A stretch of 64,000 nt of DNA from Pararhizobium qamdonense (GTDB lineage: Bacteria > Pseudomonadota > Alphaproteobacteria > Rhizobiales > Rhizobiaceae): assembly GCF_029277445.1 (NCBI RefSeq), contig NZ_CP119568.1:391501-455500 (forward strand), given 5' to 3'. A program made the translations under genes and the position numbers. Below the pieces are notes generated by a model. It was not told where the DNA came from. It did not search any database and saw nothing but the letters and a program-made list of their open reading frames with translations. Below are positions 1 through 64,000 of the stretch, one piece after another. Each line of letters starts with the position of its first letter. The stretch's first letter is position 1.

Positions 1-1419
1 GATCAAGCAATACAGGCCTTAAATGCTGTAGAAGAGCCTACCGCCCGATATGGGCGCGAATTATCAGGCCGTTCCCGAGGGTTAGGAGGAACTTCAAGCC
101 GTTGGGGAGGACGGATGATACCGATCTCCAATGAAGACGCCGCTGAGCGATCTTACTTAGGAATGCCGGCTTGGCCGATTGATTTGGGCGTTCTTGACAA
201 ATATTCTGAGGAAATCGAACGGGTTTTTGGCGTTGCGAGCGGTCCGTTCGAGGGCGAGCCAAACTTTCGTTTTCGAGAGGGCCTATCCACGAACGACGCT
301 CTAAACGTCCGATGGGCAAAATGCCCTTCATTTCGCAAATGTAACCTATCGACACTACTGGCAGGAGAGCTGCGGCAAAACGTTAACCTCCAAATCTGGA
401 CTGACGCAACCGTATGCGAGTTTACTCTCAGTCGAGAGACAGGCCTTTTGATGGGCGTGACAGCCCGCAACCTTGGCGGCAAGACGCTGCATGTTTTTGC
501 AAAGCAGTTTGTTTTGGCAGCCGGAACAATTGAGACAACAAGGCTACTGCTGCTGATGGACCGAGGCGCGGACAATCGGATCTTTGGAAAGGCCAGCGTA
601 CTTGGCCACTACTTTCAAGACCACCTCAAGCTTGAAGTCGCGAAAATCGAGCGACACAAAGCTGTCGAAACAAATCGGTACTTCGCCTATCGATATTTGC
701 GATCGACCCGGCGCGACCTTCATCTTGAGCTGCCACATGGAGCGCAGGCTGAACATGCCGTCGGGAGTGCATTTGTATACGTCGCGATGGATTTGGGGAG
801 CAGTCCTCTCGCTACACTTAAGGCTTTGATGCAAGGTTTGCAGCGCAGAGAGTTCGACTGGCGAGCGCTGTCGGTTCTCTCACAGAATGCGGGCATTTTG
901 GGGAAAGCAGCTTATTGGCGGGTTGTGAAAAAGCAGCTGTATGTCCCACCCCAGATCAATTTCAAGATTATGCTATGCGGGGAACAGCTGCCCCACTGGC
1001 AGAATCGAATTTCCCTTGCGCCTGTTTTAGATCGATTGGGACTTCCGAAGTCACAGCTCGACTGGCGCCCGAGGGACTCTGAGGAGAGGACGTTCAGGGC
1101 CATAATATCGCGATTAGGCGACTATTGGCTGCGGACGGGACTTGATCAGGTCTGTCCGCTTATTTGGAACCTAGCCACTTTGGATAACGATATGCCGTTG
1201 GTCTCTCAAGCTGAAGCCTGCGCGCATCCTTCCGGCACCACAAGGATGGGTACCGATCCAAAAACGTCGGTGGTGGGCCCTGACCTCAGCTGCCACGCAG
1301 TGCCCAATGTTTCGATCGTCAGTGCTTCTGTGTTCCCGACTGCAGGGAGTGCTAATCCCACTTTCACGATAATGAAAATGGCATATTATTTTGCCGATAT
1401 TTTTTTGGGCAAGCTATGA
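1..1419 (+). CDS. GMC-type FAD oxidoreductase, 5' end outside window
   Basis: The reading frame is already open at base 1, so the N-terminal FAD-binding Rossmann part lies outside the window. About 472 residues are visible. Early in the frame is the GMC signature LGGTSSRWGG; the C-terminal half carries HPSGTTRMG and a closing ANPTFTIMKMA segment, the usual substrate and FAD-contacting part of choline or glucose dehydrogenase-like enzymes. Substrate cannot be told from sequence. An internal ATG at 115 would miss the GMC signature, so it is not the true start. The gene points into a poorly coding stretch and has no recognisable operon partner here. GMC membership is firm; function is open. Confidence 0.85.
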   Translation, partial: DQAIQALNAVEEPTARYGRELSGRSRGLGGTSSRWGGRMIPISNEDAAERSYLGMPAWPIDLGVLDKYSEEIERVFGVASGPFEGEPNFRFREGLSTNDALNVRWAKCPSFRKCNLSTLLAGELRQNVNLQIWTDATVCEFTLSRETGLLMGVTARNLGGKTLHVFAKQFVLAAGTIETTRLLLLMDRGADNRIFGKASVLGHYFQDHLKLEVAKIERHKAVETNRYFAYRYLRSTRRDLHLELPHGAQAEHAVGSAFVYVAMDLGSSPLATLKALMQGLQRREFDWRALSVLSQNAGILGKAAYWRVVKKQLYVPPQINFKIMLCGEQLPHWQNRISLAPVLDRLGLPKSQLDWRPRDSEERTFRAIISRLGDYWLRTGLDQVCPLIWNLATLDNDMPLVSQAEACAHPSGTTRMGTDPKTSVVGPDLSCHAVPNVSIVSASVFPTAGSANPTFTIMKMAYYFADIFLGKL

Positions 1420-2243
1420 CAAAGCTGTTCAAAATGGCCGCGCGGTCCAAAAGTGCGGCTATGCAAATCCTTGCCACTGAAAATGAACCGACCCCTGGTC
1501 ATACATCCCGTACATGAGATTTAATCCAATGCTTCGTTCGCTTACGCGATCGACATCGAGTTTGCTTAAAATTAAGTTATGGACGACGGTCAGTTGGCCG
1601 CTGAAGAGTCGGCACCGGTCTGAGTTCTTGCTCTTCAAAATGGGCCGCCCCCGCCCCGGCATTTTGTCTATATTATCTCGAAGCCGTTCATCTAGGACCT
1701 TTCGCAGCAACGTGGATCCTTCTGTCTATAGTTTGGTCTGGAAAAGCGAAAAGATAGTTCACTTGACGCCTATGATGTCAGAAAAGTGAAGGATACACAG
1801 GGTGTCTCTTGGTACGGGGCTGGATGGAAAAAGCTGGCGGCGAGACCAGAATGCTCCATGCGACCGACTATGTTGCGTGCAACTTTGCTTGGAAATCAAC
1901 GGCTTCAATACCGGTTGTGTGCGGGATTGTAAACGCCTACCTGAAGGAGTATAAATTACCGTTCCCCAGTATTCGGAGGGCATTGTGCACGAGAAACGAC
2001 CAACGGCGCCGAAATTCGGTTTTGGGTGAGGCGGGTTCGGGTAGAACACGACAGAGATAGATCAATCGAACAGACCAGCGCCGTTTTCCATCAGATGATC
2101 GAAAATTGGCGGGCTGTTGAGATTATCTCCGCTGGAGTTACTGAACCCGCCGCAGCGGAGATCATTGCTAGGGATACCACAGCTAAGGCTCCCGGCGCGA
2201 TTTAGCCTCGAAAAGCCTCGCATTGAAATTTTAACGCGCGCAG
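1420..2243. other. Intergenic or decayed stretch, no recognised gene
   Basis: Short open frames exist on both strands (for example 1514-1789 and 1809-2060 plus, 1459-1710 minus), but none has a convincing ribosome-binding site or a family I recognise. No IS ends or clear promoter were seen. Confidence 0.5.
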
Positions 2244-2597
2244 CTATTTTAAACGGCGCCTGAACGGCAGAATTACGGCGGATCGCTTCGCCTGATTCCG
2301 TCTCGTCATCTCGTAGAAAATGGTTTCATAATCGAGAACGACGCTGTACGCGACGGCGATGCTTTTGTCGTGCATAAGTATTGCTTGATCGACCTCTGTT
2401 TGCTTCGCCGCCAAGGCGCTGCGGAGTGACTTAAGTTCTTTTTCTGCACCCATCATCTTCTTGCCGCCCTTGGTGTTCCAGCAGAATCCTAGCCCGAGAC
2501 CGCATACGAACGCGACGATCACGATAGTCATGATTGATGTTAACATCGAGAGCCACCCGTTCAGGAAAAGGACTACAAAGTATGCAAGTAAAAACAA
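2244..2597 (-). CDS. Hypothetical small membrane-anchored protein
   Basis: The 117-residue frame has one or two hydrophobic segments in residues 1-40, a short GxGxGF-like glycine patch, then a charged, heptad-like region (about 50-75) suggesting a coiled coil, and a basic tail. It could be a small inner-membrane protein with a cytoplasmic helix. I do not recognise a family. It stands alone between low-coding stretches, so even its status as a gene is uncertain. Confidence 0.4.
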   Translation of the reverse strand: MFLLAYFVVLFLNGWLSMLTSIMTIVIVAFVCGLGLGFCWNTKGGKKMMGAEKELKSLRSALAAKQTEVDQAILMHDKSIAVAYSVVLDYETIFYEMTRRNQAKRSAVILPFRRRLK

Positions 2598-3656
2598 AAT
2601 ACCGCTTGATGCCGTAGGGAATGCAACTTGAAAAGGATTGGAATATGGCTACATATTATTAGCATAGACTAATAATGTAAACGGCCTAAAAGCACTATTC
2701 ATGGTGGTACGGATGACTAGCGATGTGGATGATTTGAAACTGACGTCGGCAGCCTCTGTCTTATTGGTAACCCGAATGCCGTAATGGACCGTTTGTCTAA
2801 GCTACTTCAAAAGTTGGCTGCATCAGGGCGTCTTGGTCAGCTCGCGACGGTCCCCGGCGTCGATTGCGAGGAGCGCGTGCCCATTTTGAAATCCATGCGG
2901 GGTTGCGCTGTAAATGATATCCAGATGAGGTGCTTGGACGTGGGCTTCGTAAGTTTCGTAGACCGTCGGAATGCCTGAGTCGAGGCAATGAACTCACCCG
3001 AAGTCCTGAGCGGATGCCGATGGCGGCAATCATTTGCTTTGTATGCGCCATGACCGACTCGGTGAATTTTGCGGCAATCCATCCCAACTCCAAATCCCCA
3101 TCGAAGGGCCGGCGTTTCAATAGCGGGGCGCAGCCAAGACTGTAGGATGACCTTGGAAACTTTATAGCACCTTATTTCCAGCGTTCGTGTGTATTCATAC
3201 CTGCCGATAAAACAGCCCTTGATACCCATATGCACTGTCATCTGCCGCTCGATCAGCTGTGCCGCAAAGGGGCGGAGCTGGGTTAGGTTATGAGCTCATC
3301 GAATCGTCGCCACGCGACGACTTCATTCCCTGGTGGGTGCGTCCGCGCACTCACAAGAAGCGGATCCTCGAATTCTAGAAAACGTTGACCAAGCACAGCG
3401 TCAAGCTGGCCTCAATCTTACCGTTGTACCGTTGGCAAGTCCGTACGAGGATGAGCGGCAGGCGGCTGTCCCCCCCTGGAAGGAAGCCATTCGTATCGCG
3501 GTAGAGATGGATCGCGATACGATGAACTCCGCGTTCGGCGGGGGCCTTCCCCGGATTGCGTCCATCGACCAAGCTGTTGCTGCTGCGGCATGCGCACCCG
3601 AGCAACGGTTTGACAGCGAAACCGGGGCTCAACTTTCGCCGGACCCCGACTAAAAT
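2598..3656. other. Low-coding stretch with no recognised gene
   Basis: Overlapping frames occur on both strands (2797-3241 minus, 3333-3653 plus), but none resembles a known family and none has a good start site. It is probably decayed sequence. Confidence 0.45.
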
Positions 3657-4145
3657 TCAGCCTTCGGCTTTTTGGTTCACCACAGACGTGGCGATGGCAG
3701 TCAGTGCCAAATCGGTGGCTTGTTCCTCGTCGAGCGTCGACTGAAGAATCTCCGCCGCTTCCTCATAGCCGAGCTCAAGCGCCCAAGTGCGTAGTGTACC
3801 GTAGCGTGACATCTCATAATGTTCGACTGCCTGAGCAGCTGCCAAGAGCCCAGCATCAAGGGCTGGCGAGCCTTCGTACTCTTCCATGATTTCGGCACCT
3901 TCGTCGGTAATGCCTAGAATGGCGTCGCATGTCTTCGCCTCTGGCTCCTCGCCGATCACGTTAAAAATGGCCTCCAGACGCGTCACGTGGATTTTAGTCT
4001 CGTCAAGATGCTTGCGGAAGGCGGACTTCAGCTGAGAGTTTGTCGCCGCCTGCTCCATTTCCGGAAGAGTCGCGACAATTTTCTGTTCAGCGAAATAAAC
4101 GTCCTTGAGGGTGTCGAGGAACAAATCTTCCAGTAATTTAGCCAT
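3657..4145 (-). CDS. DUF892 (YciF-like) ferritin-fold stress protein, copy 1
   Basis: A 162-residue protein of the DUF892/YciF family, an all-helical ferritin-like fold made under general stress in many proteobacteria. The start at 4145 (MAKLLEDLF) is preferred because an AAGGG motif lies upstream and because copy 2 at 39161-39664 starts at the same residue. Conserved stretches are LFLDTLKDVYFAEQKI near the start, EIMEEYEGS and AVEHYEMSRYGTL in the middle; the Glu/His pairs are candidate metal ligands. An EcfG-type promoter lies at 4198-4222, about 50 bases before the start. The two copies share a common layout but have diverged clearly. Biochemical role in rhizobia is not established. Confidence 0.9.
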   Translation of the reverse strand: MAKLLEDLFLDTLKDVYFAEQKIVATLPEMEQAATNSQLKSAFRKHLDETKIHVTRLEAIFNVIGEEPEAKTCDAILGITDEGAEIMEEYEGSPALDAGLLAAAQAVEHYEMSRYGTLRTWALELGYEEAAEILQSTLDEEQATDLALTAIATSVVNQKAEG

Positions 4146-4197
4146 GAGATGATTTCCCTTAATCATTGCCGCGCCAACCGGGCAACCGTGCGCAAAC

Positions 4198-4222
4198 AAC
4201 CCGCTGGCGGATCCAATGTTCC
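4198..4222 (-). promoter_or_regulatory. EcfG/RpoE2-type promoter for DUF892 copy 1
   Basis: Read on the minus strand: GGAAC (4222-4218), exactly 17 bases, then GTT (4200-4198). The gap to the start codon at 4145 leaves a leader of about 45 bases. Confidence 0.7.
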
Positions 4223-4431
4223 GTCATATCATCCCACCATCCGCCATACTTGCAGCACCTGCTTGTTTCGCCAATGCCGCCCTTTATCGACAGTGAGGGG
4301 AGTCCGCTTTGTCCTGGCCAAACGATACTGCGGAAACGTTCTGGTTCCTGCGCTTGGATCCCGGCATGGAAACGGCTCGACACGCCCTTGAGATTGTCGA
4401 GCCGTACCTGCTTTGCATTATTCAAAGTACG

Positions 4432-5439
4432 TTAGGGCTGCACAGGTTTTTGTTCGGAAACCCCCTGTTTAAAAGCATCGACCTCGTCAACAACACGGTC
4501 CTTGATAGTGTCATGGGTGTCAGACGCTACTTCCACGACCCTTTCGTACACTTCTGACGCAACCTCTTTTCCACGGTCCACCACATCCTGAGAGGCTGCC
4601 GTGACTTTCTCCATGGCGGTGTCGGAGGCATCCCCCACCAACTCATCCTCAAGGTCGGTGTGCGGCAGTGCCGCACCTATTGCAGCTCCTACCGCGAAGG
4701 CTAGGGCACCCCCGACCAGGGGCTGATCACGAAAATGCGTCAGGATGGCATCGTTCAGCTTGTTGGTTTGTCCACGCAGCGAGCTGGCTGTCGACGAGGT
4801 TTGGTCCGACAGTGAACTGGCCGCACCCGAAGCCGCAGCCCCAAGGTTGCTCGCCGCGCCCTTTGCCTGTTCCCATTTTTCCGCGACCCAGCCAGATGCG
4901 GCATCCAACATAGCACCAGTCTCGTCAGCGATTTGGTCGATTTGCCTGCCACTGGCGTCGGCAAACCCTCGATACGTCGCGCCCGCTTCGTCCACGAAAT
5001 GACCGGCACGGCGACCCGTCTCGTCGGTTAGCGCTTTGAGTTTCCGTCCCGAGCTGTCGGAGAAGTGACTATAACTTGACCCGTTCTCGCTTTGTGGTGG
5101 GGCCAGACGGCGAACCGGGCCGTCAGCCCGATAGAGTGGGTATTCTGTTGCGTTGTGCGAAGCGGTAGTTGCCGTGGAGGGCGTTGAGCCCTTTGCCATC
5201 AGCCAGGCGAGGCTCACGCCCATCAACGCAACAGGAAGCGGATTGTTCTTGAGCGCCTGCCCGAGGTTACTGACATATTCGCCACCACCGCTGCCTTTCG
5301 CATAGGTCAGGACCTCATCAATCAACTGTCCCGGCGACATCCGCTCCTGGATAGCGTCGATGCGACTTCCGATACGCTCACGATCCTGATCAATCTCTCT
5401 CTGGATGTCAGCTGACGTTTTCTCGTTTGAACTTTCCAT
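4432..5439 (-). CDS. DUF3618 protein (nutrient-deprivation-induced type)
   Basis: 335 residues. The N-terminus (about 8-45) fits DUF3618: a charged helix IQREIDQDRERIGSRIDAI followed by SPGQLIDEVL. A short hydrophobic segment NPLPVALMGVSLAWLMA comes next, then a long Ala/Ser/Thr/Gln-rich low-complexity helix region, a second glycine-alanine hydrophobic segment around 255-275, and an acidic tail. Rhizobial homologues are often annotated as nutrient-deprivation-induced proteins. It is the last gene of a three-gene operon; its ATG overlaps the upstream stop codon by one base (TGATG). A decayed paralogue fragment lies at about 39840-40050. Likely an envelope-associated stress protein; no enzymatic motif is visible. 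Confidence 0.8.
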   Translation of the reverse strand: MESSNEKTSADIQREIDQDRERIGSRIDAIQERMSPGQLIDEVLTYAKGSGGGEYVSNLGQALKNNPLPVALMGVSLAWLMAKGSTPSTATTASHNATEYPLYRADGPVRRLAPPQSENGSSYSHFSDSSGRKLKALTDETGRRAGHFVDEAGATYRGFADASGRQIDQIADETGAMLDAASGWVAEKWEQAKGAASNLGAAASGAASSLSDQTSSTASSLRGQTNKLNDAILTHFRDQPLVGGALAFAVGAAIGAALPHTDLEDELVGDASDTAMEKVTAASQDVVDRGKEVASEVYERVVEVASDTHDTIKDRVVDEVDAFKQGVSEQKPVQP

Positions 5440-5855
5440 CAGATTTTCTCCTTCACGGCATCGACATCACGGCGGAGCGACGTCGCGGTTCGATTGAGGG
5501 TCATATTAGTTCCACGAAGAGCCGCCAAGCCGCGAGACACGAATGCCCAAGAGATCACGGCGATGACAACTCCGACGATCAGGGAAGCCAATGCGCTGGC
5601 GCCTGTATCGGTGAAACCCTGCGTCACGAGAAATGCCGCGAGACCGCCGACAAGGGCGCCCAGCAGCACGCCAACCGCACCGATGGCCAAGACGAGCCCT
5701 ATGATAAGGATCTCCACGCTGCTCAATGCCTTGGAAAGTTTTTCGGAAGCCTCGGTTTTAGCGAGATCGATTTCCTTGCGGAAGAGACTTGTCACGTCAC
5801 TGACAAGCCCGCCGAGTAGCTCAGACAGGGGAGCATTATCTGGAGACTTAGCCAT
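5439..5855 (-). CDS. Phage holin family (holin superfamily III / DUF1469) membrane protein
   Basis: 138 residues counted from MAKSPDN at 5855, chosen because GGGGGCAGG lies just upstream. An amphipathic N-terminal helix (LLGGLVSDVTSLFRKEIDLA) is followed by two strong transmembrane segments (about 55-80 and 88-112) and a charged C-terminal helix. This is the architecture of the putative holin-X/DUF1469 family, which in non-phage settings accompanies DUF3618 genes. It overlaps its upstream neighbour by 8 bases and its downstream neighbour by one, so the three are almost certainly translationally coupled. No phage genes are nearby, so lysis is unlikely. Confidence 0.8.
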   Translation of the reverse strand: MAKSPDNAPLSELLGGLVSDVTSLFRKEIDLAKTEASEKLSKALSSVEILIIGLVLAIGAVGVLLGALVGGLAAFLVTQGFTDTGASALASLIVGVVIAVISWAFVSRGLAALRGTNMTLNRTATSLRRDVDAVKEKI

Positions 5856-6411
5856 TATCCTGCCCCCCATCTCTGCTGGAATCGAAGGTTGTCGCGGGAG
5901 AATTGGCAATCTTGGACGGTGTTCTTTTTGCCGACGCGGTGAGGAAACGACTAGCGGTCAGTCCCGCGAGCGCGGCGATGCCCAAGAAGGCCAGCGGCTG
6001 CTTGCGACCGAACTCCTCCGCCATGTTGGCGATCTCACCGACATCTTTGCCTTCCATTTGCTTGGCAAAGCTTTGAACGCTCAGCCCGATCTGTTTCGCA
6101 TAGCGACCGACCTCCGTCTGGTCAGATCCCTCCAGTTCAGTGCCCACCTTCTGAAGCGCGGTCGCGACGCCGCCGACCTGTCGCGCGGCGTAAGTTGCCT
6201 GTTCCGAGACCACGCCCTTCATTTTCTCAACAGCGCTATCCGCGCCCGTCTTGATGGTGTCCTTGGCCGCCGACATATCTTCGCTGACCTTTTCCTTCAG
6301 ATCGGCGAACGACGCCGGGCTTTCGGACGCGGGAATTTCAGGTTGGGATGAGGGTAATGTTGTTGGCACAACATCTGATCCCATCGCCGGATCGTCAAAC
6401 TCGTTTGGCAT
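5848..6411 (-). CDS. Hypothetical first gene of the DUF3618 operon
   Basis: 187 residues from ATG 6411, with GAGG seven bases upstream. It has a disordered acidic N-terminus, then a long heptad-patterned helix (about 45-120) with Lys/Glu/Ala-rich composition, a hydrophobic segment PLAFLGIAALAGLTASRFL near 150-170, and a basic tail. The layout resembles membrane-anchored LEA-like or DUF883-like stress proteins, but I cannot assign a family. It is transcribed first from the EcfG-type promoter at 6457-6481 and overlaps the holin-like gene by 8 bases. Confidence 0.75.
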   Translation of the reverse strand: MPNEFDDPAMGSDVVPTTLPSSQPEIPASESPASFADLKEKVSEDMSAAKDTIKTGADSAVEKMKGVVSEQATYAARQVGGVATALQKVGTELEGSDQTEVGRYAKQIGLSVQSFAKQMEGKDVGEIANMAEEFGRKQPLAFLGIAALAGLTASRFLTASAKRTPSKIANSPATTFDSSRDGGQDNG

Positions 6412-6456
6412 ATAAGCCTCCCATGGATAAACAAAACGGCGGTCGCCGCATTGATG

Positions 6457-6481
6457 AACCATGATTTGTGAGCTTTGTTCC
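6457..6481 (-). promoter_or_regulatory. EcfG/RpoE2-type promoter for the DUF3618 operon
   Basis: On the minus strand, GGAAC (6481-6477), 17 bases, GTT (6459-6457). About 45 bases separate it from the start at 6411. It lies just outside the left breakpoint (6520) of the long direct repeat. Confidence 0.7.
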
Positions 6482-6500
6482 CAGCGACCGCGCGCTTACC

Positions 6501-6933
6501 GTATCGATCCGGGGAGCGGGCACGCCCTATGGAACGCCTATGATGGTGAGAAGCTGAAGCTGCGACAAGACAAGACTGGCGTGAGGGTAGCAGTGCCCAT
6601 CGTGCAGCCACTTCGCGAGCTATTGGCCAGGACAGTTAGAGTCGCCCCGACTATCTTGGTAAATGCGCTTGGGAAGCCCTGGGCCTTAGAAGGGTTCAGA
6701 GCATCTTGGCGGATTGAAAGGCCGACATCGTCGGGCTCACATTTCATAATCTAAGAGGAACTGCAGTAACTCGGACAGGCCTCACTGGCTGCACTACAGC
6801 TGAGATCGGTTCTCTAACAGACCTTAAGCTTTCCGACGTGGACGCAGTTCTCGACGCCCACTATTTTGTATATAGGGCTTACCTAGCCGCAAACACCATG
6901 AGGAAACTAGAAGGTTACGTGACTATGACGTGA
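6501..6933 (+). pseudogene. Tyrosine recombinase (phage-type integrase) C-terminal remnant, copy 1
   Basis: The sequence encodes only the catalytic-domain tail of a phage-type integrase. The frame breaks near 6715-6725, after which the box FHNLRGTAVTRTG (the His-x-Leu-Arg motif of tyrosine recombinases) and the terminal Tyr-containing segment LDAHYF follow. The N-terminal two thirds are absent. Relative to copy 2 (47501-47994) it lacks the segment before 6520 and has two small indels. It cannot encode an active integrase. Confidence 0.8.
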
Positions 6934-7135
6934 CATGGCCGTGACATCATGCTCGCAGAGGCCAAGAGCCCAGTATTAGTACTTGCAAAACCCCTAAATT
7001 AGTAGTGGTATGTGAACACTCTTGGGAGAGTGAGGCAGTGCATTCCATATTGCAGGTTTTATATTGTGAGCCATATTACGCCGCCATTTCCAACCGGGAG
7101 TGGCGGCATTTTTTTTTGGCTAGCTGGCCGGCTTA
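6520..7135 (+). repeat. Long direct repeat, left copy (about 616 bp)
   Basis: This stretch recurs in the same orientation at 47579-48195 with roughly ten substitutions and a few short indels. It contains the integrase tail, about 150 bases of non-coding DNA and a terminator-like hairpin. Both breakpoints are sharp: flanking sequence is unrelated on both sides of the two copies. The copies are about 41 kb apart. Confidence 0.9.
7080..7120 (+). terminator. Terminator-like hairpin inside the direct repeat
   Basis: GCCGCCA (7080-7086) pairs with TGGCGGC (7101-7107), with additional CC/GG pairing inside, followed by a run of ten T. The same structure occurs in the right repeat copy. Confidence 0.6.
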
Positions 7136-7404
7136 ACGCATCGTACGATTCATGAGACGCATATCCTGCCGCTTTGAGATAGTTCCAGCATTAGGTTCTG
7201 TTGAAGAGGTTGCAGATGGATCCGAGAGCGTTTTAAAGCGCGTCGAAGGTTCTGGCTTCTGCGGTTCGCAGATGCGCTTTGATTTTTGAAAATGCCATTT
7301 CGATTGGATTGAGGTCAGGACTGTATGGCGGTGAACTGCACCCCATTTCGACCGGACAGTCGGCATAAGCAGAAAGGCTCAAGCACAGGCTTGAGGACAG
7401 GCTT

Positions 7405-7794
7405 ATGTCTAACGAGTATCGACACGTTGAATTGCTGACGGGTGATGTTCGCCGCAGACGGTGGACAACCGAGCAGAAGCTGACAATCATTGAGCAGAGT
7501 TTCGAACCAGGCGAGACGGTATCGTCCACCGCTCGCCGCCATGGCGTTGCGCCCAATCTGCTTTACCGGTGGCGCAGGCTTTTGAGCGAGGGAGGTGCTG
7601 CAGCCGTGGATTCAGATGAGCCGGTTGTCGGCAATTCGGAAGTGAAGAAGCTGGAAGACCGCGTCCGCGAGCTGGAGCGCATTCTCGGCCGCAAGACGAT
7701 GGAGGTGGAAATCCTCCGGGAAGCATTGTCCAAAGCGGACTCAAAAAAACGGATATCGCGGCCGATCTTGTTGCCGAAGGACGGTTCGCCATGA
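7405..7794 (+). CDS. IS3-family transposase OrfA
   Basis: 129 residues. The N-terminal part contains a helix-turn-helix ([15 protein letters not shown] ... [20 protein letters not shown]) that binds the element's ends. A leucine-zipper-like helix (about 78-110) mediates multimerisation in IS3-family OrfA proteins. A run of seven A at 7743-7749, just before the OrfA stop, is a likely -1 slippage site. OrfA alone usually acts as a repressor of transposition. Confidence 0.9.
7743..7749 (+). promoter_or_regulatory. Likely programmed -1 frameshift site (A7)
   Basis: Seven consecutive A lie near the end of orfA. The orfB frame (-1 relative to orfA) is open from here to its ATG at 7791 without stop codons (it reads [15 protein letters not shown]), so slippage would give the OrfAB fusion transposase typical of IS3 elements. 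Confidence 0.65.
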
Positions 7795-8618
7795 AGACCG
7801 TTGCAGACACCCTGGGCGTCTCCCGTTCCAACCTCGTCGAGCGGCTGAAAGGCATCTCAAAACCGCGCGGCTCCTATCACAAGGCCGAGGATGCAGAGCT
7901 TCTGCCTGTCATCCGCAGGCTGGTGGATCAAAGGCCAACCTATGGCTATCGGCGGATCGCCGCGCTCCTCAATCGCGAAAGGCGAGCCGCCGATAAGCCT
8001 ATCGTAAACGCCAAACGAGTTCATCGCATCATGGGCAACCACGCCATGCTGCTGGAGAAGCGTACGGCCGTTCGCAAAGGCCGTCTCCACGACGGCAAGG
8101 TCATGGTCATGCGCTCGAACCTGCGCTGGTGCTCGGATGGCCTGGAGTTCTCCTGCTGGAATGGTGAGGTCATTCGGCTCGCCTTCATCATCGATGCCTT
8201 CGACCGCGAGATCATCGCCTGGACTGCGGTCGCCAATGCAGGCATCTCCGGTTCGGACGTGCGCGACATGATGCTGGAGGCCATCGAGAAGCGGTTCGCA
8301 GCAACCCGGGCCCCGCATGCCATCGAGCATCTCTCGGACAATGGCTCGGCTTACACAGCGCGCGACACGAGGCTATTTGCCCAGGCGCTCAATCTGACGC
8401 CCTGCTTCACGCCAGTAGCAAGCCCCCAGTCGAACGGCATGTCGGAAGCCTTCGTCAAAACCTTGAAGCGGGACTACATCCGCATATCTCAAGTTCCGGA
8501 CGCCGAAACAGCGCTCCGGCTCATCGACGGATGGATCGAGGACTACAACGAAATCCATCCACATTCCGCGCTCAAGATGGCTTCCCCTCGGCAGTTCATC
8601 AGGGCTAAATCAAACTAG
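7791..8618 (+). CDS. IS3-family transposase OrfB (DDE integrase domain)
   Basis: 275 residues with the retroviral-integrase-like core: FIIDAFDREIIAW (second region containing Asp), EHLSDNGSAYTA (catalytic Asp), and SPQSNGMSEAFVKTLKRDY (catalytic Glu followed by the usual Lys seven residues on). The first ATG overlaps the orfA stop, but the functional product is probably the OrfAB fusion made by frameshifting at 7743-7749. The frame is undamaged. Confidence 0.92.
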   Translation: MKTVADTLGVSRSNLVERLKGISKPRGSYHKAEDAELLPVIRRLVDQRPTYGYRRIAALLNRERRAADKPIVNAKRVHRIMGNHAMLLEKRTAVRKGRLHDGKVMVMRSNLRWCSDGLEFSCWNGEVIRLAFIIDAFDREIIAWTAVANAGISGSDVRDMMLEAIEKRFAATRAPHAIEHLSDNGSAYTARDTRLFAQALNLTPCFTPVASPQSNGMSEAFVKTLKRDYIRISQVPDAETALRLIDGWIEDYNEIHPHSALKMASPRQFIRAKSN

Positions 8619-9420
8619 CCGACCTGTCCGGTGAAACGGGGTGCACTCCAGGCGGCAGAAAGAGAAACCACGCCCGATGGTCTTTGAGGCATTCGATGGC
8701 TGTTTTGCTCTTGTGAACCGCCAGATTATCCAGAATGACGACGTCGCCGGGTGAGAGCGTCGGGGCGAGTTGCGTCCCGATGTATGTGTCGAAGGAGACA
8801 CGGTTCATGGCGTGGTGAATGATCCATGGCGCAGTCAGGCCATAGCAGCGCAGGGCGGCGATGAAGGTCTGCGTTCCCCAATGGCCGAAGGGCGCCTGCA
8901 TGTGCAGCCGTTCACCGCGCGGGCAACGTCCGCGAAGACGCACCATCATGGTGTTCACGGATGTTTCGTCAATAAAGACAAGACGATGTGGTTCCAGCCG
9001 CATCCTTGGCTGGCGCTTTATAATCCAGACGTCACGATCCAGCCGCACCGCTGCGCGTGCGCGTTCCGATGCCATCAGGGCTTTTTTTATATGTGAACCC
9101 TTGGGCCACCAGGACACGCGACAGCGAAGAAGGCGGGGACCCGAACACCATGCATCTCGTCAAGCTTGTCGGCCAGTTCCGGCATCGTGATATCAGGCTT
9201 GTGCTCCACCTGGGCGATCAGGAACGCCATATAGGCCGAAAGATTGCCGCTCCCCGCCGGGCGGCCTTGCCGTAACGGCGCAACCGTGCCGGTTATCGTG
9301 CGACGCCGAAGAAGTTTGATCGCAGCGCTTTCGCTGATACAGAAATGTCGCGCCGCCGCCCCTGGCCGCTGTCGACCATCGACACAATACGATCGCGAAT
9401 ATCCAAAGAATGAAACCTGC

Positions 9421-9650
9421 TAAGAAGGAACCTTCCGCTCTTCGTCCCGGACTCTTCTTAGAATCTCCCGGTTCGGGCCTGGGTCAGTGATGGGGAGGAG
9501 GATTTCGACGTGGGAAGCCATGAACACCGAACGTCCTCGCTTGGATCAGTGGACCGTGTGAAAGCCGTAGAGCGGGGCTTGTTGTCTGGGTGGAACGACC
9601 TAAGTTCCTAGCTGAGTTGACGGCCAAACCGTCTAACGAGGGAAATGACG
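9421..9650. other. Short intergenic region before the hybrid kinase
   Basis: It contains the outer end of the decayed IS630 element and the leader of the downstream kinase. A GGAAC at 9592 is followed by GTT only after 19 bases, too long for a good EcfG match. Confidence 0.4.
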
Positions 9651-11597
9651 ATGAGTGCAGACGTGACCACGCTCCAGACCGATGGGCTGGACGGGCGCTA
9701 TCGGTTGCTGGTCGATGCCATCACCGACTACGCAATCTATATGCTCGATCCCGAGGGACACGTCAGTAGCTGGAATTCGGGTGCCAACCGCTTCAAGGGC
9801 TATACGGAAGCCGAGATCCTTGGCGAGCATTTCTCGCGGTTTTATACGCCTGAAGACCGTGAAGCCGGCATTCCACAGCGGGCGTTGTCGACTGCCGAGA
9901 ACGAAGGACGCTTCGAGGCTGAGGGCTGGCGCGTGCGAAAGGATGGCGAACGTTTCTGGGCTCATGTCGTGATCGACGCCATCCGCGATCCCGGCGGGAA
10001 GCTTATAGGATTCGCCAAGATCACCCGCGACCTGTCTGAACGTAAGATTGCCAAGGAAGTGCTCAGACGTAGCGAAGAACAGTTCCGGCTGTTGGTTCAG
10101 GGCGTCACCGACTACGCGATCTACATGCTGACAACTGAAGGTGAGGTGTCGAGTTGGAACCCCGGCGCGCAGCGCATCAAGGGATATGAGCCTAGCGAGA
10201 TCATCGGCCAACATTTCTCGCGCTTCTACACGGAGGAGGATCGTGCAGCCGAGCTGCCTCAAAAGGCGCTGGAGATCGCGGCGAAGGAAGGGCGGTTTGA
10301 GAAAGAAGGCTGGCGTGTGCGCAAGGACGGGACGCGCTTTTGGGCGAGCGTCATCATCGATGCGATCCATGGTGAAGACGGGTCCCTGATCGGCTTCGCC
10401 AAGGTGACGCGCGACGTCACCGAGAAGCGGCAAGCTCAGGAAGCCCTGGAGCGCGCACAGCAGGAACTGTTCCAGGCTCAGAAGATGGAGGCGGTCGGCC
10501 AACTGACGGGCGGGATTGCCCACGACTTCAACAATCTTTTGACTGCGGTTCTGGGAAGCCTGGAAATCGCCAAGAAGCGCGCGTTGTCGGGCCGACCCAA
10601 CGCTGACCTGATCGAGAACGCAATTCAAGGCGCAAAACGCGGCGCAGCGCTGACCCAGCGGCTGCTCGCGTTTTCGAGGAAACAGGATCTCAAGCTGGAA
10701 CGAGTCGATCTTCCAGAGCTTGTGAAGGAAATGGCGTCGCTCATCGAGCGCACCATCGGTCCTGACATCGAAATTGCCACGACGTTCCCGCTAATGATGC
10801 CACCGGTCATGTCCGACCCGAACCAGCTCGAGAGCGCGCTGCTTAACCTCGTCGTCAATGCTCGCGATGCGATGCCCCACGGTGGGAGAATATCCATCGA
10901 AGCCCGACGCAGGGTTGTCGGGTCGGGACAAGTCGAAGATCTGCCGGCAGGGGACTATATGGTGCTCTCCGTTACCGACGAGGGAGCCGGGATGGACAAT
11001 GAAACGCTGGAGAAGGCGACGACGCCCTTCTTCACCACCAAGGGTATCGGGAAGGGCACCGGCCTTGGACTGCCGATGATCCAGGGCCTCATGGCGCAGT
11101 CGGGCGGCGCCCTCGTGCTCAAGTCGCGCCAAGGGGAAGGAACGAGGGCGGAACTTTGGCTTCCGATCGCTGATCCGGATGAAAAGCAGAACCCAGCTTC
11201 TGACGTTGTTGCCGATGTGCCTCCACTCGTTGAGCGGTCGCTGACGGTGCTCGCGGTTGATGACGACGCTCTCGTTCGAATGAATACCGCGTTAATGCTT
11301 GAAGATCTCGGCCATGTTGCCATCGAAGCGCAGTCTGGCAAGGAGGCCCTTCGAATGCTTGATGAGGGAGGTCTACCGGACATCGTCATTACGGACCAAG
11401 CGATGCCAGAGATGACCGGTGTGGAGTTGATTAAGCAACTCGCTTTGCGGTATCCGCACATTCCCGTTATTCTTGCGACCGGGTACGCGGAACTGCCGAA
11501 CGGCGTGGGCGCTGGACTCCAACGACTGGCGAAACCATTCATGCAGGAGCAATTGAATGAAGCGTTGGCGCTTTGCCTCGGTCTAAGCAAGCCATAG
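9651..11597 (+). CDS. Hybrid sensor histidine kinase with tandem PAS domains and receiver
   Basis: 648 residues from ATG 9651, preferred over 9645 because GAGGGA sits seven bases upstream. Order: PAS1 (about 12-135), PAS2 (about 138-260), a coiled linker, HisKA with GGIAHDFNNLL (phospho-acceptor His about 291), HATPase_c with N and G boxes (NARDAMPHGG, GKGTGLGLPMIQG), and a C-terminal receiver with VDDDALVR and the phospho-acceptor Asp in ITDQAMPEM (about 582). No membrane segment, so it senses in the cytoplasm. The PAS domains are strikingly alike, suggesting internal duplication. No response regulator partner is adjacent; signal is unknown. Confidence 0.92.
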   Translation: MSADVTTLQTDGLDGRYRLLVDAITDYAIYMLDPEGHVSSWNSGANRFKGYTEAEILGEHFSRFYTPEDREAGIPQRALSTAENEGRFEAEGWRVRKDGERFWAHVVIDAIRDPGGKLIGFAKITRDLSERKIAKEVLRRSEEQFRLLVQGVTDYAIYMLTTEGEVSSWNPGAQRIKGYEPSEIIGQHFSRFYTEEDRAAELPQKALEIAAKEGRFEKEGWRVRKDGTRFWASVIIDAIHGEDGSLIGFAKVTRDVTEKRQAQEALERAQQELFQAQKMEAVGQLTGGIAHDFNNLLTAVLGSLEIAKKRALSGRPNADLIENAIQGAKRGAALTQRLLAFSRKQDLKLERVDLPELVKEMASLIERTIGPDIEIATTFPLMMPPVMSDPNQLESALLNLVVNARDAMPHGGRISIEARRRVVGSGQVEDLPAGDYMVLSVTDEGAGMDNETLEKATTPFFTTKGIGKGTGLGLPMIQGLMAQSGGALVLKSRQGEGTRAELWLPIADPDEKQNPASDVVADVPPLVERSLTVLAVDDDALVRMNTALMLEDLGHVAIEAQSGKEALRMLDEGGLPDIVITDQAMPEMTGVELIKQLALRYPHIPVILATGYAELPNGVGAGLQRLAKPFMQEQLNEALALCLGLSKP

Positions 11598-11896
11598 CTG
11601 GCCTTTGAGGTGGATCGTCGGAGAGACTTTCTTGGACAACCTGGTGCCAAGTTTTGTGCGTGGCGAGCTGCGGCACCGGGCGAGGCACCTGCGTTTCAGC
11701 GTAGAAAGCCATAATTGTGGAGCTAGTGCCATGAGCACGTGGAAAACAAGGTCGCTCGTTTTCGCGCCGATATGTTCGATGGCTAAGGGGTAACAAGGCA
11801 GTGTTCAGTCGGATTACTTGGCTCACTCTACCGGTTGTCACGATGGATTTCTCCGAATTTTTACAGTAAGGACTACGTCTGTCCATGGAGATATCT

Positions 11897-12898
11897 ATGC
11901 CATTCAGCGATCCCAGTCATCCACTTTGGAAGCCGGAAAACTTGCGCCGTGCCATCCACGCAGCAGGGGTTGCGCTGTGGTCTTGGAACGTTACCGATGA
12001 CCATTTTGCAATGGACGAGCATGGGTTCAAGCTATGGGGGCTCGTCAAACGCGGCGAGGTAAAATTCGAAGACCTTTCCGCCCATATCCACCCGGCCGAT
12101 CGAGATCGGGTGCGCGCGGCATTTACGGCAACACGGGGGATCGTCGGCTCCTACGAGATCGATTTCCGGATTATCGTCGCCAATGAAATACGTTGGATCT
12201 CTGCGCGAGGCATAGGCGATGATACCGCTTTGCATGAGGGGCAGATGTTTGGCGTATTCCTGGACGTCACCGGCCGCAAACAGGCTGAAGAAGGCAACGA
12301 GCTCCTCGCCGGCGAAATGAGCCACAGGGTCAAAAACCTCCTGGCCATCGCCATGGGTCTCACCAATATCACCGCGCAATCGACGACGACTGCCAAGGAG
12401 ATGGCCAAGGAGCTGACGGCTCGACTGACGGCCCTTGGAAGGGCACATGACCTCGTTCGCCCTATTCCCGGCGCGCAAGGGCACGCGACCCTGCTAGGCG
12501 ACCTTTTGTCGGTTCTGCTGGCTCCCTACGAGGATCTCGGTGCTTTCAAGGGGCGCATTCGGGTCGCGGTGCCTCGCATGGGTGTAGGGGAGGGAGCGGC
12601 GACCGCCCTGGCGCTTGTTTTCCATGAACTGGCGACAAACTCCATGAAGTATGGCGCCCTCTCCATCGATACCGGAATTTTGGACCTCTCTGGCTCGGCA
12701 GAGGGGAACAATGTGACCCTTACCTGGACAGAGCGTGGCGGCCCAGCGGTCGAATCCCCTGATGGCGCTGAGGGGTACGGTAGCAAGTTGCTCAAAAGGA
12801 GTGTGTCGGGTCAACTCGGCGGGACAATCAGCTATGACTGGTCAGAAAAAGGCGTTGTCGTTATTTTCACCCTGAGTGGAGAAAAGCTCACTAAGTGA
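11897..12898 (+). CDS. PAS-containing HWE-family sensor histidine kinase
   Basis: 333 residues from ATG 11897, which has GGAG seven bases upstream (ATG 11885 is the alternative). A single PAS fold covers about 20-125 (WSWNVTDDHF ... GVFLDVTGRKQA). The kinase part starts EMSHRVKNLLAIA with phospho-acceptor His about 143, and HELATNSMKYGALS and TWTERGG match the HWE subfamily, which in Rhizobiales often feeds the PhyR-NepR-EcfG general stress pathway. It is cytosolic. It lies about 300 bases after the hybrid kinase in the same direction but probably has its own promoter. A link to the stress regulon is inference from family and neighbourhood. Confidence 0.88.
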   Translation: MPFSDPSHPLWKPENLRRAIHAAGVALWSWNVTDDHFAMDEHGFKLWGLVKRGEVKFEDLSAHIHPADRDRVRAAFTATRGIVGSYEIDFRIIVANEIRWISARGIGDDTALHEGQMFGVFLDVTGRKQAEEGNELLAGEMSHRVKNLLAIAMGLTNITAQSTTTAKEMAKELTARLTALGRAHDLVRPIPGAQGHATLLGDLLSVLLAPYEDLGAFKGRIRVAVPRMGVGEGAATALALVFHELATNSMKYGALSIDTGILDLSGSAEGNNVTLTWTERGGPAVESPDGAEGYGSKLLKRSVSGQLGGTISYDWSEKGVVVIFTLSGEKLTK

Positions 12899-13011
12899 CG
12901 GAGCCTGTCTCTCGTTTGGAGAATGCTCTCTGCCTGACAAGCAACCTTGCAACCGGTCGCACCCCCTCCGGTTAGCTAGGACTTTCATCGCCCGAGTGCC
13001 GCTTGCTTTTC

Positions 13012-13665
13012 CTATTTAATCGTCTGCCCGGTGCTCTTCCAATCTGCGACAAAGCTTTTGAGCCCCTTGTCCGTCAATGGGTGCTTAACGAGGGCCTTTA
13101 AGGTCGCTGCAGGTACCGTTACGACGTCTGCGCCCACAAGCGCCGCCTCACGTACATGATTACCAGTTCGGATGGACGCCGCCAAAATCTGGGTCTCGAA
13201 GGAATAATTGTCATAGATGCGACGGATATCGGCAATGAGGTCCATGCCGTTAATGTTGGTATCATCAAGACGACCGACGAACGGCGAGATATAAGTAGCG
13301 CTAGCTTTGGCCGCAAGTATTGCCTGGTTGGCAGAAAAGCAGAGAGTGACATTCGTTTTCAAACCCTGCTCCGTAAACCGCTTGCAAGCCTTTAGGCCGG
13401 GGAGTGTCAGAGGGAGCTTGATGACAATATTGGGAGCGATGTCGGAAAGAATTTTCCCCTCTCGCATCATGTCGTCCAACTCCAGGGATGCGACCTCTCC
13501 GGAAACCGGCCCGTCGGTCACCTCACAAATTTCCTCCAGTAGCTCTTTGATTGGACGGTCCGCTTTGAGCACCAGAGATGGATTGGTTGTGACCCCATCA
13601 ATCAAGCCCGCTTCCTGGAGTTCACGGATCTCGCCAATATTGCCGGTATCGACGAAAAATTTCAT
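13012..13665 (-). CDS. tal: Transaldolase / fructose-6-phosphate aldolase-like
   Basis: 217 residues from ATG 13665 (MKFFVDTGN), the canonical start of the short TalC-type transaldolases. The Schiff-base lysine is in NIVIKLPLT (about residue 83), preceded by GVTTNPSLV and followed by [12 protein letters not shown] and the phosphate-binding [10 protein letters not shown]. It transfers dihydroxyacetone units in the non-oxidative pentose phosphate pathway. The extra upstream 23 codons of the open frame look spurious. An EcfG-type promoter with 16-base spacing lies at 13734-13757, so this copy is probably a stress-induced paralogue rather than the housekeeping enzyme. Confidence 0.93.
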
Positions 13666-13733
13666 GAATGCCTCGCTTAGAACAGCGATATCGCACGTTT
13701 GAGAACGCTTAACGACCGGTATTCTGTCTCTCA

Positions 13734-13757
13734 AACAGTGAGCAGCCGGTTAGTTCC
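13734..13757 (-). promoter_or_regulatory. EcfG/RpoE2-type promoter for transaldolase
   Basis: On the minus strand, GGAAC (13757-13753), 16 bases, GTT (13736-13734). It lies about 70 bases before the start and is divergent from the promoter at 13776-13800. Confidence 0.62.
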
Positions 13758-13775
13758 ATATTGACTAATCTCCAG

Positions 13776-13800
13776 GGAACAATGCTGATCCAATCAAGTT
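13776..13800 (+). promoter_or_regulatory. EcfG/RpoE2-type promoter for DUF982 gene
   Basis: GGAAC (13776-13780), 17 bases, GTT (13798-13800), about 37 bases before the proposed TTG start at 13838. It forms a divergent pair with the transaldolase promoter. Confidence 0.68.
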
Positions 13801-13837
13801 ATGCTGCATTGCACAAATTCCATTGCGGGGTTTTAGG

Positions 13838-14077
13838 TTGGCCGAAATCTTCTGGGAAAAGCCCTTACTTGTGGTCTCGCATGATGGCGGCCAGCTTGTT
13901 ATTTTAGGACCATCGGAGGCGCTAAGAAACCTTGATACCTGGATTTCTCGCGAGGGTTGGTTTTTTGAGCGTGCGAAAGACAAATGTCACGCTGCGCTCG
14001 AAATGGGCTTGTCGCCTAAGGATGCGCGCAGAGCATTTGTAGCCGCCGCGCCCGACATGAACATTCCGTTTGCCTGA
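13838..14077 (+). CDS. DUF982 small protein, copy 1
   Basis: 79 residues if started at TTG 13838, where GGGG lies seven bases upstream; TTG 13823 would add five residues. The DUF982 pattern is present: an aromatic-Pro start (FWEKPLLVV), GPSEALRNLDTW, then GWFFERAKDKCHAAL and DARRAFVAAAPDMNI. The family is almost confined to Rhizobiales and has no known function. Two relatives lie at 30865-31143 and 31190-31433. It is preceded by its own EcfG-type promoter. Confidence 0.8.
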   Translation: MAEIFWEKPLLVVSHDGGQLVILGPSEALRNLDTWISREGWFFERAKDKCHAALEMGLSPKDARRAFVAAAPDMNIPFA

Positions 14078-14083
14078 TTCTGT

Positions 14084-14108
14084 GGAACTTAAGTGCTGAG
14101 CCGTGGTT
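14084..14108 (+). promoter_or_regulatory. EcfG/RpoE2-type promoter for DUF4142 gene
   Basis: GGAAC (14084-14088), 17 bases, GTT (14106-14108), leaving about 20 bases to the ATG at 14129. It starts directly after the DUF982 stop codon. Confidence 0.7.
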
Positions 14109-14128
14109 TAACGACAAGAGTACCAATC

Positions 14129-14641
14129 ATGAACCAGATTTTTTCCAAATTGACCGTCACGGCCATAATAGCAATGGATATAACTATTCTTCCAGGGATA
14201 TCCCTCGCTCACGGGGATACCCCAGCCCCTCAAGGTTTTGCCGAAAAAGCAGCTATTTCACACACGTTTGAGATCGAAGCCGCAAAGTTGGTTCTTGACC
14301 GTGGGAAAGACCCGGCCGCCAAGAGTTTCGCAGCCGATATGATTTCGGACCATGAACAGGCAGGAGTAGGCTGGCAAACGCTGCAGGCGAAGAGCATGTG
14401 CAGCTTCCAGCGGGCCTCGACGACGAACACCGTGGAAAGTGAAGCGCTGAAGTCTTCTTCCGATCAGGATTTCGATCGGGCCTATCTTTCAACTCAGATA
14501 TCTGCTCACGAAGAAGCGGTCAGTCTGTTTGAACATTATGCCAAAAACAGCTCTGGCGGCCCGCTAAAAAGCCTTGCTGAAAAAACGCTGGGCACGTTAC
14601 GCACCCACACTGTACGAATCCATGGGTTGACCAAGGAATAG
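14129..14641 (+). CDS. DUF4142 periplasmic stress protein, copy 1
   Basis: 170 residues from ATG 14129. A signal peptide (basic start, hydrophobic core TVTAIIAMDITILPGI, cleavage near ISLAHG) is followed by the helical DUF4142 domain, related to the ferritin-like fold, with FEIEAAKLVLDRGKDP, a His-containing DHEQ turn and ISAHEEAVSLFEHYA. The family is common among stress-induced exported proteins. A second copy at 19202-19699 is frameshifted. The EcfG promoter lies just upstream. Confidence 0.85.
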   Translation: MNQIFSKLTVTAIIAMDITILPGISLAHGDTPAPQGFAEKAAISHTFEIEAAKLVLDRGKDPAAKSFAADMISDHEQAGVGWQTLQAKSMCSFQRASTTNTVESEALKSSSDQDFDRAYLSTQISAHEEAVSLFEHYAKNSSGGPLKSLAEKTLGTLRTHTVRIHGLTKE

Positions 14642-15142
14642 ACCTTAAAGACAGTCCGTCAGAGTTATCCGTTGAACTCTCCGTCGCCAGCATCCCGCTC
14701 CTCGTAATTTAGAGTCCACTCCTTGCTGACGGGCTTTTTTCCAGGCGGCGCTTTGTGGGCGGTGGCATCGTCCGATTCAGTCATAATACGGGGCTAGGCG
14801 CTGACGACTCCGTTGTTGTCGCTGTGCTTAAGTCCTCGTGCATATTGTCCCTTGCGTCGTCGTGGATCGCCTTGACGGTAGACTTACCTTTTTTAGACTC
14901 TACCATCACTTTTTTCCATTAGCAGCTTTGAGCACTCTTCAACTTCCCGCTCAGTCAGTCGTTCGCTCCGACGACCGAAAAGAGGGAGACTTGTCGCCGC
15001 TCATAGCTCTGTCACTCGCGCGATTAACATTTGTAGTATCAAAGTTCGCGAATACCCTGTCTAAGGGGCTATCAGCGCATCCCTTTGGCCAGCTTCTGAC
15101 AGAGAGACTTCGTGCTCCCGGCAGAACACGGAGTTGCCCTGT
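14642..15142. other. Intergenic, no recognised gene
   Basis: About 500 bases without a convincing coding frame. A degenerate small coding stretch on the minus strand near 14695-14785 is possible, but nothing is recognisable. Confidence 0.4.
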
Positions 15143-15373
15143 ATGGCTCGGTATTTTTTTCACGTCTTGAATGGCAAAATGTCTATCGATGATATCGGTG
15201 TCGATTATCCCGATATGGACACGATGCGGCGTGAGTCTATGCGCGCAGCCGGCCAGATGCTGAGCGACGGCGAACAAGTCTGGGCGGGCAAGGCATGGCA
15301 GATGATGGTAGCCGACGAGAAAGGGACTATCGTCTACGGCCTTTCCTTTTCGGTGGACCGGCACGGTTTGTAA
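15143..15373 (+). CDS. DUF6894 small protein, copy 1
   Basis: 76 residues from ATG 15143 (MARYFFHVLNG), the hallmark N-terminus of DUF6894. It continues IDDIGVDYPDMDTMRRESMRAAGQML and a C-terminal strand region WQMMVADEKGTIVYGLSFSV. Rhizobial genomes carry many copies; function is unknown. Related genes are at 48934-49173 and, frameshifted, 47023-47252. No EcfG-type motif was found in front of this copy. Confidence 0.85.
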   Translation: MARYFFHVLNGKMSIDDIGVDYPDMDTMRRESMRAAGQMLSDGEQVWAGKAWQMMVADEKGTIVYGLSFSVDRHGL

Positions 15374-15397
15374 TCGGGGCAGGCCGATAGGAGTGGT

Positions 15398-16135
15398 CTA
15401 CGCAGCACCATGCTTGCCCCATCGCAAATGAAGATAAGCCGGATCAAAATCAGCATACTCTTTGAGACGGGCAACGTTTGGAATCATCAACCGCTCGTTC
15501 TGTCGTGTCACAAGCCCGGTTTCGCGCAGTTCCTTAAGGCTTCGATTAACATGAACGGTCGAAAGCGCCATCGTGTCACCAATTTCGGCTTGGGTTATGG
15601 GCAATTCAAACGAACCGTTCTCGGTCATACCTACAACCTCTAGCCGCACATGAAGTTCGCAGAACAGATGCGCAATGCGCTGGGCCGCCGACCGCTGTCC
15701 GATGTTGACAAGCCATTCCCGCAGGGTTGCTTCATCCACCAGGGAACACATCCATAATGCCCGCGCCATCGACGGTCGGCGCTCTGTTATCTCGATGATA
15801 GTGCTGGGAGAAATTTCGACCACACGGCACGGGGTCAAGGTTGCGATGCTGTGATCCATTTTACGAAGAATCGCCACATGCACGTCGCAGAAATCGCCCG
15901 GTATCAAATACGCGAAAATCTGACGCCTGCCCTTTGATGTCAGCTTGTAGCGCATTGCAAAGCCATCCAAAATCAAGTGCACGTTTTCTGGATTATCGCC
16001 TTCCCGTATCAGATCCTGATCCGCACCAACTTCCTTCACTCGGCTTGTAATCGAAAGCAGCCACTCACGATCGTCCTCGTGCAAAGGCCCAAAACTTTCA
16101 AGTTTCCGAATAAATGGATTGGGCACCTTGTGCAT
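15398..16135 (-). CDS. Crp/Fnr-family transcriptional regulator, copy 1
   Basis: 245 residues from MHKVPNPFIRKLESFGPL (start 16135). An N-terminal cyclic-nucleotide-binding-like beta-barrel (about 20-130: IREGDNPENVHLILDG, RRQIFAYLIPGDFCDVHV) is followed by a C-terminal winged helix (about 150-225) with the recognition-helix region ITQAEIGDTMALSTVHVNRSLKEL. It lacks the Cys cluster of oxygen-sensing Fnr. This subtype is abundant in Rhizobiales and its ligand is unknown. It is convergent with the DUF6894 gene. Confidence 0.9.
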   Translation of the reverse strand: MHKVPNPFIRKLESFGPLHEDDREWLLSITSRVKEVGADQDLIREGDNPENVHLILDGFAMRYKLTSKGRRQIFAYLIPGDFCDVHVAILRKMDHSIATLTPCRVVEISPSTIIEITERRPSMARALWMCSLVDEATLREWLVNIGQRSAAQRIAHLFCELHVRLEVVGMTENGSFELPITQAEIGDTMALSTVHVNRSLKELRETGLVTRQNERLMIPNVARLKEYADFDPAYLHLRWGKHGAA

Positions 16136-16382
16136 CTCCTGTTTGCCGCTGACGACCACAACAGACGATCATCGCCCGGCACATTCAGCAGCAAACAATT
16201 TTTCCCAATATTACCTATGTTAATGCACCACATCGAAAACTGGGTTTTTTTAACCTATTGTCCTCGAAAATGCTGACGCTCCACAGAGGCCTCAAGCATT
16301 GGTTTCGGCAATTCGCCCCTGAAATGTATCGCCAGATGGTCGCGATGTAGGGTGATACGAACCGCCTCTGAGAGGAATGTGC

Positions 16383-16589
16383 GTGAAGCAAAGGCTTTTG
16401 AGCGGGGCGGAGCAGGCGCTGTATCGGCGCCGCATGTTGACGGAATTCCAAAAGGGTACCCCACCCGCTGAAACGCTCGCAATAATCACCCAGATGCGAG
16501 ATGCTCAGCTTGCGGCTGACGATACACCTCCCACAGATCACCACACAGTAATGGAAATTGAGCCAGAAAAAAAGAAGCCGGCGGTGTGA
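16383..16589 (+). CDS. Hypothetical small protein
   Basis: 68 residues from GTG 16383, chosen because AGAGGA (16371-16376) is at proper distance, whereas ATG 16377 abuts it. The sequence is charged and probably helical (LLSGAEQALYRRRMLTEF ... IITQMRDAQLAADD) with a lysine-rich end. No family is recognised. Confidence 0.5.
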   Translation: MKQRLLSGAEQALYRRRMLTEFQKGTPPAETLAIITQMRDAQLAADDTPPTDHHTVMEIEPEKKKPAV

Positions 16590-16976
16590 TAGCTCGTGGA
16601 TTTATTAGTTTAGGCGCTTGCTTAACAGAGCGGTTTAAGCAGCATTCTGGCCGACCTTGATTGCGTCACCTTTCGAGTGGGTGATCGCTATTTTAATAAG
16701 ATAGATCAACAGAAGATCACCCTCTCGGATGTTGCCAGTTTAGCGGCATGAAGCAGGTCGGTTGTATATGACGGTTTTGGTATGAGTTTCCTCCGGTTCG
16801 TGTCACGACAAAATATCAGATGTACTACGACGAGGCACTGCGACTTATGGTAGGATATAATTTACACCTCATTACTTTAAAACGAACAATCTTGACAACA
16901 GGACCTCACCTGTTCGCTGCAGTAACATCCGCTACGGTTTAAACCGGCGTACCCATTGAGTTACCAAGGAAGTGCA
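16590..16976. other. Leader region of second Crp/Fnr gene
   Basis: It is AT-rich toward 16860 and contains the inverted repeat AACAGG (16897-16902), six bases, CCTGTT (16909-16914), a possible operator overlapping a TTGACA-like element at 16892-16897. No gene was seen. Confidence 0.4.
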
Positions 16977-17756
16977 ATGTCGGTCTCCAACCCAATGAGA
17001 ACTCGCAATCTTTTGCTAGCATCCTTGTCAGAACGGTCCTGGCAGCGCATCAATTTGCTTCTGATCCCCGTTTTGTTGCCAAAAGATTTCCTGATCGCGT
17101 TAAAAAAAGAGCAGGTCGAGTATGTATATTTTCCAGAATCTGGCGTCGGCTCCGTAACGCTGGAAACTGACGGTGTCGTGGCTGAGGCTGGGGTGTTTGG
17201 CCGGGATGGTTTCTCACCCACCGTGGCAGCGGTTGGTGGAGATGTCAGTATGCACGACATCGTCGTGCAAATACCGGGTGACGGCCACAGGATTGATCGG
17301 GAAGCCCTGACAGAATTGCTCGACCAGGACAGAGAGCTAGAAAGAGTGCTCACGCGATTTGCGCATAATTTCGCAACGCAGGTCTCCTACACGGCCCTTT
17401 CTAACGCTGCCAACAAAATCGACGTCAGGTTGGCGCGGTGGCTGTTGATGTGCCACGACCGTGTCGATGGTAATGGGTTCCACCTGACGCATGAGTATCT
17501 GGCTGTGATGCTCGCGGTACGGCGGCCAAGCGTGACGGATGCGCTTCATATCCTTGAGGGAAATGGATTCATCCATTCTACGCGCAATCACATCCACATC
17601 GTTGATCGCGAAGGGCTTGAGGCGTTCGCAGGCGCTTCCTATGGGAGCCCTGAACAAGAGTATCGCACGCTGATGGGCACAGACACGCAGGGCAATTCGG
17701 GCAAGGTGAAAGACGGACGAGAACAGCACCTAAGCGGCGCCAGTTCAAAAGCGTAG
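16977..17756 (+). CDS. Crp/Fnr-family transcriptional regulator, copy 2
   Basis: 259 residues from ATG 16977, with AAGGAAG just upstream. The sensor barrel includes VYFPESGVGSVTLETDG and GVFGRDGFSPTVAAVGG, typical of a large rhizobial Crp/Fnr subgroup. The long dimerisation helix contains ARWLLMCHDRV, and the winged helix contains LAVMLAVRRPSVTDALHIL. The last 30 residues are a hydrophilic extension. Distinct from copy 1 in the sensor part. The ligand is unknown. Confidence 0.9.
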   Translation: MSVSNPMRTRNLLLASLSERSWQRINLLLIPVLLPKDFLIALKKEQVEYVYFPESGVGSVTLETDGVVAEAGVFGRDGFSPTVAAVGGDVSMHDIVVQIPGDGHRIDREALTELLDQDRELERVLTRFAHNFATQVSYTALSNAANKIDVRLARWLLMCHDRVDGNGFHLTHEYLAVMLAVRRPSVTDALHILEGNGFIHSTRNHIHIVDREGLEAFAGASYGSPEQEYRTLMGTDTQGNSGKVKDGREQHLSGASSKA

Positions 17757-17904
17757 ATAGTCACTTTTTCAGCCATCTAGCCGAGCAGCGATCTTGGTAA
17801 GCAATCGTACAGAGTGCGGTCATTTAACATAGGTTATATCGACATCCCGGTTTCAGCCCATACTGAGGCTACCAGTCCCACTGAGCATACCTGGCTGAGA
17901 CTGT

Positions 17905-18546
17905 TTGAGAGAGACGTGCGCTCTTGCCCAATTGCGGAGCAAAGCTGTGTGTCTCCTTGATCTTCTATACCTAGACGAAACTCAAGCTGACTCAGTTGTT
18001 TTTGCAGTCCGGCAATGGTGTGCGGCGCACGATCGGACTATGGGTGATGACGCTGGCAAAATGGCCGCGTCTGTAGCGGTCAGGTTGGTAAAGGGGAACG
18101 CGAGCGGCGGTCCAGATCTGCTACATGCCATTTCCCAGGAAATGGCCGCTCTAAACAAGCCTATTGACGTCCAGGCTGTTTTAGTCCTTGAGGATGAGCC
18201 CCTTATCCAGCTCGATATTGAGCACATTCTCAGAAAAGCAGGCTATACCGTCAAAGCATGTTCATCCCGCAACGAAGCCAGTGACTGGCTGGCGTCCAGA
18301 ACGCCAATGGCAGCTGTTTTAGACTTTCGGCTCCGAGACGGAGACTGCACCACAGTCGCAAACATGCTGCAGTCGCGCGGTGTCCCGATCATTTTCTGCT
18401 CAGCATCCCATCCAAGCGATCTTCCCTCAGGATTTCAAGCCGCCGCCTGGCTGCATAAGCCATTCGACGATACGCAACTAACATCCATCATTCATCAGGC
18501 CGTGGAGATGCGAGAGTTTCATCAGCGGTTGGAGGCAGAGGCATGA
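17905..18546 (+). CDS. Response regulator receiver protein with N-terminal extension
   Basis: 213 residues if started at TTG 17905; the true start is uncertain. Residues 1-88 have no recognised domain. Residues about 90-205 form a receiver domain: VLVLEDEPL (acidic pocket), phospho-acceptor Asp about 140 in AVLDFRLRDG, the Ser/Thr switch in IIFCSAS, and conserved Lys in WLHKPF. No output domain follows. It is followed with ATGA overlap by a small basic protein, an arrangement repeated at 46330-46895. Confidence 0.82.
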   Translation: MRETCALAQLRSKAVCLLDLLYLDETQADSVVFAVRQWCAAHDRTMGDDAGKMAASVAVRLVKGNASGGPDLLHAISQEMAALNKPIDVQAVLVLEDEPLIQLDIEHILRKAGYTVKACSSRNEASDWLASRTPMAAVLDFRLRDGDCTTVANMLQSRGVPIIFCSASHPSDLPSGFQAAAWLHKPFDDTQLTSIIHQAVEMREFHQRLEAEA

Positions 18547-18767
18547 GTGATACGGAGGCACTCAAGCGGAGACCGAGGGGATCTTCACCACGCGGCAGTT
18601 TCGAAGTCTCAAAGCTTTTTGCCACCGTGAGCGAAGAGGCGCGGGTAGACGCGAACAAGCGCAAAACCGAAGCCCTTCGAGCGGCGCGGCAGATGAACGC
18701 CAAGGTTGATAAAGGAAACCCCCATGGCCAGCGAAAAGCGCCGGGAATATCTGAAACTGATGATTGA
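18543..18767 (+). CDS. Small basic protein coupled to response regulator, copy 1
   Basis: 74 residues; its ATG overlaps the regulator's stop (ATGA). The sequence is highly charged and likely disordered or helical: RRPRGSSPRGSFEVSK then EARVDANKRKTEALRAARQ. The same pattern (RRKRGPSALGNFDQSK ... READQRKTQRLRELR) is seen in the protein at 46330-46506, which also follows a receiver-only regulator. No function is known. Confidence 0.7.
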   Translation: MSDTEALKRRPRGSSPRGSFEVSKLFATVSEEARVDANKRKTEALRAARQMNAKVDKGNPHGQRKAPGISETDD

Positions 18768-18903
18768 TAACGACGAGATTCATGACGCCTACGCGGTGAT
18801 AATATCCCAAAAAATCATTGCTGACGGCGAAAACGCACTTACGAGCGAGCAGATACGCCATTTCGAGGAGCAAGTCGTCCGGCGGTTCGACCTTCCCGAC
18901 TGA
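18724..18903 (+). CDS. Hypothetical small protein in regulator operon
   Basis: 59 residues from ATG 18724, with AAGGAAA upstream; it overlaps the previous gene by 44 bases. Mostly helical and acidic (EYLKLMIDNDEIHDAYAVII ... SEQIRHFEEQVVRRFDLPD). No family is recognised. Position suggests cotranscription with the response regulator. Confidence 0.55.
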   Translation: MASEKRREYLKLMIDNDEIHDAYAVIISQKIIADGENALTSEQIRHFEEQVVRRFDLPD

Positions 18904-18942
18904 ACCCGACAGCATTTCTTCCCACGATACCGGAGCAGGCAT

Positions 18943-19098
18943 ATGAGTGAACAAGACCAGGACGACTTTGCGATGCTTGCCGAATTGCTGCGCAAGATCG
19001 CGGCAAAGCATGGCAGGCCATATACCCTGTCCGATGAGAAACTAAGTCGGGCCCTTATAGAAGCTTGTCGGGCATCGCAGACATCTGTGACCTATTAG
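18943..19098 (+). CDS. Hypothetical 51-residue protein
   Basis: A short frame from ATG 18943 (GAGCAGG upstream) to TAG 19096-19098. It reads as a charged helical protein (MSEQDQDDFAMLAELLRKI ... LSDEKLSRALIEAC). It sits 39 bases after the previous small gene and may end the operon. No family is recognised. Confidence 0.5.
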   Translation: MSEQDQDDFAMLAELLRKIAAKHGRPYTLSDEKLSRALIEACRASQTSVTY

Positions 19099-19201
19099 TA
19101 AGGCATCTCTCTGTCAAAAAAGCTCGTTTGCAATAGGGGATTAAATAATTGGAACTTGATGTTTTTTGGTTGGCTTCCCGCGCATAAAGGAGATAGCAAT
19201 T

Positions 19202-19699
19202 ATGAAACCATCATCATCGCGACTTCACTGGTGCTCGTCGCAACCTCTGTTTTTGCACAGTCGGCAACCGAGGCTACGGGTGTCAACTCGGCACTCGGAG
19301 TAGCCCCCACCACTGAAGATTTTATTATGCAGGCATCGGCAAGCGACGTTCGAAATTGAGTCGAGCAAACTCGCTCTGCAAAAAGGTGGCGAAGCTACAA
19401 AAATGTTTGTCCAGCAGATGATCAAGGAACATGAAAACACATCTGCGGAACTGAAAGATATGATTGCAAGCAACAAGGTCAAGGGGGCACCCGTCGCAGA
19501 TCTGACGGAAGACGATAAGGAACAGGTTGGCGACCTCGCGAAGTTGGACGGCAAAGAATTTGACGAGGAATTGGTCGACGCACAGGTTGAGGCACACGAA
19601 AATGCCGTCAATCTTCTCAAGCGATACGGCGAGGAGGGTGACAACGCGGAACTTAAAGCTTGGGCATCGAAGACGCTTCACGCCCTTCAACATCACTAG
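19202..19699 (+). pseudogene. DUF4142 protein, copy 2, with two frameshifts
   Basis: AAAGGAGA precedes ATG 19202, but the signal peptide (IIIATSLVLVATSVFAQSA) is in another frame, as if one A were lost right after ATGAAA. The frame shifts back at about 19350, between ASASDV and FEIESSKLALQKG. The remainder (MFVQQMIKEHENTSAELKDM ... SKTLHALQHH) is a good DUF4142 domain ending at 19699. Read straight from the ATG, a stop occurs near 19301. Either a recent pseudogene or two sequencing errors. Partner of the intact gene at 14129-14641. Confidence 0.8.
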
Positions 19700-20309
19700 A
19701 TGATGGCGCAGGGCCTTGATAAGTAGTCGAAAGCAATCTCACTGGTCCACATTGGTTTCGCCCTGCTTGGCAAGGCGGAACTTTTCAGTCGAGCGTTGTC
19801 GTGAACGACGGAAACAGACGAACTTTAGCAGTTTTTGATAGATAAAGCTGCGGCAACCGGTTCGCCGATTGAGCAGGATCGCGCATTCATGCATGTCGTC
19901 GATCTGTAGGAGAAAGGCGAAATCGATTTGGCCGAAATGCGCCGCCGTTTCGGCAGCGTGCGGCGGGAGAGACTCGACGCTCTCCGCTTGGCCCGGAAAG
20001 GAGAGCCGTCATTGGTGCTTTATCCGTCGGCAAACGAACTCTTATCCCAAATCGTTCGATCGGCGAACCCTGGACAGGATTAGGTCCATTCTCGTTGCCG
20101 TAAATTCGACTTGGTCACGGTCGGCCGGGCGGACTTTCTTCGATAGATTTCGAAGGAAGAAAACCCTATGGAGCGACTGCCCACAATGGATATTCCCGGA
20201 TGTCCCTCATCAAGGCACCGGTATAGAGGTGTCATGCCCAACGATAAAACGCCGATGTAGCGACATTTTTAATCGCGGGAACCCCGATCTTGAATCGGCA
20301 TCCGAACGG
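19700..20309. other. Intergenic, possible gene debris
   Basis: A plus-strand stretch around 19915-20082 reads as a plausible peptide (GEIDLAEMRRRFGSV ... SLVLYPSANELLSQIV) without a start codon. The longer frame 19869-20459 overlaps the next gene's promoter and start and looks spurious. Confidence 0.4.
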
Positions 20310-20334
20310 GGAACATCTGCTGGCTCACTCAGTT
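20310..20334 (+). promoter_or_regulatory. EcfG/RpoE2-type promoter for alcohol dehydrogenase
   Basis: GGAAC (20310-20314), 17 bases, GTT (20332-20334), 28 bases before ATG 20363. Confidence 0.7.
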
Positions 20335-20362
20335 GTGCCACATCAACAACGGAGGTTTCGAT

Positions 20363-21532
20363 ATGCGCGCACTTTGCTGGCACGGAAAAGGTGACGTTCG
20401 CGTCGATACAGTTCCCGATCCCAAAATCCAACATTCGCGAGATGCCATTATCAAAATAACTTGCTGCGCCATCTGCGGGTCTGACCTGCATCTTCTGGAC
20501 GGCTATCAGCCAACGATGGAAAGTGGCGATATCCTTGGCCATGAAAACATGGGCGAAGTTATTGAGTTGGGTTCAGACGTCAAGAACCTCAAAATCGGCG
20601 ACCGCGTGGTTGTCCCCTTTACGATTAGCTGTGGCGATTGCTGGTTTTGCAAACAGGGAATGTATTCCTGCTGCGATACGACAAACCCCAATGCCGAGAT
20701 TGCACGTAAGGCCATGGGCCACTCCCCAGCCGGACTGTTCGGGTTTAGCCATATGCTTGGGGGATACAGCGGCGGTCAGGCAGAATACCTCCGCGTCCCC
20801 ATGGCCGATGTCGGGCCGATCAAGGTGCCTGACAGCGTCTCGGATGAGCAGGCGCTTTTCCTATCCGATATTTTTCCCACAGGGTACATGGCCGCTGAAA
20901 ATGCGCAGATCCAACCCGGAGACACGGTGGCCATCTGGGGATGTGGCCCGGTCGGTCAGTTCGCAATTCGCTCCGCGCTCATGATGGGCGCAGGCCGCGT
21001 GATCGCAATAGATGAAGTGGCTGAACGTCTCGCGATGGCGGAAGCGGGGGGAGCCGAAACGATTAACTTCTCCGAGACCGACGTCTATGACGAACTCATG
21101 TCACGCACCGCCAACCGGGGCCCTGACAGTTGCATCGACGCGGTCGGATGCGAGGCATCAGGCCACGGCTCCGCTGATGCGTTACTCGATAGGGCTAAGG
21201 CAGCGCTGTATCTCGCCACCGATCGAGTCCATGTGCTGCGGGAAGCCATTATGAGCTGCCGTAAAGGCGGCACGATATCTATTCCGGGCGTTTATGTCGG
21301 AATGGGCGATAAAATTCCCATCGGCGCTGCAATGAACAAAGGGCTTACCCTGAAGATGGGACAGACCCATGTGCAGAAATATACAAAACCACTTCTTGAG
21401 AAAATCGAAGCGGGAGAGATCGATCCGAGCTTTGTAGTGACACATCCAGCGTCTTTGGAAGACGCTCCGGAGATGTACAAAAAATTCCGGGATAAGGAGG
21501 ATGGGGTGATCAAGGTCGTGCTCAGGCCATAG
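20363..21532 (+). CDS. Zinc-dependent alcohol dehydrogenase (formaldehyde-dehydrogenase-like MDR)
   Basis: 389 residues from ATG 20363, with GGAGG upstream. Catalytic zinc residues lie in CAICGSDLH and GHENMGEV. The structural zinc loop has several Cys ([16 protein letters not shown]). The Rossmann fold has [12 protein letters not shown], and the adenine-ribose acidic residue follows in VIAIDEV. The length and the insertion [10 protein letters not shown] resemble the glutathione-independent formaldehyde dehydrogenase branch of the medium-chain family. Probably an NAD(P)-dependent alcohol or aldehyde enzyme used under stress, given its EcfG promoter. The substrate is not determinable. Confidence 0.9.
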
Positions 21533-21876
21533 CCGCCATGCTGAACATGCTAGCACGAAGAACGCATGGGGAGTTGACATGCAAGATATCAGAGATTGGC
21601 TCAAATCCAGAATTCCGGAACTGTTAAGCTTTCAAAGGGATGCGTCGGAAAAATCCAACTTCCAGCTTGAAGCGAAGGCCTCGACGCCCGACAGGATTGT
21701 CTCGCAGCGCTGGTAAAAGGCCTGGTCTGAGGCCATGACCTCGAATAGGACCATGACCCGGCAAGGACAAAACAGACTTGACTAAGTTCCGCAATTAAAG
21801 GGCGATTGACAGAAATGAGATGTTCTCACTCAAGCTGATCTGGTCAACTAAACTTGCCAAGTTGAAGTTATAATTC
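21533..21876. other. Intergenic between dehydrogenase and Mn-catalase
   Basis: A 46-codon frame from ATG 21580 (MQDIRDWLKSRIPELLSF ...) to about 21717 is possible but unsupported. No other gene was seen. Confidence 0.35.
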
Positions 21877-21901
21877 GGAACCATAGATCAACCCGCTGGT
21901 T
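21877..21901 (+). promoter_or_regulatory. EcfG/RpoE2-type promoter for Mn-catalase
   Basis: GGAAC (21877-21881), 17 bases, GTT (21899-21901), about 30 bases before ATG 21933. Confidence 0.72.
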
Positions 21902-21932
21902 GAGCCTGTGTCTCCAACCAAAGGAACATCCC

Positions 21933-22859
21933 ATGTTCATGAGAGTCGACCAGTTGCAGGCCAACCTGCCAGCTCCAGCACGTGCAGATCCCAACGCCGC
22001 CGCAGCCCTTCAGGAATTGCTCGGTGGCAAGTATGGCGAAATGTCCACTCTGGGCAATTACATGTTTCAGAGCTTCAACTTCCGCAGCAAGGAAAAGCTC
22101 AAGCCGTTTTATAGCCTGGTGGCGAGCATCACAGCCGAAGAACTCGGCCACGTCGAACTCGTTAGCAATGGCGTGGCGATGCTTAACAACGGACCTGACG
22201 TCCCAGATGGTGACGAAGGCGATGGCGGAGACATTTCCGGCGCGCCGTGGGAGGGCATGAAAGACATCCGTCTTGCGGCCGCTTTCCTGTCCGGTGCGGG
22301 CGGCGCGATGCCCGTCAACAGCAACGGTGTCTCCTGGAACAACGATTTCATCACGACGACGGGCAATGTCGTCATCGATTTGCTCCACAACTTCCACCTG
22401 GAATGCGGGGCGCGTCTCCACAAGCTCCGGGTCTATGAAACGCTTTCCGATCCGACGGGCCGCGAAGTCTGCGGCTATCTGCTAGTTCGCGGGTCTGTTC
22501 ACGCTCACGCTTACGCTCTGGCACTTGAAAAGATCACCGGCGTCGACGTCAAGAAATTCCTGCCGACGCCGAACATTCCCCTCGACAAGATTCCTGAATG
22601 CCAAAAATATCTCGACGAGGGATCGCATCGCAGGCTCTACACGTTCAGCCCGGGCGACTACAAGGAAATGTCCGGCATCTGGGGCAACGGCGAGGTCGCA
22701 CTCCCAACCGATCCGCCAGGTGAGCTCGAAGTCGTAGACGGAATGCCCGAAGGCGGCAAAATCCATCAGCTGGTTGGCGTACCGTCAGCCTTCACGCCAG
22801 ACTACGCGCCAGAGGAAATGTTCGAGATTGCCGAGAAGCTTTACAAAGCTTCTCGATAA
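21933..22859 (+). CDS. Manganese catalase
   Basis: 308 residues from ATG 21933. The dimanganese four-helix bundle ligands are recognisable: Glu in GGKYGEMSTLGNY, the ExxH pair in ITAEELGHVELV, Glu in NFHLECGARLHKL and His in GSVHAHAYAL. It dismutates hydrogen peroxide to water and oxygen without heme. The C-terminal part wraps around the hexamer in known structures. It has its own EcfG-type promoter and is followed by a strong hairpin terminator, so it is a single-gene unit. Confidence 0.95.
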   Translation: MFMRVDQLQANLPAPARADPNAAAALQELLGGKYGEMSTLGNYMFQSFNFRSKEKLKPFYSLVASITAEELGHVELVSNGVAMLNNGPDVPDGDEGDGGDISGAPWEGMKDIRLAAAFLSGAGGAMPVNSNGVSWNNDFITTTGNVVIDLLHNFHLECGARLHKLRVYETLSDPTGREVCGYLLVRGSVHAHAYALALEKITGVDVKKFLPTPNIPLDKIPECQKYLDEGSHRRLYTFSPGDYKEMSGIWGNGEVALPTDPPGELEVVDGMPEGGKIHQLVGVPSAFTPDYAPEEMFEIAEKLYKASR

Positions 22860-22865
22860 ATCTGA

Positions 22866-22891
22866 CACCGGGAGCCTCCGGGCTCCCGGTG
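22866..22891 (+). terminator. Terminator after Mn-catalase
   Basis: A perfect 11-bp stem CACCGGGAGCC/GGCTCCCGGTG with a four-base loop starts six bases after the stop codon, followed by a T-rich stretch. Confidence 0.75.
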
Positions 22892-22901
22892 CTGTTTCCT
22901 G

Positions 22902-23060
22902 TTATTTCATCAGACCGGCGGACCGCAGCGCGCTTTCAATGACATCCGGAATTCCGGCATCGCCTGCCTTGGACGGGGAGGGGGGCCTTTCCATTTTCTC
23001 GTCGCCTCGCTCCCGGCGCTCGAACCATGGGATTATTACCCAGTTCCGTGCGATGTGCAC
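22902..23060 (-). CDS. Possible small protein, convergent with Mn-catalase
   Basis: A frame ending at 22902 reads VHIARNWVIIPWFERRERR then a Pro/Ser linker and GIPDVIESALRSAGLMK, an ending that looks like real protein. GTG 23060 or ATG 22994 could start it; neither has a strong ribosome-binding site. No family is assigned. Confidence 0.35.
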   Translation of the reverse strand: MHIARNWVIIPWFERRERGDEKMERPPSPSKAGDAGIPDVIESALRSAGLMK

Positions 23061-23208
23061 GGTCGAGGAGACACCGACGTCGATTATATACGGCTAGCCA
23101 TGGCCGTAGCCGCTGGTGCGGTCCACAGGTGCCCCTTGAAAACGGGGTCACTCACATCGCGAAGACAAGACTGGCCTCCATCCGCTCCTGCGAGCAAGGC
23201 ATTTCATG

Positions 23209-23233
23209 GGAGCTTGTTTCTGGGCTAACAGTT
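23209..23233 (+). promoter_or_regulatory. Variant EcfG-type promoter (GGAGC)
   Basis: GGAGC (23209-23213), 17 bases, GTT (23231-23233), 26 bases before ATG 23259. One mismatch from the -35 consensus, but spacing and location are right. Confidence 0.45.
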
Positions 23234-23258
23234 AGCGCGCATAAATAGGAGTACGCAG

Positions 23259-23450
23259 ATGAATCGTAAAAAATTGAAAACCGGCTCGTTTCCAGCGCCT
23301 GCTATTGCCAAGCGGAGTTCGCATCCAGAACCGCTTAACCTCGACGAGATTGATCTAAGCCGCGACGGTGTTCAAGGTGACGTCGTTGTCTCAAAGGGTG
23401 ACGCAAGCACCTTTGTCAGCAGGAAACCAAAAGTTGACGACGATGAATGA
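23259..23450 (+). CDS. Hypothetical small hydrophilic protein
   Basis: 63 residues with AGGAG eight bases before the ATG. It has a basic start (MNRKKLKTGSFPAPAIAKRS), a middle segment LNLDEIDLSRDGVQGDVVVSK and an acidic end; probably partly disordered. No family is recognised. Position and variant promoter suggest stress-regulon membership. Confidence 0.6.
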   Translation: MNRKKLKTGSFPAPAIAKRSSHPEPLNLDEIDLSRDGVQGDVVVSKGDASTFVSRKPKVDDDE

Positions 23451-23831
23451 GGCTCATACCTTTTGTTAACGCCCTGATGCGGCTGCATGATCGAGCGAAG
23501 TCCAGTTAGTATGAGTGGTAACATGTCGCTGTACACTTGCAAAATCGTGGTTCCCGTAAAGCCGCCCCACGAGAAAAAGCGACACGTCGGATGAGTTGGA
23601 AGCGTATCTGGACACGTCAGGCCTTCCGGCTGCCACCTACCTGATTATCGAGCGCACTCGACTAATGCAGTTGGAGGGCCAGGGATCTTACAGAGAACCG
23701 ACGATGAGGAAAGCTGGTCTCTGCTGTGGGTTGAACTCCCTGCCGGTGGGCAGGGCGAACGCCGCGGACGTTAGGGGCCGGGCGTTCGTCCTGGGTCTTA
23801 GAAAAAAGGCTTGAACAGATGAAAGAAGTTC
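23451..23831. other. Intergenic before thioredoxin-reductase-like gene
   Basis: A frame at 23596-23814 has no supported start or family. No EcfG-type motif was found here. Confidence 0.35.
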
Positions 23832-24761
23832 ATGACCGACAAGTTGGAAAAGACGATATGGGACTGTGCGGTCATCGGTGGTGGCCCCGCTGGCTTGACG
23901 GCAGCGATTTATCTGGCTCGCTATCATCTCTCTGTGATGGTATTCGACGATAATACCAGCCGGGCGGCGATGATCCCGATGTCGCATAACCATGCAGGAT
24001 TTCCAGACGGGATCAGCGGGCCGGACCTCCTGGCCAAGATGCGTGCACAAGCTCAGCGGTACGGCGCTTTGATCCAGGGCAGCAAGGTCACGGGCATTGA
24101 AAAGGACGGCGATTTATTTAAGTTGGAGTTCGGCGGCGACACAGCATCTGCCCGCACTGTTCTTATTGCGACTGGCGTGCTTAACCGCAGACCACCAATG
24201 TCGACGACCGCGCATGATGAGGCGGTCGCACGGGGGGTGCTGCGTTATTGCCCAGTTTGCGATGGGTTCGAAGTCTCGGACAGAGCCGTTGGCGTCCTTG
24301 GCACTGGCGCGAAGGGCTTCAAGGAGGCGAAGTTCTTGCGGAGTTACACCCAGGATGTGACGCTGGTGGCGCCTGATGGCGGGCATGACCTCGCCGACGC
24401 CGAGCGAAGAGGTTTGGAAGAGCTCGGAATCAAGGTCGAGGCGGGACCGGTGATTTCAATCGAACCGGGTGAAGATATCATCACCGTTTCGACAGCCGCA
24501 CGATCATACGCCTTCGCGTCGCTCTACCCGGCCCTCGGCTCCGATGTCCGTTCGGGGCTTGTCACAACTCTTGGAGCTCGCGTCTCGGACGGGGGCTGCG
24601 TCGCCGTCGATGCCCATCAGAGAACGAGCGCCCCAGGCCTTTATGCCGCTGGCGACGTCGTGATCGGTCTGGACCAGATCAGCCACGCGATGGGTCAAGC
24701 AGGTGTCGCTGCTACAGCTATTCGCAACGATCTGTGTGAGATCGAAGCGTTGGTTCGCTGA
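23832..24761 (+). CDS. NAD(P)/FAD-dependent thioredoxin-reductase-like oxidoreductase
   Basis: 309 residues. FAD site GGGPAGLTAAIYLARY at about 15-30; a second FAD contact GLYAAGDVVIGLDQISHAMGQ near the C-terminus. The redox-active pair is CPVCD (about 137-140) in the position of CATC in thioredoxin reductase. The second nucleotide-binding loop is GTGAKGFKEA, departing from the usual GGGxSA, so NADPH use is uncertain. It may reduce a specialised thioredoxin or act as a ferredoxin-NADP or disulfide reductase relative. No thioredoxin gene lies nearby. Confidence 0.85.
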   Translation: MTDKLEKTIWDCAVIGGGPAGLTAAIYLARYHLSVMVFDDNTSRAAMIPMSHNHAGFPDGISGPDLLAKMRAQAQRYGALIQGSKVTGIEKDGDLFKLEFGGDTASARTVLIATGVLNRRPPMSTTAHDEAVARGVLRYCPVCDGFEVSDRAVGVLGTGAKGFKEAKFLRSYTQDVTLVAPDGGHDLADAERRGLEELGIKVEAGPVISIEPGEDIITVSTAARSYAFASLYPALGSDVRSGLVTTLGARVSDGGCVAVDAHQRTSAPGLYAAGDVVIGLDQISHAMGQAGVAATAIRNDLCEIEALVR

Positions 24762-24910
24762 CCTGCCGTCAAGTACTGAAGCAACAGTTAAAGACGGCAA
24801 GGCCGAACAAAAGCGAGTCAGTGCGCTAATGATGATCAAAACAAGTCGGAGATTGTTGAGATAACGCTGTCTTTCCGCCTTAAGGGGCGCCGTCCCGCCG
24901 CCGCCGGACC

Positions 24911-25138
24911 TCATTCTAGAGAAGCAGTCCAAATTTCCAGGTGGCTCAGTCGAAAAAGATCACGATCTTGCTTGCGTAAGACAATTCGGGTGGAGGCGTC
25001 CTCCCGACGGTAGACGGCCTCAAGCTGTTTGAAGACCCTCCTCGTGTAAGCTATCGCCGTGTCGTCGTCCCGCAGATCGAGCGGGACCGCCACCGGCCAC
25101 GGTGAGTCAATCGAAGTCACCTCGAACATGTACCTCAT
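24911..25138 (-). CDS. Hypothetical small protein
   Basis: 75 residues from ATG 25138, chosen because GAAGAGG lies eight bases upstream; the open frame extends to 25237 without a better start. It begins MRYMFEVTSIDSPWPVAV and continues with a charged helix (DDDTAIAYTRRVFKQLEAVY), reminiscent in layout of DUF6894 but not clearly a member. No promoter motif was found. Confidence 0.55.
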   Translation of the reverse strand: MRYMFEVTSIDSPWPVAVPLDLRDDDTAIAYTRRVFKQLEAVYRREDASTRIVLRKQDRDLFRLSHLEIWTASLE

Positions 25139-25346
25139 AGCGATAACCTCTTCGCGATCGTTTACCGTCGTGTTGGTGCCGCGAACTCCGGCAGATGAGA
25201 AAAGTTCGAGAAGCGTGAAGTCTTTGCTATCATCCAAGAGTGTGAGCTTTCTTTGGGCTCATCCGAGGACGAAAAAATGTTTGGTTGAAACTGCATTGGC
25301 TCTACCTTTGGTGTCTTCAGTTCACGACCGACTCACTTCTCTCGCG

Positions 25347-25552
25347 GCCTTTTCGAGATCGCGACGCGCCTGTTCAGCCGAGATGCGATCTTAAAATGCT
25401 GCTCAGCATGAGATCTTAGCTTGGCGAACGGCGCACCAGCCATCTTCGCCCAACCTTTCGTGAGTAGAGCCTGCGCTTCGAACGGGCCAAATACTACGCG
25501 GCGAAACCAGGAGCCTAATCACGAAGGGGTTTTCCCAGTTTGCGATGGCCAT
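25347..25552 (-). pseudogene. Possible decayed DUF982-like gene
   Basis: From ATG 25552 the frame starts MAIANWENPFVIRLLVSPRS. After a frameshift near 25495 the minus strand reads VVFGPFEAQALLTKGWAKM and ends, after another shift, as EQARRDLEKAAREVSRS. The order of motifs fits DUF982, but the similarity is weak and partial. Confidence 0.4.
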
Positions 25553-25784
25553 AGGCAGATCCTTCGTTAGGTGCGAGACCAGGGTCCTATTTGGTAGCTT
25601 CCCGGCAGGGACGCTTACAATTTCGCTTTGATACACAGCGAGCCCAGGGTTGACCTCGGCCGAACATGAAAGTCGGTAGTCATTTCTTGACGTTAGCATA
25701 GGTCCGCCGCAGTCGACTCTTCGGCGCAGAGAGGGGTCAGAGTCCCGTGCTTAACACAGCCGACGTTTACCTCAGCAGGTACCC
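25553..25784. other. Intergenic downstream of treY
   Basis: No gene or clear terminator seen. Confidence 0.35.
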
Positions 25785-28346
25785 CTAATGCCGGGTTTGT
25801 TGCATTAAGTCTCTCACATATCCCGTTTCCGACTCATTGATGATCAACCCGACTGGACTGTCTCTGAAAATCTCCCACAGCGGTATTTCATCTGCGGTCC
25901 AGACTTGGTTGGATAAGATGTCGCGAACGGGCGATCTGAACATTTCAGGTAATCGCAAAACGGTATCTTCCCAAAATTCTTGAGGTAACTGTAAGGTCTG
26001 CGGTAAGACATGCCCGTAGACCATTCGTGGCGCAGCGGTGATTGCCAATTTTCCATCCAGAATGCGCGCGAAGGCCACGACGTTGTCCCTTCGTCTGCCA
26101 AACGCCTCCATCGGGAGATAAATGCCCACGTTGAAAAGCTCAGCATTTCGCCTACGAAAGTTCACCACCTTTCGGATCATCTGCGCCTTTTGACGCCGTA
26201 CTTCGATCAGCTTGGTTTCCGCGTCCAGTTTGTCACCGCCGTCCGCGGCAAGGGCGGCGAGCGCCGCAAAATCAACGGGTCTGCGGTTGTCCGGGTCAAC
26301 CAAGCTGAAATCCAGACTTTCGGTTCCCTGGTAGATATCCGGGACGCCGGGCGCGGTCAGTTTGATGAGCGTCTGGGAAAGACTGTTGATAAACCCTGCG
26401 TCGATAAACGGCCCTATCGTGCGGCTGAAATCATCGAGAAAGACCTTGTTTTCCGGCGAAACCAATCGGTCCGCATAAGCCAGCACAGCCTTCTCGTAGT
26501 TTTCGTTTGGCCCTGCCCATTCCGTGCGAAGTTTTGCTTCCCTAACCGCCTTCTCCGCGTAACCCACAAACCGTTCCCGGAAATTGGTCGATTGCTCGTC
26601 AGCGCCACCTTCCATCCAGACGCCTGCCAGCGCCTGGTATAACATCCATTCGACGTTAGATTCTGGGGCAATTCCATCGGGCAAAGTGGCAAGGGCGGAT
26701 CGGTTCATTTCGCGCCATCGGCTAACCCCTTCGAGCCACCGAGACGGCGCTTCCGAAAGAGTATAGAGCCGTGCACGCGCGTCTTCGCCTCGTTTGGTGT
26801 CGTGTGTCGCTGTGGCGGAAAGCGCGGCGGTCCGCGTTTTCGAACGGATCATCATGTTGGAATGGAAAGCTGAGACGCCGTCTGCGGCCTTGTCTGGCTC
26901 TCCACCCACCTCGTTTGCGGCGATCAGTCTGTTGAACCGATAGAATAGCGTGTCTTCCAGAGCTTTTGCCATAACCGGGCCGCTCAATTGCTGGAAGCGG
27001 ACGCGGAACTCGAAGGCTGCATCGCCTTTAAGCTCTCCCAGAACAATCTTCTCGATGAGGTCGACGCCGTTCCCATGGCGCGTCATTCGGCGTGCGTCAT
27101 CAACGACTTTGTGTAGGACTTGGCTGTCCTGAGCGGAAAGCTTACCTTCGAAACCGTACGTGCGGTAGACCGGAAATGCGATCAGCATTTCGCGGATAGC
27201 TTCTAGCAAAGCGGCTGGGTCGATCCCCGTACCAGTTGCAGAAGCCAGATTGACCAGCCTGTCGACTTCGCCTGCGAAGTTTCGCTCGACCATTTCTCGC
27301 TTGGCTTTGCGTAGTTCACGCTGGAAGTCTGCTCTTTCAGGCGCGATCGCTGCATAGGCATTTTGCAGCGTTTTCACGCCATCGTCATCGATGTAGAGGT
27401 CCGATAGGGCGGAGATGAATTCATATCCCGTCGTTCCCGAAACTGGCCACGATGTGGGTAGCCACTCGCTAGGTCCCAAAATTTTCTCGACCGTGATGTA
27501 TGTCTGCGGTCCGACCGCGTCTCGAAGAGTGTCGAGATAACCGGTCGGGTCGGCAAGGCCATCCACGTGGTCGATCCGGAGTCCTTGTACTCGCCCAGCT
27601 TCTACTAAATCCAGAATCAGGCGGTGGGTATCCTGAAACACCCGTTCGTCTTCGACCTTCATTCCAACGAGGCCCGCGACTTCAAAAAACCGCCTGTAGC
27701 TCAGGTTCGACGCCGCCTCTTTGTAGTTCATCAGCATCCAGTGTTGTGCTGCAAGAAGCGCTTGCATTTTCTCGGGGCGGCTCGAAATCTCATCCAGTTT
27801 GGAGTCGTCTCGGTTCACCATTGCAGAGACCATGGCTGCGGTTTCGTCGCTTATGGGAAACATGGTCTCGAAATACGCGACGGCCAGCGAGCGATCTCGA
27901 GGATCGCGAACGAGTCGAACCTCGTTGGCGGCGATCGCCGGCCCGAGATCTTTGCCAAGGACAGGTAGCGTCAACTTATTCGACCAATCGATGTCGAAAT
28001 GTCGTGCGTACGGGCTGTGCTCTCCATGACGAAGTACATCGCGCCACCATGCGTTCTCAACCGATGCCGCCATGTGATTGGGCACAATGTCCAGGATCAA
28101 ATTCAGGCCGGCTTCCTTCAGCCTGCTCGACATCCGCTCGAATCCTTCGCGACCGCCTATTGCCGGATCAATCACATTGGGGTCCACGACGTCGTAACCA
28201 TGTGTCGAGCCTTCAACCGCGGCAAAAATCGGCGAGGCATAAAGGTGGCTGATGCCGAGGTTCTGTAGATGCGCGATGAGATCAATCGCTGTATCGAATG
28301 TCACACCGTTTCGAAACTGCAGGCGATAAGTGGCGGAAGGGATCAT
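25785..28346 (-). CDS. treY: Malto-oligosyltrehalose synthase
   Basis: 853 residues with AGGAGAAA upstream of ATG 28346. It is a GH13 enzyme that isomerises the reducing-end alpha-1,4 bond of maltodextrin to alpha,alpha-1,1. Family regions seen: ATYRLQFRNG at the start, HGYDVVDPNVIDPAIGG, LNLILDIVPNHMA (region I), GLRIDHVDGLADP (nucleophile Asp), TYITVEKILG (acid Glu) and TATHDTKRGED (third acidic residue). It works with TreZ, encoded divergently 140 bases away, to make trehalose from glycogen. It has its own EcfG-type promoter. Full length and undamaged. Confidence 0.95.
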   Translation of the reverse strand: MIPSATYRLQFRNGVTFDTAIDLIAHLQNLGISHLYASPIFAAVEGSTHGYDVVDPNVIDPAIGGREGFERMSSRLKEAGLNLILDIVPNHMAASVENAWWRDVLRHGEHSPYARHFDIDWSNKLTLPVLGKDLGPAIAANEVRLVRDPRDRSLAVAYFETMFPISDETAAMVSAMVNRDDSKLDEISSRPEKMQALLAAQHWMLMNYKEAASNLSYRRFFEVAGLVGMKVEDERVFQDTHRLILDLVEAGRVQGLRIDHVDGLADPTGYLDTLRDAVGPQTYITVEKILGPSEWLPTSWPVSGTTGYEFISALSDLYIDDDGVKTLQNAYAAIAPERADFQRELRKAKREMVERNFAGEVDRLVNLASATGTGIDPAALLEAIREMLIAFPVYRTYGFEGKLSAQDSQVLHKVVDDARRMTRHGNGVDLIEKIVLGELKGDAAFEFRVRFQQLSGPVMAKALEDTLFYRFNRLIAANEVGGEPDKAADGVSAFHSNMMIRSKTRTAALSATATHDTKRGEDARARLYTLSEAPSRWLEGVSRWREMNRSALATLPDGIAPESNVEWMLYQALAGVWMEGGADEQSTNFRERFVGYAEKAVREAKLRTEWAGPNENYEKAVLAYADRLVSPENKVFLDDFSRTIGPFIDAGFINSLSQTLIKLTAPGVPDIYQGTESLDFSLVDPDNRRPVDFAALAALAADGGDKLDAETKLIEVRRQKAQMIRKVVNFRRRNAELFNVGIYLPMEAFGRRRDNVVAFARILDGKLAITAAPRMVYGHVLPQTLQLPQEFWEDTVLRLPEMFRSPVRDILSNQVWTADEIPLWEIFRDSPVGLIINESETGYVRDLMQQTRH

Positions 28347-28378
28347 ATGTTTCTCCTGGGGGGGCCGTGCCGCCCTGT

Positions 28379-28403
28379 AACTCTTGGCATCGATATCTGT
28401 TCC
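28379..28403 (-). promoter_or_regulatory. EcfG/RpoE2-type promoter for treY
   Basis: On the minus strand, GGAAC (28403-28399), 17 bases, GTT (28381-28379), 33 bases before the treY start. Confidence 0.75.
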
Positions 28404-28421
28404 GGAGCCGTTATGAGCAGT

Positions 28422-28446
28422 GGAACAGATCGACGACGCGATAGTT
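28422..28446 (+). promoter_or_regulatory. EcfG/RpoE2-type promoter for treZ
   Basis: GGAAC (28422-28426), 17 bases, GTT (28444-28446), 40 bases before ATG 28487. It lies back to back with the treY promoter, their -35 elements 18 bases apart. Confidence 0.75.
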
Positions 28447-28486
28447 CATGGGCGCACCTTATCTCGAAACTTTCCAGGAGGCCGAC

Positions 28487-30268
28487 ATGGCAAGGTTCGA
28501 CTTCGGGCCGGTCACAACAGAAAACACAACCGTTTTTAGGCTGTGGGCACCACTTCAGGAGCAGGTAACTTTGCGCATCGTGGACCGCGGTGACCTTGTT
28601 ATGAACCGGCGCTACGAAGGATGGCATATCGTACAGGTGTCAGATGCGGGACCGGGCACACAGTACGGCTTCGTCCTGGCCGACGGCCTCGTCGTTCCGG
28701 ATCCGGGGTCTCGCCATCAGCCTGACGACGTTCATGGCCCGAGCGAACTGGCCGATCTCCATTATCAGTGGAAATGTACCCAGTGGTATGGTCGTCCATG
28801 GGAAGAAACGGTCATCTATGAATTGCACGTAGGTACGTTTACGCAGGAGGGGACCTTCCTCTCCGCGATCGATCGTCTCGACCATCTCAGGGATCTCGGC
28901 GTCACGGCGATCCAGATAATGCCCATCAGCGATTTTCCTGGCCGCTTGAACTGGGGCTACGACGGCGTTTTACCCTACGCTCCCGACAGCGCGTACGGCC
29001 GACCGGAAGATCTGCAGCAGCTGATCGACGAGGCGCACCTGCGCGGCATCTGTGTTTTCCTGGACGTGGTCTATAATCACTTCGGTCCAGATGGAAACTA
29101 CATGCCTTCCTATGCGCCGCTGTTCACGAACAAGCATCGGACACCGTGGGGCAATGGGCTCAACTTTGACGGAGAGCAATCGAAATGGGTGCGTGAATTC
29201 ATCGTCCAGAACGCAGAATACTGGATTCGAGAGTTCAAGATGGATGGCTTACGGCTCGATGCGGTACACGCGATCGACGATGACAGCGCGCGGCACATTC
29301 TTCATGAGATCGCAGATCGCGCGAGGGCAGCAGCGCCCGAACGGCACATTCATCTGATTGTGGAAAATGAGGACAACGACGCGACGCTGCTCGAAAGAAA
29401 CGACGATGGACGCCCCTTCCTCTATACGGCGCAGTGGAACGACGACATTCATCACGTGCTGCACGTTGATGGTACCGGGGAGACCTTTGGGTACTACAAG
29501 GACTACGCAAAGGACGACCCTGCCAAACTGGGCAAGGCTTTGGCCGAGGGTTTTGTCTTCCAGGGGCAGCACATGAATTACCGGGGGAAAGAGAGGGGCA
29601 CGCCGAGTGCCGATTTGCCCCCGACGGCATTTATTTCCTTTATTCAGAACCACGACCAGATTGGCAACCGCGCAGAGGGGGACAGGGTCGTCGCCGCTCA
29701 GTCTCGCGAAAGGCTTAAAGCGCTCGCCGCGGTCTACTTGCTTGCGCCTCAGATCCCGATGATCTTCATGGGAGAGGAGTGGGGTGCTCGCGCACCATTT
29801 CCGTATTTTTGCGACTTTGCTCCTGAGCTGAACGAAAAGGTTCGGCAAGGAAGGCGAGAGGAGCTTTCGCGGCTGCCGTGTTTCGACGGCGATGACGCAC
29901 TGGATCCGACGGATGAAGCCACCTTCCGCAATGCCAAATTGAACTGGGAAGAAACCAGCGGTGTGAACGAGTACCTGGAATTGTACCGCGACTTGCTATC
30001 GATAAGGCGGAAATCGATTGTTCCGTTGCTAGCCCATGGTGCGGGTCGACAGGCATCCTATCAGACGGTTGGCCATGCGATCGCGGTAAGCTGGCGGTTC
30101 CGAGACAACATACTGCACCTTCTTGCTAACCTCTCTTCCACTCCGGTGACGAATTCAGTAGGGGAGCAGGGAGTTGCTCTTTTTAACCAAGGCGAAGTTG
30201 ATCGTGAGCAGATCGGAGCTTGGAGCGTCCGCTGGAGCATTGAGGAACACAAAGCACCTGGGGGCTGA
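28487..30268 (+). CDS. treZ: Malto-oligosyltrehalose trehalohydrolase
   Basis: 593 residues from ATG 28487, with GGAGG six bases upstream (ATG 28448 lacks one and lies on the promoter). An N-terminal beta-sandwich E-set domain (about 1-95) precedes the GH13 barrel. Catalytic regions: LDVVYNHFGPDGNY, GLRLDAVHAIDD (nucleophile Asp), LIVENEDND (acid Glu) and FIQNHDQIGNR (transition-state Asp). It releases trehalose from maltooligosyl-trehalose made by TreY. The short C-terminal beta domain ends in a hydrophilic tail. Confidence 0.95.
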   Translation: MARFDFGPVTTENTTVFRLWAPLQEQVTLRIVDRGDLVMNRRYEGWHIVQVSDAGPGTQYGFVLADGLVVPDPGSRHQPDDVHGPSELADLHYQWKCTQWYGRPWEETVIYELHVGTFTQEGTFLSAIDRLDHLRDLGVTAIQIMPISDFPGRLNWGYDGVLPYAPDSAYGRPEDLQQLIDEAHLRGICVFLDVVYNHFGPDGNYMPSYAPLFTNKHRTPWGNGLNFDGEQSKWVREFIVQNAEYWIREFKMDGLRLDAVHAIDDDSARHILHEIADRARAAAPERHIHLIVENEDNDATLLERNDDGRPFLYTAQWNDDIHHVLHVDGTGETFGYYKDYAKDDPAKLGKALAEGFVFQGQHMNYRGKERGTPSADLPPTAFISFIQNHDQIGNRAEGDRVVAAQSRERLKALAAVYLLAPQIPMIFMGEEWGARAPFPYFCDFAPELNEKVRQGRREELSRLPCFDGDDALDPTDEATFRNAKLNWEETSGVNEYLELYRDLLSIRRKSIVPLLAHGAGRQASYQTVGHAIAVSWRFRDNILHLLANLSSTPVTNSVGEQGVALFNQGEVDREQIGAWSVRWSIEEHKAPGG

Positions 30269-30640
30269 CGAGCAATGGGTTCTTGCCATCAGGCACTTGA
30301 AATGCTCCGGAAAGTCGTCAATGAGAAAAATCAGACAGAGTTAAACAAGAGCTGACGATTGACCCAACGAGGGCACGATTACGATCGCAAAACCGACACG
30401 TCGGGCTACGATCCGTGCCTAGACAGGGCTGCGGGAGGTTGGGGGTTTGAATCGATCACCCCATCGCAGAAGGCCATCCCCGACCCAAAGAATTCCAGGG
30501 GAATATTGGTGTCCGGATTGGAGGCGGCGATCGCCTCTGCCATTATTTTCGTGGCGGTCAACAGCGATGCCCGTGACTGTGGCTATTCCACGACTTGTTG
30601 AGTGCGGATCTATCCAATATGGAACTAACGCGTCAGGCCG
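30269..30640. other. Intergenic after treZ
   Basis: A frame at 30359-30601 contains AGGWG, reminiscent of the start of FdhF-type oxidoreductases, but nothing else supports this. Treated as non-coding or debris. Confidence 0.35.
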
Positions 30641-30841
30641 CTACGCCTCATTTTGACTTGACACGATCTTTGCATGACGCTCGGCAATCTCGAACAAGGC
30701 CGCCGCCGTTTCTTCTCTTGCCCAACCTGCACGAAACGCTTCTTCAAATAGTTGTTGCACCTTACCGTCCAACGCCTCCACGCAGTCTGAGTCGCGCGCT
30801 GCATACTGGCCATCAAAAACTGGGAGGTTCACTGGGTGCAT
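30641..30841 (-). CDS. Hypothetical small helical protein
   Basis: 66 residues from ATG 30841. The C-terminal two thirds read as a coherent amphipathic protein (VQQLFEEAFRAGWAREETAAALFEIAERHAKIV) of a type common as short rhizobial hypothetical genes. A weak AGGA precedes the start. Function is unknown. Confidence 0.55.
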   Translation of the reverse strand: MHPVNLPVFDGQYAARDSDCVEALDGKVQQLFEEAFRAGWAREETAAALFEIAERHAKIVSSQNEA

Positions 30842-30864
30842 TTGCAGATCCTACGCGATTTTTT

Positions 30865-31143
30865 TCACATCACACTTTCGCTCGATGAAGGTCTAACCTG
30901 ATTGGGTCCAAGACCAATCCCAACTTCTGCTGCGGCGGATTGGAAAATCGTACGGGCCTCTTCAACCGGCGTGACGCCCTCCAGAGCTTCCATGCAGGCC
31001 GCCTTACACTTCATGTAGAGCTCACCATCTTCCGTGGGCCAAATTGCCAAAAGATAATCCAAGGCTTCTTGCGGCCCGCTCACGGATACCCTGCCGCTGC
31101 TAGGGAACTGCAGCTCAACGGGTATGTTCCAGGAAATACTCAT
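30865..31143 (-). CDS. DUF982 small protein, copy 2
   Basis: 92 residues from ATG 31143 (MSISWNIPVELQFPSSGRV). DUF982 features: VSVSGPQEALDYLLAIWPTEDGELYMKCKAACMEAL and PVEEARTIFQSAAAEVGIGL. It lies directly after the frameshifted copy 3 and probably shares its EcfG-type promoter at 31474-31498. The longer open frame reaching 31656 is out of register with the neighbouring gene and is not the real start. Confidence 0.8.
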   Translation of the reverse strand: MSISWNIPVELQFPSSGRVSVSGPQEALDYLLAIWPTEDGELYMKCKAACMEALEGVTPVEEARTIFQSAAAEVGIGLGPNQVRPSSSESVM

Positions 31144-31189
31144 CGATTCTCCACCGCATCTGTAACGACACCAGATAATTGTCGCGCTT

Positions 31190-31433
31190 TCAATGCAACA
31201 GGTTTGCTTCCTTCGCTGCGACCACGAAAATCTCCCGGGCCTCTTCCGCATCCTTGCGACCTGCGACCTGCGATCGCAGCGCGGCATAGACTGCGAGCTG
31301 TTACATAACCTGCTCCACGCAGGTTTGGCCGTTCGTCCATCAGTACTACCAGTGCCTCGAACGGGCCGTCGACCCGGACATCGCCGCTTTTTGGGACTTG
31401 GATATTTACGGGCTCGTTCCATTTGGCCGACAT
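31190..31433 (-). pseudogene. DUF982 small protein, copy 3, frameshifted
   Basis: From ATG 31433 (GGAG seven bases upstream) the frame reads MSAKWNEPVNIQVPKSGDV then VDGPFEALVVLMDERP. Near 31310 the frame must change to continue AVYAALRSQVAGRKDAEE and AREIFVVAAKEANLLH, ending with TGA at 31192-31190. The join fits a normal DUF982 protein of about 80 residues. Promoter and ribosome-binding site are intact, so decay is recent or a sequencing error. Confidence 0.7.
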
Positions 31434-31473
31434 GGAATTCTCCGTACATTTTGTAAGACGTGACGGGGCATAA

Positions 31474-31498
31474 AACTGAGTCATTTGATTTTTGTTCC
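31474..31498 (-). promoter_or_regulatory. EcfG/RpoE2-type promoter for DUF982 pair
   Basis: On the minus strand, GGAAC (31498-31494), 17 bases, GTT (31476-31474), 41 bases before the start at 31433. It overlaps the truncated 3' end of the glgA remnant. Confidence 0.68.
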
Positions 31499-32407
31499 CA
31501 GGCGGCTGACCACTGACATGATCGGCCCACTTCCTTCTTCCACCCCGTAGCGCTCTTCCAGCTTAGCACGATTGGCGGCGCGGCGGCCGAGACTGCGGGT
31601 ATCGTAGTTCGCCGGAATGTAAGGATCCGTTTCCGGATTCCAAACATCCATGTCAATCCCGTTGACTATCCCTATTAAATTGTCACGCCGCGCCGATAAG
31701 ATACCCTGGAGGCCCATCCCCAAATCCTCGGTAAGGATTTCGCGCGCGTAGGTGGGGCTTACCGTCGTGACCGCGTCGGCCAAGGTGACGCCAGCTTTGA
31801 GAAAGCCGATGCCCCCATAGGATTCAATTTTTTCTGTCGAGAAGAATTCACTCGGCAGCTGAAGCTCGCCGAAGATTTCTTGCGAAAATTGACCTTGAAA
31901 CGCGAGGTTTTGGATTAAAAGCACGACAGGCACTGAGGCCCCGATCGCCTTCAAATACGCAGCCGCAAGGCCACTTTGCCAATCATGCAGATGCACGATG
32001 TCCGGCCGCCAACCACCAAGGCCATTCGCGGCGATCTGTGCCGTCGCAGACGACAGGGCGGAAAAGCGTCTCCAGTTGTCACTGTAGTCCGCTCCTTCGC
32101 GATCCAAATAGGGGCCGCCATCGCGGTAGAAGAGAGCCGGGCAGTCAATGATAATCACAGCCATCCCGTCATGGCGACCTGAATAAAACCTTGCAGTCTC
32201 GCCTAGCAGCTCCACGTCAGCCTCGTGGCGCACGTCGACCAGTTTTTCGAGAGTACCCGCATAGCCGGGCATGATTGTCCGGGTGTAGATGCCGTACGAG
32301 GTCAACGCTTTGGAAGCGCACCAGTCACGTCTGCCAATCAGCCAGTTTTCATGAGCGGATAAACTTCCGATGCGGCTGACAAGACTTGCATGCATTGAAC
32401 TCCACAA
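31481..32407 (-). pseudogene. glgA: Glycogen synthase glgA, truncated at both ends
   Basis: About 308 residues of a family GT5 ADP-glucose starch/glycogen synthase of normally about 480. The middle is well preserved: IMPGYAG, DIVHLHDWQSGLAAAYL, FSTEKIESYGGIGFLKAG, VTTVSPTYAREIL and GIVNGIDMDVWNPETDPYI. The N-terminal KTGGLADV region is lost to frameshifts before about 32300, and the protein stops at SVVSRLGTKIK, just where the C-terminal Rossmann domain should begin. It is inactive as written. Its location between treYZ and an SDR suggests a former glycogen-trehalose cluster. Confidence 0.85.
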
Positions 32408-32462
32408 AACTAGCGGCGGCCTTGCCGATGAACAGGCGTCATTTGGTATACAGTCGGCCGAT

Positions 32463-33326
32463 CTAGATCATGATCTCCCCCCCTGTCACTGGGATGACAG
32501 CGCCCGTCATATAGCTACCAAGATCGGATGCGAGGAGTACGTAAGCCCCTGCAAGTTCCGCTGGCTGTCCGGCACGGCCGATGAGCGTCTGCTTGCCGAA
32601 CGATGCAGACTTTTCGGGCGGCATCGTTGATGGGATAAGCGGCGTCCAAATCGGGCCAGGGGCAACCGCATTGACCCGGATCCCCTTGTCGGCAACCATT
32701 TCCGCGAGGCCGGCTGTGAAATTTGAAACGGCCCCTTTTGTTGAAGCATAGGCAAGCAAGGATGATGAAGGCTGCCGTGATTGGATCGATGTCGTGTTGA
32801 TAATGGAGCTGCCAGGCTTCATGTGGCGTACTGCGGCCCTCGAGAGATAAAAGGGGGCGTAGATATTCGTCCGGAAGGTCTCATCCCATTCGTCGGCAGG
32901 GATGTCCTCGATGGAATTATAGGTTCGTTGAAAGGCGGCATTGTTAACGAGGACGTCAATGCTTCCCAGTTCTTCGACGGCCCTCTCCACCAAGGCATTG
33001 CAGAAGGCCTCGCTCTTGATATCACCAGGGGCGACCGCAGCTTGGCGACCAGCCTTCCGTACCCAGCGGGCCGTCTCTTCCGCGTCTTCGTGCTCGCTCA
33101 GATACGACACCAGGATATCTGCGCCCTCGCGGGCAAAAGCGATCGCTACCGCTCGGCCGATACCGGAATCTCCACCTGTGATCAACGCCACTTTGCCTTC
33201 AAGACGCCCTGATCCTTTGTATGATTGCTCGCCATGATCAGGCACCGGCTGCATGAGCTTGGTCTCGCCTGGAGGTGCCTGCTCTTGTTTGGGCTGAGGC
33301 GGCATTGGGCGATTGTCTTGAGGCAT
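32463..33326 (-). CDS. Short-chain dehydrogenase/reductase (YhdG/Gdh-like, stress type)
   Basis: 287 residues from ATG 33326, with AGGAG nine bases upstream. A Pro/Gln-rich hydrophilic N-terminal extension (about 1-45) precedes the Rossmann fold with TGGDSGIGRAVAIAFAREG. The catalytic Ser/Tyr/Lys are in STSIQS and YASTKGA, NNAA is present, and the ending is typical (YMTGAVIPVTGG). This extended SDR type is found among general-stress genes in bacilli and rhizobia. The substrate is unknown. It is driven by an EcfG-type promoter. Confidence 0.9.
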   Translation of the reverse strand: MPQDNRPMPPQPKQEQAPPGETKLMQPVPDHGEQSYKGSGRLEGKVALITGGDSGIGRAVAIAFAREGADILVSYLSEHEDAEETARWVRKAGRQAAVAPGDIKSEAFCNALVERAVEELGSIDVLVNNAAFQRTYNSIEDIPADEWDETFRTNIYAPFYLSRAAVRHMKPGSSIINTTSIQSRQPSSSLLAYASTKGAVSNFTAGLAEMVADKGIRVNAVAPGPIWTPLIPSTMPPEKSASFGKQTLIGRAGQPAELAGAYVLLASDLGSYMTGAVIPVTGGEIMI

Positions 33327-33355
33327 GGCGATCTCCTGATTGATTGGCATCGGAG

Positions 33356-33380
33356 AACGACCCAAACCAAGAGAGGTTCC
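33356..33380 (-). promoter_or_regulatory. EcfG/RpoE2-type promoter for SDR
   Basis: On the minus strand, GGAAC (33380-33376), 17 bases, GTT (33358-33356), 30 bases before the start at 33326. Confidence 0.72.
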
Positions 33381-33771
33381 CCGGCGTTCGCACACGCGCA
33401 AATCATTCGACACGCCATTACAATGGCAAGCCTCGTCCATAATTGGGCGATGCCGTCACCTTAAAGATTTCAAATTTCAATGTACCAGTGTTCATCTAAG
33501 TTTCACTCGCCGGTTCGTATCCCTTCGAGAACACTGATATGTGACGGCACGGCGCGGAGAAATTTTCCTCCACCGCGCGTGCCAGAGTTTCGAATTCAGA
33601 TTAAGCCAATGATATAACGGGCCTCAATTTACTTTATGTTCCGATCCCGGATCTTAAGACGGAAGCACCGGATGTCGCTGGAACTATCTGCTACAACTCG
33701 GGTTTATTGGCGCGGCGGATCAGCCGACGCCTATTGGGGCTTTCTCTCAGGCGAGATAGTTGGAGATTGCG
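33381..33771. other. Intergenic between SDR and Mfd-like helicase
   Basis: No gene seen. No EcfG-type motif precedes the Mfd-like gene. Confidence 0.4.
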
Positions 33772-36700
33772 TTGCGTGTCATTGAGTACACAAGTTCGGT
33801 CGATGCCGATGATGTAAACCCAGTCCTCCGACCTACTGCAGCACAGACAGCAGCCGCACTCATCGACCTAATTGTGCATTCGAACAGATCTCGCGGATAT
33901 GTTTCATTGAGTGAAAACGGCGCCACTAAGGTTGCCGCCGCTGTTCGCTGTCTCGATCCCGAACTCGAAATCGTGGTTCTTCCCCCCTGGGATTGCCTTC
34001 CTTACGACCGCGTGCCTCCATCCAGGCAAGCAATGGGACGGCGCATGGACGCGCTTAGAGTCTGGTTACAGCCATCCGAAAACCCCAGGCTATTTATCAC
34101 TTCATTAGATTCTGTGCTTCAGCGCGTTCCACCCATGCCCTTCATACAGAACAGCTCGTTCAAGCTTGCAGCCGGAGGCGCTTTCGATCGGGACTCGTTT
34201 GAACGTTTCGTCCGCCAAACTGGATATCTAGAAGACGGCATTGTCGATGAACCCGGCGAACTTGTATTCCGGGATGATGTGATCGACATTTTCCCTGCAG
34301 GCGCATCGAAACCTATGCGTATCGCTCTCACAGAAGATTCGAAAGTGGCCGAACTTCGGTGGTATGATCCCATCACGCAAAGAACCACGAGCACTGTCGA
34401 GGAAATGGTCTTCGGCCCGGCGACGGAAGCGATTTCCCGAGACGATCACCTCAATAGCCAAGATCCACAGCCCGAAGTTTCGGAGCAGAACCTTCTTCAG
34501 CTTTACGGAAAATTGCAGTCAGTCTTTGAAATATTGGGTAAAGTTGACATCGCCTTTGAAGACGGGGCTGACGAGCGGTTAAGCAGCTACCTCGATATTA
34601 TCGAGGACGCCCGCCAAGCGCGCCAGCGTTTTGGTGGCGAGGCCGTTGAACGAGTGCACTCACTTTATCTTGGGCCGTCCGAATGGGCTGATGCGTTGGA
34701 AGCCATTGCTAGGATAGAACTTGATCTGGGACAGGCGCGCTCGCTTCCAAGGTTTGCTGACGCTTCAAATCCCCATAGAGCGTTGATCGATTTTGTGAAA
34801 TCAGAAAAGCGAGCGGGCCGCTCCTTTGTTTTCGCCGGGGGCGGCCAAACGTTTGACGGTATCAAGCGCCGGCTAGAACGTGAGACAGAGACCATTTTTA
34901 GGCGGATCAGCACCTGGAGAGATGTCCAGGTTGCCGAACCCGGTGCACTGTTGGTGCTGGATTGCCCTTTGGCTAATGGTTTCGCATCAGGCACTCTCAA
35001 CGTCGTTACCGTGAAGGACGTCCTTGGTGCCCTCGCCGGGACCACAGATAGCGTGGCACGGCTTACGGAGCCCCAACTGCGGCTGGGAGATGTTGTCGTA
35101 CATGAAGAGCATGGAATTGGCATCTTCAAGTCCTTGGAAAGCGTCACAGTCGACGGGATCACGCGAGACGCTGCCCGGCTCGAATATCGCGGCGGCGCCT
35201 CACTTCTCATACCGATCGACGAGTTTGGAAAACTTTGGCGGTATGGATCAGAGCCGGACGCCGTGACTCTCGACCGGTTACATACTGAAGCATGGTCTAA
35301 GAGACGGGCTGTTATTGACAAGCACATTCGCGCTGTCGGCCGGCACCTATTGAAACTTGCGAAGAAGCGGCAGGAGGAGAAGGCGGAGCTATTCGTGCCG
35401 CCTCGGGGAGACTATAGCAAATTCGTTCGCCGCTTTCCGTATACGGAGACAGTTGATCAAGCTGCGGCGATCGAAGCCGTTCTTAAGGATTTGGCCTCCG
35501 GGACCATCATGAGCCGGTTGATTTGCGGTGATGTTGGATTCGGAAAAACAGAAATTGCGCTACGTGCTGCAGCGGCAGTGGCACTGGCCAGCGGCCAGGT
35601 CGTCATCATTGCACCGACCACAGTGCTCGTCCGACAGCATTTTACCACATTCGAGCGCCGGTTCGCTGGTACTGGAATCCAGGTGGCAATGTTGTCCCGA
35701 GTAGTTGAGCCGAAAAAAGCCGAGCAGGTGAAAGCAGGCATCGCTGATGGTGAAATCGGAATCATTGTCGCAACGCAAGCAATACTGGCCAAAGATATTT
35801 CCTTCAGACATCTCGGGCTTTTGATTGTCGACGAGGAACACCGGTTCGGGACACAAGAAAAGCAGACAATGAAGGAGATGGCACCGCTATTGCACACGCT
35901 CACCATGTCAGCGACGCCGATCCCCCGGACATTGCAGGCTGCGATGATTGGTGTTCAGGATGTCAGCATTCTTGCGACGCCTCCTTCCAAACGCCGGCCA
36001 GTCCGGACAACCCTCAGCACGGCTGATCGCGCCTCGATGCGGGTCACCCTGATGCGGGAATATCGCCGAGGCGGTCAGAGTTTTCTCGTCGTTCCACAAA
36101 TTGCGGACATTGGGCCGGTCGAGGAGATGCTGGGTGAGATCGCTCCGGAACTTTCTATACGTGTTGCTCATGGCAAGATGAAAGCCGAGTTAATGGATGA
36201 GGTAATGGTCGGGTTTGCCAATGGCGTTGGCGATGTCCTTCTGTCCACGAACATCATCGAGAGCGGTCTCGACGTTCCACGGGCGAACACGATCTTCATC
36301 TGGCGCGCCGATAGATTCGGGTTGGCGCAACTGCATCAACTCCGCGGACGTGTCGGGAGAGGTAAGGCCCAAGGAATGGCGTATTTTCTTACGGCGAATA
36401 ATGACGACATTTCCGAGCAAACAAGACTGCGGCTATCGACCATGGTGGAAAACGATCGTCTTGGCGCGGGGTTGGCGATCAGCATGCAAGATCTTGACCT
36501 TCGCGGAGCTGGAGACATTGCTGGTTCCGACCAAGCAGGCCACATGAAGTTGATCGGCGTTAGTCTGTATCAAAAGCTGTTAGAACGGGCGATGAATGCA
36601 GCAAGGAAAGAAACAGTGATTACCGCGAGGCCGGTTGTTCTCAATCTCGGCATCGCCGGAGTAATCCCGCCCGACTATGTGGCGGATGGGGAAGTGAGGC

Positions 36701-37044
36701 TCAATCTTTACGCTAGACTGCTCCGAGCCTCGCAAACTAGCGAGGTAGATGGATTTGCGGAGGAGTTCGAGGATCGTTTCGGTGAACTACCTGAGGAGGT
36801 ATCTATTCTGTTTCGCCTGACCAAGCTGCGGATTGGCGCGAACGGATTTCATATGGGCAAGCTTGACGGAGGACCGCTGGCGATGGCGATAAGCTTTGTC
36901 CAACGGCCCACTCAGAAGATGTTCAAGTTGCTAACGCGGTCACATCCGGCAGTGCTTCGGGAAGGCCGTCTGATTTACACACTGAAAACGAACAGTAGTC
37001 TGGAAAGGATAGCTTTTTTCGAGCAGCTGTTTGAAGGCATCTGA
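33772..37044 (+). CDS. Mfd-like transcription-repair coupling helicase (paralogue)
   Basis: About 1090 residues. TTG 33772 is preferred (GGAG six bases upstream); TTG 33760 is an alternative. Domain order follows Mfd: UvrB-like N-terminal module (about 10-330), RNA polymerase-interacting CarD/TRCF domain (LRLGDVVVHEEHGIGIFKSL, about 440-530), DEAD translocase with GDVGFGKTEIAL (Walker A) and LLIVDEEHRFG (DEEH box), helicase C with NIIESGLDVPRANT and QLRGRVGRGK, then the TRCF C-terminal domain. Canonical Mfd displaces stalled RNA polymerase and recruits UvrA. Start codon, accessory context and divergence from memory of chromosomal Mfd suggest a second copy. Confidence 0.85.
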   Translation: MRVIEYTSSVDADDVNPVLRPTAAQTAAALIDLIVHSNRSRGYVSLSENGATKVAAAVRCLDPELEIVVLPPWDCLPYDRVPPSRQAMGRRMDALRVWLQPSENPRLFITSLDSVLQRVPPMPFIQNSSFKLAAGGAFDRDSFERFVRQTGYLEDGIVDEPGELVFRDDVIDIFPAGASKPMRIALTEDSKVAELRWYDPITQRTTSTVEEMVFGPATEAISRDDHLNSQDPQPEVSEQNLLQLYGKLQSVFEILGKVDIAFEDGADERLSSYLDIIEDARQARQRFGGEAVERVHSLYLGPSEWADALEAIARIELDLGQARSLPRFADASNPHRALIDFVKSEKRAGRSFVFAGGGQTFDGIKRRLERETETIFRRISTWRDVQVAEPGALLVLDCPLANGFASGTLNVVTVKDVLGALAGTTDSVARLTEPQLRLGDVVVHEEHGIGIFKSLESVTVDGITRDAARLEYRGGASLLIPIDEFGKLWRYGSEPDAVTLDRLHTEAWSKRRAVIDKHIRAVGRHLLKLAKKRQEEKAELFVPPRGDYSKFVRRFPYTETVDQAAAIEAVLKDLASGTIMSRLICGDVGFGKTEIALRAAAAVALASGQVVIIAPTTVLVRQHFTTFERRFAGTGIQVAMLSRVVEPKKAEQVKAGIADGEIGIIVATQAILAKDISFRHLGLLIVDEEHRFGTQEKQTMKEMAPLLHTLTMSATPIPRTLQAAMIGVQDVSILATPPSKRRPVRTTLSTADRASMRVTLMREYRRGGQSFLVVPQIADIGPVEEMLGEIAPELSIRVAHGKMKAELMDEVMVGFANGVGDVLLSTNIIESGLDVPRANTIFIWRADRFGLAQLHQLRGRVGRGKAQGMAYFLTANNDDISEQTRLRLSTMVENDRLGAGLAISMQDLDLRGAGDIAGSDQAGHMKLIGVSLYQKLLERAMNAARKETVITARPVVLNLGIAGVIPPDYVADGEVRLNLYARLLRASQTSEVDGFAEEFEDRFGELPEEVSILFRLTKLRIGANGFHMGKLDGGPLAMAISFVQRPTQKMFKLLTRSHPAVLREGRLIYTLKTNSSLERIAFFEQLFEGI

Positions 37045-37145
37045 TCATCCTAACACGCCGTTTACGGCCACGCGCTTTCATCCGAGGTACCGTCGCGTCC
37101 GCGAAATTTTAGCCTGATATCGTCAAGCTAAACATTGAGTTATCC

Positions 37146-37355
37146 GTGGAATTGACAAGGATCTGGCGAAGCGCGTCATACCTCGCCATGCCGGACGAGC
37201 TTGGCGTCGCGGCCACTTGCGAAAGCAAAGAGACGACCGGCGAGCTGCTACGGCTTAAGGAGCTCGGGGCACGATACATCCAAGGCTACGTGCTGGCTTG
37301 CCCAGGCTTTGAAACACGTCCAAAGCTGCTAGGGCCTCGTCCCGGGGTTCGATAA
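37146..37355 (+). pseudogene. EAL-domain phosphodiesterase fragment
   Basis: About 40 residues match the end of an EAL domain: GVAATCESKETTGELLRLKELGARYIQGYVLACP corresponds to the usual region VAEGVE...L..LGC...QGY...P. The catalytic EAL part is missing. It is a remnant lying directly before the LOV kinase. Confidence 0.6.
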
Positions 37356-37415
37356 TAATCTCATATTGAACTAAAGACTTTTCTCCGCGTTGTGTCGCAC
37401 ACAGCGAGGAGCGCA

Positions 37416-38456
37416 ATGGCATTGCACGACCAATCGACCGCGGATCTTCACGGGGATACCCCATCTGCCTTTTCAAATAAGGGGTTCGCGGACCGCAAAG
37501 AACTTGCGTCGTTTGCATTTGAGCGAACCCGAATGCCGATGGTGGTGGTGGATGCCACAGCGCCGGACCAACCGATTGTACTCGCCAACTCTGCGTTTCT
37601 CAAACTGACTGGATACACGGCCGAAGAGGTGATCGGTCGAAACTGCCGCTTTTTGCAGGGACAGGGCACATCGCCCCTTGCCATTGCAGCGATACGCTCC
37701 GCCATTCTGGAGGAGCGAGAGGTCACTGTTGAAATTCTCAACTACAGAAAAGGCGGGGCACCGTTCTGGAATCAACTACACACCAGCCCTCTGCGCGCCG
37801 ATGACGGAACGGTCGACTACATCTTTGCATCGCAGATCGACGTCACGGAGCGCCGCCGTATCGAGCGGCTGGAGGCGTCCGAACACCGGCTTCTGAAAGA
37901 AGTGGACCATCGCGCCAAGAACGTCATGGCAATCGTCGACAGCATCGTCAGACTCAGCAATACAGAAGATCCCAAGAGGTATGCCGCCGCCATACAGATG
38001 CGCGTCCAAGCGCTGGCGCAGGTCCACACTATGCTCGCGGAGTCTGGCTGGAGCGCGGTCAAGCTGGAGGACGTTGTTCGTCAGCAGGTAGCACCGTTCG
38101 CCGAAAAGAGGCTGACGGTTTTTGGTCCACCTGTCATGCTGCCGTCGCCCTTGGTTCAACCCCTAGGCCTTGTTTTGCACGAACTTGCTGTCAACGCGGC
38201 ACGTCACGGGTGCTTGCGAGCGCAGGGAGGTACCGTTGCCATCCAGTGGGAGCCGTTGCCGGAAGAGTCTGGCTTCGAACTCGCATGGCTCGAGGCTGGG
38301 CCGCGCTTAGAGCCGGCGGAGCGCAGACCCGGTTTTGGGTCTATTCTTGTCACGGCGATGATAGAGACACAGTTGAAGGGTCGCGTGCACAGGACATGGA
38401 CAGACAACGGATTGGAACTGCGCTTATCCATTCCCCTGTCCGGTTCCAGTATGTAG
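37416..38456 (+). CDS. LOV-domain HWE-family histidine kinase (blue-light sensor)
   Basis: 346 residues from ATG 37416, with GAGGAG upstream. A LOV-type PAS domain (about 35-145) carries the flavin-adduct cysteine in GRNCRFLQG (about C77), plus the supporting NYRKGGAPFWNQL and IFASQIDVTERR. The kinase domain begins EVDHRAKNVMAIV with phospho-acceptor His about 165, and HELAVNAARHG is the N box of the HWE/HisKA_2 group. Related LOV-HWE kinases in Brucella, Rhizobium and Caulobacter use blue light to control virulence, attachment or the general stress response. No partner regulator is adjacent. Confidence 0.93.
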   Translation: MALHDQSTADLHGDTPSAFSNKGFADRKELASFAFERTRMPMVVVDATAPDQPIVLANSAFLKLTGYTAEEVIGRNCRFLQGQGTSPLAIAAIRSAILEEREVTVEILNYRKGGAPFWNQLHTSPLRADDGTVDYIFASQIDVTERRRIERLEASEHRLLKEVDHRAKNVMAIVDSIVRLSNTEDPKRYAAAIQMRVQALAQVHTMLAESGWSAVKLEDVVRQQVAPFAEKRLTVFGPPVMLPSPLVQPLGLVLHELAVNAARHGCLRAQGGTVAIQWEPLPEESGFELAWLEAGPRLEPAERRPGFGSILVTAMIETQLKGRVHRTWTDNGLELRLSIPLSGSSM

Positions 38457-38794
38457 GCTGGGATCAAGATGCTACTCGGTTCGGTTCCAAACCAGGACTA
38501 CAGGACAATGTCGCGGGGGTAGCGTTGAAATAAAGTACTGGCTCGATTTCGCCGCCCGGATGCAAATCTAAGCTTTACCGCCTGAATATGACGGGACCCC
38601 GCTGCGATAGCGATGTCGCGCATTTGTAGCAGCACGGACCCCAAGGTGCTCCTCGAAAAAAGGGGCAACAATAGAAAGCAAAATTGTCCCGATTTTGGTC
38701 GATGCACGGGTTTATGCCGGGAGTACTGTCCATGCACCGGGGCAGTGTATCTATGTTGATATCGATGCCGTCAGACTGAACACGGGTTCGATAT
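38457..38794. other. Intergenic after LOV kinase
   Basis: No supported gene, promoter or repeat seen. Confidence 0.4.
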
Positions 38795-38965
38795 TTAATC
38801 GTTGAAATCGGATCGTGTCATTCGGGCCATTTCGGCTAGGAACTGGTCGGAAGACGGGGGCGGCTCTTCGCGGAGGCATCCCGCTGTGAGGGCTGAATTC
38901 GGCTTCAGTTTTTGCCTGCGCCGCTCCTCCCGGACTGCCTGATAGAGCCGACGCATTTCAGCCAT
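38795..38965 (-). CDS. Possible 56-residue hypothetical protein
   Basis: ATG 38965 to TAA 38797-38795 encodes a basic then acidic peptide (MAEMRRLYQAVREERRRQKL ... PPPSSDQFLAEMARMTRSDF). The ribosome-binding site is weak (GAGACGAC). The composition looks protein-like, but no family is recognised. Confidence 0.4.
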   Translation of the reverse strand: MAEMRRLYQAVREERRRQKLKPNSALTAGCLREEPPPSSDQFLAEMARMTRSDFND

Positions 38966-39113
38966 GTCGTCTCGTGATTTGCCCAGCGTTCGGCCAGCGA
39001 TAAGAAGTCTGCATCGGCCGCGATGGATCGGCCCGCGACGCCTTTAAAATACGATCAGCTTCTGAATTTTGGCCTGGCGGGTTTCGATTGTCATCCGTTA
39101 CTCTGTTAGCACT

Positions 39114-39135
39114 AAAAGGCCCGCCGAAGCGGGCC
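39114..39135 (-). terminator. Terminator after DUF892 copy 2
   Basis: On the minus strand, GGCCCGC, a TTCG loop, GCGGGCC, then TTTT. It lies 26 bases beyond the stop codon of the DUF892 gene. Confidence 0.75.
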
Positions 39136-39160
39136 TCGTATTTCATCATGCGGAGGGTTA

Positions 39161-39664
39161 TCAAGCAACCTTCTTCTTGCCAGCCTTAGGGTTTGCCGAA
39201 GCCTCACCAAGCTGGGTGAGCAGCTCGTCGGTGGTGATTTCCTCTTGGAGATTGGCGTCGAGCAAGGCAACAGCTTCTTTGTATCCAAGCTGTTCAGCCC
39301 AGGACTTCAGGGTACCGTAACGCGCGATCTCGTAATGCTCGACAGCTTGTGCTGACGAGATCAGCCCAGCATCGAGGGCGACCGAGCCCTTGTATTCTTC
39401 CATAATTTCCTCGCCTTCGGCGATGATACCCTGGATGGCTTCGCAGGTCTTGCCGCGGGCAGCCTTGCCGATGATTTCGAACACCTGCTGCAGGCGTTGG
39501 ATTTGGCCGTCGGTTTCGTCGCGATGCTTCAAGAACGCGGCCTTGCCTTCTTCCGACTGCGCGGCGCGAGCCATTTTCGGAAGTGCTTTCAGGATCTGCT
39601 TCTCAGCGAAGTAAATGTCCTTGAGCGTGTCGAGGAACAGATCGTCAAGTGTCTTCTCAGCCAT
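39161..39664 (-). CDS. DUF892 (YciF-like) ferritin-fold stress protein, copy 2
   Basis: 167 residues from ATG 39664, with AAAGGAGA upstream. Shares with copy 1 (3657-4145) LFLDTLKDIYFAEKQIL, EIMEEYKGSVALDAGL and AVEHYEIARYGTLKSWA, and ends in a lysine-rich tail (NPKAGKKKVA) absent from copy 1. Predicted cytosolic four-helix bundle. It has its own EcfG-type promoter and a clean terminator. Confidence 0.92.
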   Translation of the reverse strand: MAEKTLDDLFLDTLKDIYFAEKQILKALPKMARAAQSEEGKAAFLKHRDETDGQIQRLQQVFEIIGKAARGKTCEAIQGIIAEGEEIMEEYKGSVALDAGLISSAQAVEHYEIARYGTLKSWAEQLGYKEAVALLDANLQEEITTDELLTQLGEASANPKAGKKKVA

Positions 39665-39703
39665 GTGATCTCCTTTTAGCGGCGAGCTTGAAATGCAGGA
39701 CTC

Positions 39704-39728
39704 AACCACGCTTGCGTAAAATTGTTCC
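39704..39728 (-). promoter_or_regulatory. EcfG/RpoE2-type promoter for DUF892 copy 2
   Basis: On the minus strand, GGAAC (39728-39724), 17 bases, GTT (39706-39704), 40 bases before ATG 39664. Confidence 0.73.
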
Positions 39729-39732
39729 CCTC

Positions 39733-39757
39733 GGAACCGCCAGACCTGCACGTAGTT
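39733..39757 (+). promoter_or_regulatory. Orphan EcfG/RpoE2-type promoter
   Basis: GGAAC (39733-39737), 17 bases, GTT (39755-39757), divergent from the DUF892 promoter. The next plus-strand gene starts about 400 bases on and has its own promoter at 40051, so this one may drive a lost gene or a non-coding transcript. Confidence 0.5.
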
Positions 39758-39839
39758 TCAGGTGCGGAGGTAGCGACATTACAAACTTGGAAACCGGAGA
39801 AACTTGTGCATCATAGCTGTGTCTTACCCATCATGAGTG

Positions 39840-40050
39840 TGGCGATGTGCCGCGCCAATGGCCACTCCTACCGCCATGGTTAGCTGTGAGCTTCTCGACT
39901 AGGGGCCGGTTCCTAAAATCCGCAGAATGGCGTCGTTTAGCTTGTCTGGTTGCCAACTGCGCAAGTTGGTTGTCGAGGAGGCCCGGTCTACAAGGTGAAC
40001 TGGCAGCTCTCGAGGCCGCAGTTTCTTACCCACGGCGTTACCTTGGCTGT
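39840..40050 (-). pseudogene. Remnant of a second DUF3618-type gene
   Basis: The minus strand here aligns with the 4660-4850 part of the DUF3618 gene: the glycine-alanine hydrophobic segment (VAIGAA), the phrase corresponding to KLNDAILTHFRDQPL, and the following Ser/Thr-rich region. There are stop codons and frameshifts, and both ends are missing. It indicates that a second nutrient-deprivation-type operon once lay next to DUF892 copy 2, mirroring the 3657-6411 arrangement. Confidence 0.6.
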
Positions 40051-40075
40051 GGAACCATTTCCGATAAGACCGGTT
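40051..40075 (+). promoter_or_regulatory. EcfG/RpoE2-type promoter for phosphatase operon
   Basis: GGAAC (40051-40055), 17 bases, GTT (40073-40075), about 80 bases before ATG 40154. Confidence 0.65.
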
Positions 40076-40153
40076 TTCGGGTTTGAGCCTAGCATTTGTA
40101 GCATGAGTGCGGGTAGCGGAAATATTCGTAACAGATAGATAGGCCGGAGCGAC

Positions 40154-40915
40154 ATGAAACAGAATTGGCCGAAACAAATCTGGATTGTTCGTCATGGTGA
40201 AAGTGCCGGGAATGTTGCCCGCGACGCCGCAGATTTTGCTGGACATGCACACATCGATATCACCGAACGGGATGTCGACGTACCGCTGAGTACGCTTGGC
40301 CAACAACAATCTGACGCGCTAGCAGCATGGTTCGGCGGCTTAAAGATATCAGAACAACCAGATGTTATATTGGCATCACCCTATAAACGGGCACTGCGGA
40401 CCGCCGAAACCATCGCCCAACAGCTTTCAGAGCCGCCAAAGTTCGCCGTGATTCTGGACGAGCGGCTGCGGGAGAAGGAGTTCGGCATCCTCGATCGATT
40501 GACACGTCGTGGGATCGAAGAGCTTCATCCAGATCAGGCTGAGCTTCGGCGGATCATGGGAAAATTCTATCACAGGCCGCCGGCGGGCGAGAGTTGGTGC
40601 GATGTGATTCTTCGACTACGAAGTATGCTCGATACGATCAGCTTGCACTACGCCGATCAACGCGTCTTGATCGTCGCTCATCAGGTGGTCGTTTTGTGCA
40701 TGCGTTATATCATTGAGAATCTGTCTGAAGAGCAAATTCTGGAGATTGATCGGCAAGGCGACGTGTCGAATTGCGGGGTTACCGAATATGTCGCTGAAAC
40801 TCGCAAGGAAGTCGGGGGGAGCCTGATCTTGAGGCGCTACAATTTCGTGGCACCGCTGATCGAGGCTGGAGCGCCGTTAACGGCTGAAACAGACGCTAAC
40901 GTGGCTGCCCGATGA
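40154..40915 (+). CDS. Histidine phosphatase family protein
   Basis: 253 residues. The phosphohistidine motif is IVRHGESAGN (His about 14); other family sites are LSTLGQQQSDAL, SPYKRALRTAETIA (Arg), the acid-base Glu region DERLREKEFGILD and VAHQVVVLCM (second His). It is a 2,3-bisphosphoglycerate mutase-like phosphatase; the substrate is unknown. ATGA overlap with the following NAD(P)HX dehydratase gene suggests a coupled function, perhaps nucleotide or metabolite repair. Confidence 0.88.
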   Translation: MKQNWPKQIWIVRHGESAGNVARDAADFAGHAHIDITERDVDVPLSTLGQQQSDALAAWFGGLKISEQPDVILASPYKRALRTAETIAQQLSEPPKFAVILDERLREKEFGILDRLTRRGIEELHPDQAELRRIMGKFYHRPPAGESWCDVILRLRSMLDTISLHYADQRVLIVAHQVVVLCMRYIIENLSEEQILEIDRQGDVSNCGVTEYVAETRKEVGGSLILRRYNFVAPLIEAGAPLTAETDANVAAR

Positions 40916-41799
40916 TGAACTTTCAAATTATCGACTCCAACATGCTCGCGTCCCTTCCGCTGCCGCAACCAGCGGAAGGAAGCAAGGAAGAGCGCGGTCG
41001 GGTCTGCATTATCGGTGGAAGCACAGAAGTGCCGGGAGCTGTCCTTTTGGCTGCCCTGGGCGCAATGCGCGCCGGGGCTGGAAAACTTCAGATCTTCTCC
41101 GCAGAAAGCCGGGCCGGAGCGCTCGCAGTTGCTATGCCTGAAGCGTTGGTCATCAGCCTGGCAGAAACGCCAAATGGGGGTCTCCAGTGTGCGCCCTTTC
41201 AGTCCAGCGCTTCCAGGTGGGCCGACGCGAATGCGCTGCTTGTGGGCCCTGGAATGGTAGAGGAGCCTGATTGTCACGAGATACTGAAATGTCTGCTTGA
41301 AACTGCCAACGCAGCCAACATCGTCGTAGATGCCGGGGCTCTTCCCCGAATCACCGAACTCGGCGACAGTCTGTGCAAAAGGGTGGGGCGCATCATCATC
41401 ACCCCGCATGCCGGAGAGATGGCGAACCTGCTAAGTGTAGACAAAGAGGTCGTTGAAGCCGATCCCGCCTCAGCTGCTTTACGATTGACGCAAGAGTTTG
41501 GATTGGTGGTTGTGATGAAAGGTAGCCAGACCATCGTCACTGCACCGGACGGGAACTGGCGTTACACGGGCGGTGGCGTCGGGCTGGCCACGTCTGGCTC
41601 AGGCGATGTCCTTGCTGGCATTATTGCAGGATTATTAGCGCGCGGTACCAAACCTGCGGCTGCGGCCATATGGGGCGTTTTCCTTCATGGCGAAGCAGGC
41701 TCAAAGCTCGCCAAGTCGGTTGCCCCGCTTGGATTCTTGGCTCGTGAGATTCCCGCCCTGATACCCCAGCTTATGATCGATGCTTCGTTCAAAAGGTAA
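40912..41799 (+). CDS. ADP-dependent (S)-NAD(P)H-hydrate dehydratase (carbohydrate-kinase-like)
   Basis: 295 residues; corresponds to the C-terminal domain of Nnr (YjeF_C, CARKD). It dehydrates the damaged hydrate NADHX/NADPHX back to NAD(P)H. Motifs: RGRVCIIGGSTEVPGAVLLAA (start of the ribokinase-like fold), ITPHAGEMANLL, VVMKGSQTIVTAP and the anion hole GLATSGSGDVLAGIIAGLL with the catalytic Asp. The epimerase domain that Nnr usually carries at its N-terminus is absent, so a separate epimerase must come from elsewhere. Cotranscribed with the phosphatase. Confidence 0.9.
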   Translation: MMNFQIIDSNMLASLPLPQPAEGSKEERGRVCIIGGSTEVPGAVLLAALGAMRAGAGKLQIFSAESRAGALAVAMPEALVISLAETPNGGLQCAPFQSSASRWADANALLVGPGMVEEPDCHEILKCLLETANAANIVVDAGALPRITELGDSLCKRVGRIIITPHAGEMANLLSVDKEVVEADPASAALRLTQEFGLVVVMKGSQTIVTAPDGNWRYTGGGVGLATSGSGDVLAGIIAGLLARGTKPAAAAIWGVFLHGEAGSKLAKSVAPLGFLAREIPALIPQLMIDASFKR

Positions 41800-42145
41800 C
41801 CGCAATCTCGCCGCATTCCCCTTGCGATTTCGAAGCGTCCGTCGCCTTCATAATGCCATGGGTGTGACCATTCCGTATGTGAAAAAACGGCCGTTTTAAT
41901 ACGTTTGGGATCGCTGAATCAGTTCTTAACCTCAGTTTCGGAAATGATTTTGTCCCGTGTGCACCGAGAGCGACTGTTGCTTTCTCGATGCACGGCGATA
42001 AAGAACCGAAATTCAACGCTACATCAGCTTCAAATGAAATTCGGCAAGATCCCCATTGATGATGTCCGCATGCACTATTGACGCGATTTGGAGCCGATCA
42101 TGACACTGCAGCCGCGGCGGCGTAAAGCGATCTGTTAAGCGCCTG
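41800..42145. other. Intergenic, no recognised gene
   Basis: About 345 AT-richer bases without supported coding potential. Confidence 0.4.
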
Positions 42146-42763
42146 TCACGCGGATCGCACGGCGCGGAACTTTCTCACTCTTGCGTGCGATCCACATGTC
42201 TGATCGGAACACCACCGCCGATGGCCATTGCGGGAAAGGTCTAGAAACAGCCATCCGCAATTTGGACCCTGACATGCCCGGATGGGGCGACGCTCACCCT
42301 TGGATGTCAGCAACTCTGCGGCTACCCAGCCGATACGGTCGGCGGTCGCATCCAGATGCTCTGCAGGTGAATGCTGCCATTCGATCCTGCCTGCCACACT
42401 GAACAATTTTCGTTTCGTCTGAGCGCTCTGTACCACATTGTTGAGAAGTGCCAGATCTGCCTCGCCGACCGAGCTCTCCTCCGATTCCGTCAGAAAAATG
42501 CGATGCAGGGCCTCTCGCAGTGCTCTTGCGTGGATCAGTTCTTTTTGAGCTTTGGAGGGCGATTTCATTGCGTTCGACCGCAGAACGGTGCGCTCGTCCT
42601 CGTCGATCAGATCGACGCGCCGCGCCCAGGTGACCAGATCATTGGGAGTATTCAAGAAATCGGGACCCCAGCGCTCACCGCGGCAGTCGACAGTGTTGAC
42701 GAAGTCGAGGGCTGGGTGGCCGCCAAGTAGACTGATATCGGCGATGGTCTTCTGATTTGTCAT
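42146..42763 (-). CDS. CGNR zinc-finger (ABATE-domain) transcriptional regulator
   Basis: 205 residues. The N-terminal ABATE domain (LLGGHPALDFVNTVDCRG ... ALREALHRIFL) is the putative stress or ligand-sensing part. The C-terminal CGNR finger has Cys residues in ACQGPNCGWLFLD and RRWCSDQTCGSHARVRKF, matching the CGN-R pattern in degenerate form. It is divergent from the EamA exporter gene with 89 bases between starts, where a perfect 8-bp inverted repeat lies. It probably regulates that exporter and itself. Confidence 0.9.
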   Translation of the reverse strand: MTNQKTIADISLLGGHPALDFVNTVDCRGERWGPDFLNTPNDLVTWARRVDLIDEDERTVLRSNAMKSPSKAQKELIHARALREALHRIFLTESEESSVGEADLALLNNVVQSAQTKRKLFSVAGRIEWQHSPAEHLDATADRIGWVAAELLTSKGERRPIRACQGPNCGWLFLDLSRNGHRRWCSDQTCGSHARVRKFRAVRSA

Positions 42764-42782
42764 TTCTTCAATATCGGATGAG

Positions 42783-42807
42783 GGAACGATTTGGGCAAGA
42801 GGGGGTT
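42783..42807 (+). promoter_or_regulatory. EcfG/RpoE2-type promoter for EamA exporter
   Basis: GGAAC (42783-42787), 17 bases, GTT (42805-42807), about 45 bases before ATG 42853. Its -10 end abuts the inverted repeat at 42807-42838. Confidence 0.6.
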
Positions 42808-42838
42808 GTAACGGTTTATATGTTATTTAGCCGTTACA
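42807..42838. promoter_or_regulatory. Inverted repeat, likely operator of the CGNR regulator
   Basis: TGTAACGG (42807-42814), 16 AT-rich bases, CCGTTACA (42831-42838): perfect 8-bp arms about two helical turns apart in the divergent control region. Confidence 0.6.
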
Positions 42839-42852
42839 GAGATTGGACTGCC

Positions 42853-43797
42853 ATGACCCTGGACCGCAAAAAAAACCAGCTTCGCTTTCTGATGCTGTGC
42901 ATTATCTGGGGAAGCACCTGGATCGGGACCAAGGCGGGCATCGAAGTTGTGCCGCCCCTCTTGTTTGCCGGGACCCGTTTCACTGCGGCAGGCGTTTTGC
43001 TGCTACTATATGGGTGGGCCCGGGGCGAGGCAGCGACCTTCAAAGTTGGGGACAGCATCCGTTTTGTCGCCGTCAGTATGTTGATGATCACCCTGTGTTA
43101 CGGGCCGTTGTTTTGGGGCATGCAGTATATCGATACTGGCACCGCCGCCGTCCTAGAGATGTCGCTGACACCGATCGCTCTTCTATGCTTTGCTCTGTTA
43201 TTGCGCGAGGAGTGTCTCGACGTAAGGAGGGTTCTTGCAATCTTGCTTGGAGTGTCGGGGCTGATCGTTCTCTTTTGGCCATCTGCCGCAGATGGCGATG
43301 TTTCAAAGCCCGAGGCCTTTGCTGGCGCGAGCTTCTGGGGCGGATTGGCGGTCGCGTCGGCGGCGTTCACTTATGGATACGGCTCAGTGCTGGCACGGCC
43401 GCTGCTGCGATCCTATCCGGCCCTGTCCGTGGCGGGCATCACGACGTTGGTCGGCGGCATTGCCTTGCTGGCCGTAGCACTGCTGTCAGAGCCGGGTGCA
43501 CTTTCCGCCCTCTCAGGCAACTGGGGCAAAATCGCCTGGACCGGCTGGTCCTTCCTCGTCATCTTCGGTTCGCTCATCGGCTATACCACCTACATGCGGC
43601 TGCTGAGGGATATCGGCGCATCGCGTGCCGGCAGCTATGCCTTCGTGTCGCCAGTGATCGCCGTCGCACTCGGCGCGCTCTTCTTTTCCGAGCAGGTTAC
43701 CGTCTTAGACGTGGTCGGCATTATCGTCATGCTAATTGGCGCATATTTGGCAATGGCGGAAACGTCAGTCACGAAACCCACAGCGCTTGAAATGTGA
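42853..43797 (+). CDS. EamA/DMT-family exporter
   Basis: 314 residues from ATG 42853. Two EamA repeats, ten predicted transmembrane segments: the first repeat opens with FLMLCIIWGSTWIGTKAGI and the second lies after about residue 160 (SFWGGLAVASAAFTYGYG). The ending IGAYLAMAE is typical. Members export amino acids, purines or other metabolites. The open frame extends upstream to 42757, but that part covers the operator and promoter, so the later ATG is chosen although its ribosome-binding site is weak. Confidence 0.88.
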   Translation: MTLDRKKNQLRFLMLCIIWGSTWIGTKAGIEVVPPLLFAGTRFTAAGVLLLLYGWARGEAATFKVGDSIRFVAVSMLMITLCYGPLFWGMQYIDTGTAAVLEMSLTPIALLCFALLLREECLDVRRVLAILLGVSGLIVLFWPSAADGDVSKPEAFAGASFWGGLAVASAAFTYGYGSVLARPLLRSYPALSVAGITTLVGGIALLAVALLSEPGALSALSGNWGKIAWTGWSFLVIFGSLIGYTTYMRLLRDIGASRAGSYAFVSPVIAVALGALFFSEQVTVLDVVGIIVMLIGAYLAMAETSVTKPTALEM

Positions 43798-44261
43798 GAA
43801 CGAAACGTAAATCAGACGGCAACAGAATGTAATTCCTGCAGGCGACAGCGGAGGGAGGTGACGTCCTGATCAGGTAATATCTGGCCATATGGGACATTAA
43901 CGGCACACCTGCTGACGATTTCGATGAGCCTGCGAAAAAGTCGGTCGGTTTCGGCGAAGATGGAAGGGACGTCGAGAGCCCGCCACTTTCATCTCGATGG
44001 ATGGCAACACGGCAGGCTCGGTTTCATGCCAAGTGCCGCCTTGTTGCGTTTGGGACAGGTCGGCCGATCGGTGCGCATGCGTCAATCGTCTCAGCCCGGC
44101 CGTCGTATTATTGCAATTTCGGGAAGCGCGGAGCTCGGCATGCTTTCGATCCAGAGACGACCAGGGCCCTGTTCGTCTATTGAACGACCAGCACAACGCG
44201 TTCATCCATGGAAGAATGTTTGACTTTATTGCGCGACCCTGCTCGGGCGTTTAAAATGTCC
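43798..44261. other. Intergenic with a possible gene fragment
   Basis: The minus strand from about 43985 to 43813 encodes RALDVPSIFAETDRLFRRL ... LRCRLQELHSVAV and a stop, without a start codon; it may be the end of a decayed gene. Nothing else seen. Confidence 0.35.
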
Positions 44262-44477
44262 CTATGGCGGTAACATTAATTGCCTGATCATCAGCCAAAG
44301 ATAGTTGAGAAGGACCGATCCAACGGAGCATTGAGCTACATAATTGGCGCCGTCGGCGTCCTTATACCTGAGCTCTTTGGTGTCAAACGTCCATAGTCCC
44401 GCATTGCCATCTTTCTCCGAGGGAAAAAGACCCCGCTGGAGCGCGGCCAGCCACCTGATGGCGCTGGAGGGAGGCAC
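44262..44477 (-). CDS. Hypothetical protein, possibly 5'-truncated
   Basis: 71 residues from GTG 44477. Upstream codons continue in frame (KITASKFLSRWNDTPV) back to a TAG near 44526 without a start codon, so the 5' end may be lost. The sequence AIRWLAALQRGLFPSEKDG is coherent. No family is recognised. Confidence 0.4.
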   Translation of the reverse strand: MPPSSAIRWLAALQRGLFPSEKDGNAGLWTFDTKELRYKDADGANYVAQCSVGSVLLNYLWLMIRQLMLPP

Positions 44478-44538
44478 AGGGGTGTCGTTCCAGCGGCTGA
44501 GGAACTTGCTGGCTGTAATTTTGTGACTCTATCGGTGA

Positions 44539-44727
44539 CTACTCGTTGCACGGTGTCGGTAGAATGCCTTTGGCCGCCATCAAGATGTCAAGGTCGTTCT
44601 CGGATGGCCCAGAAACCTCGAAAAGCCTGCGTGCGTCTTCTGATGATAACCCGTACTTCAACGCAAACTCATCAATTGTCAGCGACCTGCCTCTCGTCGG
44701 GCGGTTTTTTAGTGATTTGTTTTGCAT
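44539..44727 (-). CDS. Hypothetical small protein (helical, DUF3606-like layout)
   Basis: 62 residues from ATG 44727, with GAGAGGT upstream. Basic start MQNKSLKNRPTRGRS, then a compact helical unit LTIDEFALKYGLSSEDARRLF and SENDLDILMAAKG, similar in shape to the small DUF3606 fold, but membership is not certain. Confidence 0.6.
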   Translation of the reverse strand: MQNKSLKNRPTRGRSLTIDEFALKYGLSSEDARRLFEVSGPSENDLDILMAAKGILPTPCNE

Positions 44728-44802
44728 TTTTTTACCTCTCGACCGAGAGATGTTGCAGAGCTGAAGCCAGTCAATACAGCTCGTGTAGATTTTTTGCACC
44801 AA

Positions 44803-45206
44803 ACCGAATTGACTTCAGTACGTGTTGAGTGACCCGCAAAATTCAGGACTGGTGGATGTGCCAGATCGTCATATTGCTTCCGTCTTGGCATGGCCCCTCT
44901 CAACCGATGATGAGGAGCCAATCTGCCAGAACGGCGCTTGCGAAAATCGACCTTAAGTCCACGTCCAAGACTGTCCTGGAATTGGCGGAATCGCTGTCCC
45001 GTTCCGCGAATCACCGGAATTCCTGTCCCGAAATTAGTGAAACACGCAACCAGAGATTTCTGGGTGCTTTGGAAACGTCGCTGATGGCCGGTCGAGGTCT
45101 GATGAAGGTTGGAGTATCCTGGCCTAGCTGAAAATAGTTGGTGATGCCTACAGCAGTTCCGCAACCGTCTTCATTCGACCAAGCTGTGGCCAAGCGAGTT
45201 TGACAA
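44803..45206. other. Intergenic, no recognised gene
   Basis: The plus frame 44829-45131 lacks a supported start and family. Confidence 0.4.
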
Positions 45207-45231
45207 GGAACTTCTGCCCTCCTGACTGGTT
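45207..45231 (+). promoter_or_regulatory. EcfG/RpoE2-type promoter for disordered protein
   Basis: GGAAC (45207-45211), 17 bases, GTT (45229-45231), 25 bases before ATG 45257. Confidence 0.72.
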
Positions 45232-45256
45232 CCCCTCCATTCAAAGGAGAAAGACC

Positions 45257-45640
45257 ATGGGCAGTACTACACCGACAGATGGCGCACCCGGAACAACCGA
45301 TCAGTCCCCACGTTGGGAAGGTCCGGAGGCAACGAGGCCACGGGGCTATCTTCCCGCGAAAGATAATCCCGACGTGGATCGGGATGCTTTGGGCGAAAAC
45401 AATCAGGACCCCGAGCGCAATACCCCTTCCGATGCCCTCAAGATCAAGGAAGACGCCAAGGGCCAATACGCGAAATCTCGCGCTGATGGAGATAGCACGG
45501 GAGTTGCCAGTGCCAAGCCGACTGTGGTGACAGGATCAGAAGACGTAACCGGCCATCGCACTCCGCCGGGCGAAACGGCACCAGACAAGGATTGGGACGC
45601 CAATTTCGACGAAACGGAAAGAGATCGCTCCCGCGAGTAG
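45257..45640 (+). CDS. Hydrophilic, probably disordered stress protein
   Basis: 127 residues from ATG 45257, with AAAGGAGA upstream. Almost no hydrophobic residues; rich in Gly, Asp, Pro, Thr and charged residues throughout (for example GAPGTTDQSPRWEGPEATRP and AKDNPDVDRDALGENNQD). This composition resembles hydrophilins and other desiccation-linked disordered proteins, although no named family is recognised. Its strong EcfG promoter fits a protective stress role; that role is inference. Confidence 0.75.
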   Translation: MGSTTPTDGAPGTTDQSPRWEGPEATRPRGYLPAKDNPDVDRDALGENNQDPERNTPSDALKIKEDAKGQYAKSRADGDSTGVASAKPTVVTGSEDVTGHRTPPGETAPDKDWDANFDETERDRSRE

Positions 45641-45809
45641 TCGATGGCGGCCACGACATCGGGTCCGGAAGAGCCTTACCTAACGAACGAGATCCGGGCA
45701 GTCAGACCGGGACCGATCTCTTGGTCAAGGCTAGCGGCCAGAATCGAACAGCTCCGACCATGACATAAGTGCGCGATCTGATGGGACAGCGACCTGACGC
45801 TTAGTGATT

Positions 45810-46206
45810 TCACCTCGCTGCCCAGTCAACCTTCGTCCAAGTCAGCGACCATTCATACTCGCTGCCCTCGGTGTGGGTATAGAGGCCGTGGTCGTGCACT
45901 TTGGCCTCCAGAGTGGTAAATTCGGGCGGGGCCATGCCGGGCAAATCCATACGCGCGAATAGTCTCGAAGCTCATCCAAAGTGGTGACGTGCTGAACGTC
46001 CTGGCGCCCACGCACGCTAATCGTCCAAGCGTAGATGGTCTCGGATTCTCCTTGCCTACGCGCTCGTGAATAAAGGCGGTCTCTTCATTACTGTCTTTCG
46101 GGTCGTCATGCGCATGGGCGTACACACCCGCAGATTTCTCAAAACCTCTGATTGTTTCAAGCGTTTCCCAGCCGTGTCGGGTCGCTTCCTCCAAGATCAT
46201 TTGCAA
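45810..46206 (-). pseudogene. Conserved hypothetical gene with two frameshifts
   Basis: From ATG 46206 it reads MQMILEEATRHGWETLETI ... EETAFIHERVGK, then must shift frame to continue SETIYAWTISVRGRQDVQHV and TTLDELRDYSR, and shift again for MDLPGMAPPEFTTLEAKVHD ... SLTWTKVDW, ending with TGA at 45812-45810. The joined product is about 130 residues and coherent. The family is not named. Confidence 0.65.
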
Positions 46207-46329
46207 AGGACCGTCAACTTCTTCTGGCAGACCAGATGACGGTCCTTGTTAGATACTGGATATTTCAGTTTGTCGATCATCGCAGGCTCCTCCAACATGG
46301 AGACCCTGACCGGGTTTGGATTGTTCCGG

Positions 46330-46506
46330 CTATCTCTTTGGCGGAGAATCTGGCTTCTCGGCCATGCGCAACTCCCGCAGGCGCTGAGTTTTCCGCTGAT
46401 CGGCTTCGCGACGCTCCCTAATCGCTTCCTGGGCTACAGCCTTTGATTGGTCGAAGTTTCCGAGTGCCGATGGTCCGCGCTTGCGTCTCTGTCTCGATTC
46501 TTCCAT
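46330..46506 (-). CDS. Small basic protein coupled to response regulator, copy 2
   Basis: 58 residues from ATG 46506, with GGAGG nine bases upstream. Very basic and helical: RRKRGPSALGNFDQSK then AIRERREADQRKTQRLRELR. It resembles the protein at 18543-18767 in order and spacing of motifs. It lies 17 bases after a receiver-only response regulator, the same context as copy 1. Confidence 0.7.
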   Translation of the reverse strand: MEESRQRRKRGPSALGNFDQSKAVAQEAIRERREADQRKTQRLRELRMAEKPDSPPKR

Positions 46507-46523
46507 TTCATGCCTCCTGTGCT

Positions 46524-46895
46524 TTATTTGGCCACCTTCGCTTTGGCCTGTGTGAGTGCGGTGAATAGTTCTTCTGGGATGCAGGGCTTTGGCAACCAGA
46601 TACCATCGTGGAAGTTGGGATCGGCGTCCTTGTTGCCTGAGCCAGAACAAATGACGAACGGCACACCTTTGTTCCTCAGAAGCGTTGCCACACTTGAAGA
46701 CGGTCCGTCCTTTAACTGAATATCTAAAAGGGCAACGGCGGGGGTTTGCGATTGAAGCCATTCCTCAGCGGCGGCACGGCTTGATATAACTGTAATCTGC
46801 GTAAACCCAGCCCGCTCAGCGTAATGCTCATGGTCCATCGCGATGAGCGGCTCGTCTTCGAGTATGAGGATTGATTTACTTACGCTGGTGCTCAT
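46524..46895 (-). CDS. Receiver-only response regulator
   Basis: 123 residues from ATG 46895 (GGAGG upstream); a single CheY-like domain. Acidic pocket ILEDEPLIAMD, phospho-acceptor Asp about 58 in VALLDIQLKDG, the Thr/Ser site in FVICSGSG and conserved Lys in WLPKPC. No output domain, so it acts through protein contacts or as a phosphate sink, possibly for the orphan HWE kinases in this window. Similar to the receiver at 17905-18546. Confidence 0.9.
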   Translation of the reverse strand: MSTSVSKSILILEDEPLIAMDHEHYAERAGFTQITVISSRAAAEEWLQSQTPAVALLDIQLKDGPSSSVATLLRNKGVPFVICSGSGNKDADPNFHDGIWLPKPCIPEELFTALTQAKAKVAK

Positions 46896-47022
46896 AGCGC
46901 CTCCTTCCAACACCCTAGGATGTATCGCAGGAGACTATCGAACTACCGGATCTGATTTTTGGCAATAAAATATTTAAATAGGTTGGGAATCGTCGCCAGG
47001 TTGGCCGTCCAAATGAATGCGG

Positions 47023-47252
47023 TCAGTTAACGGAGTTGTTGACGTTCACCTTGGCGACAGCGTTGCCTTGGCTGTCGGCAATCTCAACGCCCTTTACTTG
47101 GTGGCACGACCGCCGGCCATATCGTCAGACGCCATTTCCGAAAGGCTTGACTGTGCGTCGGCCTTCGCTTTTTCCAGATCGGGGAAGTTTATGCCTTCAT
47201 CATCCCGTTCAGTGCCGTCGGCAGTAATTAGGTGGAAAAAGTAGTGCGGCAT
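47023..47252 (-). pseudogene. DUF6894 small protein, copy 2, frameshifted
   Basis: From ATG 47252 (GGAGG upstream) the frame starts MPHYFFHLITADGTERDDEG and INFPDLEKAKADAQSSLSEM. Around 47100 the frame must shift to continue VKGVEIADSQGNAVAKVNV, ending at TGA 47025-47023. Unshifted it stops after 52 residues. The EcfG-type promoter at 47344-47368 is intact. Confidence 0.72.
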
Positions 47253-47343
47253 GCAGTGCCTCCAACCGGTCGAAATGACCGCGCACCGCGGGGCCAAGTT
47301 GGCTTGTGCTGGCTGGGGATTGGCAACAGTGCCAGCAGCGGTC

Positions 47344-47368
47344 AACTTGAACGGCGCATGTTTGTTCC
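47344..47368 (-). promoter_or_regulatory. EcfG/RpoE2-type promoter for DUF6894 copy 2
   Basis: On the minus strand, GGAAC (47368-47364), 17 bases, GTT (47346-47344), about 90 bases before ATG 47252. Confidence 0.58.
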
Positions 47369-47500
47369 GGGCGATTTTCTGGTCATTCGATGGATTAGAT
47401 TCCGGTAGCGTCGCCTTATCTCTCGCCCTCTAAAAAGAGGCGTGTCTTAGCTTCCCGTCATTCGTCCAAGCGCTAAACTCGATCTCCGCAAATTTCCAAG

Positions 47501-47994
47501 TTTGAGGCAGCTGCTCCGAAAGAACTCCGTCTCGCGTTGAGGATGGCGTTTTGGACCGGACAGCGCCAGGGCGCTCCTGCACGCCTTATGGAACGCCTAT
47601 GATGGTGAGAAGCTGAAGCTGCGACCAGACAAGACTGGCGTGAGGGTAGCAGTGCCATCGGGCAGCCACTTCGTGAGCCATTGGCCAGGACAGTTAGAGT
47701 CGCCCCGACTATCTTGGTAAATGCGCGTGGGAAGCCGTGGGCCTTAGAAGGGTTCAGAGCATCTTGGCGGATTGCCAAAAGGCCGACATCGTCGGGCTCA
47801 CATTTCATAATCTAAGAGGAACTGCAGTAACTCGGACAGGCCTCACTGGCTGCACTACAGCTGAGATCGGTTCTCTAACAGACCTTAAGCTTTCCGACGT
47901 GGACGCAGTTCTCGACGCCCACTATTTTGTATATAGGGCTTACCTAGCCGCAAACACCATGAGGAAACTAGAAGGTTACGTGACTATGACGTGA
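47501..47994 (+). pseudogene. Tyrosine recombinase (phage-type integrase) C-terminal remnant, copy 2
   Basis: Longer than copy 1: it begins FEAAAPKELRLALRMAFWTG with the box-I-like TGQRQG (catalytic Arg region), breaks frame near 47575, and after further damage ends with FHNLRGTAVTRTG and LDAHYFVYRAYL. At least two frameshifts. The N-terminal DNA-binding part is absent. Confidence 0.8.
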
Positions 47995-48195
47995 CATGGC
48001 CGTGACATCATGCTCGCAGAGGCCAAGAGCCCAGTATTAGTACTTGCAAAACCCCTAAATTAGTAGTGGTATGTGAACACTCTTGGGAGAGTGAGGCAGT
48101 GCATTCCATATTGCAGGTTTTATATTGTGAGCCATATTACGCCGCCATCTCCTGCCGGGAGTGGCGGCATTTTTTTTGGCTAGCTGGCCGGCTTA
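47579..48195 (+). repeat. Long direct repeat, right copy (about 617 bp)
   Basis: Same sequence and orientation as 6520-7135, with about ten substitutions. Its right breakpoint falls inside a UvrD-type helicase gene. The hairpin followed by a T run occurs at about 48141-48178. Confidence 0.9.
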
Positions 48196-48407
48196 CGCCG
48201 TGAAAACGTCATCAGCAAGATGCGGCGCGGATCGGCGCCGTTGACGATCAGATGCGCGACCCGGTGAGCCAGCGTGTTGGTCTTGCCGGATCCGGCGCCG
48301 GCGATGATCACCAAAGGTCCCGCCGTCTGTCCGTCTGCCAGTCCAACGCCGTGTTCCACAGCCTGCCGCTGCTGCTCGTTCAGTTTTTGCAGATAGGCAA
48401 CCGTCAT
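48196..48407 (-). pseudogene. UvrD/Rep-type DNA helicase, N-terminal fragment cut at the repeat
   Basis: About 70 residues from ATG 48407: MTVAYLQKLNEQQRQAVEHG (Q motif), IIAGAGSGKTNTLAHRVAHL (Walker A, motif I) and ILLMTFSRR (motif Ia). The next codons are repeat sequence and a stop follows, so the remaining 600 or so residues are lost. No other helicase piece was found in this window. Confidence 0.88.
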
Positions 48408-48933
48408 GCTGTGATCCCCGATAAGTACTTGTCTGTTCTGGCTGTTTTGGTATGTATGCCCGTCGCTTGCGCGTCGCGTTCCGCCATCCCGCCTTTAGCC
48501 CCGGCCAGAATCAGCATTGACTCATTTGGAGGGATAAGAACAAATAATGAACATATCAGCCGCGATCGCCGCTGAAAAGCCCTGAACAGCATGAGGAAGA
48601 TATCCGCAGCCTGTCCTTAACTTCGCCTTCAATCTGACTGCTGCAGACTTCGCGAGCGCATCCAGTGCCCTCGAAGGGATACTTGTGCGCAAAGGGCAAG
48701 GTTCTTTCATCCGGTCGTTAGATCAGGGAACGGAAGGGCTTCCGCGCTAATCTAAACAGCCAGCCTCTTCTCCCGGAACGTTGGCGATCTACGGAGTTTT
48801 CAATATCAACCATCACTAAAGTAAATCAAGTTCCCTTGTAGAGGGTGCCGGAGGGTTCAATCCACTTTTCCGGCCGCACCCGCGAAAGTACGGCTCCCTG
48901 CCGCGGTTGTACGGGAGGTGAATCTTCAAATTG
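48408..48933. other. Intergenic with one orphan promoter match
   Basis: No supported gene. It includes the GGAAC motif at 48775-48798 (listed separately). Confidence 0.4.
48775..48798 (+). promoter_or_regulatory. Orphan EcfG-type promoter match (16-base spacing)
   Basis: GGAAC (48775-48779), 16 bases, GTT (48796-48798). No plus-strand gene follows; it could drive an RNA antisense to the DUF6894 gene at 48934-49173, or be chance. Confidence 0.35.
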
Positions 48934-49173
48934 TCAGGACGAGCGGCGGAAGACGTCAAGACTTAAGCGCACTTCGGCCCGAGTTATTCCTTCAGCATCT
49001 TGAATTTCGATAGCAATCATATTTACAGGACTGATGGGGAGAAAATCTGGCGCCAACTCACAAATGGCGACACGGGCCTGCCCAATTGCCTGCTCTAGAT
49101 CGTCAAATTCAATTTCATCATCGGAATTTGGTGCGGCGAGGTCATACGGGCTCCTAAAAAAAAAGATCGGCAA
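48934..49173 (-). CDS. DUF6894 small protein, copy 3
   Basis: 79 residues from ATG 49173 (MPIFFFRSPYDL), a divergent DUF6894 member with DDEIEFDDLEQAIGQARVAI and a C-terminal strand region VNMIAIEIQDAEGITRAEV. AGGAGG lies about a dozen bases upstream. It is next to the Ku operon, but a gap of 140 bases suggests separate expression. Function is unknown. Confidence 0.75.
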   Translation of the reverse strand: MPIFFFRSPYDLAAPNSDDEIEFDDLEQAIGQARVAICELAPDFLPISPVNMIAIEIQDAEGITRAEVRLSLDVFRRSS

Positions 49174-49312
49174 ACTGGCCTCCTGTTAACGACAGCTTGG
49201 GTTGGTTGAAGCTCCTGTTTCGCCGGCTAGCTGCAGGCCCAGGAACTCTTATTTTCCGATGCTTGCGCGAAGTAATTTAGGCGCTTATCTAGTCCGTATG
49301 CGGCAAAAGAGG

Positions 49313-50134
49313 TTACCCGCTTTTGCGGGATTTCAGCTCCTTTGCAACCGACTTCTTCAATGCGTCCATAATGTTCACAATGTTGCTCTTTTCCTCGTCA
49401 TCATTCTTCGTGGATTTCGCAGTCATGGCCTTCGACGGCTTTTTGGATTTCTTCTTATCGGCTATCAGCTTCAGCAAGCTTTCCTGGATCGGGTCGGACG
49501 CCATTTCCGGCGACCAGTCCTTCAGCCGTTTTTTAATCACTGCCTCAAGTGCGGAAACGCCTTTGGGATCTGACTTTTTATCTATGCCTGTGAAATATTC
49601 GCTTTCCGGCCGCACTTCATCTCCGAAGCGAAGGGTCCAGACGACGATGCCTTCGCCGCGCGCCTCCAGCACGACAGCCCGTTCCCGACGACTGAGGACA
49701 ACGCGAGATATGCCGACGACATCCTCCGACGCCATAGCTTGCCGTATGACCGCGAAAGCTTCGTCGCCGATTTTGTCGTTTGCGGTGAGGTAGTATGGAG
49801 TTTCGAGATAGACCCACTCGATGCTTCCACGCGGAACGAACTTTTCGATGTCAATTGTCCGGACCGTCTCCAATTCGACGGAGTCCAGATCCTCGTCGGT
49901 CAGGAGCACATAATCGTTCTCACCGCGCTCGTAGCCCTTTGCTTCGTGTTCATCATCGACGGGCTTGCCGGTCAGGCTATCCACGTACTGGGAGACCACC
50001 CGGTTCCCGGTATCTTTGTTCAGCGTATGAAAGCGGACTTTTTCGGAGTCAGAAGTGGCTGGGGTCATTACCACAGGGCAGGTGACGAGCGAGAGCTTGA
50101 GGTAGCCTCTCCAATATGGGCGGCGCGGTGCCAT
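49313..50134 (-). CDS. Ku protein, non-homologous end joining (second gene of pair)
   Basis: 273 residues. Bacterial Ku core: RPYWRGYLKLSLVTCPVVM at the start, the beta-barrel ring region with VEWVYLETPYYLTAND-like residues, and a Lys/Ser-rich C-terminal extension (about 225-273). Ku homo- or heterodimers encircle broken DNA ends and recruit LigD. It starts three bases after the upstream Ku gene, so the two are cotranscribed. In Sinorhizobium meliloti a comparable Ku3-Ku4 pair acts together and is under stress sigma factor control. Confidence 0.95.
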   Translation of the reverse strand: MAPRRPYWRGYLKLSLVTCPVVMTPATSDSEKVRFHTLNKDTGNRVVSQYVDSLTGKPVDDEHEAKGYERGENDYVLLTDEDLDSVELETVRTIDIEKFVPRGSIEWVYLETPYYLTANDKIGDEAFAVIRQAMASEDVVGISRVVLSRRERAVVLEARGEGIVVWTLRFGDEVRPESEYFTGIDKKSDPKGVSALEAVIKKRLKDWSPEMASDPIQESLLKLIADKKKSKKPSKAMTAKSTKNDDEEKSNIVNIMDALKKSVAKELKSRKSG

Positions 50135-50137
50135 CGA

Positions 50138-51025
50138 TCAGCTCGCCTTCTTTTGTGCGGGTTTCGCCCGGCTTTTGGTGGATTTGGAAACTGTGGCCTT
50201 CTTGCCCGAATTGGCATTGGCGGCCTTCGGCTTGCTTGCCGCCGGCTTATCCATACCGGCGCTCTCGCGCAGAGCCTTGAGCAGGTCGTTCGGCTTGGAA
50301 ACCTTGATGGGCTTGGGCTTCGGCAGGGTCTTGCCCTCCGCCTTCGCCTTCACCAGCGCGGCGAGGGCATCCTCGTAGCGATCATCGAATTTCGCGGGGT
50401 CGAAGTCCCCCTTCTTGGTAGTGATAATGTGCTTGGCCAGATCGAGCATCTCCGCTTCGACCTTGACCTTGGCCACGTCTTTGAAGATTTCATCGGAAGA
50501 GCGGACTTCGTAATCGTAGTTGAGGGTCGTTGCGATCATGCCCTTGCCGTGCGCCCGGATGAGGACAGTTCGCATCCGGCGGAAAAGCACAGTGCGAGCA
50601 ATCGCCGTGGCACTGGTCCTGCTCAGGGCATCCCGGATGCTGGTAAAAGCATCGTGGTCGGCTTCGTCGACCGGTACCAAATAGTAGGGCTTATCGAAAT
50701 AGATGTCGTCGATCTTGCCGCAGGGGACGAATGCTTCGGCTTCCAACATTTTGTCAGAGTCTGGCACAACCGCTGCCACTTCATCGGGATCAATCATGAT
50801 GTAATCACCGTTGCCCGTCTCGAAGCCCTTCACCTGTTGGTCGCGTTCCACGACTTCCTCAGTCTCACTGTCGATGAACTCGCGCTTCAGGCGGTTTCCA
50901 GTGCTCTCGTTGATCATATGGAAGCTGATCCGCTCGGATGTCGAGGCTGCCGTGTAGAGGCCCACGGCACAACTGATTTCACCAATCTTCAGGTGACCTT
51001 TCCACTGAGCGCGATGTGCAGCCAT
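50138..51025 (-). CDS. Ku protein, non-homologous end joining (first gene of pair)
   Basis: 295 residues from MAAHRAQWKGHLKIGEISC (start 51025, AAGGGA upstream). The Ku ring core includes RISFHMINESTGNRLKREF and IYFDKPYYLVP. A long Lys/Ala/Ser-rich tail (about 235-295: KPKPIKVSKPNDLL, then AKPAQKKAS) probably binds DNA. It differs strongly from the second Ku, so the pair is likely a heterodimer. An EcfG-type promoter lies 30 bases upstream. Confidence 0.95.
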   Translation of the reverse strand: MAAHRAQWKGHLKIGEISCAVGLYTAASTSERISFHMINESTGNRLKREFIDSETEEVVERDQQVKGFETGNGDYIMIDPDEVAAVVPDSDKMLEAEAFVPCGKIDDIYFDKPYYLVPVDEADHDAFTSIRDALSRTSATAIARTVLFRRMRTVLIRAHGKGMIATTLNYDYEVRSSDEIFKDVAKVKVEAEMLDLAKHIITTKKGDFDPAKFDDRYEDALAALVKAKAEGKTLPKPKPIKVSKPNDLLKALRESAGMDKPAASKPKAANANSGKKATVSKSTKSRAKPAQKKAS

Positions 51026-51054
51026 TTCCGTCCCTTCCAGTCCGTTCCGGAGGA

Positions 51055-51079
51055 AACTCAACGCCGCCTAGTTAGTTCC
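51055..51079 (-). promoter_or_regulatory. EcfG/RpoE2-type promoter for the Ku operon
   Basis: On the minus strand, GGAAC (51079-51075), 17 bases, GTT (51057-51055), 30 bases before the start at 51025. Confidence 0.72.
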
Positions 51080-51239
51080 GGCGTTTTCGTTGGATGGATC
51101 ATCGTCATTCAGGGCGAAGGGTCAATGTTGAGGTTTCAGTGCAATGGCCGAAAAACCTGTGGCCGAACAGGATGGCAATGAAACCACTGGGGGACTAACA
51201 GCGTTTGAACAGGCGATAGAACATAAAGGACAAGTTGCC

Positions 51240-51548
51240 ATGGCAGACGACAGCACTACGACAATACGAGCAACGTTCGAAACACGTGCGGCAGCTGATC
51301 TCGCCGTCGAACACCTTGTTCAGCAACACGGTATTTCCAGGCCCGACATTTTCGTCCAGTCCGCAAGTCGTGAAAATACCGCCGGCTCCAAGCCATCCGG
51401 TGGTGATGCCTCGCATGAAGGTGGCGCTCGCCAAGATGGGGCATTTGAAGGCGAAATCGAGGTCTCTGCGGATATCGCCGCTGATCAGGTCGCCGCCGTC
51501 CAACGAAGCTTCGGAGATGCCGGAGCGGTCCGCGTTTCGGGCAAATAG
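51240..51548 (+). CDS. Hypothetical small protein between Ku and LigD
   Basis: 102 residues from ATG 51240 (AAAGGA upstream). An alpha-beta N-terminal half (TIRATFETRAAADLAVEHLV) is followed by a Gly/Ser/Asp-rich linker and a second strand-helix unit (IEVSADIAADQVAAVQRSF). The pattern resembles small ferredoxin-like folds used in stress proteins such as the 17M type, but this is only a structural impression. Conserved placement next to NHEJ genes would be worth checking. Confidence 0.65.
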   Translation: MADDSTTTIRATFETRAAADLAVEHLVQQHGISRPDIFVQSASRENTAGSKPSGGDASHEGGARQDGAFEGEIEVSADIAADQVAAVQRSFGDAGAVRVSGK

Positions 51549-51554
51549 CAGTTT

Positions 51555-51581
51555 ACGGGGCCGACTTGAGATCGGCCCCGT
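51555..51581 (+). terminator. Terminator between hypothetical gene and ligD
   Basis: A perfect 10-bp stem ACGGGGCCGA/TCGGCCCCGT with loop CTTGAGA, then TTTCTCTT. It implies ligD has its own promoter or depends on read-through. Confidence 0.7.
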
Positions 51582-51606
51582 TTCTCTTGCGTCAGGATTA
51601 TAAACC

Positions 51607-54261
51607 ATGGCCTACAATCTCTCGACGTACCGCGGCAAGCGCGATTTTAAAAAGACCGCCGAGCCCAGTGGAGAGGCGAAGGTCAGTGCGTCCGACCGTC
51701 GTCGGTTCGTGATCCAGAAGCATGACGCGACGCGCCTTCACTACGATCTTCGGCTGGAGCTGGACGGAGTGTTTAAGTCCTGGGCGGTGACAAGAGGTCC
51801 CTCACTCGATCCCGGCGACAAGCGCCTCGCGGTTGAAGTGGAAGATCATCCGCTCGACTACGGAGATTTTGAAGGTACAATCCCCAAAGGTCAGTACGGT
51901 GGCGGGACAGTTATGCTGTGGGATCGCGGCTATTGGGAGCCGGAGGGAAAAAAGACACCGGAAGAGGCGCTCGCCAAGGGTGATTTCAAGTTCACGCTTG
52001 AAGGCGATCGCCTGCATGGCAGTTTCGTGCTCGTCCGCATGCGGCATGATCGCGATGGCGGCAAACGCACCAATTGGCTGCTGATCAAGCATCATGACGA
52101 TTATTCTGTCGAGGAGAACGGCGCAGCCGTGCTTGAGGAGAACCATACATCGGTTGCATCCGGCCGGACGATGGAGGCTATCGCATCCGGCAAAGGTAAA
52201 AAACCCAAACCGTTCATGCTGCAAGGCGGCGCGGTGGAAGCGGATGCGGTGTGGGACAGCAATCATGGTCTTGCCGCCGAAGAGCGCAAGGCCGGGTCAA
52301 AGACAGCCACCAAGTCAGCGAAGAAGCCGGCGGCCAAACGCGCGAAATCTTCGATGCCGGACTTTGTCGCTCCCCAGCTTTGCGAGACCCTGGCGCGACC
52401 GCCAACTGCACATGGCTGGTTCCACGAGATCAAGTTCGACGGCTATCGCATCCAGATGCGAGTCGAGAACGGTGAGGTCACCCTGAAGACCCGCAAGGGC
52501 CTGGACTGGACGGCGAAATGGTCTGCCATCGCTGCGTCGGCGTCCAAGCTTCCCGACTGCATCATCGATGGTGAGATCTGTGCCCTCGATGAAAACGGCG
52601 CTCCCGATTTTGCTGCGCTGCAGGCTTCGCTTTCGGAAGCCAAGACGGACGACCTGGTCTTTTTCGCCTTCGATCTCCTGTTCATTGGGGACGAGGATCT
52701 GCGTGAATTGCCGCTCACCGCGCGAAAGGACAGGCTTGCTGCGTTCTTGTCCGACGCTGGCGACGATCCCAGGCTTCGCTTCGTTGAGCATTTTGAAACC
52801 GGCGGCGATGCGGTGTTGAAGTCTGCCTGCCGCCTGTCCCTGGAGGGTATCGTCTCGAAAAAGGCTGATGCGCCCTACCGGTCCGGTCGCACGGAGACCT
52901 GGGCGAAATCGAAATGCTGGGCGGGTCACGAAGTGGTCATCGGCGCCTATGCCACGACCAATGGCAAGTTCCGCTCGTTGCTTGTCGGCGTCAACCGCGG
53001 CAGCCACTTCGTCTATGTTGGTCGCGTCGGAATAGGCTATGGCGCAAAAGTCGTCGAGACATTGTTGCCGAAGCTGCAAGAGATGGAGACCTCGAAGTCA
53101 CCGTTTACAGGCATCGGTGCGCCGAAGAAATCTTCAGACATTGTCTGGCTGAAACCCGAACTGGTCGCCGAGATTGAATTTGCCGGCTGGACGGGTGATG
53201 GCCAGGTTCGGCAGGCGGCGTTCAAGGGTTTGCGCGAAGACAAGCCGGCCGAGGAGGTGGAAGCCGAGACGCCCGCGTCTCCAGTCGAAAACGAAGTGCC
53301 CGATCCAGAAACTGACAAGCCGGCGCCCAGGAAGTTTCGCAAGGGCGCGAAGGTGGAGGTGATGGGCGTTATGATCTCGAGCCCCGACAAGCCGCTGTGG
53401 CCGGATGCCGGCGACAACGAGCCGGTCACGAAGCTCGACCTGGCGCGCTATCACGAAGCGGTTGGGCCTTGGCTGGTCGATCATATCAAGGGCCGACCCT
53501 GCTCGATCATTCGCACGCCCGATGGAATTGGTGGCGAGCAGTTCTTCCAGCGCCATGCCATGCCGGGGACGTCCAACCTGCTTGAGCTTGTCACCGTCTT
53601 CGGCGATAAGAAGCCCTATCTGCAAATTGATCGGGTCGAGGGACTGGCTGCGATTGCCCAGATCGGCGGCGTCGAGCTTCACCCCTGGAACTGCGAGCCC
53701 AACCAGCCGGAAGTGCCGGGACGGTTGGTGTTCGATCTCGATCCAGATGTTGAATTCTCCACCGTCGTCGAGGCCGCACGAGAAATCCGAGACCGCCTCG
53801 AAGACCTGGGACTTGTCAGCTTCTGCAAGACGACCGGAGGCAAGGGCCTGCATGTCGTCACGCCCTTGGGCTTGCCGAAGGGCAAGAAACTCAACTGGGA
53901 TGAGGCGAAAGGCTTCGCGCACGACGTCTGTCAGGATATGGCGCGCGACAATCCAGAGCTCTACCTCATCAAGATGGCCAAGAACCAGCGCGAGGGCCGC
54001 ATCTTCCTCGACTATTTGCGCAACGACCGGATGGCGACGGCAGTCGCGCCATTGTCGCCGCGCGCACGTCCGAGCGCAACCGTATCGATGCCCCTCAACT
54101 GGAGCCAGGTGAAAACGGACCTGGATCCCAAGCGATTCACCGTCAGGACCGTACCGGAGCTGTTGAAGAAGAGCACCGCGTGGCAGGACTATTGCGACGG
54201 ACAGCGGCCGCTGGAACAGGCCATCAAGCGGTTGGCAAAATCGCGAAAGGCGGCGGCTTGA
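51607..54261 (+). CDS. ligD: ATP-dependent DNA ligase LigD (phosphoesterase-ligase-polymerase)
   Basis: 884 residues, all three NHEJ modules. Phosphoesterase domain about 10-180: [34 protein letters not shown]. Ligase domain about 240-560: nucleotidyl-acceptor Lys 276 in [36 protein letters not shown]. Polymerase/primase domain about 585-884: [21 protein letters not shown], metal site [20 protein letters not shown]. It processes and seals ends held by Ku. The start follows a terminator by 25 bases; the nearest ribosome-binding site is weak (CAGGA). Undamaged. No EcfG-type motif was found directly upstream. Confidence 0.97.
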
Positions 54262-54273
54262 GTATGGCTACAA

Positions 54274-54636
54274 GTGATTGAGCGATGGATGCGTGCCGAC
54301 GCGCTGTTGTTCCGCGGAGGGGAGAAGCGCCTCGTCGCCACCGATCCGGCCTGGATTCCACTCCGTCTGGCACTCCGTTTCCACAAGATCGGCAGGAGCA
54401 GAGCCGCAAGCAACCTGTTTTCCTATCTGCTGCGCCGGCTGAGAGCCAAAGGTCCGGTAGCATCATTGAAAGCGGTGCCGTTCCAAGGGGTGACAAGTGC
54501 TGCGATGGTCTACGACACCCAGCCCATCGTCGATCATTTCCGCAAGGTCGACGATAATCGCCTCATGGGAGCCATGGTGATCGAAGGTGACGAGCGCATC
54601 TATTTCTTCGAGCTCGAGCGCGTTAAAGATGTGTGA
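54274..54636 (+). pseudogene. DUF4334 protein fragment (GXWXG domain missing)
   Basis: From GTG 54274 the frame matches the second half of GXWXG-DUF4334 proteins: DALLFRGGEKRLVATDP, VPFQGVTSAAMVYDTQPIVD and FRKVDDNRLMGAMVI. The N-terminal GXWXG domain, about 50 residues, is absent and no start site is convincing. It lies 12 bases after ligD. Confidence 0.7.
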
Positions 54637-54673
54637 ACTGATGCGGCAGGCTCGGCCTGCCGCGTCAAGCTAG

Positions 54674-54922
54674 TTTCGCCGCCGCAAATGGAGCGACGAG
54701 GAGAAGCTTCAGATTGTCGCCGAAAGTCATAGCGACGAGATGTCGGTCAGTGCTGTTGCGCGGCGGCAAGGTTTGTCGCCTGGTCAGTTGTTCACCTGGC
54801 GGCGGAAGTCGCGGAAACAATCGGAGCAGACGTCAACGCCGATGTTCGTGCCAGCAGTGATGGATAAGCCTGCAGAGATGCCTTTGAGAGCAACGGTAGT
54901 TAGAGAGCGTAAAGTTGGATGA
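54674..54922 (+). pseudogene. IS66-type transposase accessory gene (tnpA) fragment
   Basis: The frame opens right after a stop codon, reads RRRKWSDEEKLQIVAESHSD and MSVSAVARRQGLSPGQLFTW, the helix-turn-helix of IS66 OrfA, and ends early at 54922. The N-terminus and the rest of the element are missing. Confidence 0.75.
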
Positions 54923-54924
54923 GA

Positions 54925-55045
54925 TCCCGCAGGGACGATTGGCTGTAGCCCAGATGCGTCCTCCGTGGGCCTCCACGATGGAGCGGCAGATAGAAAGTCC
55001 CATACCAATGCCATCAGATTTCGTGGTGGAAAGCGCGCAAATAAG
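54925..55045 (-). pseudogene. Histidine kinase C-terminal fragment (HATPase G box)
   Basis: The minus strand encodes [20 protein letters not shown] and [12 protein letters not shown], the G1/G2 region of a sensor kinase ATPase domain. No other part is present. Confidence 0.65.
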
Positions 55046-55135
55046 TGAGAACGCTCTAAATGTCCGTAACGTTCATTTGCCGGGCAGATCGTTGCGCGCC
55101 TCGACCCTCGCAAAACAATACTGCGGTAGGGCACT

Positions 55136-56059
55136 TTAGTCTGCATGTTGTGGTTGTTTTGTTTGCTTCTTCGCGAAATCCCGGGCAGCCTGAATAAATG
55201 CGCTAAAGGCGGCTGGCGGATTTTTCCTGCCGGGATAGTATAAAGCCAGTGGCGCCAGCGATGGAGTCCAATCCTCGAGAACGCGCACCAGTCGGCCGGC
55301 CGCAAGATCATCACGCACGTCCGCTTCCATAACGTATCCGAGCCCGACGCCATTTTGTGCCGCTATTCTGACAAGGCTCGATTCGTCGAGAGTGATCGAG
55401 CCTTGTACATCGATCTGGACAGCCTCCCCGTCCTTTTCAAATTTCCACCGAAACAAGGCGTTGTCGGGAAGCCGAGCGCGGATGCAACGAAACCGGTAAA
55501 GGTCGGCTGGGACGATTGGCTTTCCGTGAGTGCGCAGGAAGTCTGGCGATGCAACAACTGCATTGCTGCGCTTCAAACCGAGCGGTACGGCGATCATGTC
55601 GGCCGGCACCAGATCAGCCGGCCTCAAGCCCAGGTCGAAGCCCGCGGCAACGATGTCAACGATCCGTCCCTCCGTGACCAGATCAATATGCACCTGAGGG
55701 TAGCGCTGCATGAACGACATTATGAGCGGTTCCATGACCTCGCGCGCTGCTGTCGCGAAGGCGTTGATGCGCAATGTGCCCGCCGGAGTGTCCTGAAGCG
55801 ATTGGACCGTGAGCATAGCATCGTGGATGTCCTTCATTGCGGGGCCAACCCGCTCGGCAAAAGTTTTTCCAGCGTCGGTGAGCGAGACGCTACGCGTTGT
55901 ACGGTTGAACAGGCGAACGCCAAGACGCTGCTCAAGCTTTGCAACGGCGTTGCTTAATGCTGTTGTGGACATGCCGAGCTCAAGCGCGGCCGCTCGAAAC
56001 GAGCCCAGGCGCGAGATGCTGAGAACGGCGTCCAGATCGACTAAAACAGAGCGCGTCAT
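55136..56059 (-). CDS. LysR-family transcriptional regulator
   Basis: 307 residues. The winged helix at the start ([20 protein letters not shown] ... [20 protein letters not shown]) fits the LysR subgroup that controls nearby dehydrogenases; the effector domain (about 90-295) ends in a Lys/Gln-rich tail. It is divergent from the SnoaL-SDR pair with 136 bases between, so it probably regulates them. Confidence 0.93.
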
Positions 56060-56195
56060 TATTCCTCTTTTCGTAATTCCACATCCTTCTTTATCCCAGT
56101 TATCGTGTCAACCGCCCTGCCTTAGATTGTGCTTATCGAACTCAAACGGGAACGAGGCCTCCAGCGCGCGATGCTGGAATTGATGGAGGATCATA

Positions 56196-56525
56196 ATGAC
56201 AATCAAACTTCCCAAGGCGATCGAAGCGTATTTCGAAGCCGACCGGACTGGCAGCCCGGACGCGATCGCTGCCACTTTCACTGCAGACGGCATCGTGAAG
56301 GATAAGGGCAAGACCCACCGCGGTGGTGATGCCATCCGCGCCTGGATGGCTGATGAAGCTCAGCAATACAGCTACACGGTGGAACCCTTCTTGATTGCCA
56401 CCGACAACGGGAAAAGCCAGGTAACGGCCCATGCCGTCGGCGACTTCCCGGGCAGCCCGATCGATCTGCGTTTCTTCTTCGTCCTCGCGGGCGACAAGGT
56501 CGCCGAACTGGAGATCACAGTATGA
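56196..56525 (+). CDS. SnoaL/NTF2-like small protein
   Basis: 109 residues. A cone-shaped alpha+beta barrel of the nuclear transport factor 2 family: [36 protein letters not shown] and a closing strand [17 protein letters not shown]. It may be a small isomerase, hydrolase or ligand carrier. It overlaps the following SDR gene by ATGA, implying a shared pathway. Confidence 0.85.
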
Positions 56526-57301
56526 CACAGTTCCTCACCTTGCAGGGCCGTCGCGCCCTCATCACTGGCGGCACTTCGGGGGCCGGCGCTGCAGCCGTTG
56601 CGCTGTTCAAGGAGCTCGGTGCCAGCGTATTGACCACCGCTCGTAAGAAGCCTGTTGACCTCGCGGGAGCGACGTTCGTCGAGGCCGATCTGACCACCAC
56701 GGCAGGGGTACAGACCGTCGTCGATGCGGTGCATAGGGAACTCGGCGGCCTTGATATCCTTGTGAACATGCTGGGCGGCTCTTCGGCCCCTTCAGGCGGC
56801 TTCGCGGCGCTCACCGACGAGGAATGGGAGAAGGAGTTCGCCCTTAACTTCCTTCCGGCGGTCAGACTGGATCGCGCTTTGATCCCTGGCATGGTCGCCC
56901 AGGGAAGTGGTGTCGTCATCCACGTCACCTCTATCCAGAGAAACCTTCCGCTACCCGAGGCGACGACCGGCTACGCTTCAGCCAAAGGAGCCCTTAACAC
57001 CTACAGCAAAAGCATCTCCAAAGAGGTTTCTCCGAAGGGTGTGCGGGTGGTACGGGTCTCTCCGGGCTGGATCGCCGACCCGGGGGCCAACGGCCTGGCC
57101 CTGCGCATCGCCGCGGAAGCCGGCATCGAGTACGACGCCGCGGTGCAGGTGATCATGAACTCGCTCGGTGGCATACCGCTTGGGCGACCGGCCAAACCGG
57201 AAGAGGTCGCCGATCTGATCGCATTTCTTGCATCGGATCGGGCAGCATCGATTACAGGGACCGAGCACGTCATCGACGGCGGGACCGTCCCGACCGCTTG
57301 A
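56522..57301 (+). CDS. Short-chain dehydrogenase/reductase
   Basis: 259 residues. Cofactor site [19 protein letters not shown], active-site YASAKGAL with preceding VTSIQ (Ser), and a standard ending [14 protein letters not shown](P) dependence is expected; substrate unknown. Coupled to the SnoaL-like gene and divergent from LysR, an arrangement common for inducible catabolic or detoxification genes. Confidence 0.92.
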
Positions 57302-57329
57302 TCTTTCAGTCAGCTCAAACTCTTGCAGG

Positions 57330-57797
57330 TCAGGCGGGTGCGTCCCACCCGCCGATCTGGGAGTAGATCGCGTCACGAAGATGCCGCACGTCGCGGTTCA
57401 GGGCTGCAAGTTCCGGGGGTGTCTGGGTCGAGGCTGCCAGCAAAGTATCGCTGAGGCAGCCTGCCCTGTGCTGCAATGCACGACCTTGGTCTGTCAGCGC
57501 AACCAGGACCTGCCGTTCGTTGTTCAGGTTGCGCGTACGACTTAAGTGTCCGGCTGTTTCAAGACGCTTTAAAAGCGGGGTGAGCGTGCTGGATTCCAAG
57601 GCGAGCTGATCTGCGATGGACACTACAGTCTGCTCGTCTTTTGCCCAAAGAACGTTCAGGACGAGATATTGCGGATAGGTCAGTCCCAGCTCGTCGAGAA
57701 GGGGCTTGTAAGCGCGCTGGATGGCAATGCCGGCGGTGTAAATCGCATAGCACAGCTGGTGGCGCAGGGGCGGGGGGTCGTTATGGCGTTGGGTCAT
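57330..57797 (-). CDS. MarR-family regulator (OhrR-like)
   Basis: 155 residues. The N-terminus HQLCYAIYTA places a Cys at about residue 16 in the position of the peroxide-reactive Cys of OhrR. The winged helix has SSTLTPLLKRLETAGHLSRT and NNERQVLVALTDQG. It is divergent from the alpha/beta hydrolase gene; two palindromes between them are likely operators. An organic-hydroperoxide or quinone signal is inferred from family only. Confidence 0.9.
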   Translation of the reverse strand: MTQRHNDPPPLRHQLCYAIYTAGIAIQRAYKPLLDELGLTYPQYLVLNVLWAKDEQTVVSIADQLALESSTLTPLLKRLETAGHLSRTRNLNNERQVLVALTDQGRALQHRAGCLSDTLLAASTQTPPELAALNRDVRHLRDAIYSQIGGWDAPA

Positions 57798-57846
57798 TTT
57801 GAACTCCTGTAGCCATCCATATAATCCAACTTATCACGAAAACCAA

Positions 57847-57911
57847 TATCGCGATAAGATTCATGTTGACGCGCGGCTGGAGATGTGAAAACTTATAGTT
57901 ATCGCGATAAC
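57847..57911. promoter_or_regulatory. Palindromic operators of the MarR-type regulator
   Basis: TATCGCGATA (57847-57856) and the perfect 14-bp palindrome GTTATCGCGATAAC (57898-57911) lie 50 bases apart between the divergent genes. A further half-site GTTATCGC follows at about 57913. Confidence 0.7.
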
Positions 57912-57941
57912 AGTTATCGCATGCATACAAAGGAGATGACC

Positions 57942-58730
57942 ATGACACGCAAGTCCACAACCACCGTTGCCGCGATTGCAGTTGCTACCGCTTTGTCCGC
58001 CGCACTATCGGCAAACGCTGCTGACACAATTCCTCAGAACCAGTCCGTAAAGAACGTCGTGCTCGTCCATGGCGCCTTTGCCGACGGGTCGGGCTGGAAG
58101 GGTGTTTACGACAATCTGACGAAGCGCGGCTATCACGTTACCATCCTGCAGAACCCGTTGACGTCCCTGGCAGACGATGTCGCCGCCACCAAGCGTGCGC
58201 TTGAGCGGCAGGATGGTCCGGTCATTCTCGTTGGGCATTCCTGGGGCGGCACGGTCATCACGGAAGCTGGCATCGATCCAAAGGTTTCGGGCCTCGTCTA
58301 TGTCTCCGCACTCTCCCCGGATGCCGGCGAGACGACGGCTCAGCAGTATCAAGGGTTTGCTCCTGCATCTGAGTTCGTCATCGAGACGACCAAGGATGGT
58401 TTTGGATATGTCAGCCCGGCAAAGTTCAAGGCTGGTTTCGCGCATGACGTCAGCGATGCCGAGGCCGCGTTCATGAGCGCTTCGCAGGTGCCGATCAACA
58501 TGTCGGCGTTCGGCACCAAGCTCGAGAATGCCGCCTGGCGGACCAAGCCGAGCTGGGCCGTCATCGCCACAGAAGATAAGGCATTCGATCAGGCCATGCT
58601 GATCCACATGGCCGAGCGCATCAAGGCGAAGATCACTAAAGTGTCGGCAAGCCACGCCCTGTTCATGACACAGCCGACGGTCGTCGCGGATACGATTGAC
58701 CAGGCAGCCAAGGCCGTTTCGGCAATGTAG
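57942..58730 (+). CDS. Exported alpha/beta hydrolase
   Basis: 262 residues from ATG 57942 (AGGAG upstream). A signal peptide (MTRKSTTTVAAIAVATALSA ... ANA) is followed by an alpha/beta hydrolase fold: VVLVHGAFADGSGW (oxyanion loop), nucleophile Ser in GHSWGG, acid in ATEDKAF and His in ASHALFM. Close to the esterase/salicylate-esterase-like group. Probably induced when the MarR/OhrR-like repressor is inactivated. Confidence 0.9.
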   Translation: MTRKSTTTVAAIAVATALSAALSANAADTIPQNQSVKNVVLVHGAFADGSGWKGVYDNLTKRGYHVTILQNPLTSLADDVAATKRALERQDGPVILVGHSWGGTVITEAGIDPKVSGLVYVSALSPDAGETTAQQYQGFAPASEFVIETTKDGFGYVSPAKFKAGFAHDVSDAEAAFMSASQVPINMSAFGTKLENAAWRTKPSWAVIATEDKAFDQAMLIHMAERIKAKITKVSASHALFMTQPTVVADTIDQAAKAVSAM

Positions 58731-58928
58731 AAATGATAGATACTGCGTTGTCGGGACATCCCACACTGTCCCGGTAACGACCTTCAAGGTCTGTCCAAAC
58801 AGGCGCGGCAGGGTCAGAGCGAGCACGCAAGCGCCAACTATCTTTGGCTGAGTTTCATTGCCCGGCTTCGCACTCTAGCAACTCCACATCACCCGCAATA
58901 TCCCTAAATCATTCACGGAGGTAGTCAC

Positions 58929-60559
58929 GTGAAGCTGAATACTCATGACCAAAATGCATCCGAAAATCCGCGCCTTTCTCAGAGCGAGGTCGGTGATGTC
59001 TTCGACTTCATTGTCTGCGGCGCCGGCTCGAGCGGCTCGGTCGTCGCAGCACGGCTGGCAGAAAATGGCAGCGCGAGCGTACTGCTACTCGAAGGGGCGG
59101 AGATGATAAATCCGAAACGGTATCGAACCCTGCTCAGTGGCCGCTCAACCTTGGCTCCAGCCGGGATTGGGGCTTTGTCGGGCAACCGACGCCTGGTCTG
59201 GCTGGGCGGCGGCTTCCTCTTAGCATGGGCAAGGGGCTTGGCGGCGGCTCAAGCATTAACGTCATGGTCTGGGCGAGAGGGCATCGGGAAGACTGGAATC
59301 ATTTTGCCGAAGAGGCAGGTGATGCCGCCTGGGGATATGAGTCCGCCCTTCGCTACTATCGCCGTATCGAGGACTGGCAGGGCGCGCCGGACCCGGTGCG
59401 TCGCGGCGTGGGAGGGCCGGCTTATGTCGCGCAGCCCCAATCTCCGCAACCAGTGGCGGAAGCTCTTTTGAGCGCGGCTTCGGCTATCGGCGTTCCGGTG
59501 TTCGATTCGACGAACGGCGAGATGATGGAAGCCGAAGGTGGCGCGTCAATCGCCGAACTGCGGATCCGCGATGGCAAGCGAGAATCCGTATTTGGTTCCT
59601 ATGTTCGTCCCATGCAGCCGCGCCCAAATTTGACGGTAATGACCGAGGCGGTGGTCACGCGCCTCATCTATGATGGTAAGCGAGTGCGGGGAGTAGAGGC
59701 GCTCATCGATGGTCAACGGCGCCGGTTGATGGCGCATTGTGAAACCGTGCTGTCGCTGGGGGCGATCAATACACCAAAGGTCCTGATGCAGTCCGGTATC
59801 GGCCCGGAAGACGAGTTAAGGCTGCATGGTCTTCCGGTTGTCCAGCATTTGCCCGGTGTCGGTCGCCATCATCAGGATCATCTCGCTTTCGGCTGCACAT
59901 GGGCCTATCGAAAGCCGCAAGCTGTCGGCGGTAGCGGATGTGAGGCAAACATCTACTGGAAGAGTAATGCGCGTCTATCCCAGCCAGACATCCTCCAGTG
60001 CCAGTTGGAGTTCGCAGTTCCGTCGCCCCTTGAGACCGGTCTTGAAACGCCGGAGCACGGCTGGACAATTTTTAATGGTCTCGCACAGCCGAAAAGCCGT
60101 GGTCGTTTGCGGCTCTCTGGTCCGAACATAAACGATCCTATCCTGATCGACCCGAACTCCCTGAGCGAGCCGGAAGACATGGCTGCCGCATTGGCCGCCG
60201 TCGAGTTGTGTCGCGAACTCGGTAATAGCGAGGGCCTTTCCCCGTTGGTGGCAGCAGAAACAGCTCCAGGTGCGCGCGACAGATCAGGCATGATCGATTT
60301 CGTCCGACGCTCGGCCGTCACCTACTGGCATCAAACCTCCACCGCCAAGATGGGACGCGATAACATGTCGGTCGTCGACAATGAGCTCAAGGTCTATGGC
60401 ATTGAGGGTCTTCGCATTGCGGATGCCTCGATTATGCCCCGGATCACGACCGGCAACACAATGGCGCCCTGTGTTGTCATCGGTGAGCGAGCGGCCGATC
60501 TGATCGGAATTTCACATGGACTGGGCGCTCAGCGCGATCTTGTCGCTCCGTTTGTCTGA
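58929..60559 (+). pseudogene. GMC oxidoreductase with one frameshift
   Basis: GTG 58929 follows GGAGG. The FAD motif FIVCGAGSSGSVVAARLAE is intact, then at about 59093 one base appears missing (LLLE is followed by GA instead of AGGDD). From there the next frame continues without interruption (PLNLGSSRDWGF, GKGLGGGSSINVMVWARGH, THWHQTS-like YWHQTSTAKMG, TTGNTMAPCVVIGERAADLI) to 60559. The joined product, about 543 residues, is full length, so this is either a single lesion in a choline-dehydrogenase-like gene or a sequencing error. Confidence 0.88.
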
Positions 60560-60570
60560 TCCTGAAAGTT

Positions 60571-60607
60571 AGAACTTAGCGCTCACCATTACATGGCGCT
60601 AAGTTCT
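60571..60607. repeat. 12-bp inverted repeat after the GMC gene
   Basis: AGAACTTAGCGC (60571-60582) and GCGCTAAGTTCT (60596-60607), loop 13 bases. There is no T run, so terminator function is uncertain. Confidence 0.5.
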
Positions 60608-61411
60608 CAGCGGACTGTCATGGAGTCCAATGTCTTAAAGTGCGTTCGGCGCTCGGTTTTTTATCCATGATAAACGGATGCTCTCTTTAAAAACTTGAAG
60701 GTTGCAAGTTCGTATCCGTTCAAGAGCACTTATCAGCTAATCACGCAGCCATTTCAGAACACTCGATTTCCGCACATATTTCCGAACAGCGAAACTGTCA
60801 CAGAGCGGCCGCGTTCAACGGCTGACGCTCGAAGTCCGGAAAACCCTCGTTGTTCGAACTTTTTCTGGGCCGACTTAGACACACCAAGCGCTAAAGACCC
60901 GAGAGCATAGGCCGTTGCCTGTGTGATTTTACACCTTCGAGGACGGTTTAGGGTCTCCTCCACAAGCAGCGCGTTGACGAACTGGTCGGGCTGGAGATGG
61001 TGTAGCGCTTCGACGCCCAATTCCATCGTGGTCGCAGCTAACGTCTTTGGCCAATGATCAAATTTTCACGGGTTGGCGCAAATAGATGTTGATTTCCACT
61101 GAGAGCTGACCCGGCAGAGCTTGATAGGGGGTCAGCTCTCAGTGGAAATCAACACCCAGTTAATCTCAAGCGCCGTCGCTGCGAGCTTGAGTTCGAGCAT
61201 GCAATTATGTTCTATAATTATGGCCATGCCGTTGACGTAGCTATTTCAATGACCTTCCCGCTTTTAAAGTATGGGTCGCGAGTTCATATCTCTTGAACTT
61301 TGTCCGAGCCAACATTGTGCGCCGATTGCCACCTAGCAATCCATCACCTCCACATTTTGGCGAGCGCAGTGATTTGCCGGATTTGGAGGTGGCGTCAGCT
61401 GGCTTCTCTGC
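60608..61411. other. Long intergenic region with an IS-end-like hairpin
   Basis: No supported gene on either strand. A minus frame 60754-61026 is coherent in places (MELGVEALHHLQPDQFVNAL) but unrecognised. It contains the 26-bp inverted repeat at 61087-61154. Confidence 0.4.
61087..61154. repeat. Perfect 26-bp inverted repeat resembling abutted IS21-family ends
   Basis: The left arm starts TGTTGATTTCCACTGAGAGC and ends GACCC (61087-61112); its exact reverse complement is at 61129-61154; the loop is 16 bases. The outward TG...CA polarity and the phrase GATTTCCACTGAGA are like IS21-type terminal repeats, so this may be an element deleted to its ends. Confidence 0.6.
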
Positions 61412-62431
61412 CTAAAATTCGGGTATGTTTTCTCGGAAGATAACCTGCAGCCGTGGGGGATGGTAATCAACCTTTCCTCCCAGAACTGCGGTCTTGAGCA
61501 TGGTAAGCGCTTCTCGTGCTTCCACCCGTGGGTTCTGGTCGATGACGGCGTCCATCGTGCCGTCGAGCAGAAAACGCTTGGTGCTTTCAGTCACCTCATG
61601 ACCCACAAAGATAACGGACTGGGCAAGACCTGCTTCCTGCAGGGCTTGCCCGATGCCGGCATTGCCGGCGCCGATATTGTAGATGCCCGACAGGTCGGGA
61701 TGCCGCTTCAGCAGCGACACGGTTTCCTCGAAAGCCCGCTGCCGATCGTCGCGGATTTCCCGAAGCTCGACGATCTCCAGATTGTGGAAATCTTCCGCAA
61801 TGACATGGCGAAATCCCATCTCCCGTTCTTCATGGCCCCGGTAGGATAGTGAGCCCGCAAACAGCGCGATCTTGCGTTTCTCTCCGCGACTCAACAGTCT
61901 CCCGAGCAGATAACCGGCCAGCCGTCCGGCGGCGCGGTTGTCGATGCCGATATATCCAAGCCTCGGAACATGCAGAATATCTGAAACCAGTGTGACGATG
62001 GGGGCACCGGAGGCTGCCAGTCTGCGCATGGCCTCCCGTACCGTTGGATGATCCAGCGCAATGACGCCAACCCCTTGCGTGGTCGCAATCAGGGCATCGA
62101 GCTGCCTTGCCAGGCTGTCGGGATTGAAGCCTTCGATCGAATGCACGCGAACATCGATGTCGTCTTGAAGCTCACCCTGTTTGACGATCTGCTGAAGAAG
62201 ATTGGCGATGAAAGTATTGGTGCCTGCTGGCAACACGAAGTCCAGCCGCAGCACCGTGCCGTTGGCTTCCTGCGTCCCGTCTGGTTCGGACGCATAGCCC
62301 AGCTTACGCGCAGTTTCGAGCACGGCCTTTCGGGTGCGCTCGCGCACGCCGTCACGATTGTTGAGGACCCTGTCTACCGTTGCCGGAGAAACCCCGGCTT
62401 CCCGTGCAATGTCCATCAAAGTCGAGCGCAA
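61412..62431 (-). CDS. LacI-family transcriptional regulator
   Basis: 339 residues. The start MRSTLMDIAREAGVSPATVD and RVLNNRDGVRERTRKAV form the LacI helix-turn-helix and hinge. The periplasmic-binding-like effector domain follows, with YIGIDNRAAGRLAGYLLGRL and GIYNIGAGNAGIGQAL; it resembles the sugar-responsive peripla_BP_4 type. It is divergent from the solute-binding protein gene and probably represses it in the absence of its sugar. Confidence 0.93.
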   Translation of the reverse strand: MRSTLMDIAREAGVSPATVDRVLNNRDGVRERTRKAVLETARKLGYASEPDGTQEANGTVLRLDFVLPAGTNTFIANLLQQIVKQGELQDDIDVRVHSIEGFNPDSLARQLDALIATTQGVGVIALDHPTVREAMRRLAASGAPIVTLVSDILHVPRLGYIGIDNRAAGRLAGYLLGRLLSRGEKRKIALFAGSLSYRGHEEREMGFRHVIAEDFHNLEIVELREIRDDRQRAFEETVSLLKRHPDLSGIYNIGAGNAGIGQALQEAGLAQSVIFVGHEVTESTKRFLLDGTMDAVIDQNPRVEAREALTMLKTAVLGGKVDYHPPRLQVIFRENIPEF

Positions 62432-62553
62432 AATCTTTCCTTTCGAGAAATGATGGAAAATGATGTATTTCGACCGGCGTCAAATACAAGGCCCCAAACG
62501 GTATTTACTCCGCTTTATCCTCAGAAACTCCATCGCGGTTTTACAAGAAAATC

Positions 62554-62648
62554 CATCATAATACGTCATTCTGGCAGTCTCCCCAGCCTATCGACAAAGA
62601 AAAGCTTAAGCGGCTCCTATTGAAGATGTAATATGATGTATTATGATG
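62554..62648. promoter_or_regulatory. Candidate operators of the LacI regulator
   Basis: ATGACGTATTATGATG (minus strand, 62569-62554) and ATGATGTATTATGATG (plus strand, 62633-62648) differ by one base. A third partial match ATGATGTATT lies near 62460. They sit in the divergent control region. Confidence 0.6.
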
Positions 62649-62726
62649 TTGACATCGATCATTTGCGACGTCATTACTCCTCAAGTTGACAGGTGTGGAG
62701 GCCAGTCAGCTTGGGAGGAGAAACCA

Positions 62727-64000
62727 ATGAGCGACATCTTTACGGTCTCGCGCCGCGGCTTGCTGGCCGCTGGTGCAAAAACCTTTGCATTGACGGCTGC
62801 AGTCGGTATTGCGCCGCAAATAATTCGGCCCGGCCGAGCATTTGCGGCCGATGCCCTGGCGCCGGGAATGGTCGGAGGGCCGACCGGATTTGATGGTGCC
62901 GAGCGTTATCAATACGGCCCTCAAACACCCGAGGGCCGTGCCATAGAAGCGGCGAAGGCGCTGAAGGCGGCCGGCAAGGCGCCGGAGCGGATCGTGCTGG
63001 GCCTTTCCGATGGATCGATCGGCCAGTTGACCCAGCCTTTCCCGGCCGGTGCGCCCTCAATCAAGGATCTTTGGGAAAAGGAAGCCGGTATCAAGCTTGA
63101 TATCGTAGGTGTTCCCAACGGCCAGGAATTCACCAAAACGATGCAGGATATCTCCACCAAAGGCGGAGCCTTCGACATCTACGCGGTTGAATGGAACCGC
63201 CTGGGCGATCTCGCCGAAACCGCCGGCATCATCAAGCTTGACGAATATGTCGCGGCTCACAAGCCGGAATGGGACGATCCCGAGCGTGGTTACGTGAACG
63301 GTGCCAAGGGCGTCTCGCTGCTGAACCAGTATCGCGGCTCCACCTACGGGGTCTCGCTCGATGGCGATTTTCAGACCTGGAATTACCGTACCGACCTCTT
63401 CAATGACGAAGCCGAGAAGAAGGCTTTCGCCGATAAGTACGGTTATGCGCTTGCGCCGCCGCGCACCTGGAAGGAGCATTCCGATATCGCGGCCTTCTTC
63501 CATCGCCCGGACAAGGGCCTGTTCGGCTCCACCGACTTGCGCAATCAGGGCTGGGGCTATACCAACTGGTATCAGCGTTTCGTGTCCATGGGCTCGCCCA
63601 ACCAATTCCTGTTCGGTGACGATGGTAAGCCGCTGATCAATTCCGACGCCGGCTATCTGGCGACACAGGAATATGTCGATAGTCTCAGCCATCATTCGCC
63701 GGATGCGATTTCCTGGGGCTGGCCTGAGCAATACGGCAACTTCGCCGGCGGTGGTGCCGCGATGACCTGCGCCTTCTCGAATCTGCCGAAGTTTCTCGAC
63801 AACAAGGCGAACGAAGGCTCAAAGGTCACCGGCAAGATAGGTTCGATGCTGTCGCCCGGCCGCGAAGTCGATGGTAAGCTTGTGAGCCGTTCGGTGCTCT
63901 GGCTGAACCTTTCGGCCTGCGTTTCGGCCCAGAGCAAAAACCCGGAGGCGTGCTACCTCCTGCTGCAATGGCTGGGTTCGAGCCGCATCTATTCCTGGAT
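62727..64000 (+). CDS. ABC transporter extracellular solute-binding protein, 3' end outside window
   Basis: 425 residues are visible from ATG 62727 (GGGAGGAG upstream), open to the window edge. A twin-arginine signal (SRRGLLAAGAKTFALTAAVG) is followed by a family-1 sugar-binding fold: IKDLWEKEAGIKLDIVGVPN, TKGGAFDIYAVEWNRLGDLA, YGVSLDGDFQTWNYRTDLF and GGGAAMTCAFSNLPKF. It would deliver a carbohydrate to an ABC permease encoded beyond 64000. Regulation by the divergent LacI protein is likely. Confidence 0.93.
   Translation, partial: MSDIFTVSRRGLLAAGAKTFALTAAVGIAPQIIRPGRAFAADALAPGMVGGPTGFDGAERYQYGPQTPEGRAIEAAKALKAAGKAPERIVLGLSDGSIGQLTQPFPAGAPSIKDLWEKEAGIKLDIVGVPNGQEFTKTMQDISTKGGAFDIYAVEWNRLGDLAETAGIIKLDEYVAAHKPEWDDPERGYVNGAKGVSLLNQYRGSTYGVSLDGDFQTWNYRTDLFNDEAEKKAFADKYGYALAPPRTWKEHSDIAAFFHRPDKGLFGSTDLRNQGWGYTNWYQRFVSMGSPNQFLFGDDGKPLINSDAGYLATQEYVDSLSHHSPDAISWGWPEQYGNFAGGGAAMTCAFSNLPKFLDNKANEGSKVTGKIGSMLSPGREVDGKLVSRSVLWLNLSACVSAQSKNPEACYLLLQWLGSSRIYSW

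Follow-up and report, generated by a model that had tools for sequence, protein, structure and literature searches.

Putative EcfG-type promoters line a belt of probable stress-response genes on a 615-kb contig of Pararhizobium qamdonense

The stretch of DNA described here, called the window, comprises 64,000 nucleotides of the 615-kb contig C3 of Pararhizobium qamdonense (NZ_CP119568.1, positions 391,501 to 455,500). It carries genes for a manganese catalase, trehalose synthesis, Ku and an Mfd-like helicase together with several DUF families, and sites of the form GGAAC-N17-GTT stand before many of them. The sites and genes are as follows, in window coordinates.

3657..4145, minus strand: DUF892 gene (Pfam PF05974)
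4198..4222, minus strand: EcfG-type site, GGGTT type, 52 bases 5' of the DUF892 gene 3657-4145
4432..6411, minus strand: same-strand trio, probably an operon (unknown gene 5848-6411, Phage_holin_3_6 5439-5855, DUF3618 4432-5439)
6457..6481, minus strand: EcfG-type site, 45 bases 5' of gene 5848-6411
13012..13665, minus strand: fructose-6-phosphate aldolase/transaldolase family gene (TIGR00875, above cut-off)
13734..13757, minus strand: site with a 16-base spacer, 68 bases 5' of the transaldolase/fructose-6-phosphate aldolase gene
13776..13800, plus strand: EcfG-type site, about 22 bases 5' of the DUF982 frame 13823-14077 (TTG start uncertain)
14084..14108, plus strand: EcfG-type site, 20 bases 5' of the DUF4142 gene (ATG 14129)
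14129..14641, plus strand: DUF4142 gene (Pfam PF13628; scanned as 14093-14641)
20310..20334, plus strand: EcfG-type site, 28 bases 5' of the zinc alcohol dehydrogenase gene
20363..21532, plus strand: zinc-dependent alcohol dehydrogenase family gene (Pfam PF08240/PF00107)
21877..21901, plus strand: EcfG-type site, 31 bases 5' of the Mn-catalase gene
21933..22859, plus strand: manganese catalase (Pfam PF05067)
25184..25208, minus strand: weak candidate CGAAC-N17-AGTT (score 11.4), 45 bases 5' of the ATG (25138) of a small unknown gene
25785..28346, minus strand: TreY, malto-oligosyltrehalose synthase (TIGR02401, above cut-off)
28379..28403, minus strand: EcfG-type site, 32 bases 5' of treY
28422..28446, plus strand: EcfG-type site, 40 bases 5' of treZ, divergent from the treY site
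28487..30268, plus strand: TreZ, malto-oligosyltrehalose trehalohydrolase (TIGR02402, above cut-off)
31474..31498, minus strand: EcfG-type site, 40 bases 5' of a DUF982 frame (ATG 31433)
33356..33380, minus strand: EcfG-type site (CGTT), 29 bases 5' of the short-chain dehydrogenase gene 32463-33326
33680..33704, plus strand: EcfG-type site, about 55 bases 5' of the Mfd-like gene
33760..37044, plus strand: Mfd-like helicase, second in the genome (UvrB-interaction, RID, helicase and TRCF domains)
37367..37391, plus strand: weak candidate TGAAC-N17-CGTT (score 9.4, near chance), 24 bases 5' of the HWE histidine kinase gene 37416-38456
39704..39728, minus strand: EcfG-type site, 39 bases 5' of the second DUF892 gene 39161-39664
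40051..40075, plus strand: EcfG-type site, 78 bases 5' of the histidine-phosphatase gene
40154..41799, plus strand: histidine phosphatase family gene and NAD(P)H-hydrate dehydratase gene, probably an operon
42783..42807, plus strand: EcfG-type site, 45 bases 5' of the EamA transporter gene 42853-43797
45207..45231, plus strand: EcfG-type site, 25 bases 5' of an uncharacterised gene (ATG 45257-45640)
47344..47368, minus strand: EcfG-type site, 91 bases 5' of the DUF6894 gene (start 47252)
49313..51025, minus strand: adjacent pair of Ku genes, 50138-51025 and 49313-50134 (Pfam PF02735)
51055..51079, minus strand: EcfG-type site, 29 bases 5' of the first Ku gene

DUF892 is taken here to be the YciF-like family with a ferritin fold.

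The window contains 25 GGAAC-N16/17-GTT matches against 3.94±2.11 (maximum 11) in 100 dinucleotide shuffles. All 17 motif coordinates given in a preliminary description of this DNA are exact matches, and the large excess which it claimed is borne out by the shuffles, by a matrix trained outside the window and by a control with other spacers. For the matrix, 51 intergenic sites from elsewhere on C3 were used, with the window excluded and no two of the sequences identical; at a score of at least 12 it finds 24 matches in the window against a mean of 2.17 across 200 shuffles (sd 1.59, maximum 7), so that the matrix scan which had been proposed as a check upholds the claim. Among ten 64-kb blocks of C3 the highest number of matrix matches, 27, falls in C3:384,001-448,000, the block with the greatest overlap with the window. 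The -35 element GGAAC is present in all counted sites by construction and is enriched over the shuffles.

The window has 23 matches with N17, two with N16 and none with N18, while 12 other spacers average 2.0; on the whole of C3 there are 88 N17 matches against a mean of 17.9 across 12 other spacers, and N16, with 11 matches, is not enriched on C3. The enrichment on this contig is thus limited to the 17-base spacer, and the earlier wording of 17 bases, rarely 16, holds for N17 but not for N16, which is at background level. Of the 17 sites, that at 13734 deserves the least confidence, since its spacer is N16. Other spacers were chosen as the control because a reversed-pattern control exceeded the forward count in many genomes. 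Furthermore, 40 of the 88 N17 sites on C3 are intergenic and lie 5-150 bases 5' of a called start, a test passed by 0-5 sites for each of 14 other spacers; the home-made gene caller called just 74% of C3 coding, so 'intergenic' is over-counted, and this affects equally the other-spacer counts that serve as the control. The whole 6.24-Mb genome has 285 N17 sites.

As had been described, the motifs are correctly oriented shortly before gene starts: 18 of the 25 window sites are located 20-91 bases 5' of a same-strand start codon, 12 of them placed by the automatic gene caller and six by starts read by eye (13734, 13776, 14084, 31474, 33680 and 45207). The site at 45290, which the caller would have added as a 13th, was rejected since it sits within a gene. 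The estimate of about twenty genes is about right, because the 18 sites would serve some 22 genes if same-strand neighbours are co-transcribed; the site at 33680, 5' of the Mfd-like gene, was absent from the first list. No nameable target was found for seven of the 25 (23023, 31104, 31106, 39733, 45209, 45290 and 48775), against roughly 2-4 expected by chance, and 31104 and 31106 are within DUF982 coding sequence. The overlapping opposite sites 31104/31106 and 45207/45209 reflect the symmetry of GGAAC-N17-GTTCC.

Upstream of Ku the motif is present in 23 of 25 closer relatives, with N17 in 13 and N18 in 10 at about -53 to -65; it is absent from two of the 25 loci (L100 and L101), and an exact site was found in 2/15 more distant loci in a scan with N16-17. 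In the relatives' Ku loci the N18 count reaches 38, where most other spacers give 4-15; this excess is due in part to the Ku promoter itself with its 18-base spacer (10 loci). Upstream of the Mn-catalase gene, which is present in 4 of 61 genomes searched, the motif is found in 15/21 alphaproteobacterial copies and always with N17; the other six, including both from Methylobacterium, are without a site, as are all four copies from outside the alphaproteobacteria (Deinococcus, Rubrobacter, Cytobacillus). Between orthologues the spacer sequences diverge, while GGAAC, the distance and GTT stay. The Mfd-like helicase differs from the Mfd encoded on the chromosome (C1:2755260), with 42% over 669 residues, and scores 774 bits with TIGR00580, just below the cut-off of 800; a site stands close to its gene in this genome and in one relative (G009), and none lies within 500 bases in three others (G012, G005 and G033).

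The array extends beyond the window. It makes up the right-hand portion of an approximately 150-kb belt with 52 sites, which reaches leftwards to about C3:293 kb and has its right end near window position 51 kb; the belt start lies outside the window, and the array cannot be said to begin at 4198, as first described, for sites continue leftwards past the window edge. Several units within it are duplicated. The site at 4198 and its DUF892 gene have an inverted copy with an identical site at C3:351146, the site at 39704 and the second DUF892 gene have an 85% copy, site included, at C3:381237, and a second Mn-catalase (96% amino acid identity) with its own site is found at C3:62491. In addition, the alcohol dehydrogenase unit of site and gene has an 88% identical copy on the main chromosome, C1, which aligns from 1 base before the motif to 1 base past the stop codon. 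Such belts were seen in three of four relatives' stretches examined, as N17-rich stretches around the Mfd-like gene; in the fourth (G015, picked for its Mn-catalase) no belt surrounds that gene, with six N17 in 100 kb and also six N13. In a genus-level ranking of 16 genomes, the excess of N17 over N14 is 124 here, second to G009 (139); the RGTT count is the highest (147, the next being 129) and the CGTT count is mid-range (95; range 60-111). It was noticed post hoc that the four highest excesses belong to the 4/16 genomes with a full-length Mfd-like orthologue. Literature searches on Mn-catalase/Mfd-EcfG, EcfG genomic islands and plasmid-borne accessory regulons turned up no publication that, judged by title or abstract, deals with a belt of this kind.

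A single EcfG gene is present in the genome, together with two genes each for NepR and PhyR, and all five are on C1. EcfG (C1:1698843), NepR and PhyR adjoin, with a site 49 bases 5' of phyR, and the second NepR/PhyR pair is at C1:3.80 Mb. Searches for EcfG, NepR and PhyR genes found none on C3, so the sigma factor would act in trans.

The base before GTT is A or G in 20 of the 23 N17 sites of the window and C in two, and purine in 55/73 and C in 9/73 intergenic C3 sites (CGTT makes up 13/88 of all N17 sites on C3), whereas at the two PhyR/NepR loci it is C in 10/10; the rest of the chromosome is mixed (purine sites, 11/30 sampled in promoter position). The Mn-catalase site is of the GGTT type, that of Ku is AGTT and that of phyR is CGTT. 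The purine-versus-C contrast is weaker in the 40 promoter-positioned C3 sites (A12, G17, C8, T3). Compared with the other-spacer background, P is 0.0002 for the purine excess and 0.044 for the shortage of C; compared with 23 sampled chromosomal sites, P = 0.024, sites duplicated together with their genes not being independent in these statistics. In most window sites, then, the match to the known EcfG consensus holds for GGAAC and the spacing, with a purine in place of C before GTT.

The R. etli EcfG1 consensus is GGAAC-N16-CGTT (PMC3892343), the same spacing as GGAAC-N17-GTT counted from one base earlier; family and motif distance are those of the R. etli EcfG/PhyR/NepR response. Around ecfG2 on the R. 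etli plasmid p42f there are 14 N17 sites in 35 kb, against 0-3 for each of eight other spacers, adjoining ferritin-like, DUF4142, Crp/Fnr and PAS genes. The present belt exceeds that region in size and consists mostly of RGTT sites, and no second EcfG like the plasmid-borne one of R. etli was found in this genome. The arrangement is also like that of the S. meliloti RpoE2 regulon, for which available excerpts of the literature give a chromosomal sigma factor, two anti-sigma and two PhyR-type genes, and a large set of targets spread over three replicons, the majority without an assigned function. The gene content of the window is similar to that of EcfG regulons in the literature: among the top genes activated by EcfG in S. 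melonis Fr1 are Ku, a malto-oligosyltrehalose trehalohydrolase, a glycosidase and a Zn alcohol dehydrogenase (PMC6599016), a set in which Ku, trehalose/glycogen enzymes and an alcohol dehydrogenase correspond to putative targets here. The S. melonis motif is GGAAC-N17-20-GTT, while the spacer on C3 is almost strictly 17.

The window is therefore best explained, with a probability of roughly 0.87, as the right-hand part of a belt of general-stress-response genes on a secondary replicon, read by EcfG at GGAAC-N17-GTT. The sites as putative EcfG-type promoters are well supported by spacing, position, gene content, the presence of EcfG, NepR and PhyR, and conservation in relatives; we infer that they are transcribed, and by EcfG, that C3 is a plasmid or chromid, and that the neighbouring genes form operons. 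Stress-sensing HWE/HisKA2 kinases would lead to phosphorylation of PhyR, which would bind NepR and release the chromosomally encoded EcfG, and RNA polymerase with EcfG would then initiate at these sites, 20-91 bases 5' of genes or short operons. The outputs would be H2O2 removal by Mn-catalase, trehalose synthesis by TreY/TreZ, end joining by Ku, and ferritin-like and other small proteins. The belt would have grown as genes were gained and duplicated along with their promoters.

An unlikely alternative sees in the array a genomic island that was acquired horizontally and moves as a unit. A direct repeat of about 619 bases, 97.6% identical and carrying an apparent integrase fragment (read by eye), brackets 41 kb (6520-7135 and 47579-48195), transposase genes lie at 7405-8618 with IS3-type matches in plasmids, the GC content is about 0.56 in the window against 0.584 in the contig, and the rarity of the Mn-catalase among the genomes searched fits as well. 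However, sites also occur outside the repeats, to the left (4198 and 6457) as well as to the right (51055), the belt continues far to the left of them, plasmid records cover at most 16% of either window half, and mixed paralogues of the genes are scattered over the contig. Evidence for movement of the array as one unit was not found; the term stress-response island in the preliminary description is partly apt, the array being one section of the longer belt.

More improbable still is a different ECF sigma factor, with GGAAC as -35 and RGTT as -10, reading the belt in place of EcfG. The purines of the C3 sites, set against the invariable C at the PhyR/NepR loci, would suit it, as would R. etli, where the plasmid-borne EcfG2 has a CGTT-type motif in 1/19 repressed-in-mutant units (PMC3892343) and 9/14 N17 sites of the p42f locus have a purine. 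In the search of this genome a single EcfG came up, at 100%, and all other matches stayed at or below 31% identity; an EcfG2-like sigma factor would have been found, because R. etli EcfG2 is 43% identical to this EcfG; a second sigma factor is therefore kept as a minor rival. Moreover, purine sites also occur on the chromosome, and EcfG-dependent genes of S. melonis include some with GGTT and AGTT sites (PMC6599016). According to the available excerpts of PMC7083833, EcfG of Sphingopyxis granuli drives a GGTT promoter in vitro; CGTT, a minority on C3, is there the commonest -10 box, with GGTT among the next most frequent, and the single changes described there, from CGTT to CATT or TGTT, reduce transcription. 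Because Sphingopyxis and Sphingomonas naturally use further -10 boxes, C before GTT is not strictly required.

The least probable reading, already largely refuted, is that composition, repeats or the common descent of some duplicated segments produce the excess and that no more than a few of the promoters work. Some sites were duplicated with their genes and seven lack a target, but composition is controlled for by the shuffles and by 12 other spacers, the outside training sites are all different, and the motif is kept where orthologous spacers diverge.

Although the regulator is well known, the density of the belt and its slightly altered switch (RGTT) merit experiment. The reach of one chromosomal sigma factor over accessory DNA is illustrated by 88 N17 sites in 615 kb against 285 in 6.24 Mb, and a likely stress role can be assigned to the uncharacterised families DUF892, DUF982, DUF3618, DUF4142 and DUF6894 and to the second Mfd-like helicase. 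As a tentative extension, which is doubtful at present, rhizobial secondary replicons may house a second tier of the general stress response, gathering accessory cassettes of promoter plus gene with RGTT where the control loci on the chromosome have CGTT, the purine giving a weaker or later response to the one chromosomal EcfG. Promoters with GGTT, AGTT and CGTT 5' of orthologous genes offer ready comparisons. Should the purine promoters prove to be weaker or to act later, the grading of large regulons would be accounted for by the -10 box, and replicon cargo could then pile up without swamping or mistiming the core response.

The motif GGAAC, 17 bases, GTT (N17, other spacers being named likewise) is the one that the preliminary description took for an array of EcfG/RpoE2 promoters serving about twenty genes of a stress-response island, and the pattern is real. 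The window has 25 matches to GGAACN{16,17}GTT, including all 17 motifs first picked out by eye, whereas 100 shuffles averaged 3.94 (sd 2.11, largest 11). The spacer is sharply defined: N17 accounts for 23, N16 for 2 and N18 for none, while twelve other spacers average 2.0, and over the whole 615,005-base contig C3, in which the window lies, there are 88 N17 sites against an average of 17.9 for other spacers (N16, 11; N18, 18). A matrix was also built from N17 sites lying beyond the window, 51 in number and all intergenic; scanned over both strands at a threshold score >= 12, it gave 24 window hits, against an average of 2.17 for 200 shuffles (sd 1.59, maximum 7), which is the comparison with shuffled sequence proposed at the outset. 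Judged from sequence, the motifs are very probably an EcfG array, which is ordinary in kind, the regulator, the motif and many of the targets being already known.

The last window site lies at 51 kb, and the site-rich belt spans C3:293-443 kb, where 52 of the 88 N17 sites are found, that is, 22 per 64 kb vs an other-spacer mean of 5.1 there, with flanking densities of 4.4 (left) and 6.0 (right) per 64 kb. Elsewhere in the genome, N17 sites (other spacers in brackets) number 12 in 200 kb of C4 (7.5), 3 in 100 kb of C5 (2.8), 5 in five 20-kb samples of C2 (2.6) and 16 in C1:880-1020 kb of the main chromosome (5.3); genome-wide totals are 285 for N17 and 161 for N14. In three congeners, the 100 kb around an Mfd-like gene hold 31 (G009), 17 (G005) and 18 (G012) N17 sites, far over other spacers; 100 kb around the Mn-catalase gene of G015 hold only 6, with no excess.

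With gene starts from a home-made gene caller, 40 of the 88 N17 sites on C3 fall between genes and precede a start on their own strand by 5-150 bases, and 14 other spacers (N10-16, N18-24) give 0-5 each in this position. In the window, 18 of the 25 sites (17 N17 and one N16) lie 20-91 bases before a start; 12 were placed via the gene caller and six with starts read by eye, mainly of small genes which the caller missed or shortened, and for the other seven no target gene could be named. Families were assigned by Pfam and NCBIfam scans.

Site-linked genes in the window
Families: DUF892 (two), DUF3618, holin-like, DUF982 (two), DUF4142, DUF6894, one unknown
Enzymes: fructose-6-phosphate aldolase/transaldolase, zinc alcohol dehydrogenase, Mn-catalase, TreY, TreZ, short-chain dehydrogenase
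Others: Mfd-like helicase; histidine phosphatase with NAD(P)H-hydrate dehydratase; EamA transporter; two Ku genes

If neighbouring same-strand genes are co-transcribed, about 22 genes would be served; LigD (51607-54261) has no exact site upstream. Among the top EcfG-activated genes of S. melonis are Ku, a Zn alcohol dehydrogenase and a malto-oligosyltrehalose trehalohydrolase (PMC6599016).

Several features of the window may also be recorded. The Mfd-like helicase listed above (33760-37044), a second one for this genome, has full-length relatives of 52-55% identity in four of 61 genomes (G005, G009, G012, G033) in addition to this one, and one in pieces in G022. A glycogen synthase-like gene (31481-32395) looks truncated, matching only about the first 300 of 477 GlgA model positions, and 48180-48407 encodes an N-terminal fragment of a UvrD-type helicase. 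Between an EcfG-type site and the EamA gene (42783-42853), an inverted repeat GTAACGG...CCGTTAC (by eye) adjoins a divergent ABATE-family regulator gene and may be the operator of that regulator.

The consensus of EcfG ends in CGTT in R. etli (PMC3892343) and in Sphingopyxis (PMC7083833). The base before GTT is A 28, G 27, T 9 and C 9 at the 73 intergenic N17 sites on C3 and G 10, A 10, C 2 and T 1 at the 23 in the window, vs C 76, T 46, A 40 and G 40 with other spacers on C3, and it is C in 10 of 10 at the two loci of NepR/PhyR pairs. Seven CGTT sites in 20 kb surround the second pair (C1:3790-3810 kb), a chromosomal core cluster. There is no clean split between replicons, because RGTT (R, purine) sites on C1 are also in promoter position (11 of 30, vs 12 of 30 CGTT, among the first listed of 64 and 70) and eight of the 40 promoter-positioned C3 sites have C. 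At Mn-catalase genes, 15 sites comprise GGTT 8, CGTT 4 and TGTT 3, seven of the GGTT ones being in Rhizobiaceae (by label or kinship) and one (G055) in another family of the order; the 23 Ku sites have A 15, T 3, C 3 and G 2. Since, in the same Sphingopyxis source, a natural GGTT promoter was transcribed in vitro and single changes of CGTT to CATT or TGTT lowered output (PMC7083833), EcfG may plausibly recognise RGTT, and that its output there would be weaker is our guess. Four RGTT sites (C1:649172, 1922526, 3211277, 4212650) are all identical and probably belong to a repeated element carrying its own stress-type promoter, because two of them (L023, L201) stand 37 bases before a called start.

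As read from alignments, the collection appears to have grown by copying. One DUF892 gene and its site lie in a segment of 2,451 bases (window 2326-4776) that has an inverted copy (C3:350592-353042, 99.8%) 42 kb away, and the second DUF892 gene and site recur at C3:380326-381338 (84.8%). The alcohol dehydrogenase and its site have a C1 copy (88%), the alignment running from one base before GGAAC to one past the stop codon; C3:58.7-62.5 kb shares with C1 a 3.8-kb segment containing four motif matches (94.8%), and Mn-catalase, Ku, LigD, short-chain dehydrogenase and DUF892 have further relatives on C3. Separately, a direct repeat of about 619 bases (6520-7135 and 47579-48195, 97.6% identical, 41 kb apart) contains an integrase-like fragment (by eye).

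Across relatives, hexamers and distance are constant and spacer letters widely divergent. Among 40 named Ku loci, the 25 closer ones (56-96% identity) divide into 13 preceded by an exact N17 and 10 by an N18, with the sites around -53 to -65, and two with neither; an N16-17 scan found exact sites at two of the 15 others. The Mn-catalase set drew on 28 plasmid records, of which 21 were used (17 from alphaproteobacteria, four from other bacteria), and on four whole-genome copies, leaving out seven near-duplicates or further congeners and two partial G022 pieces; an exact N17 lies within -53 to -69 in 15 of 21 alphaproteobacterial copies and in none of the four from Deinococcus (2), Rubrobacter and Cytobacillus.

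The window corresponds to C3:391501-455500 in a genome of 6.24 Mb and five contigs, from which we infer C3 to be a plasmid or chromid. EcfG is encoded at C1:1698843, adjoining NepR (C1:1698709) and divergent PhyR (C1:1698102), with the second NepR/PhyR pair at C1:3.80 Mb, and searches of the genome for the three proteins gave no hit on C3. After EcfG itself, the next matches are at most 31% identical; R. etli EcfG2 is 43% identical to it. Histidine kinases of the HWE type, which feeds the general-stress pathway elsewhere (PMC12148442), are encoded at two places in the window (11885-12898 and 37392-38456). What is worth following is the density of the sites, their extent far past the window, the purine bias and, on the genomic evidence, the putative control that a chromosomal sigma factor exerts over a secondary replicon.
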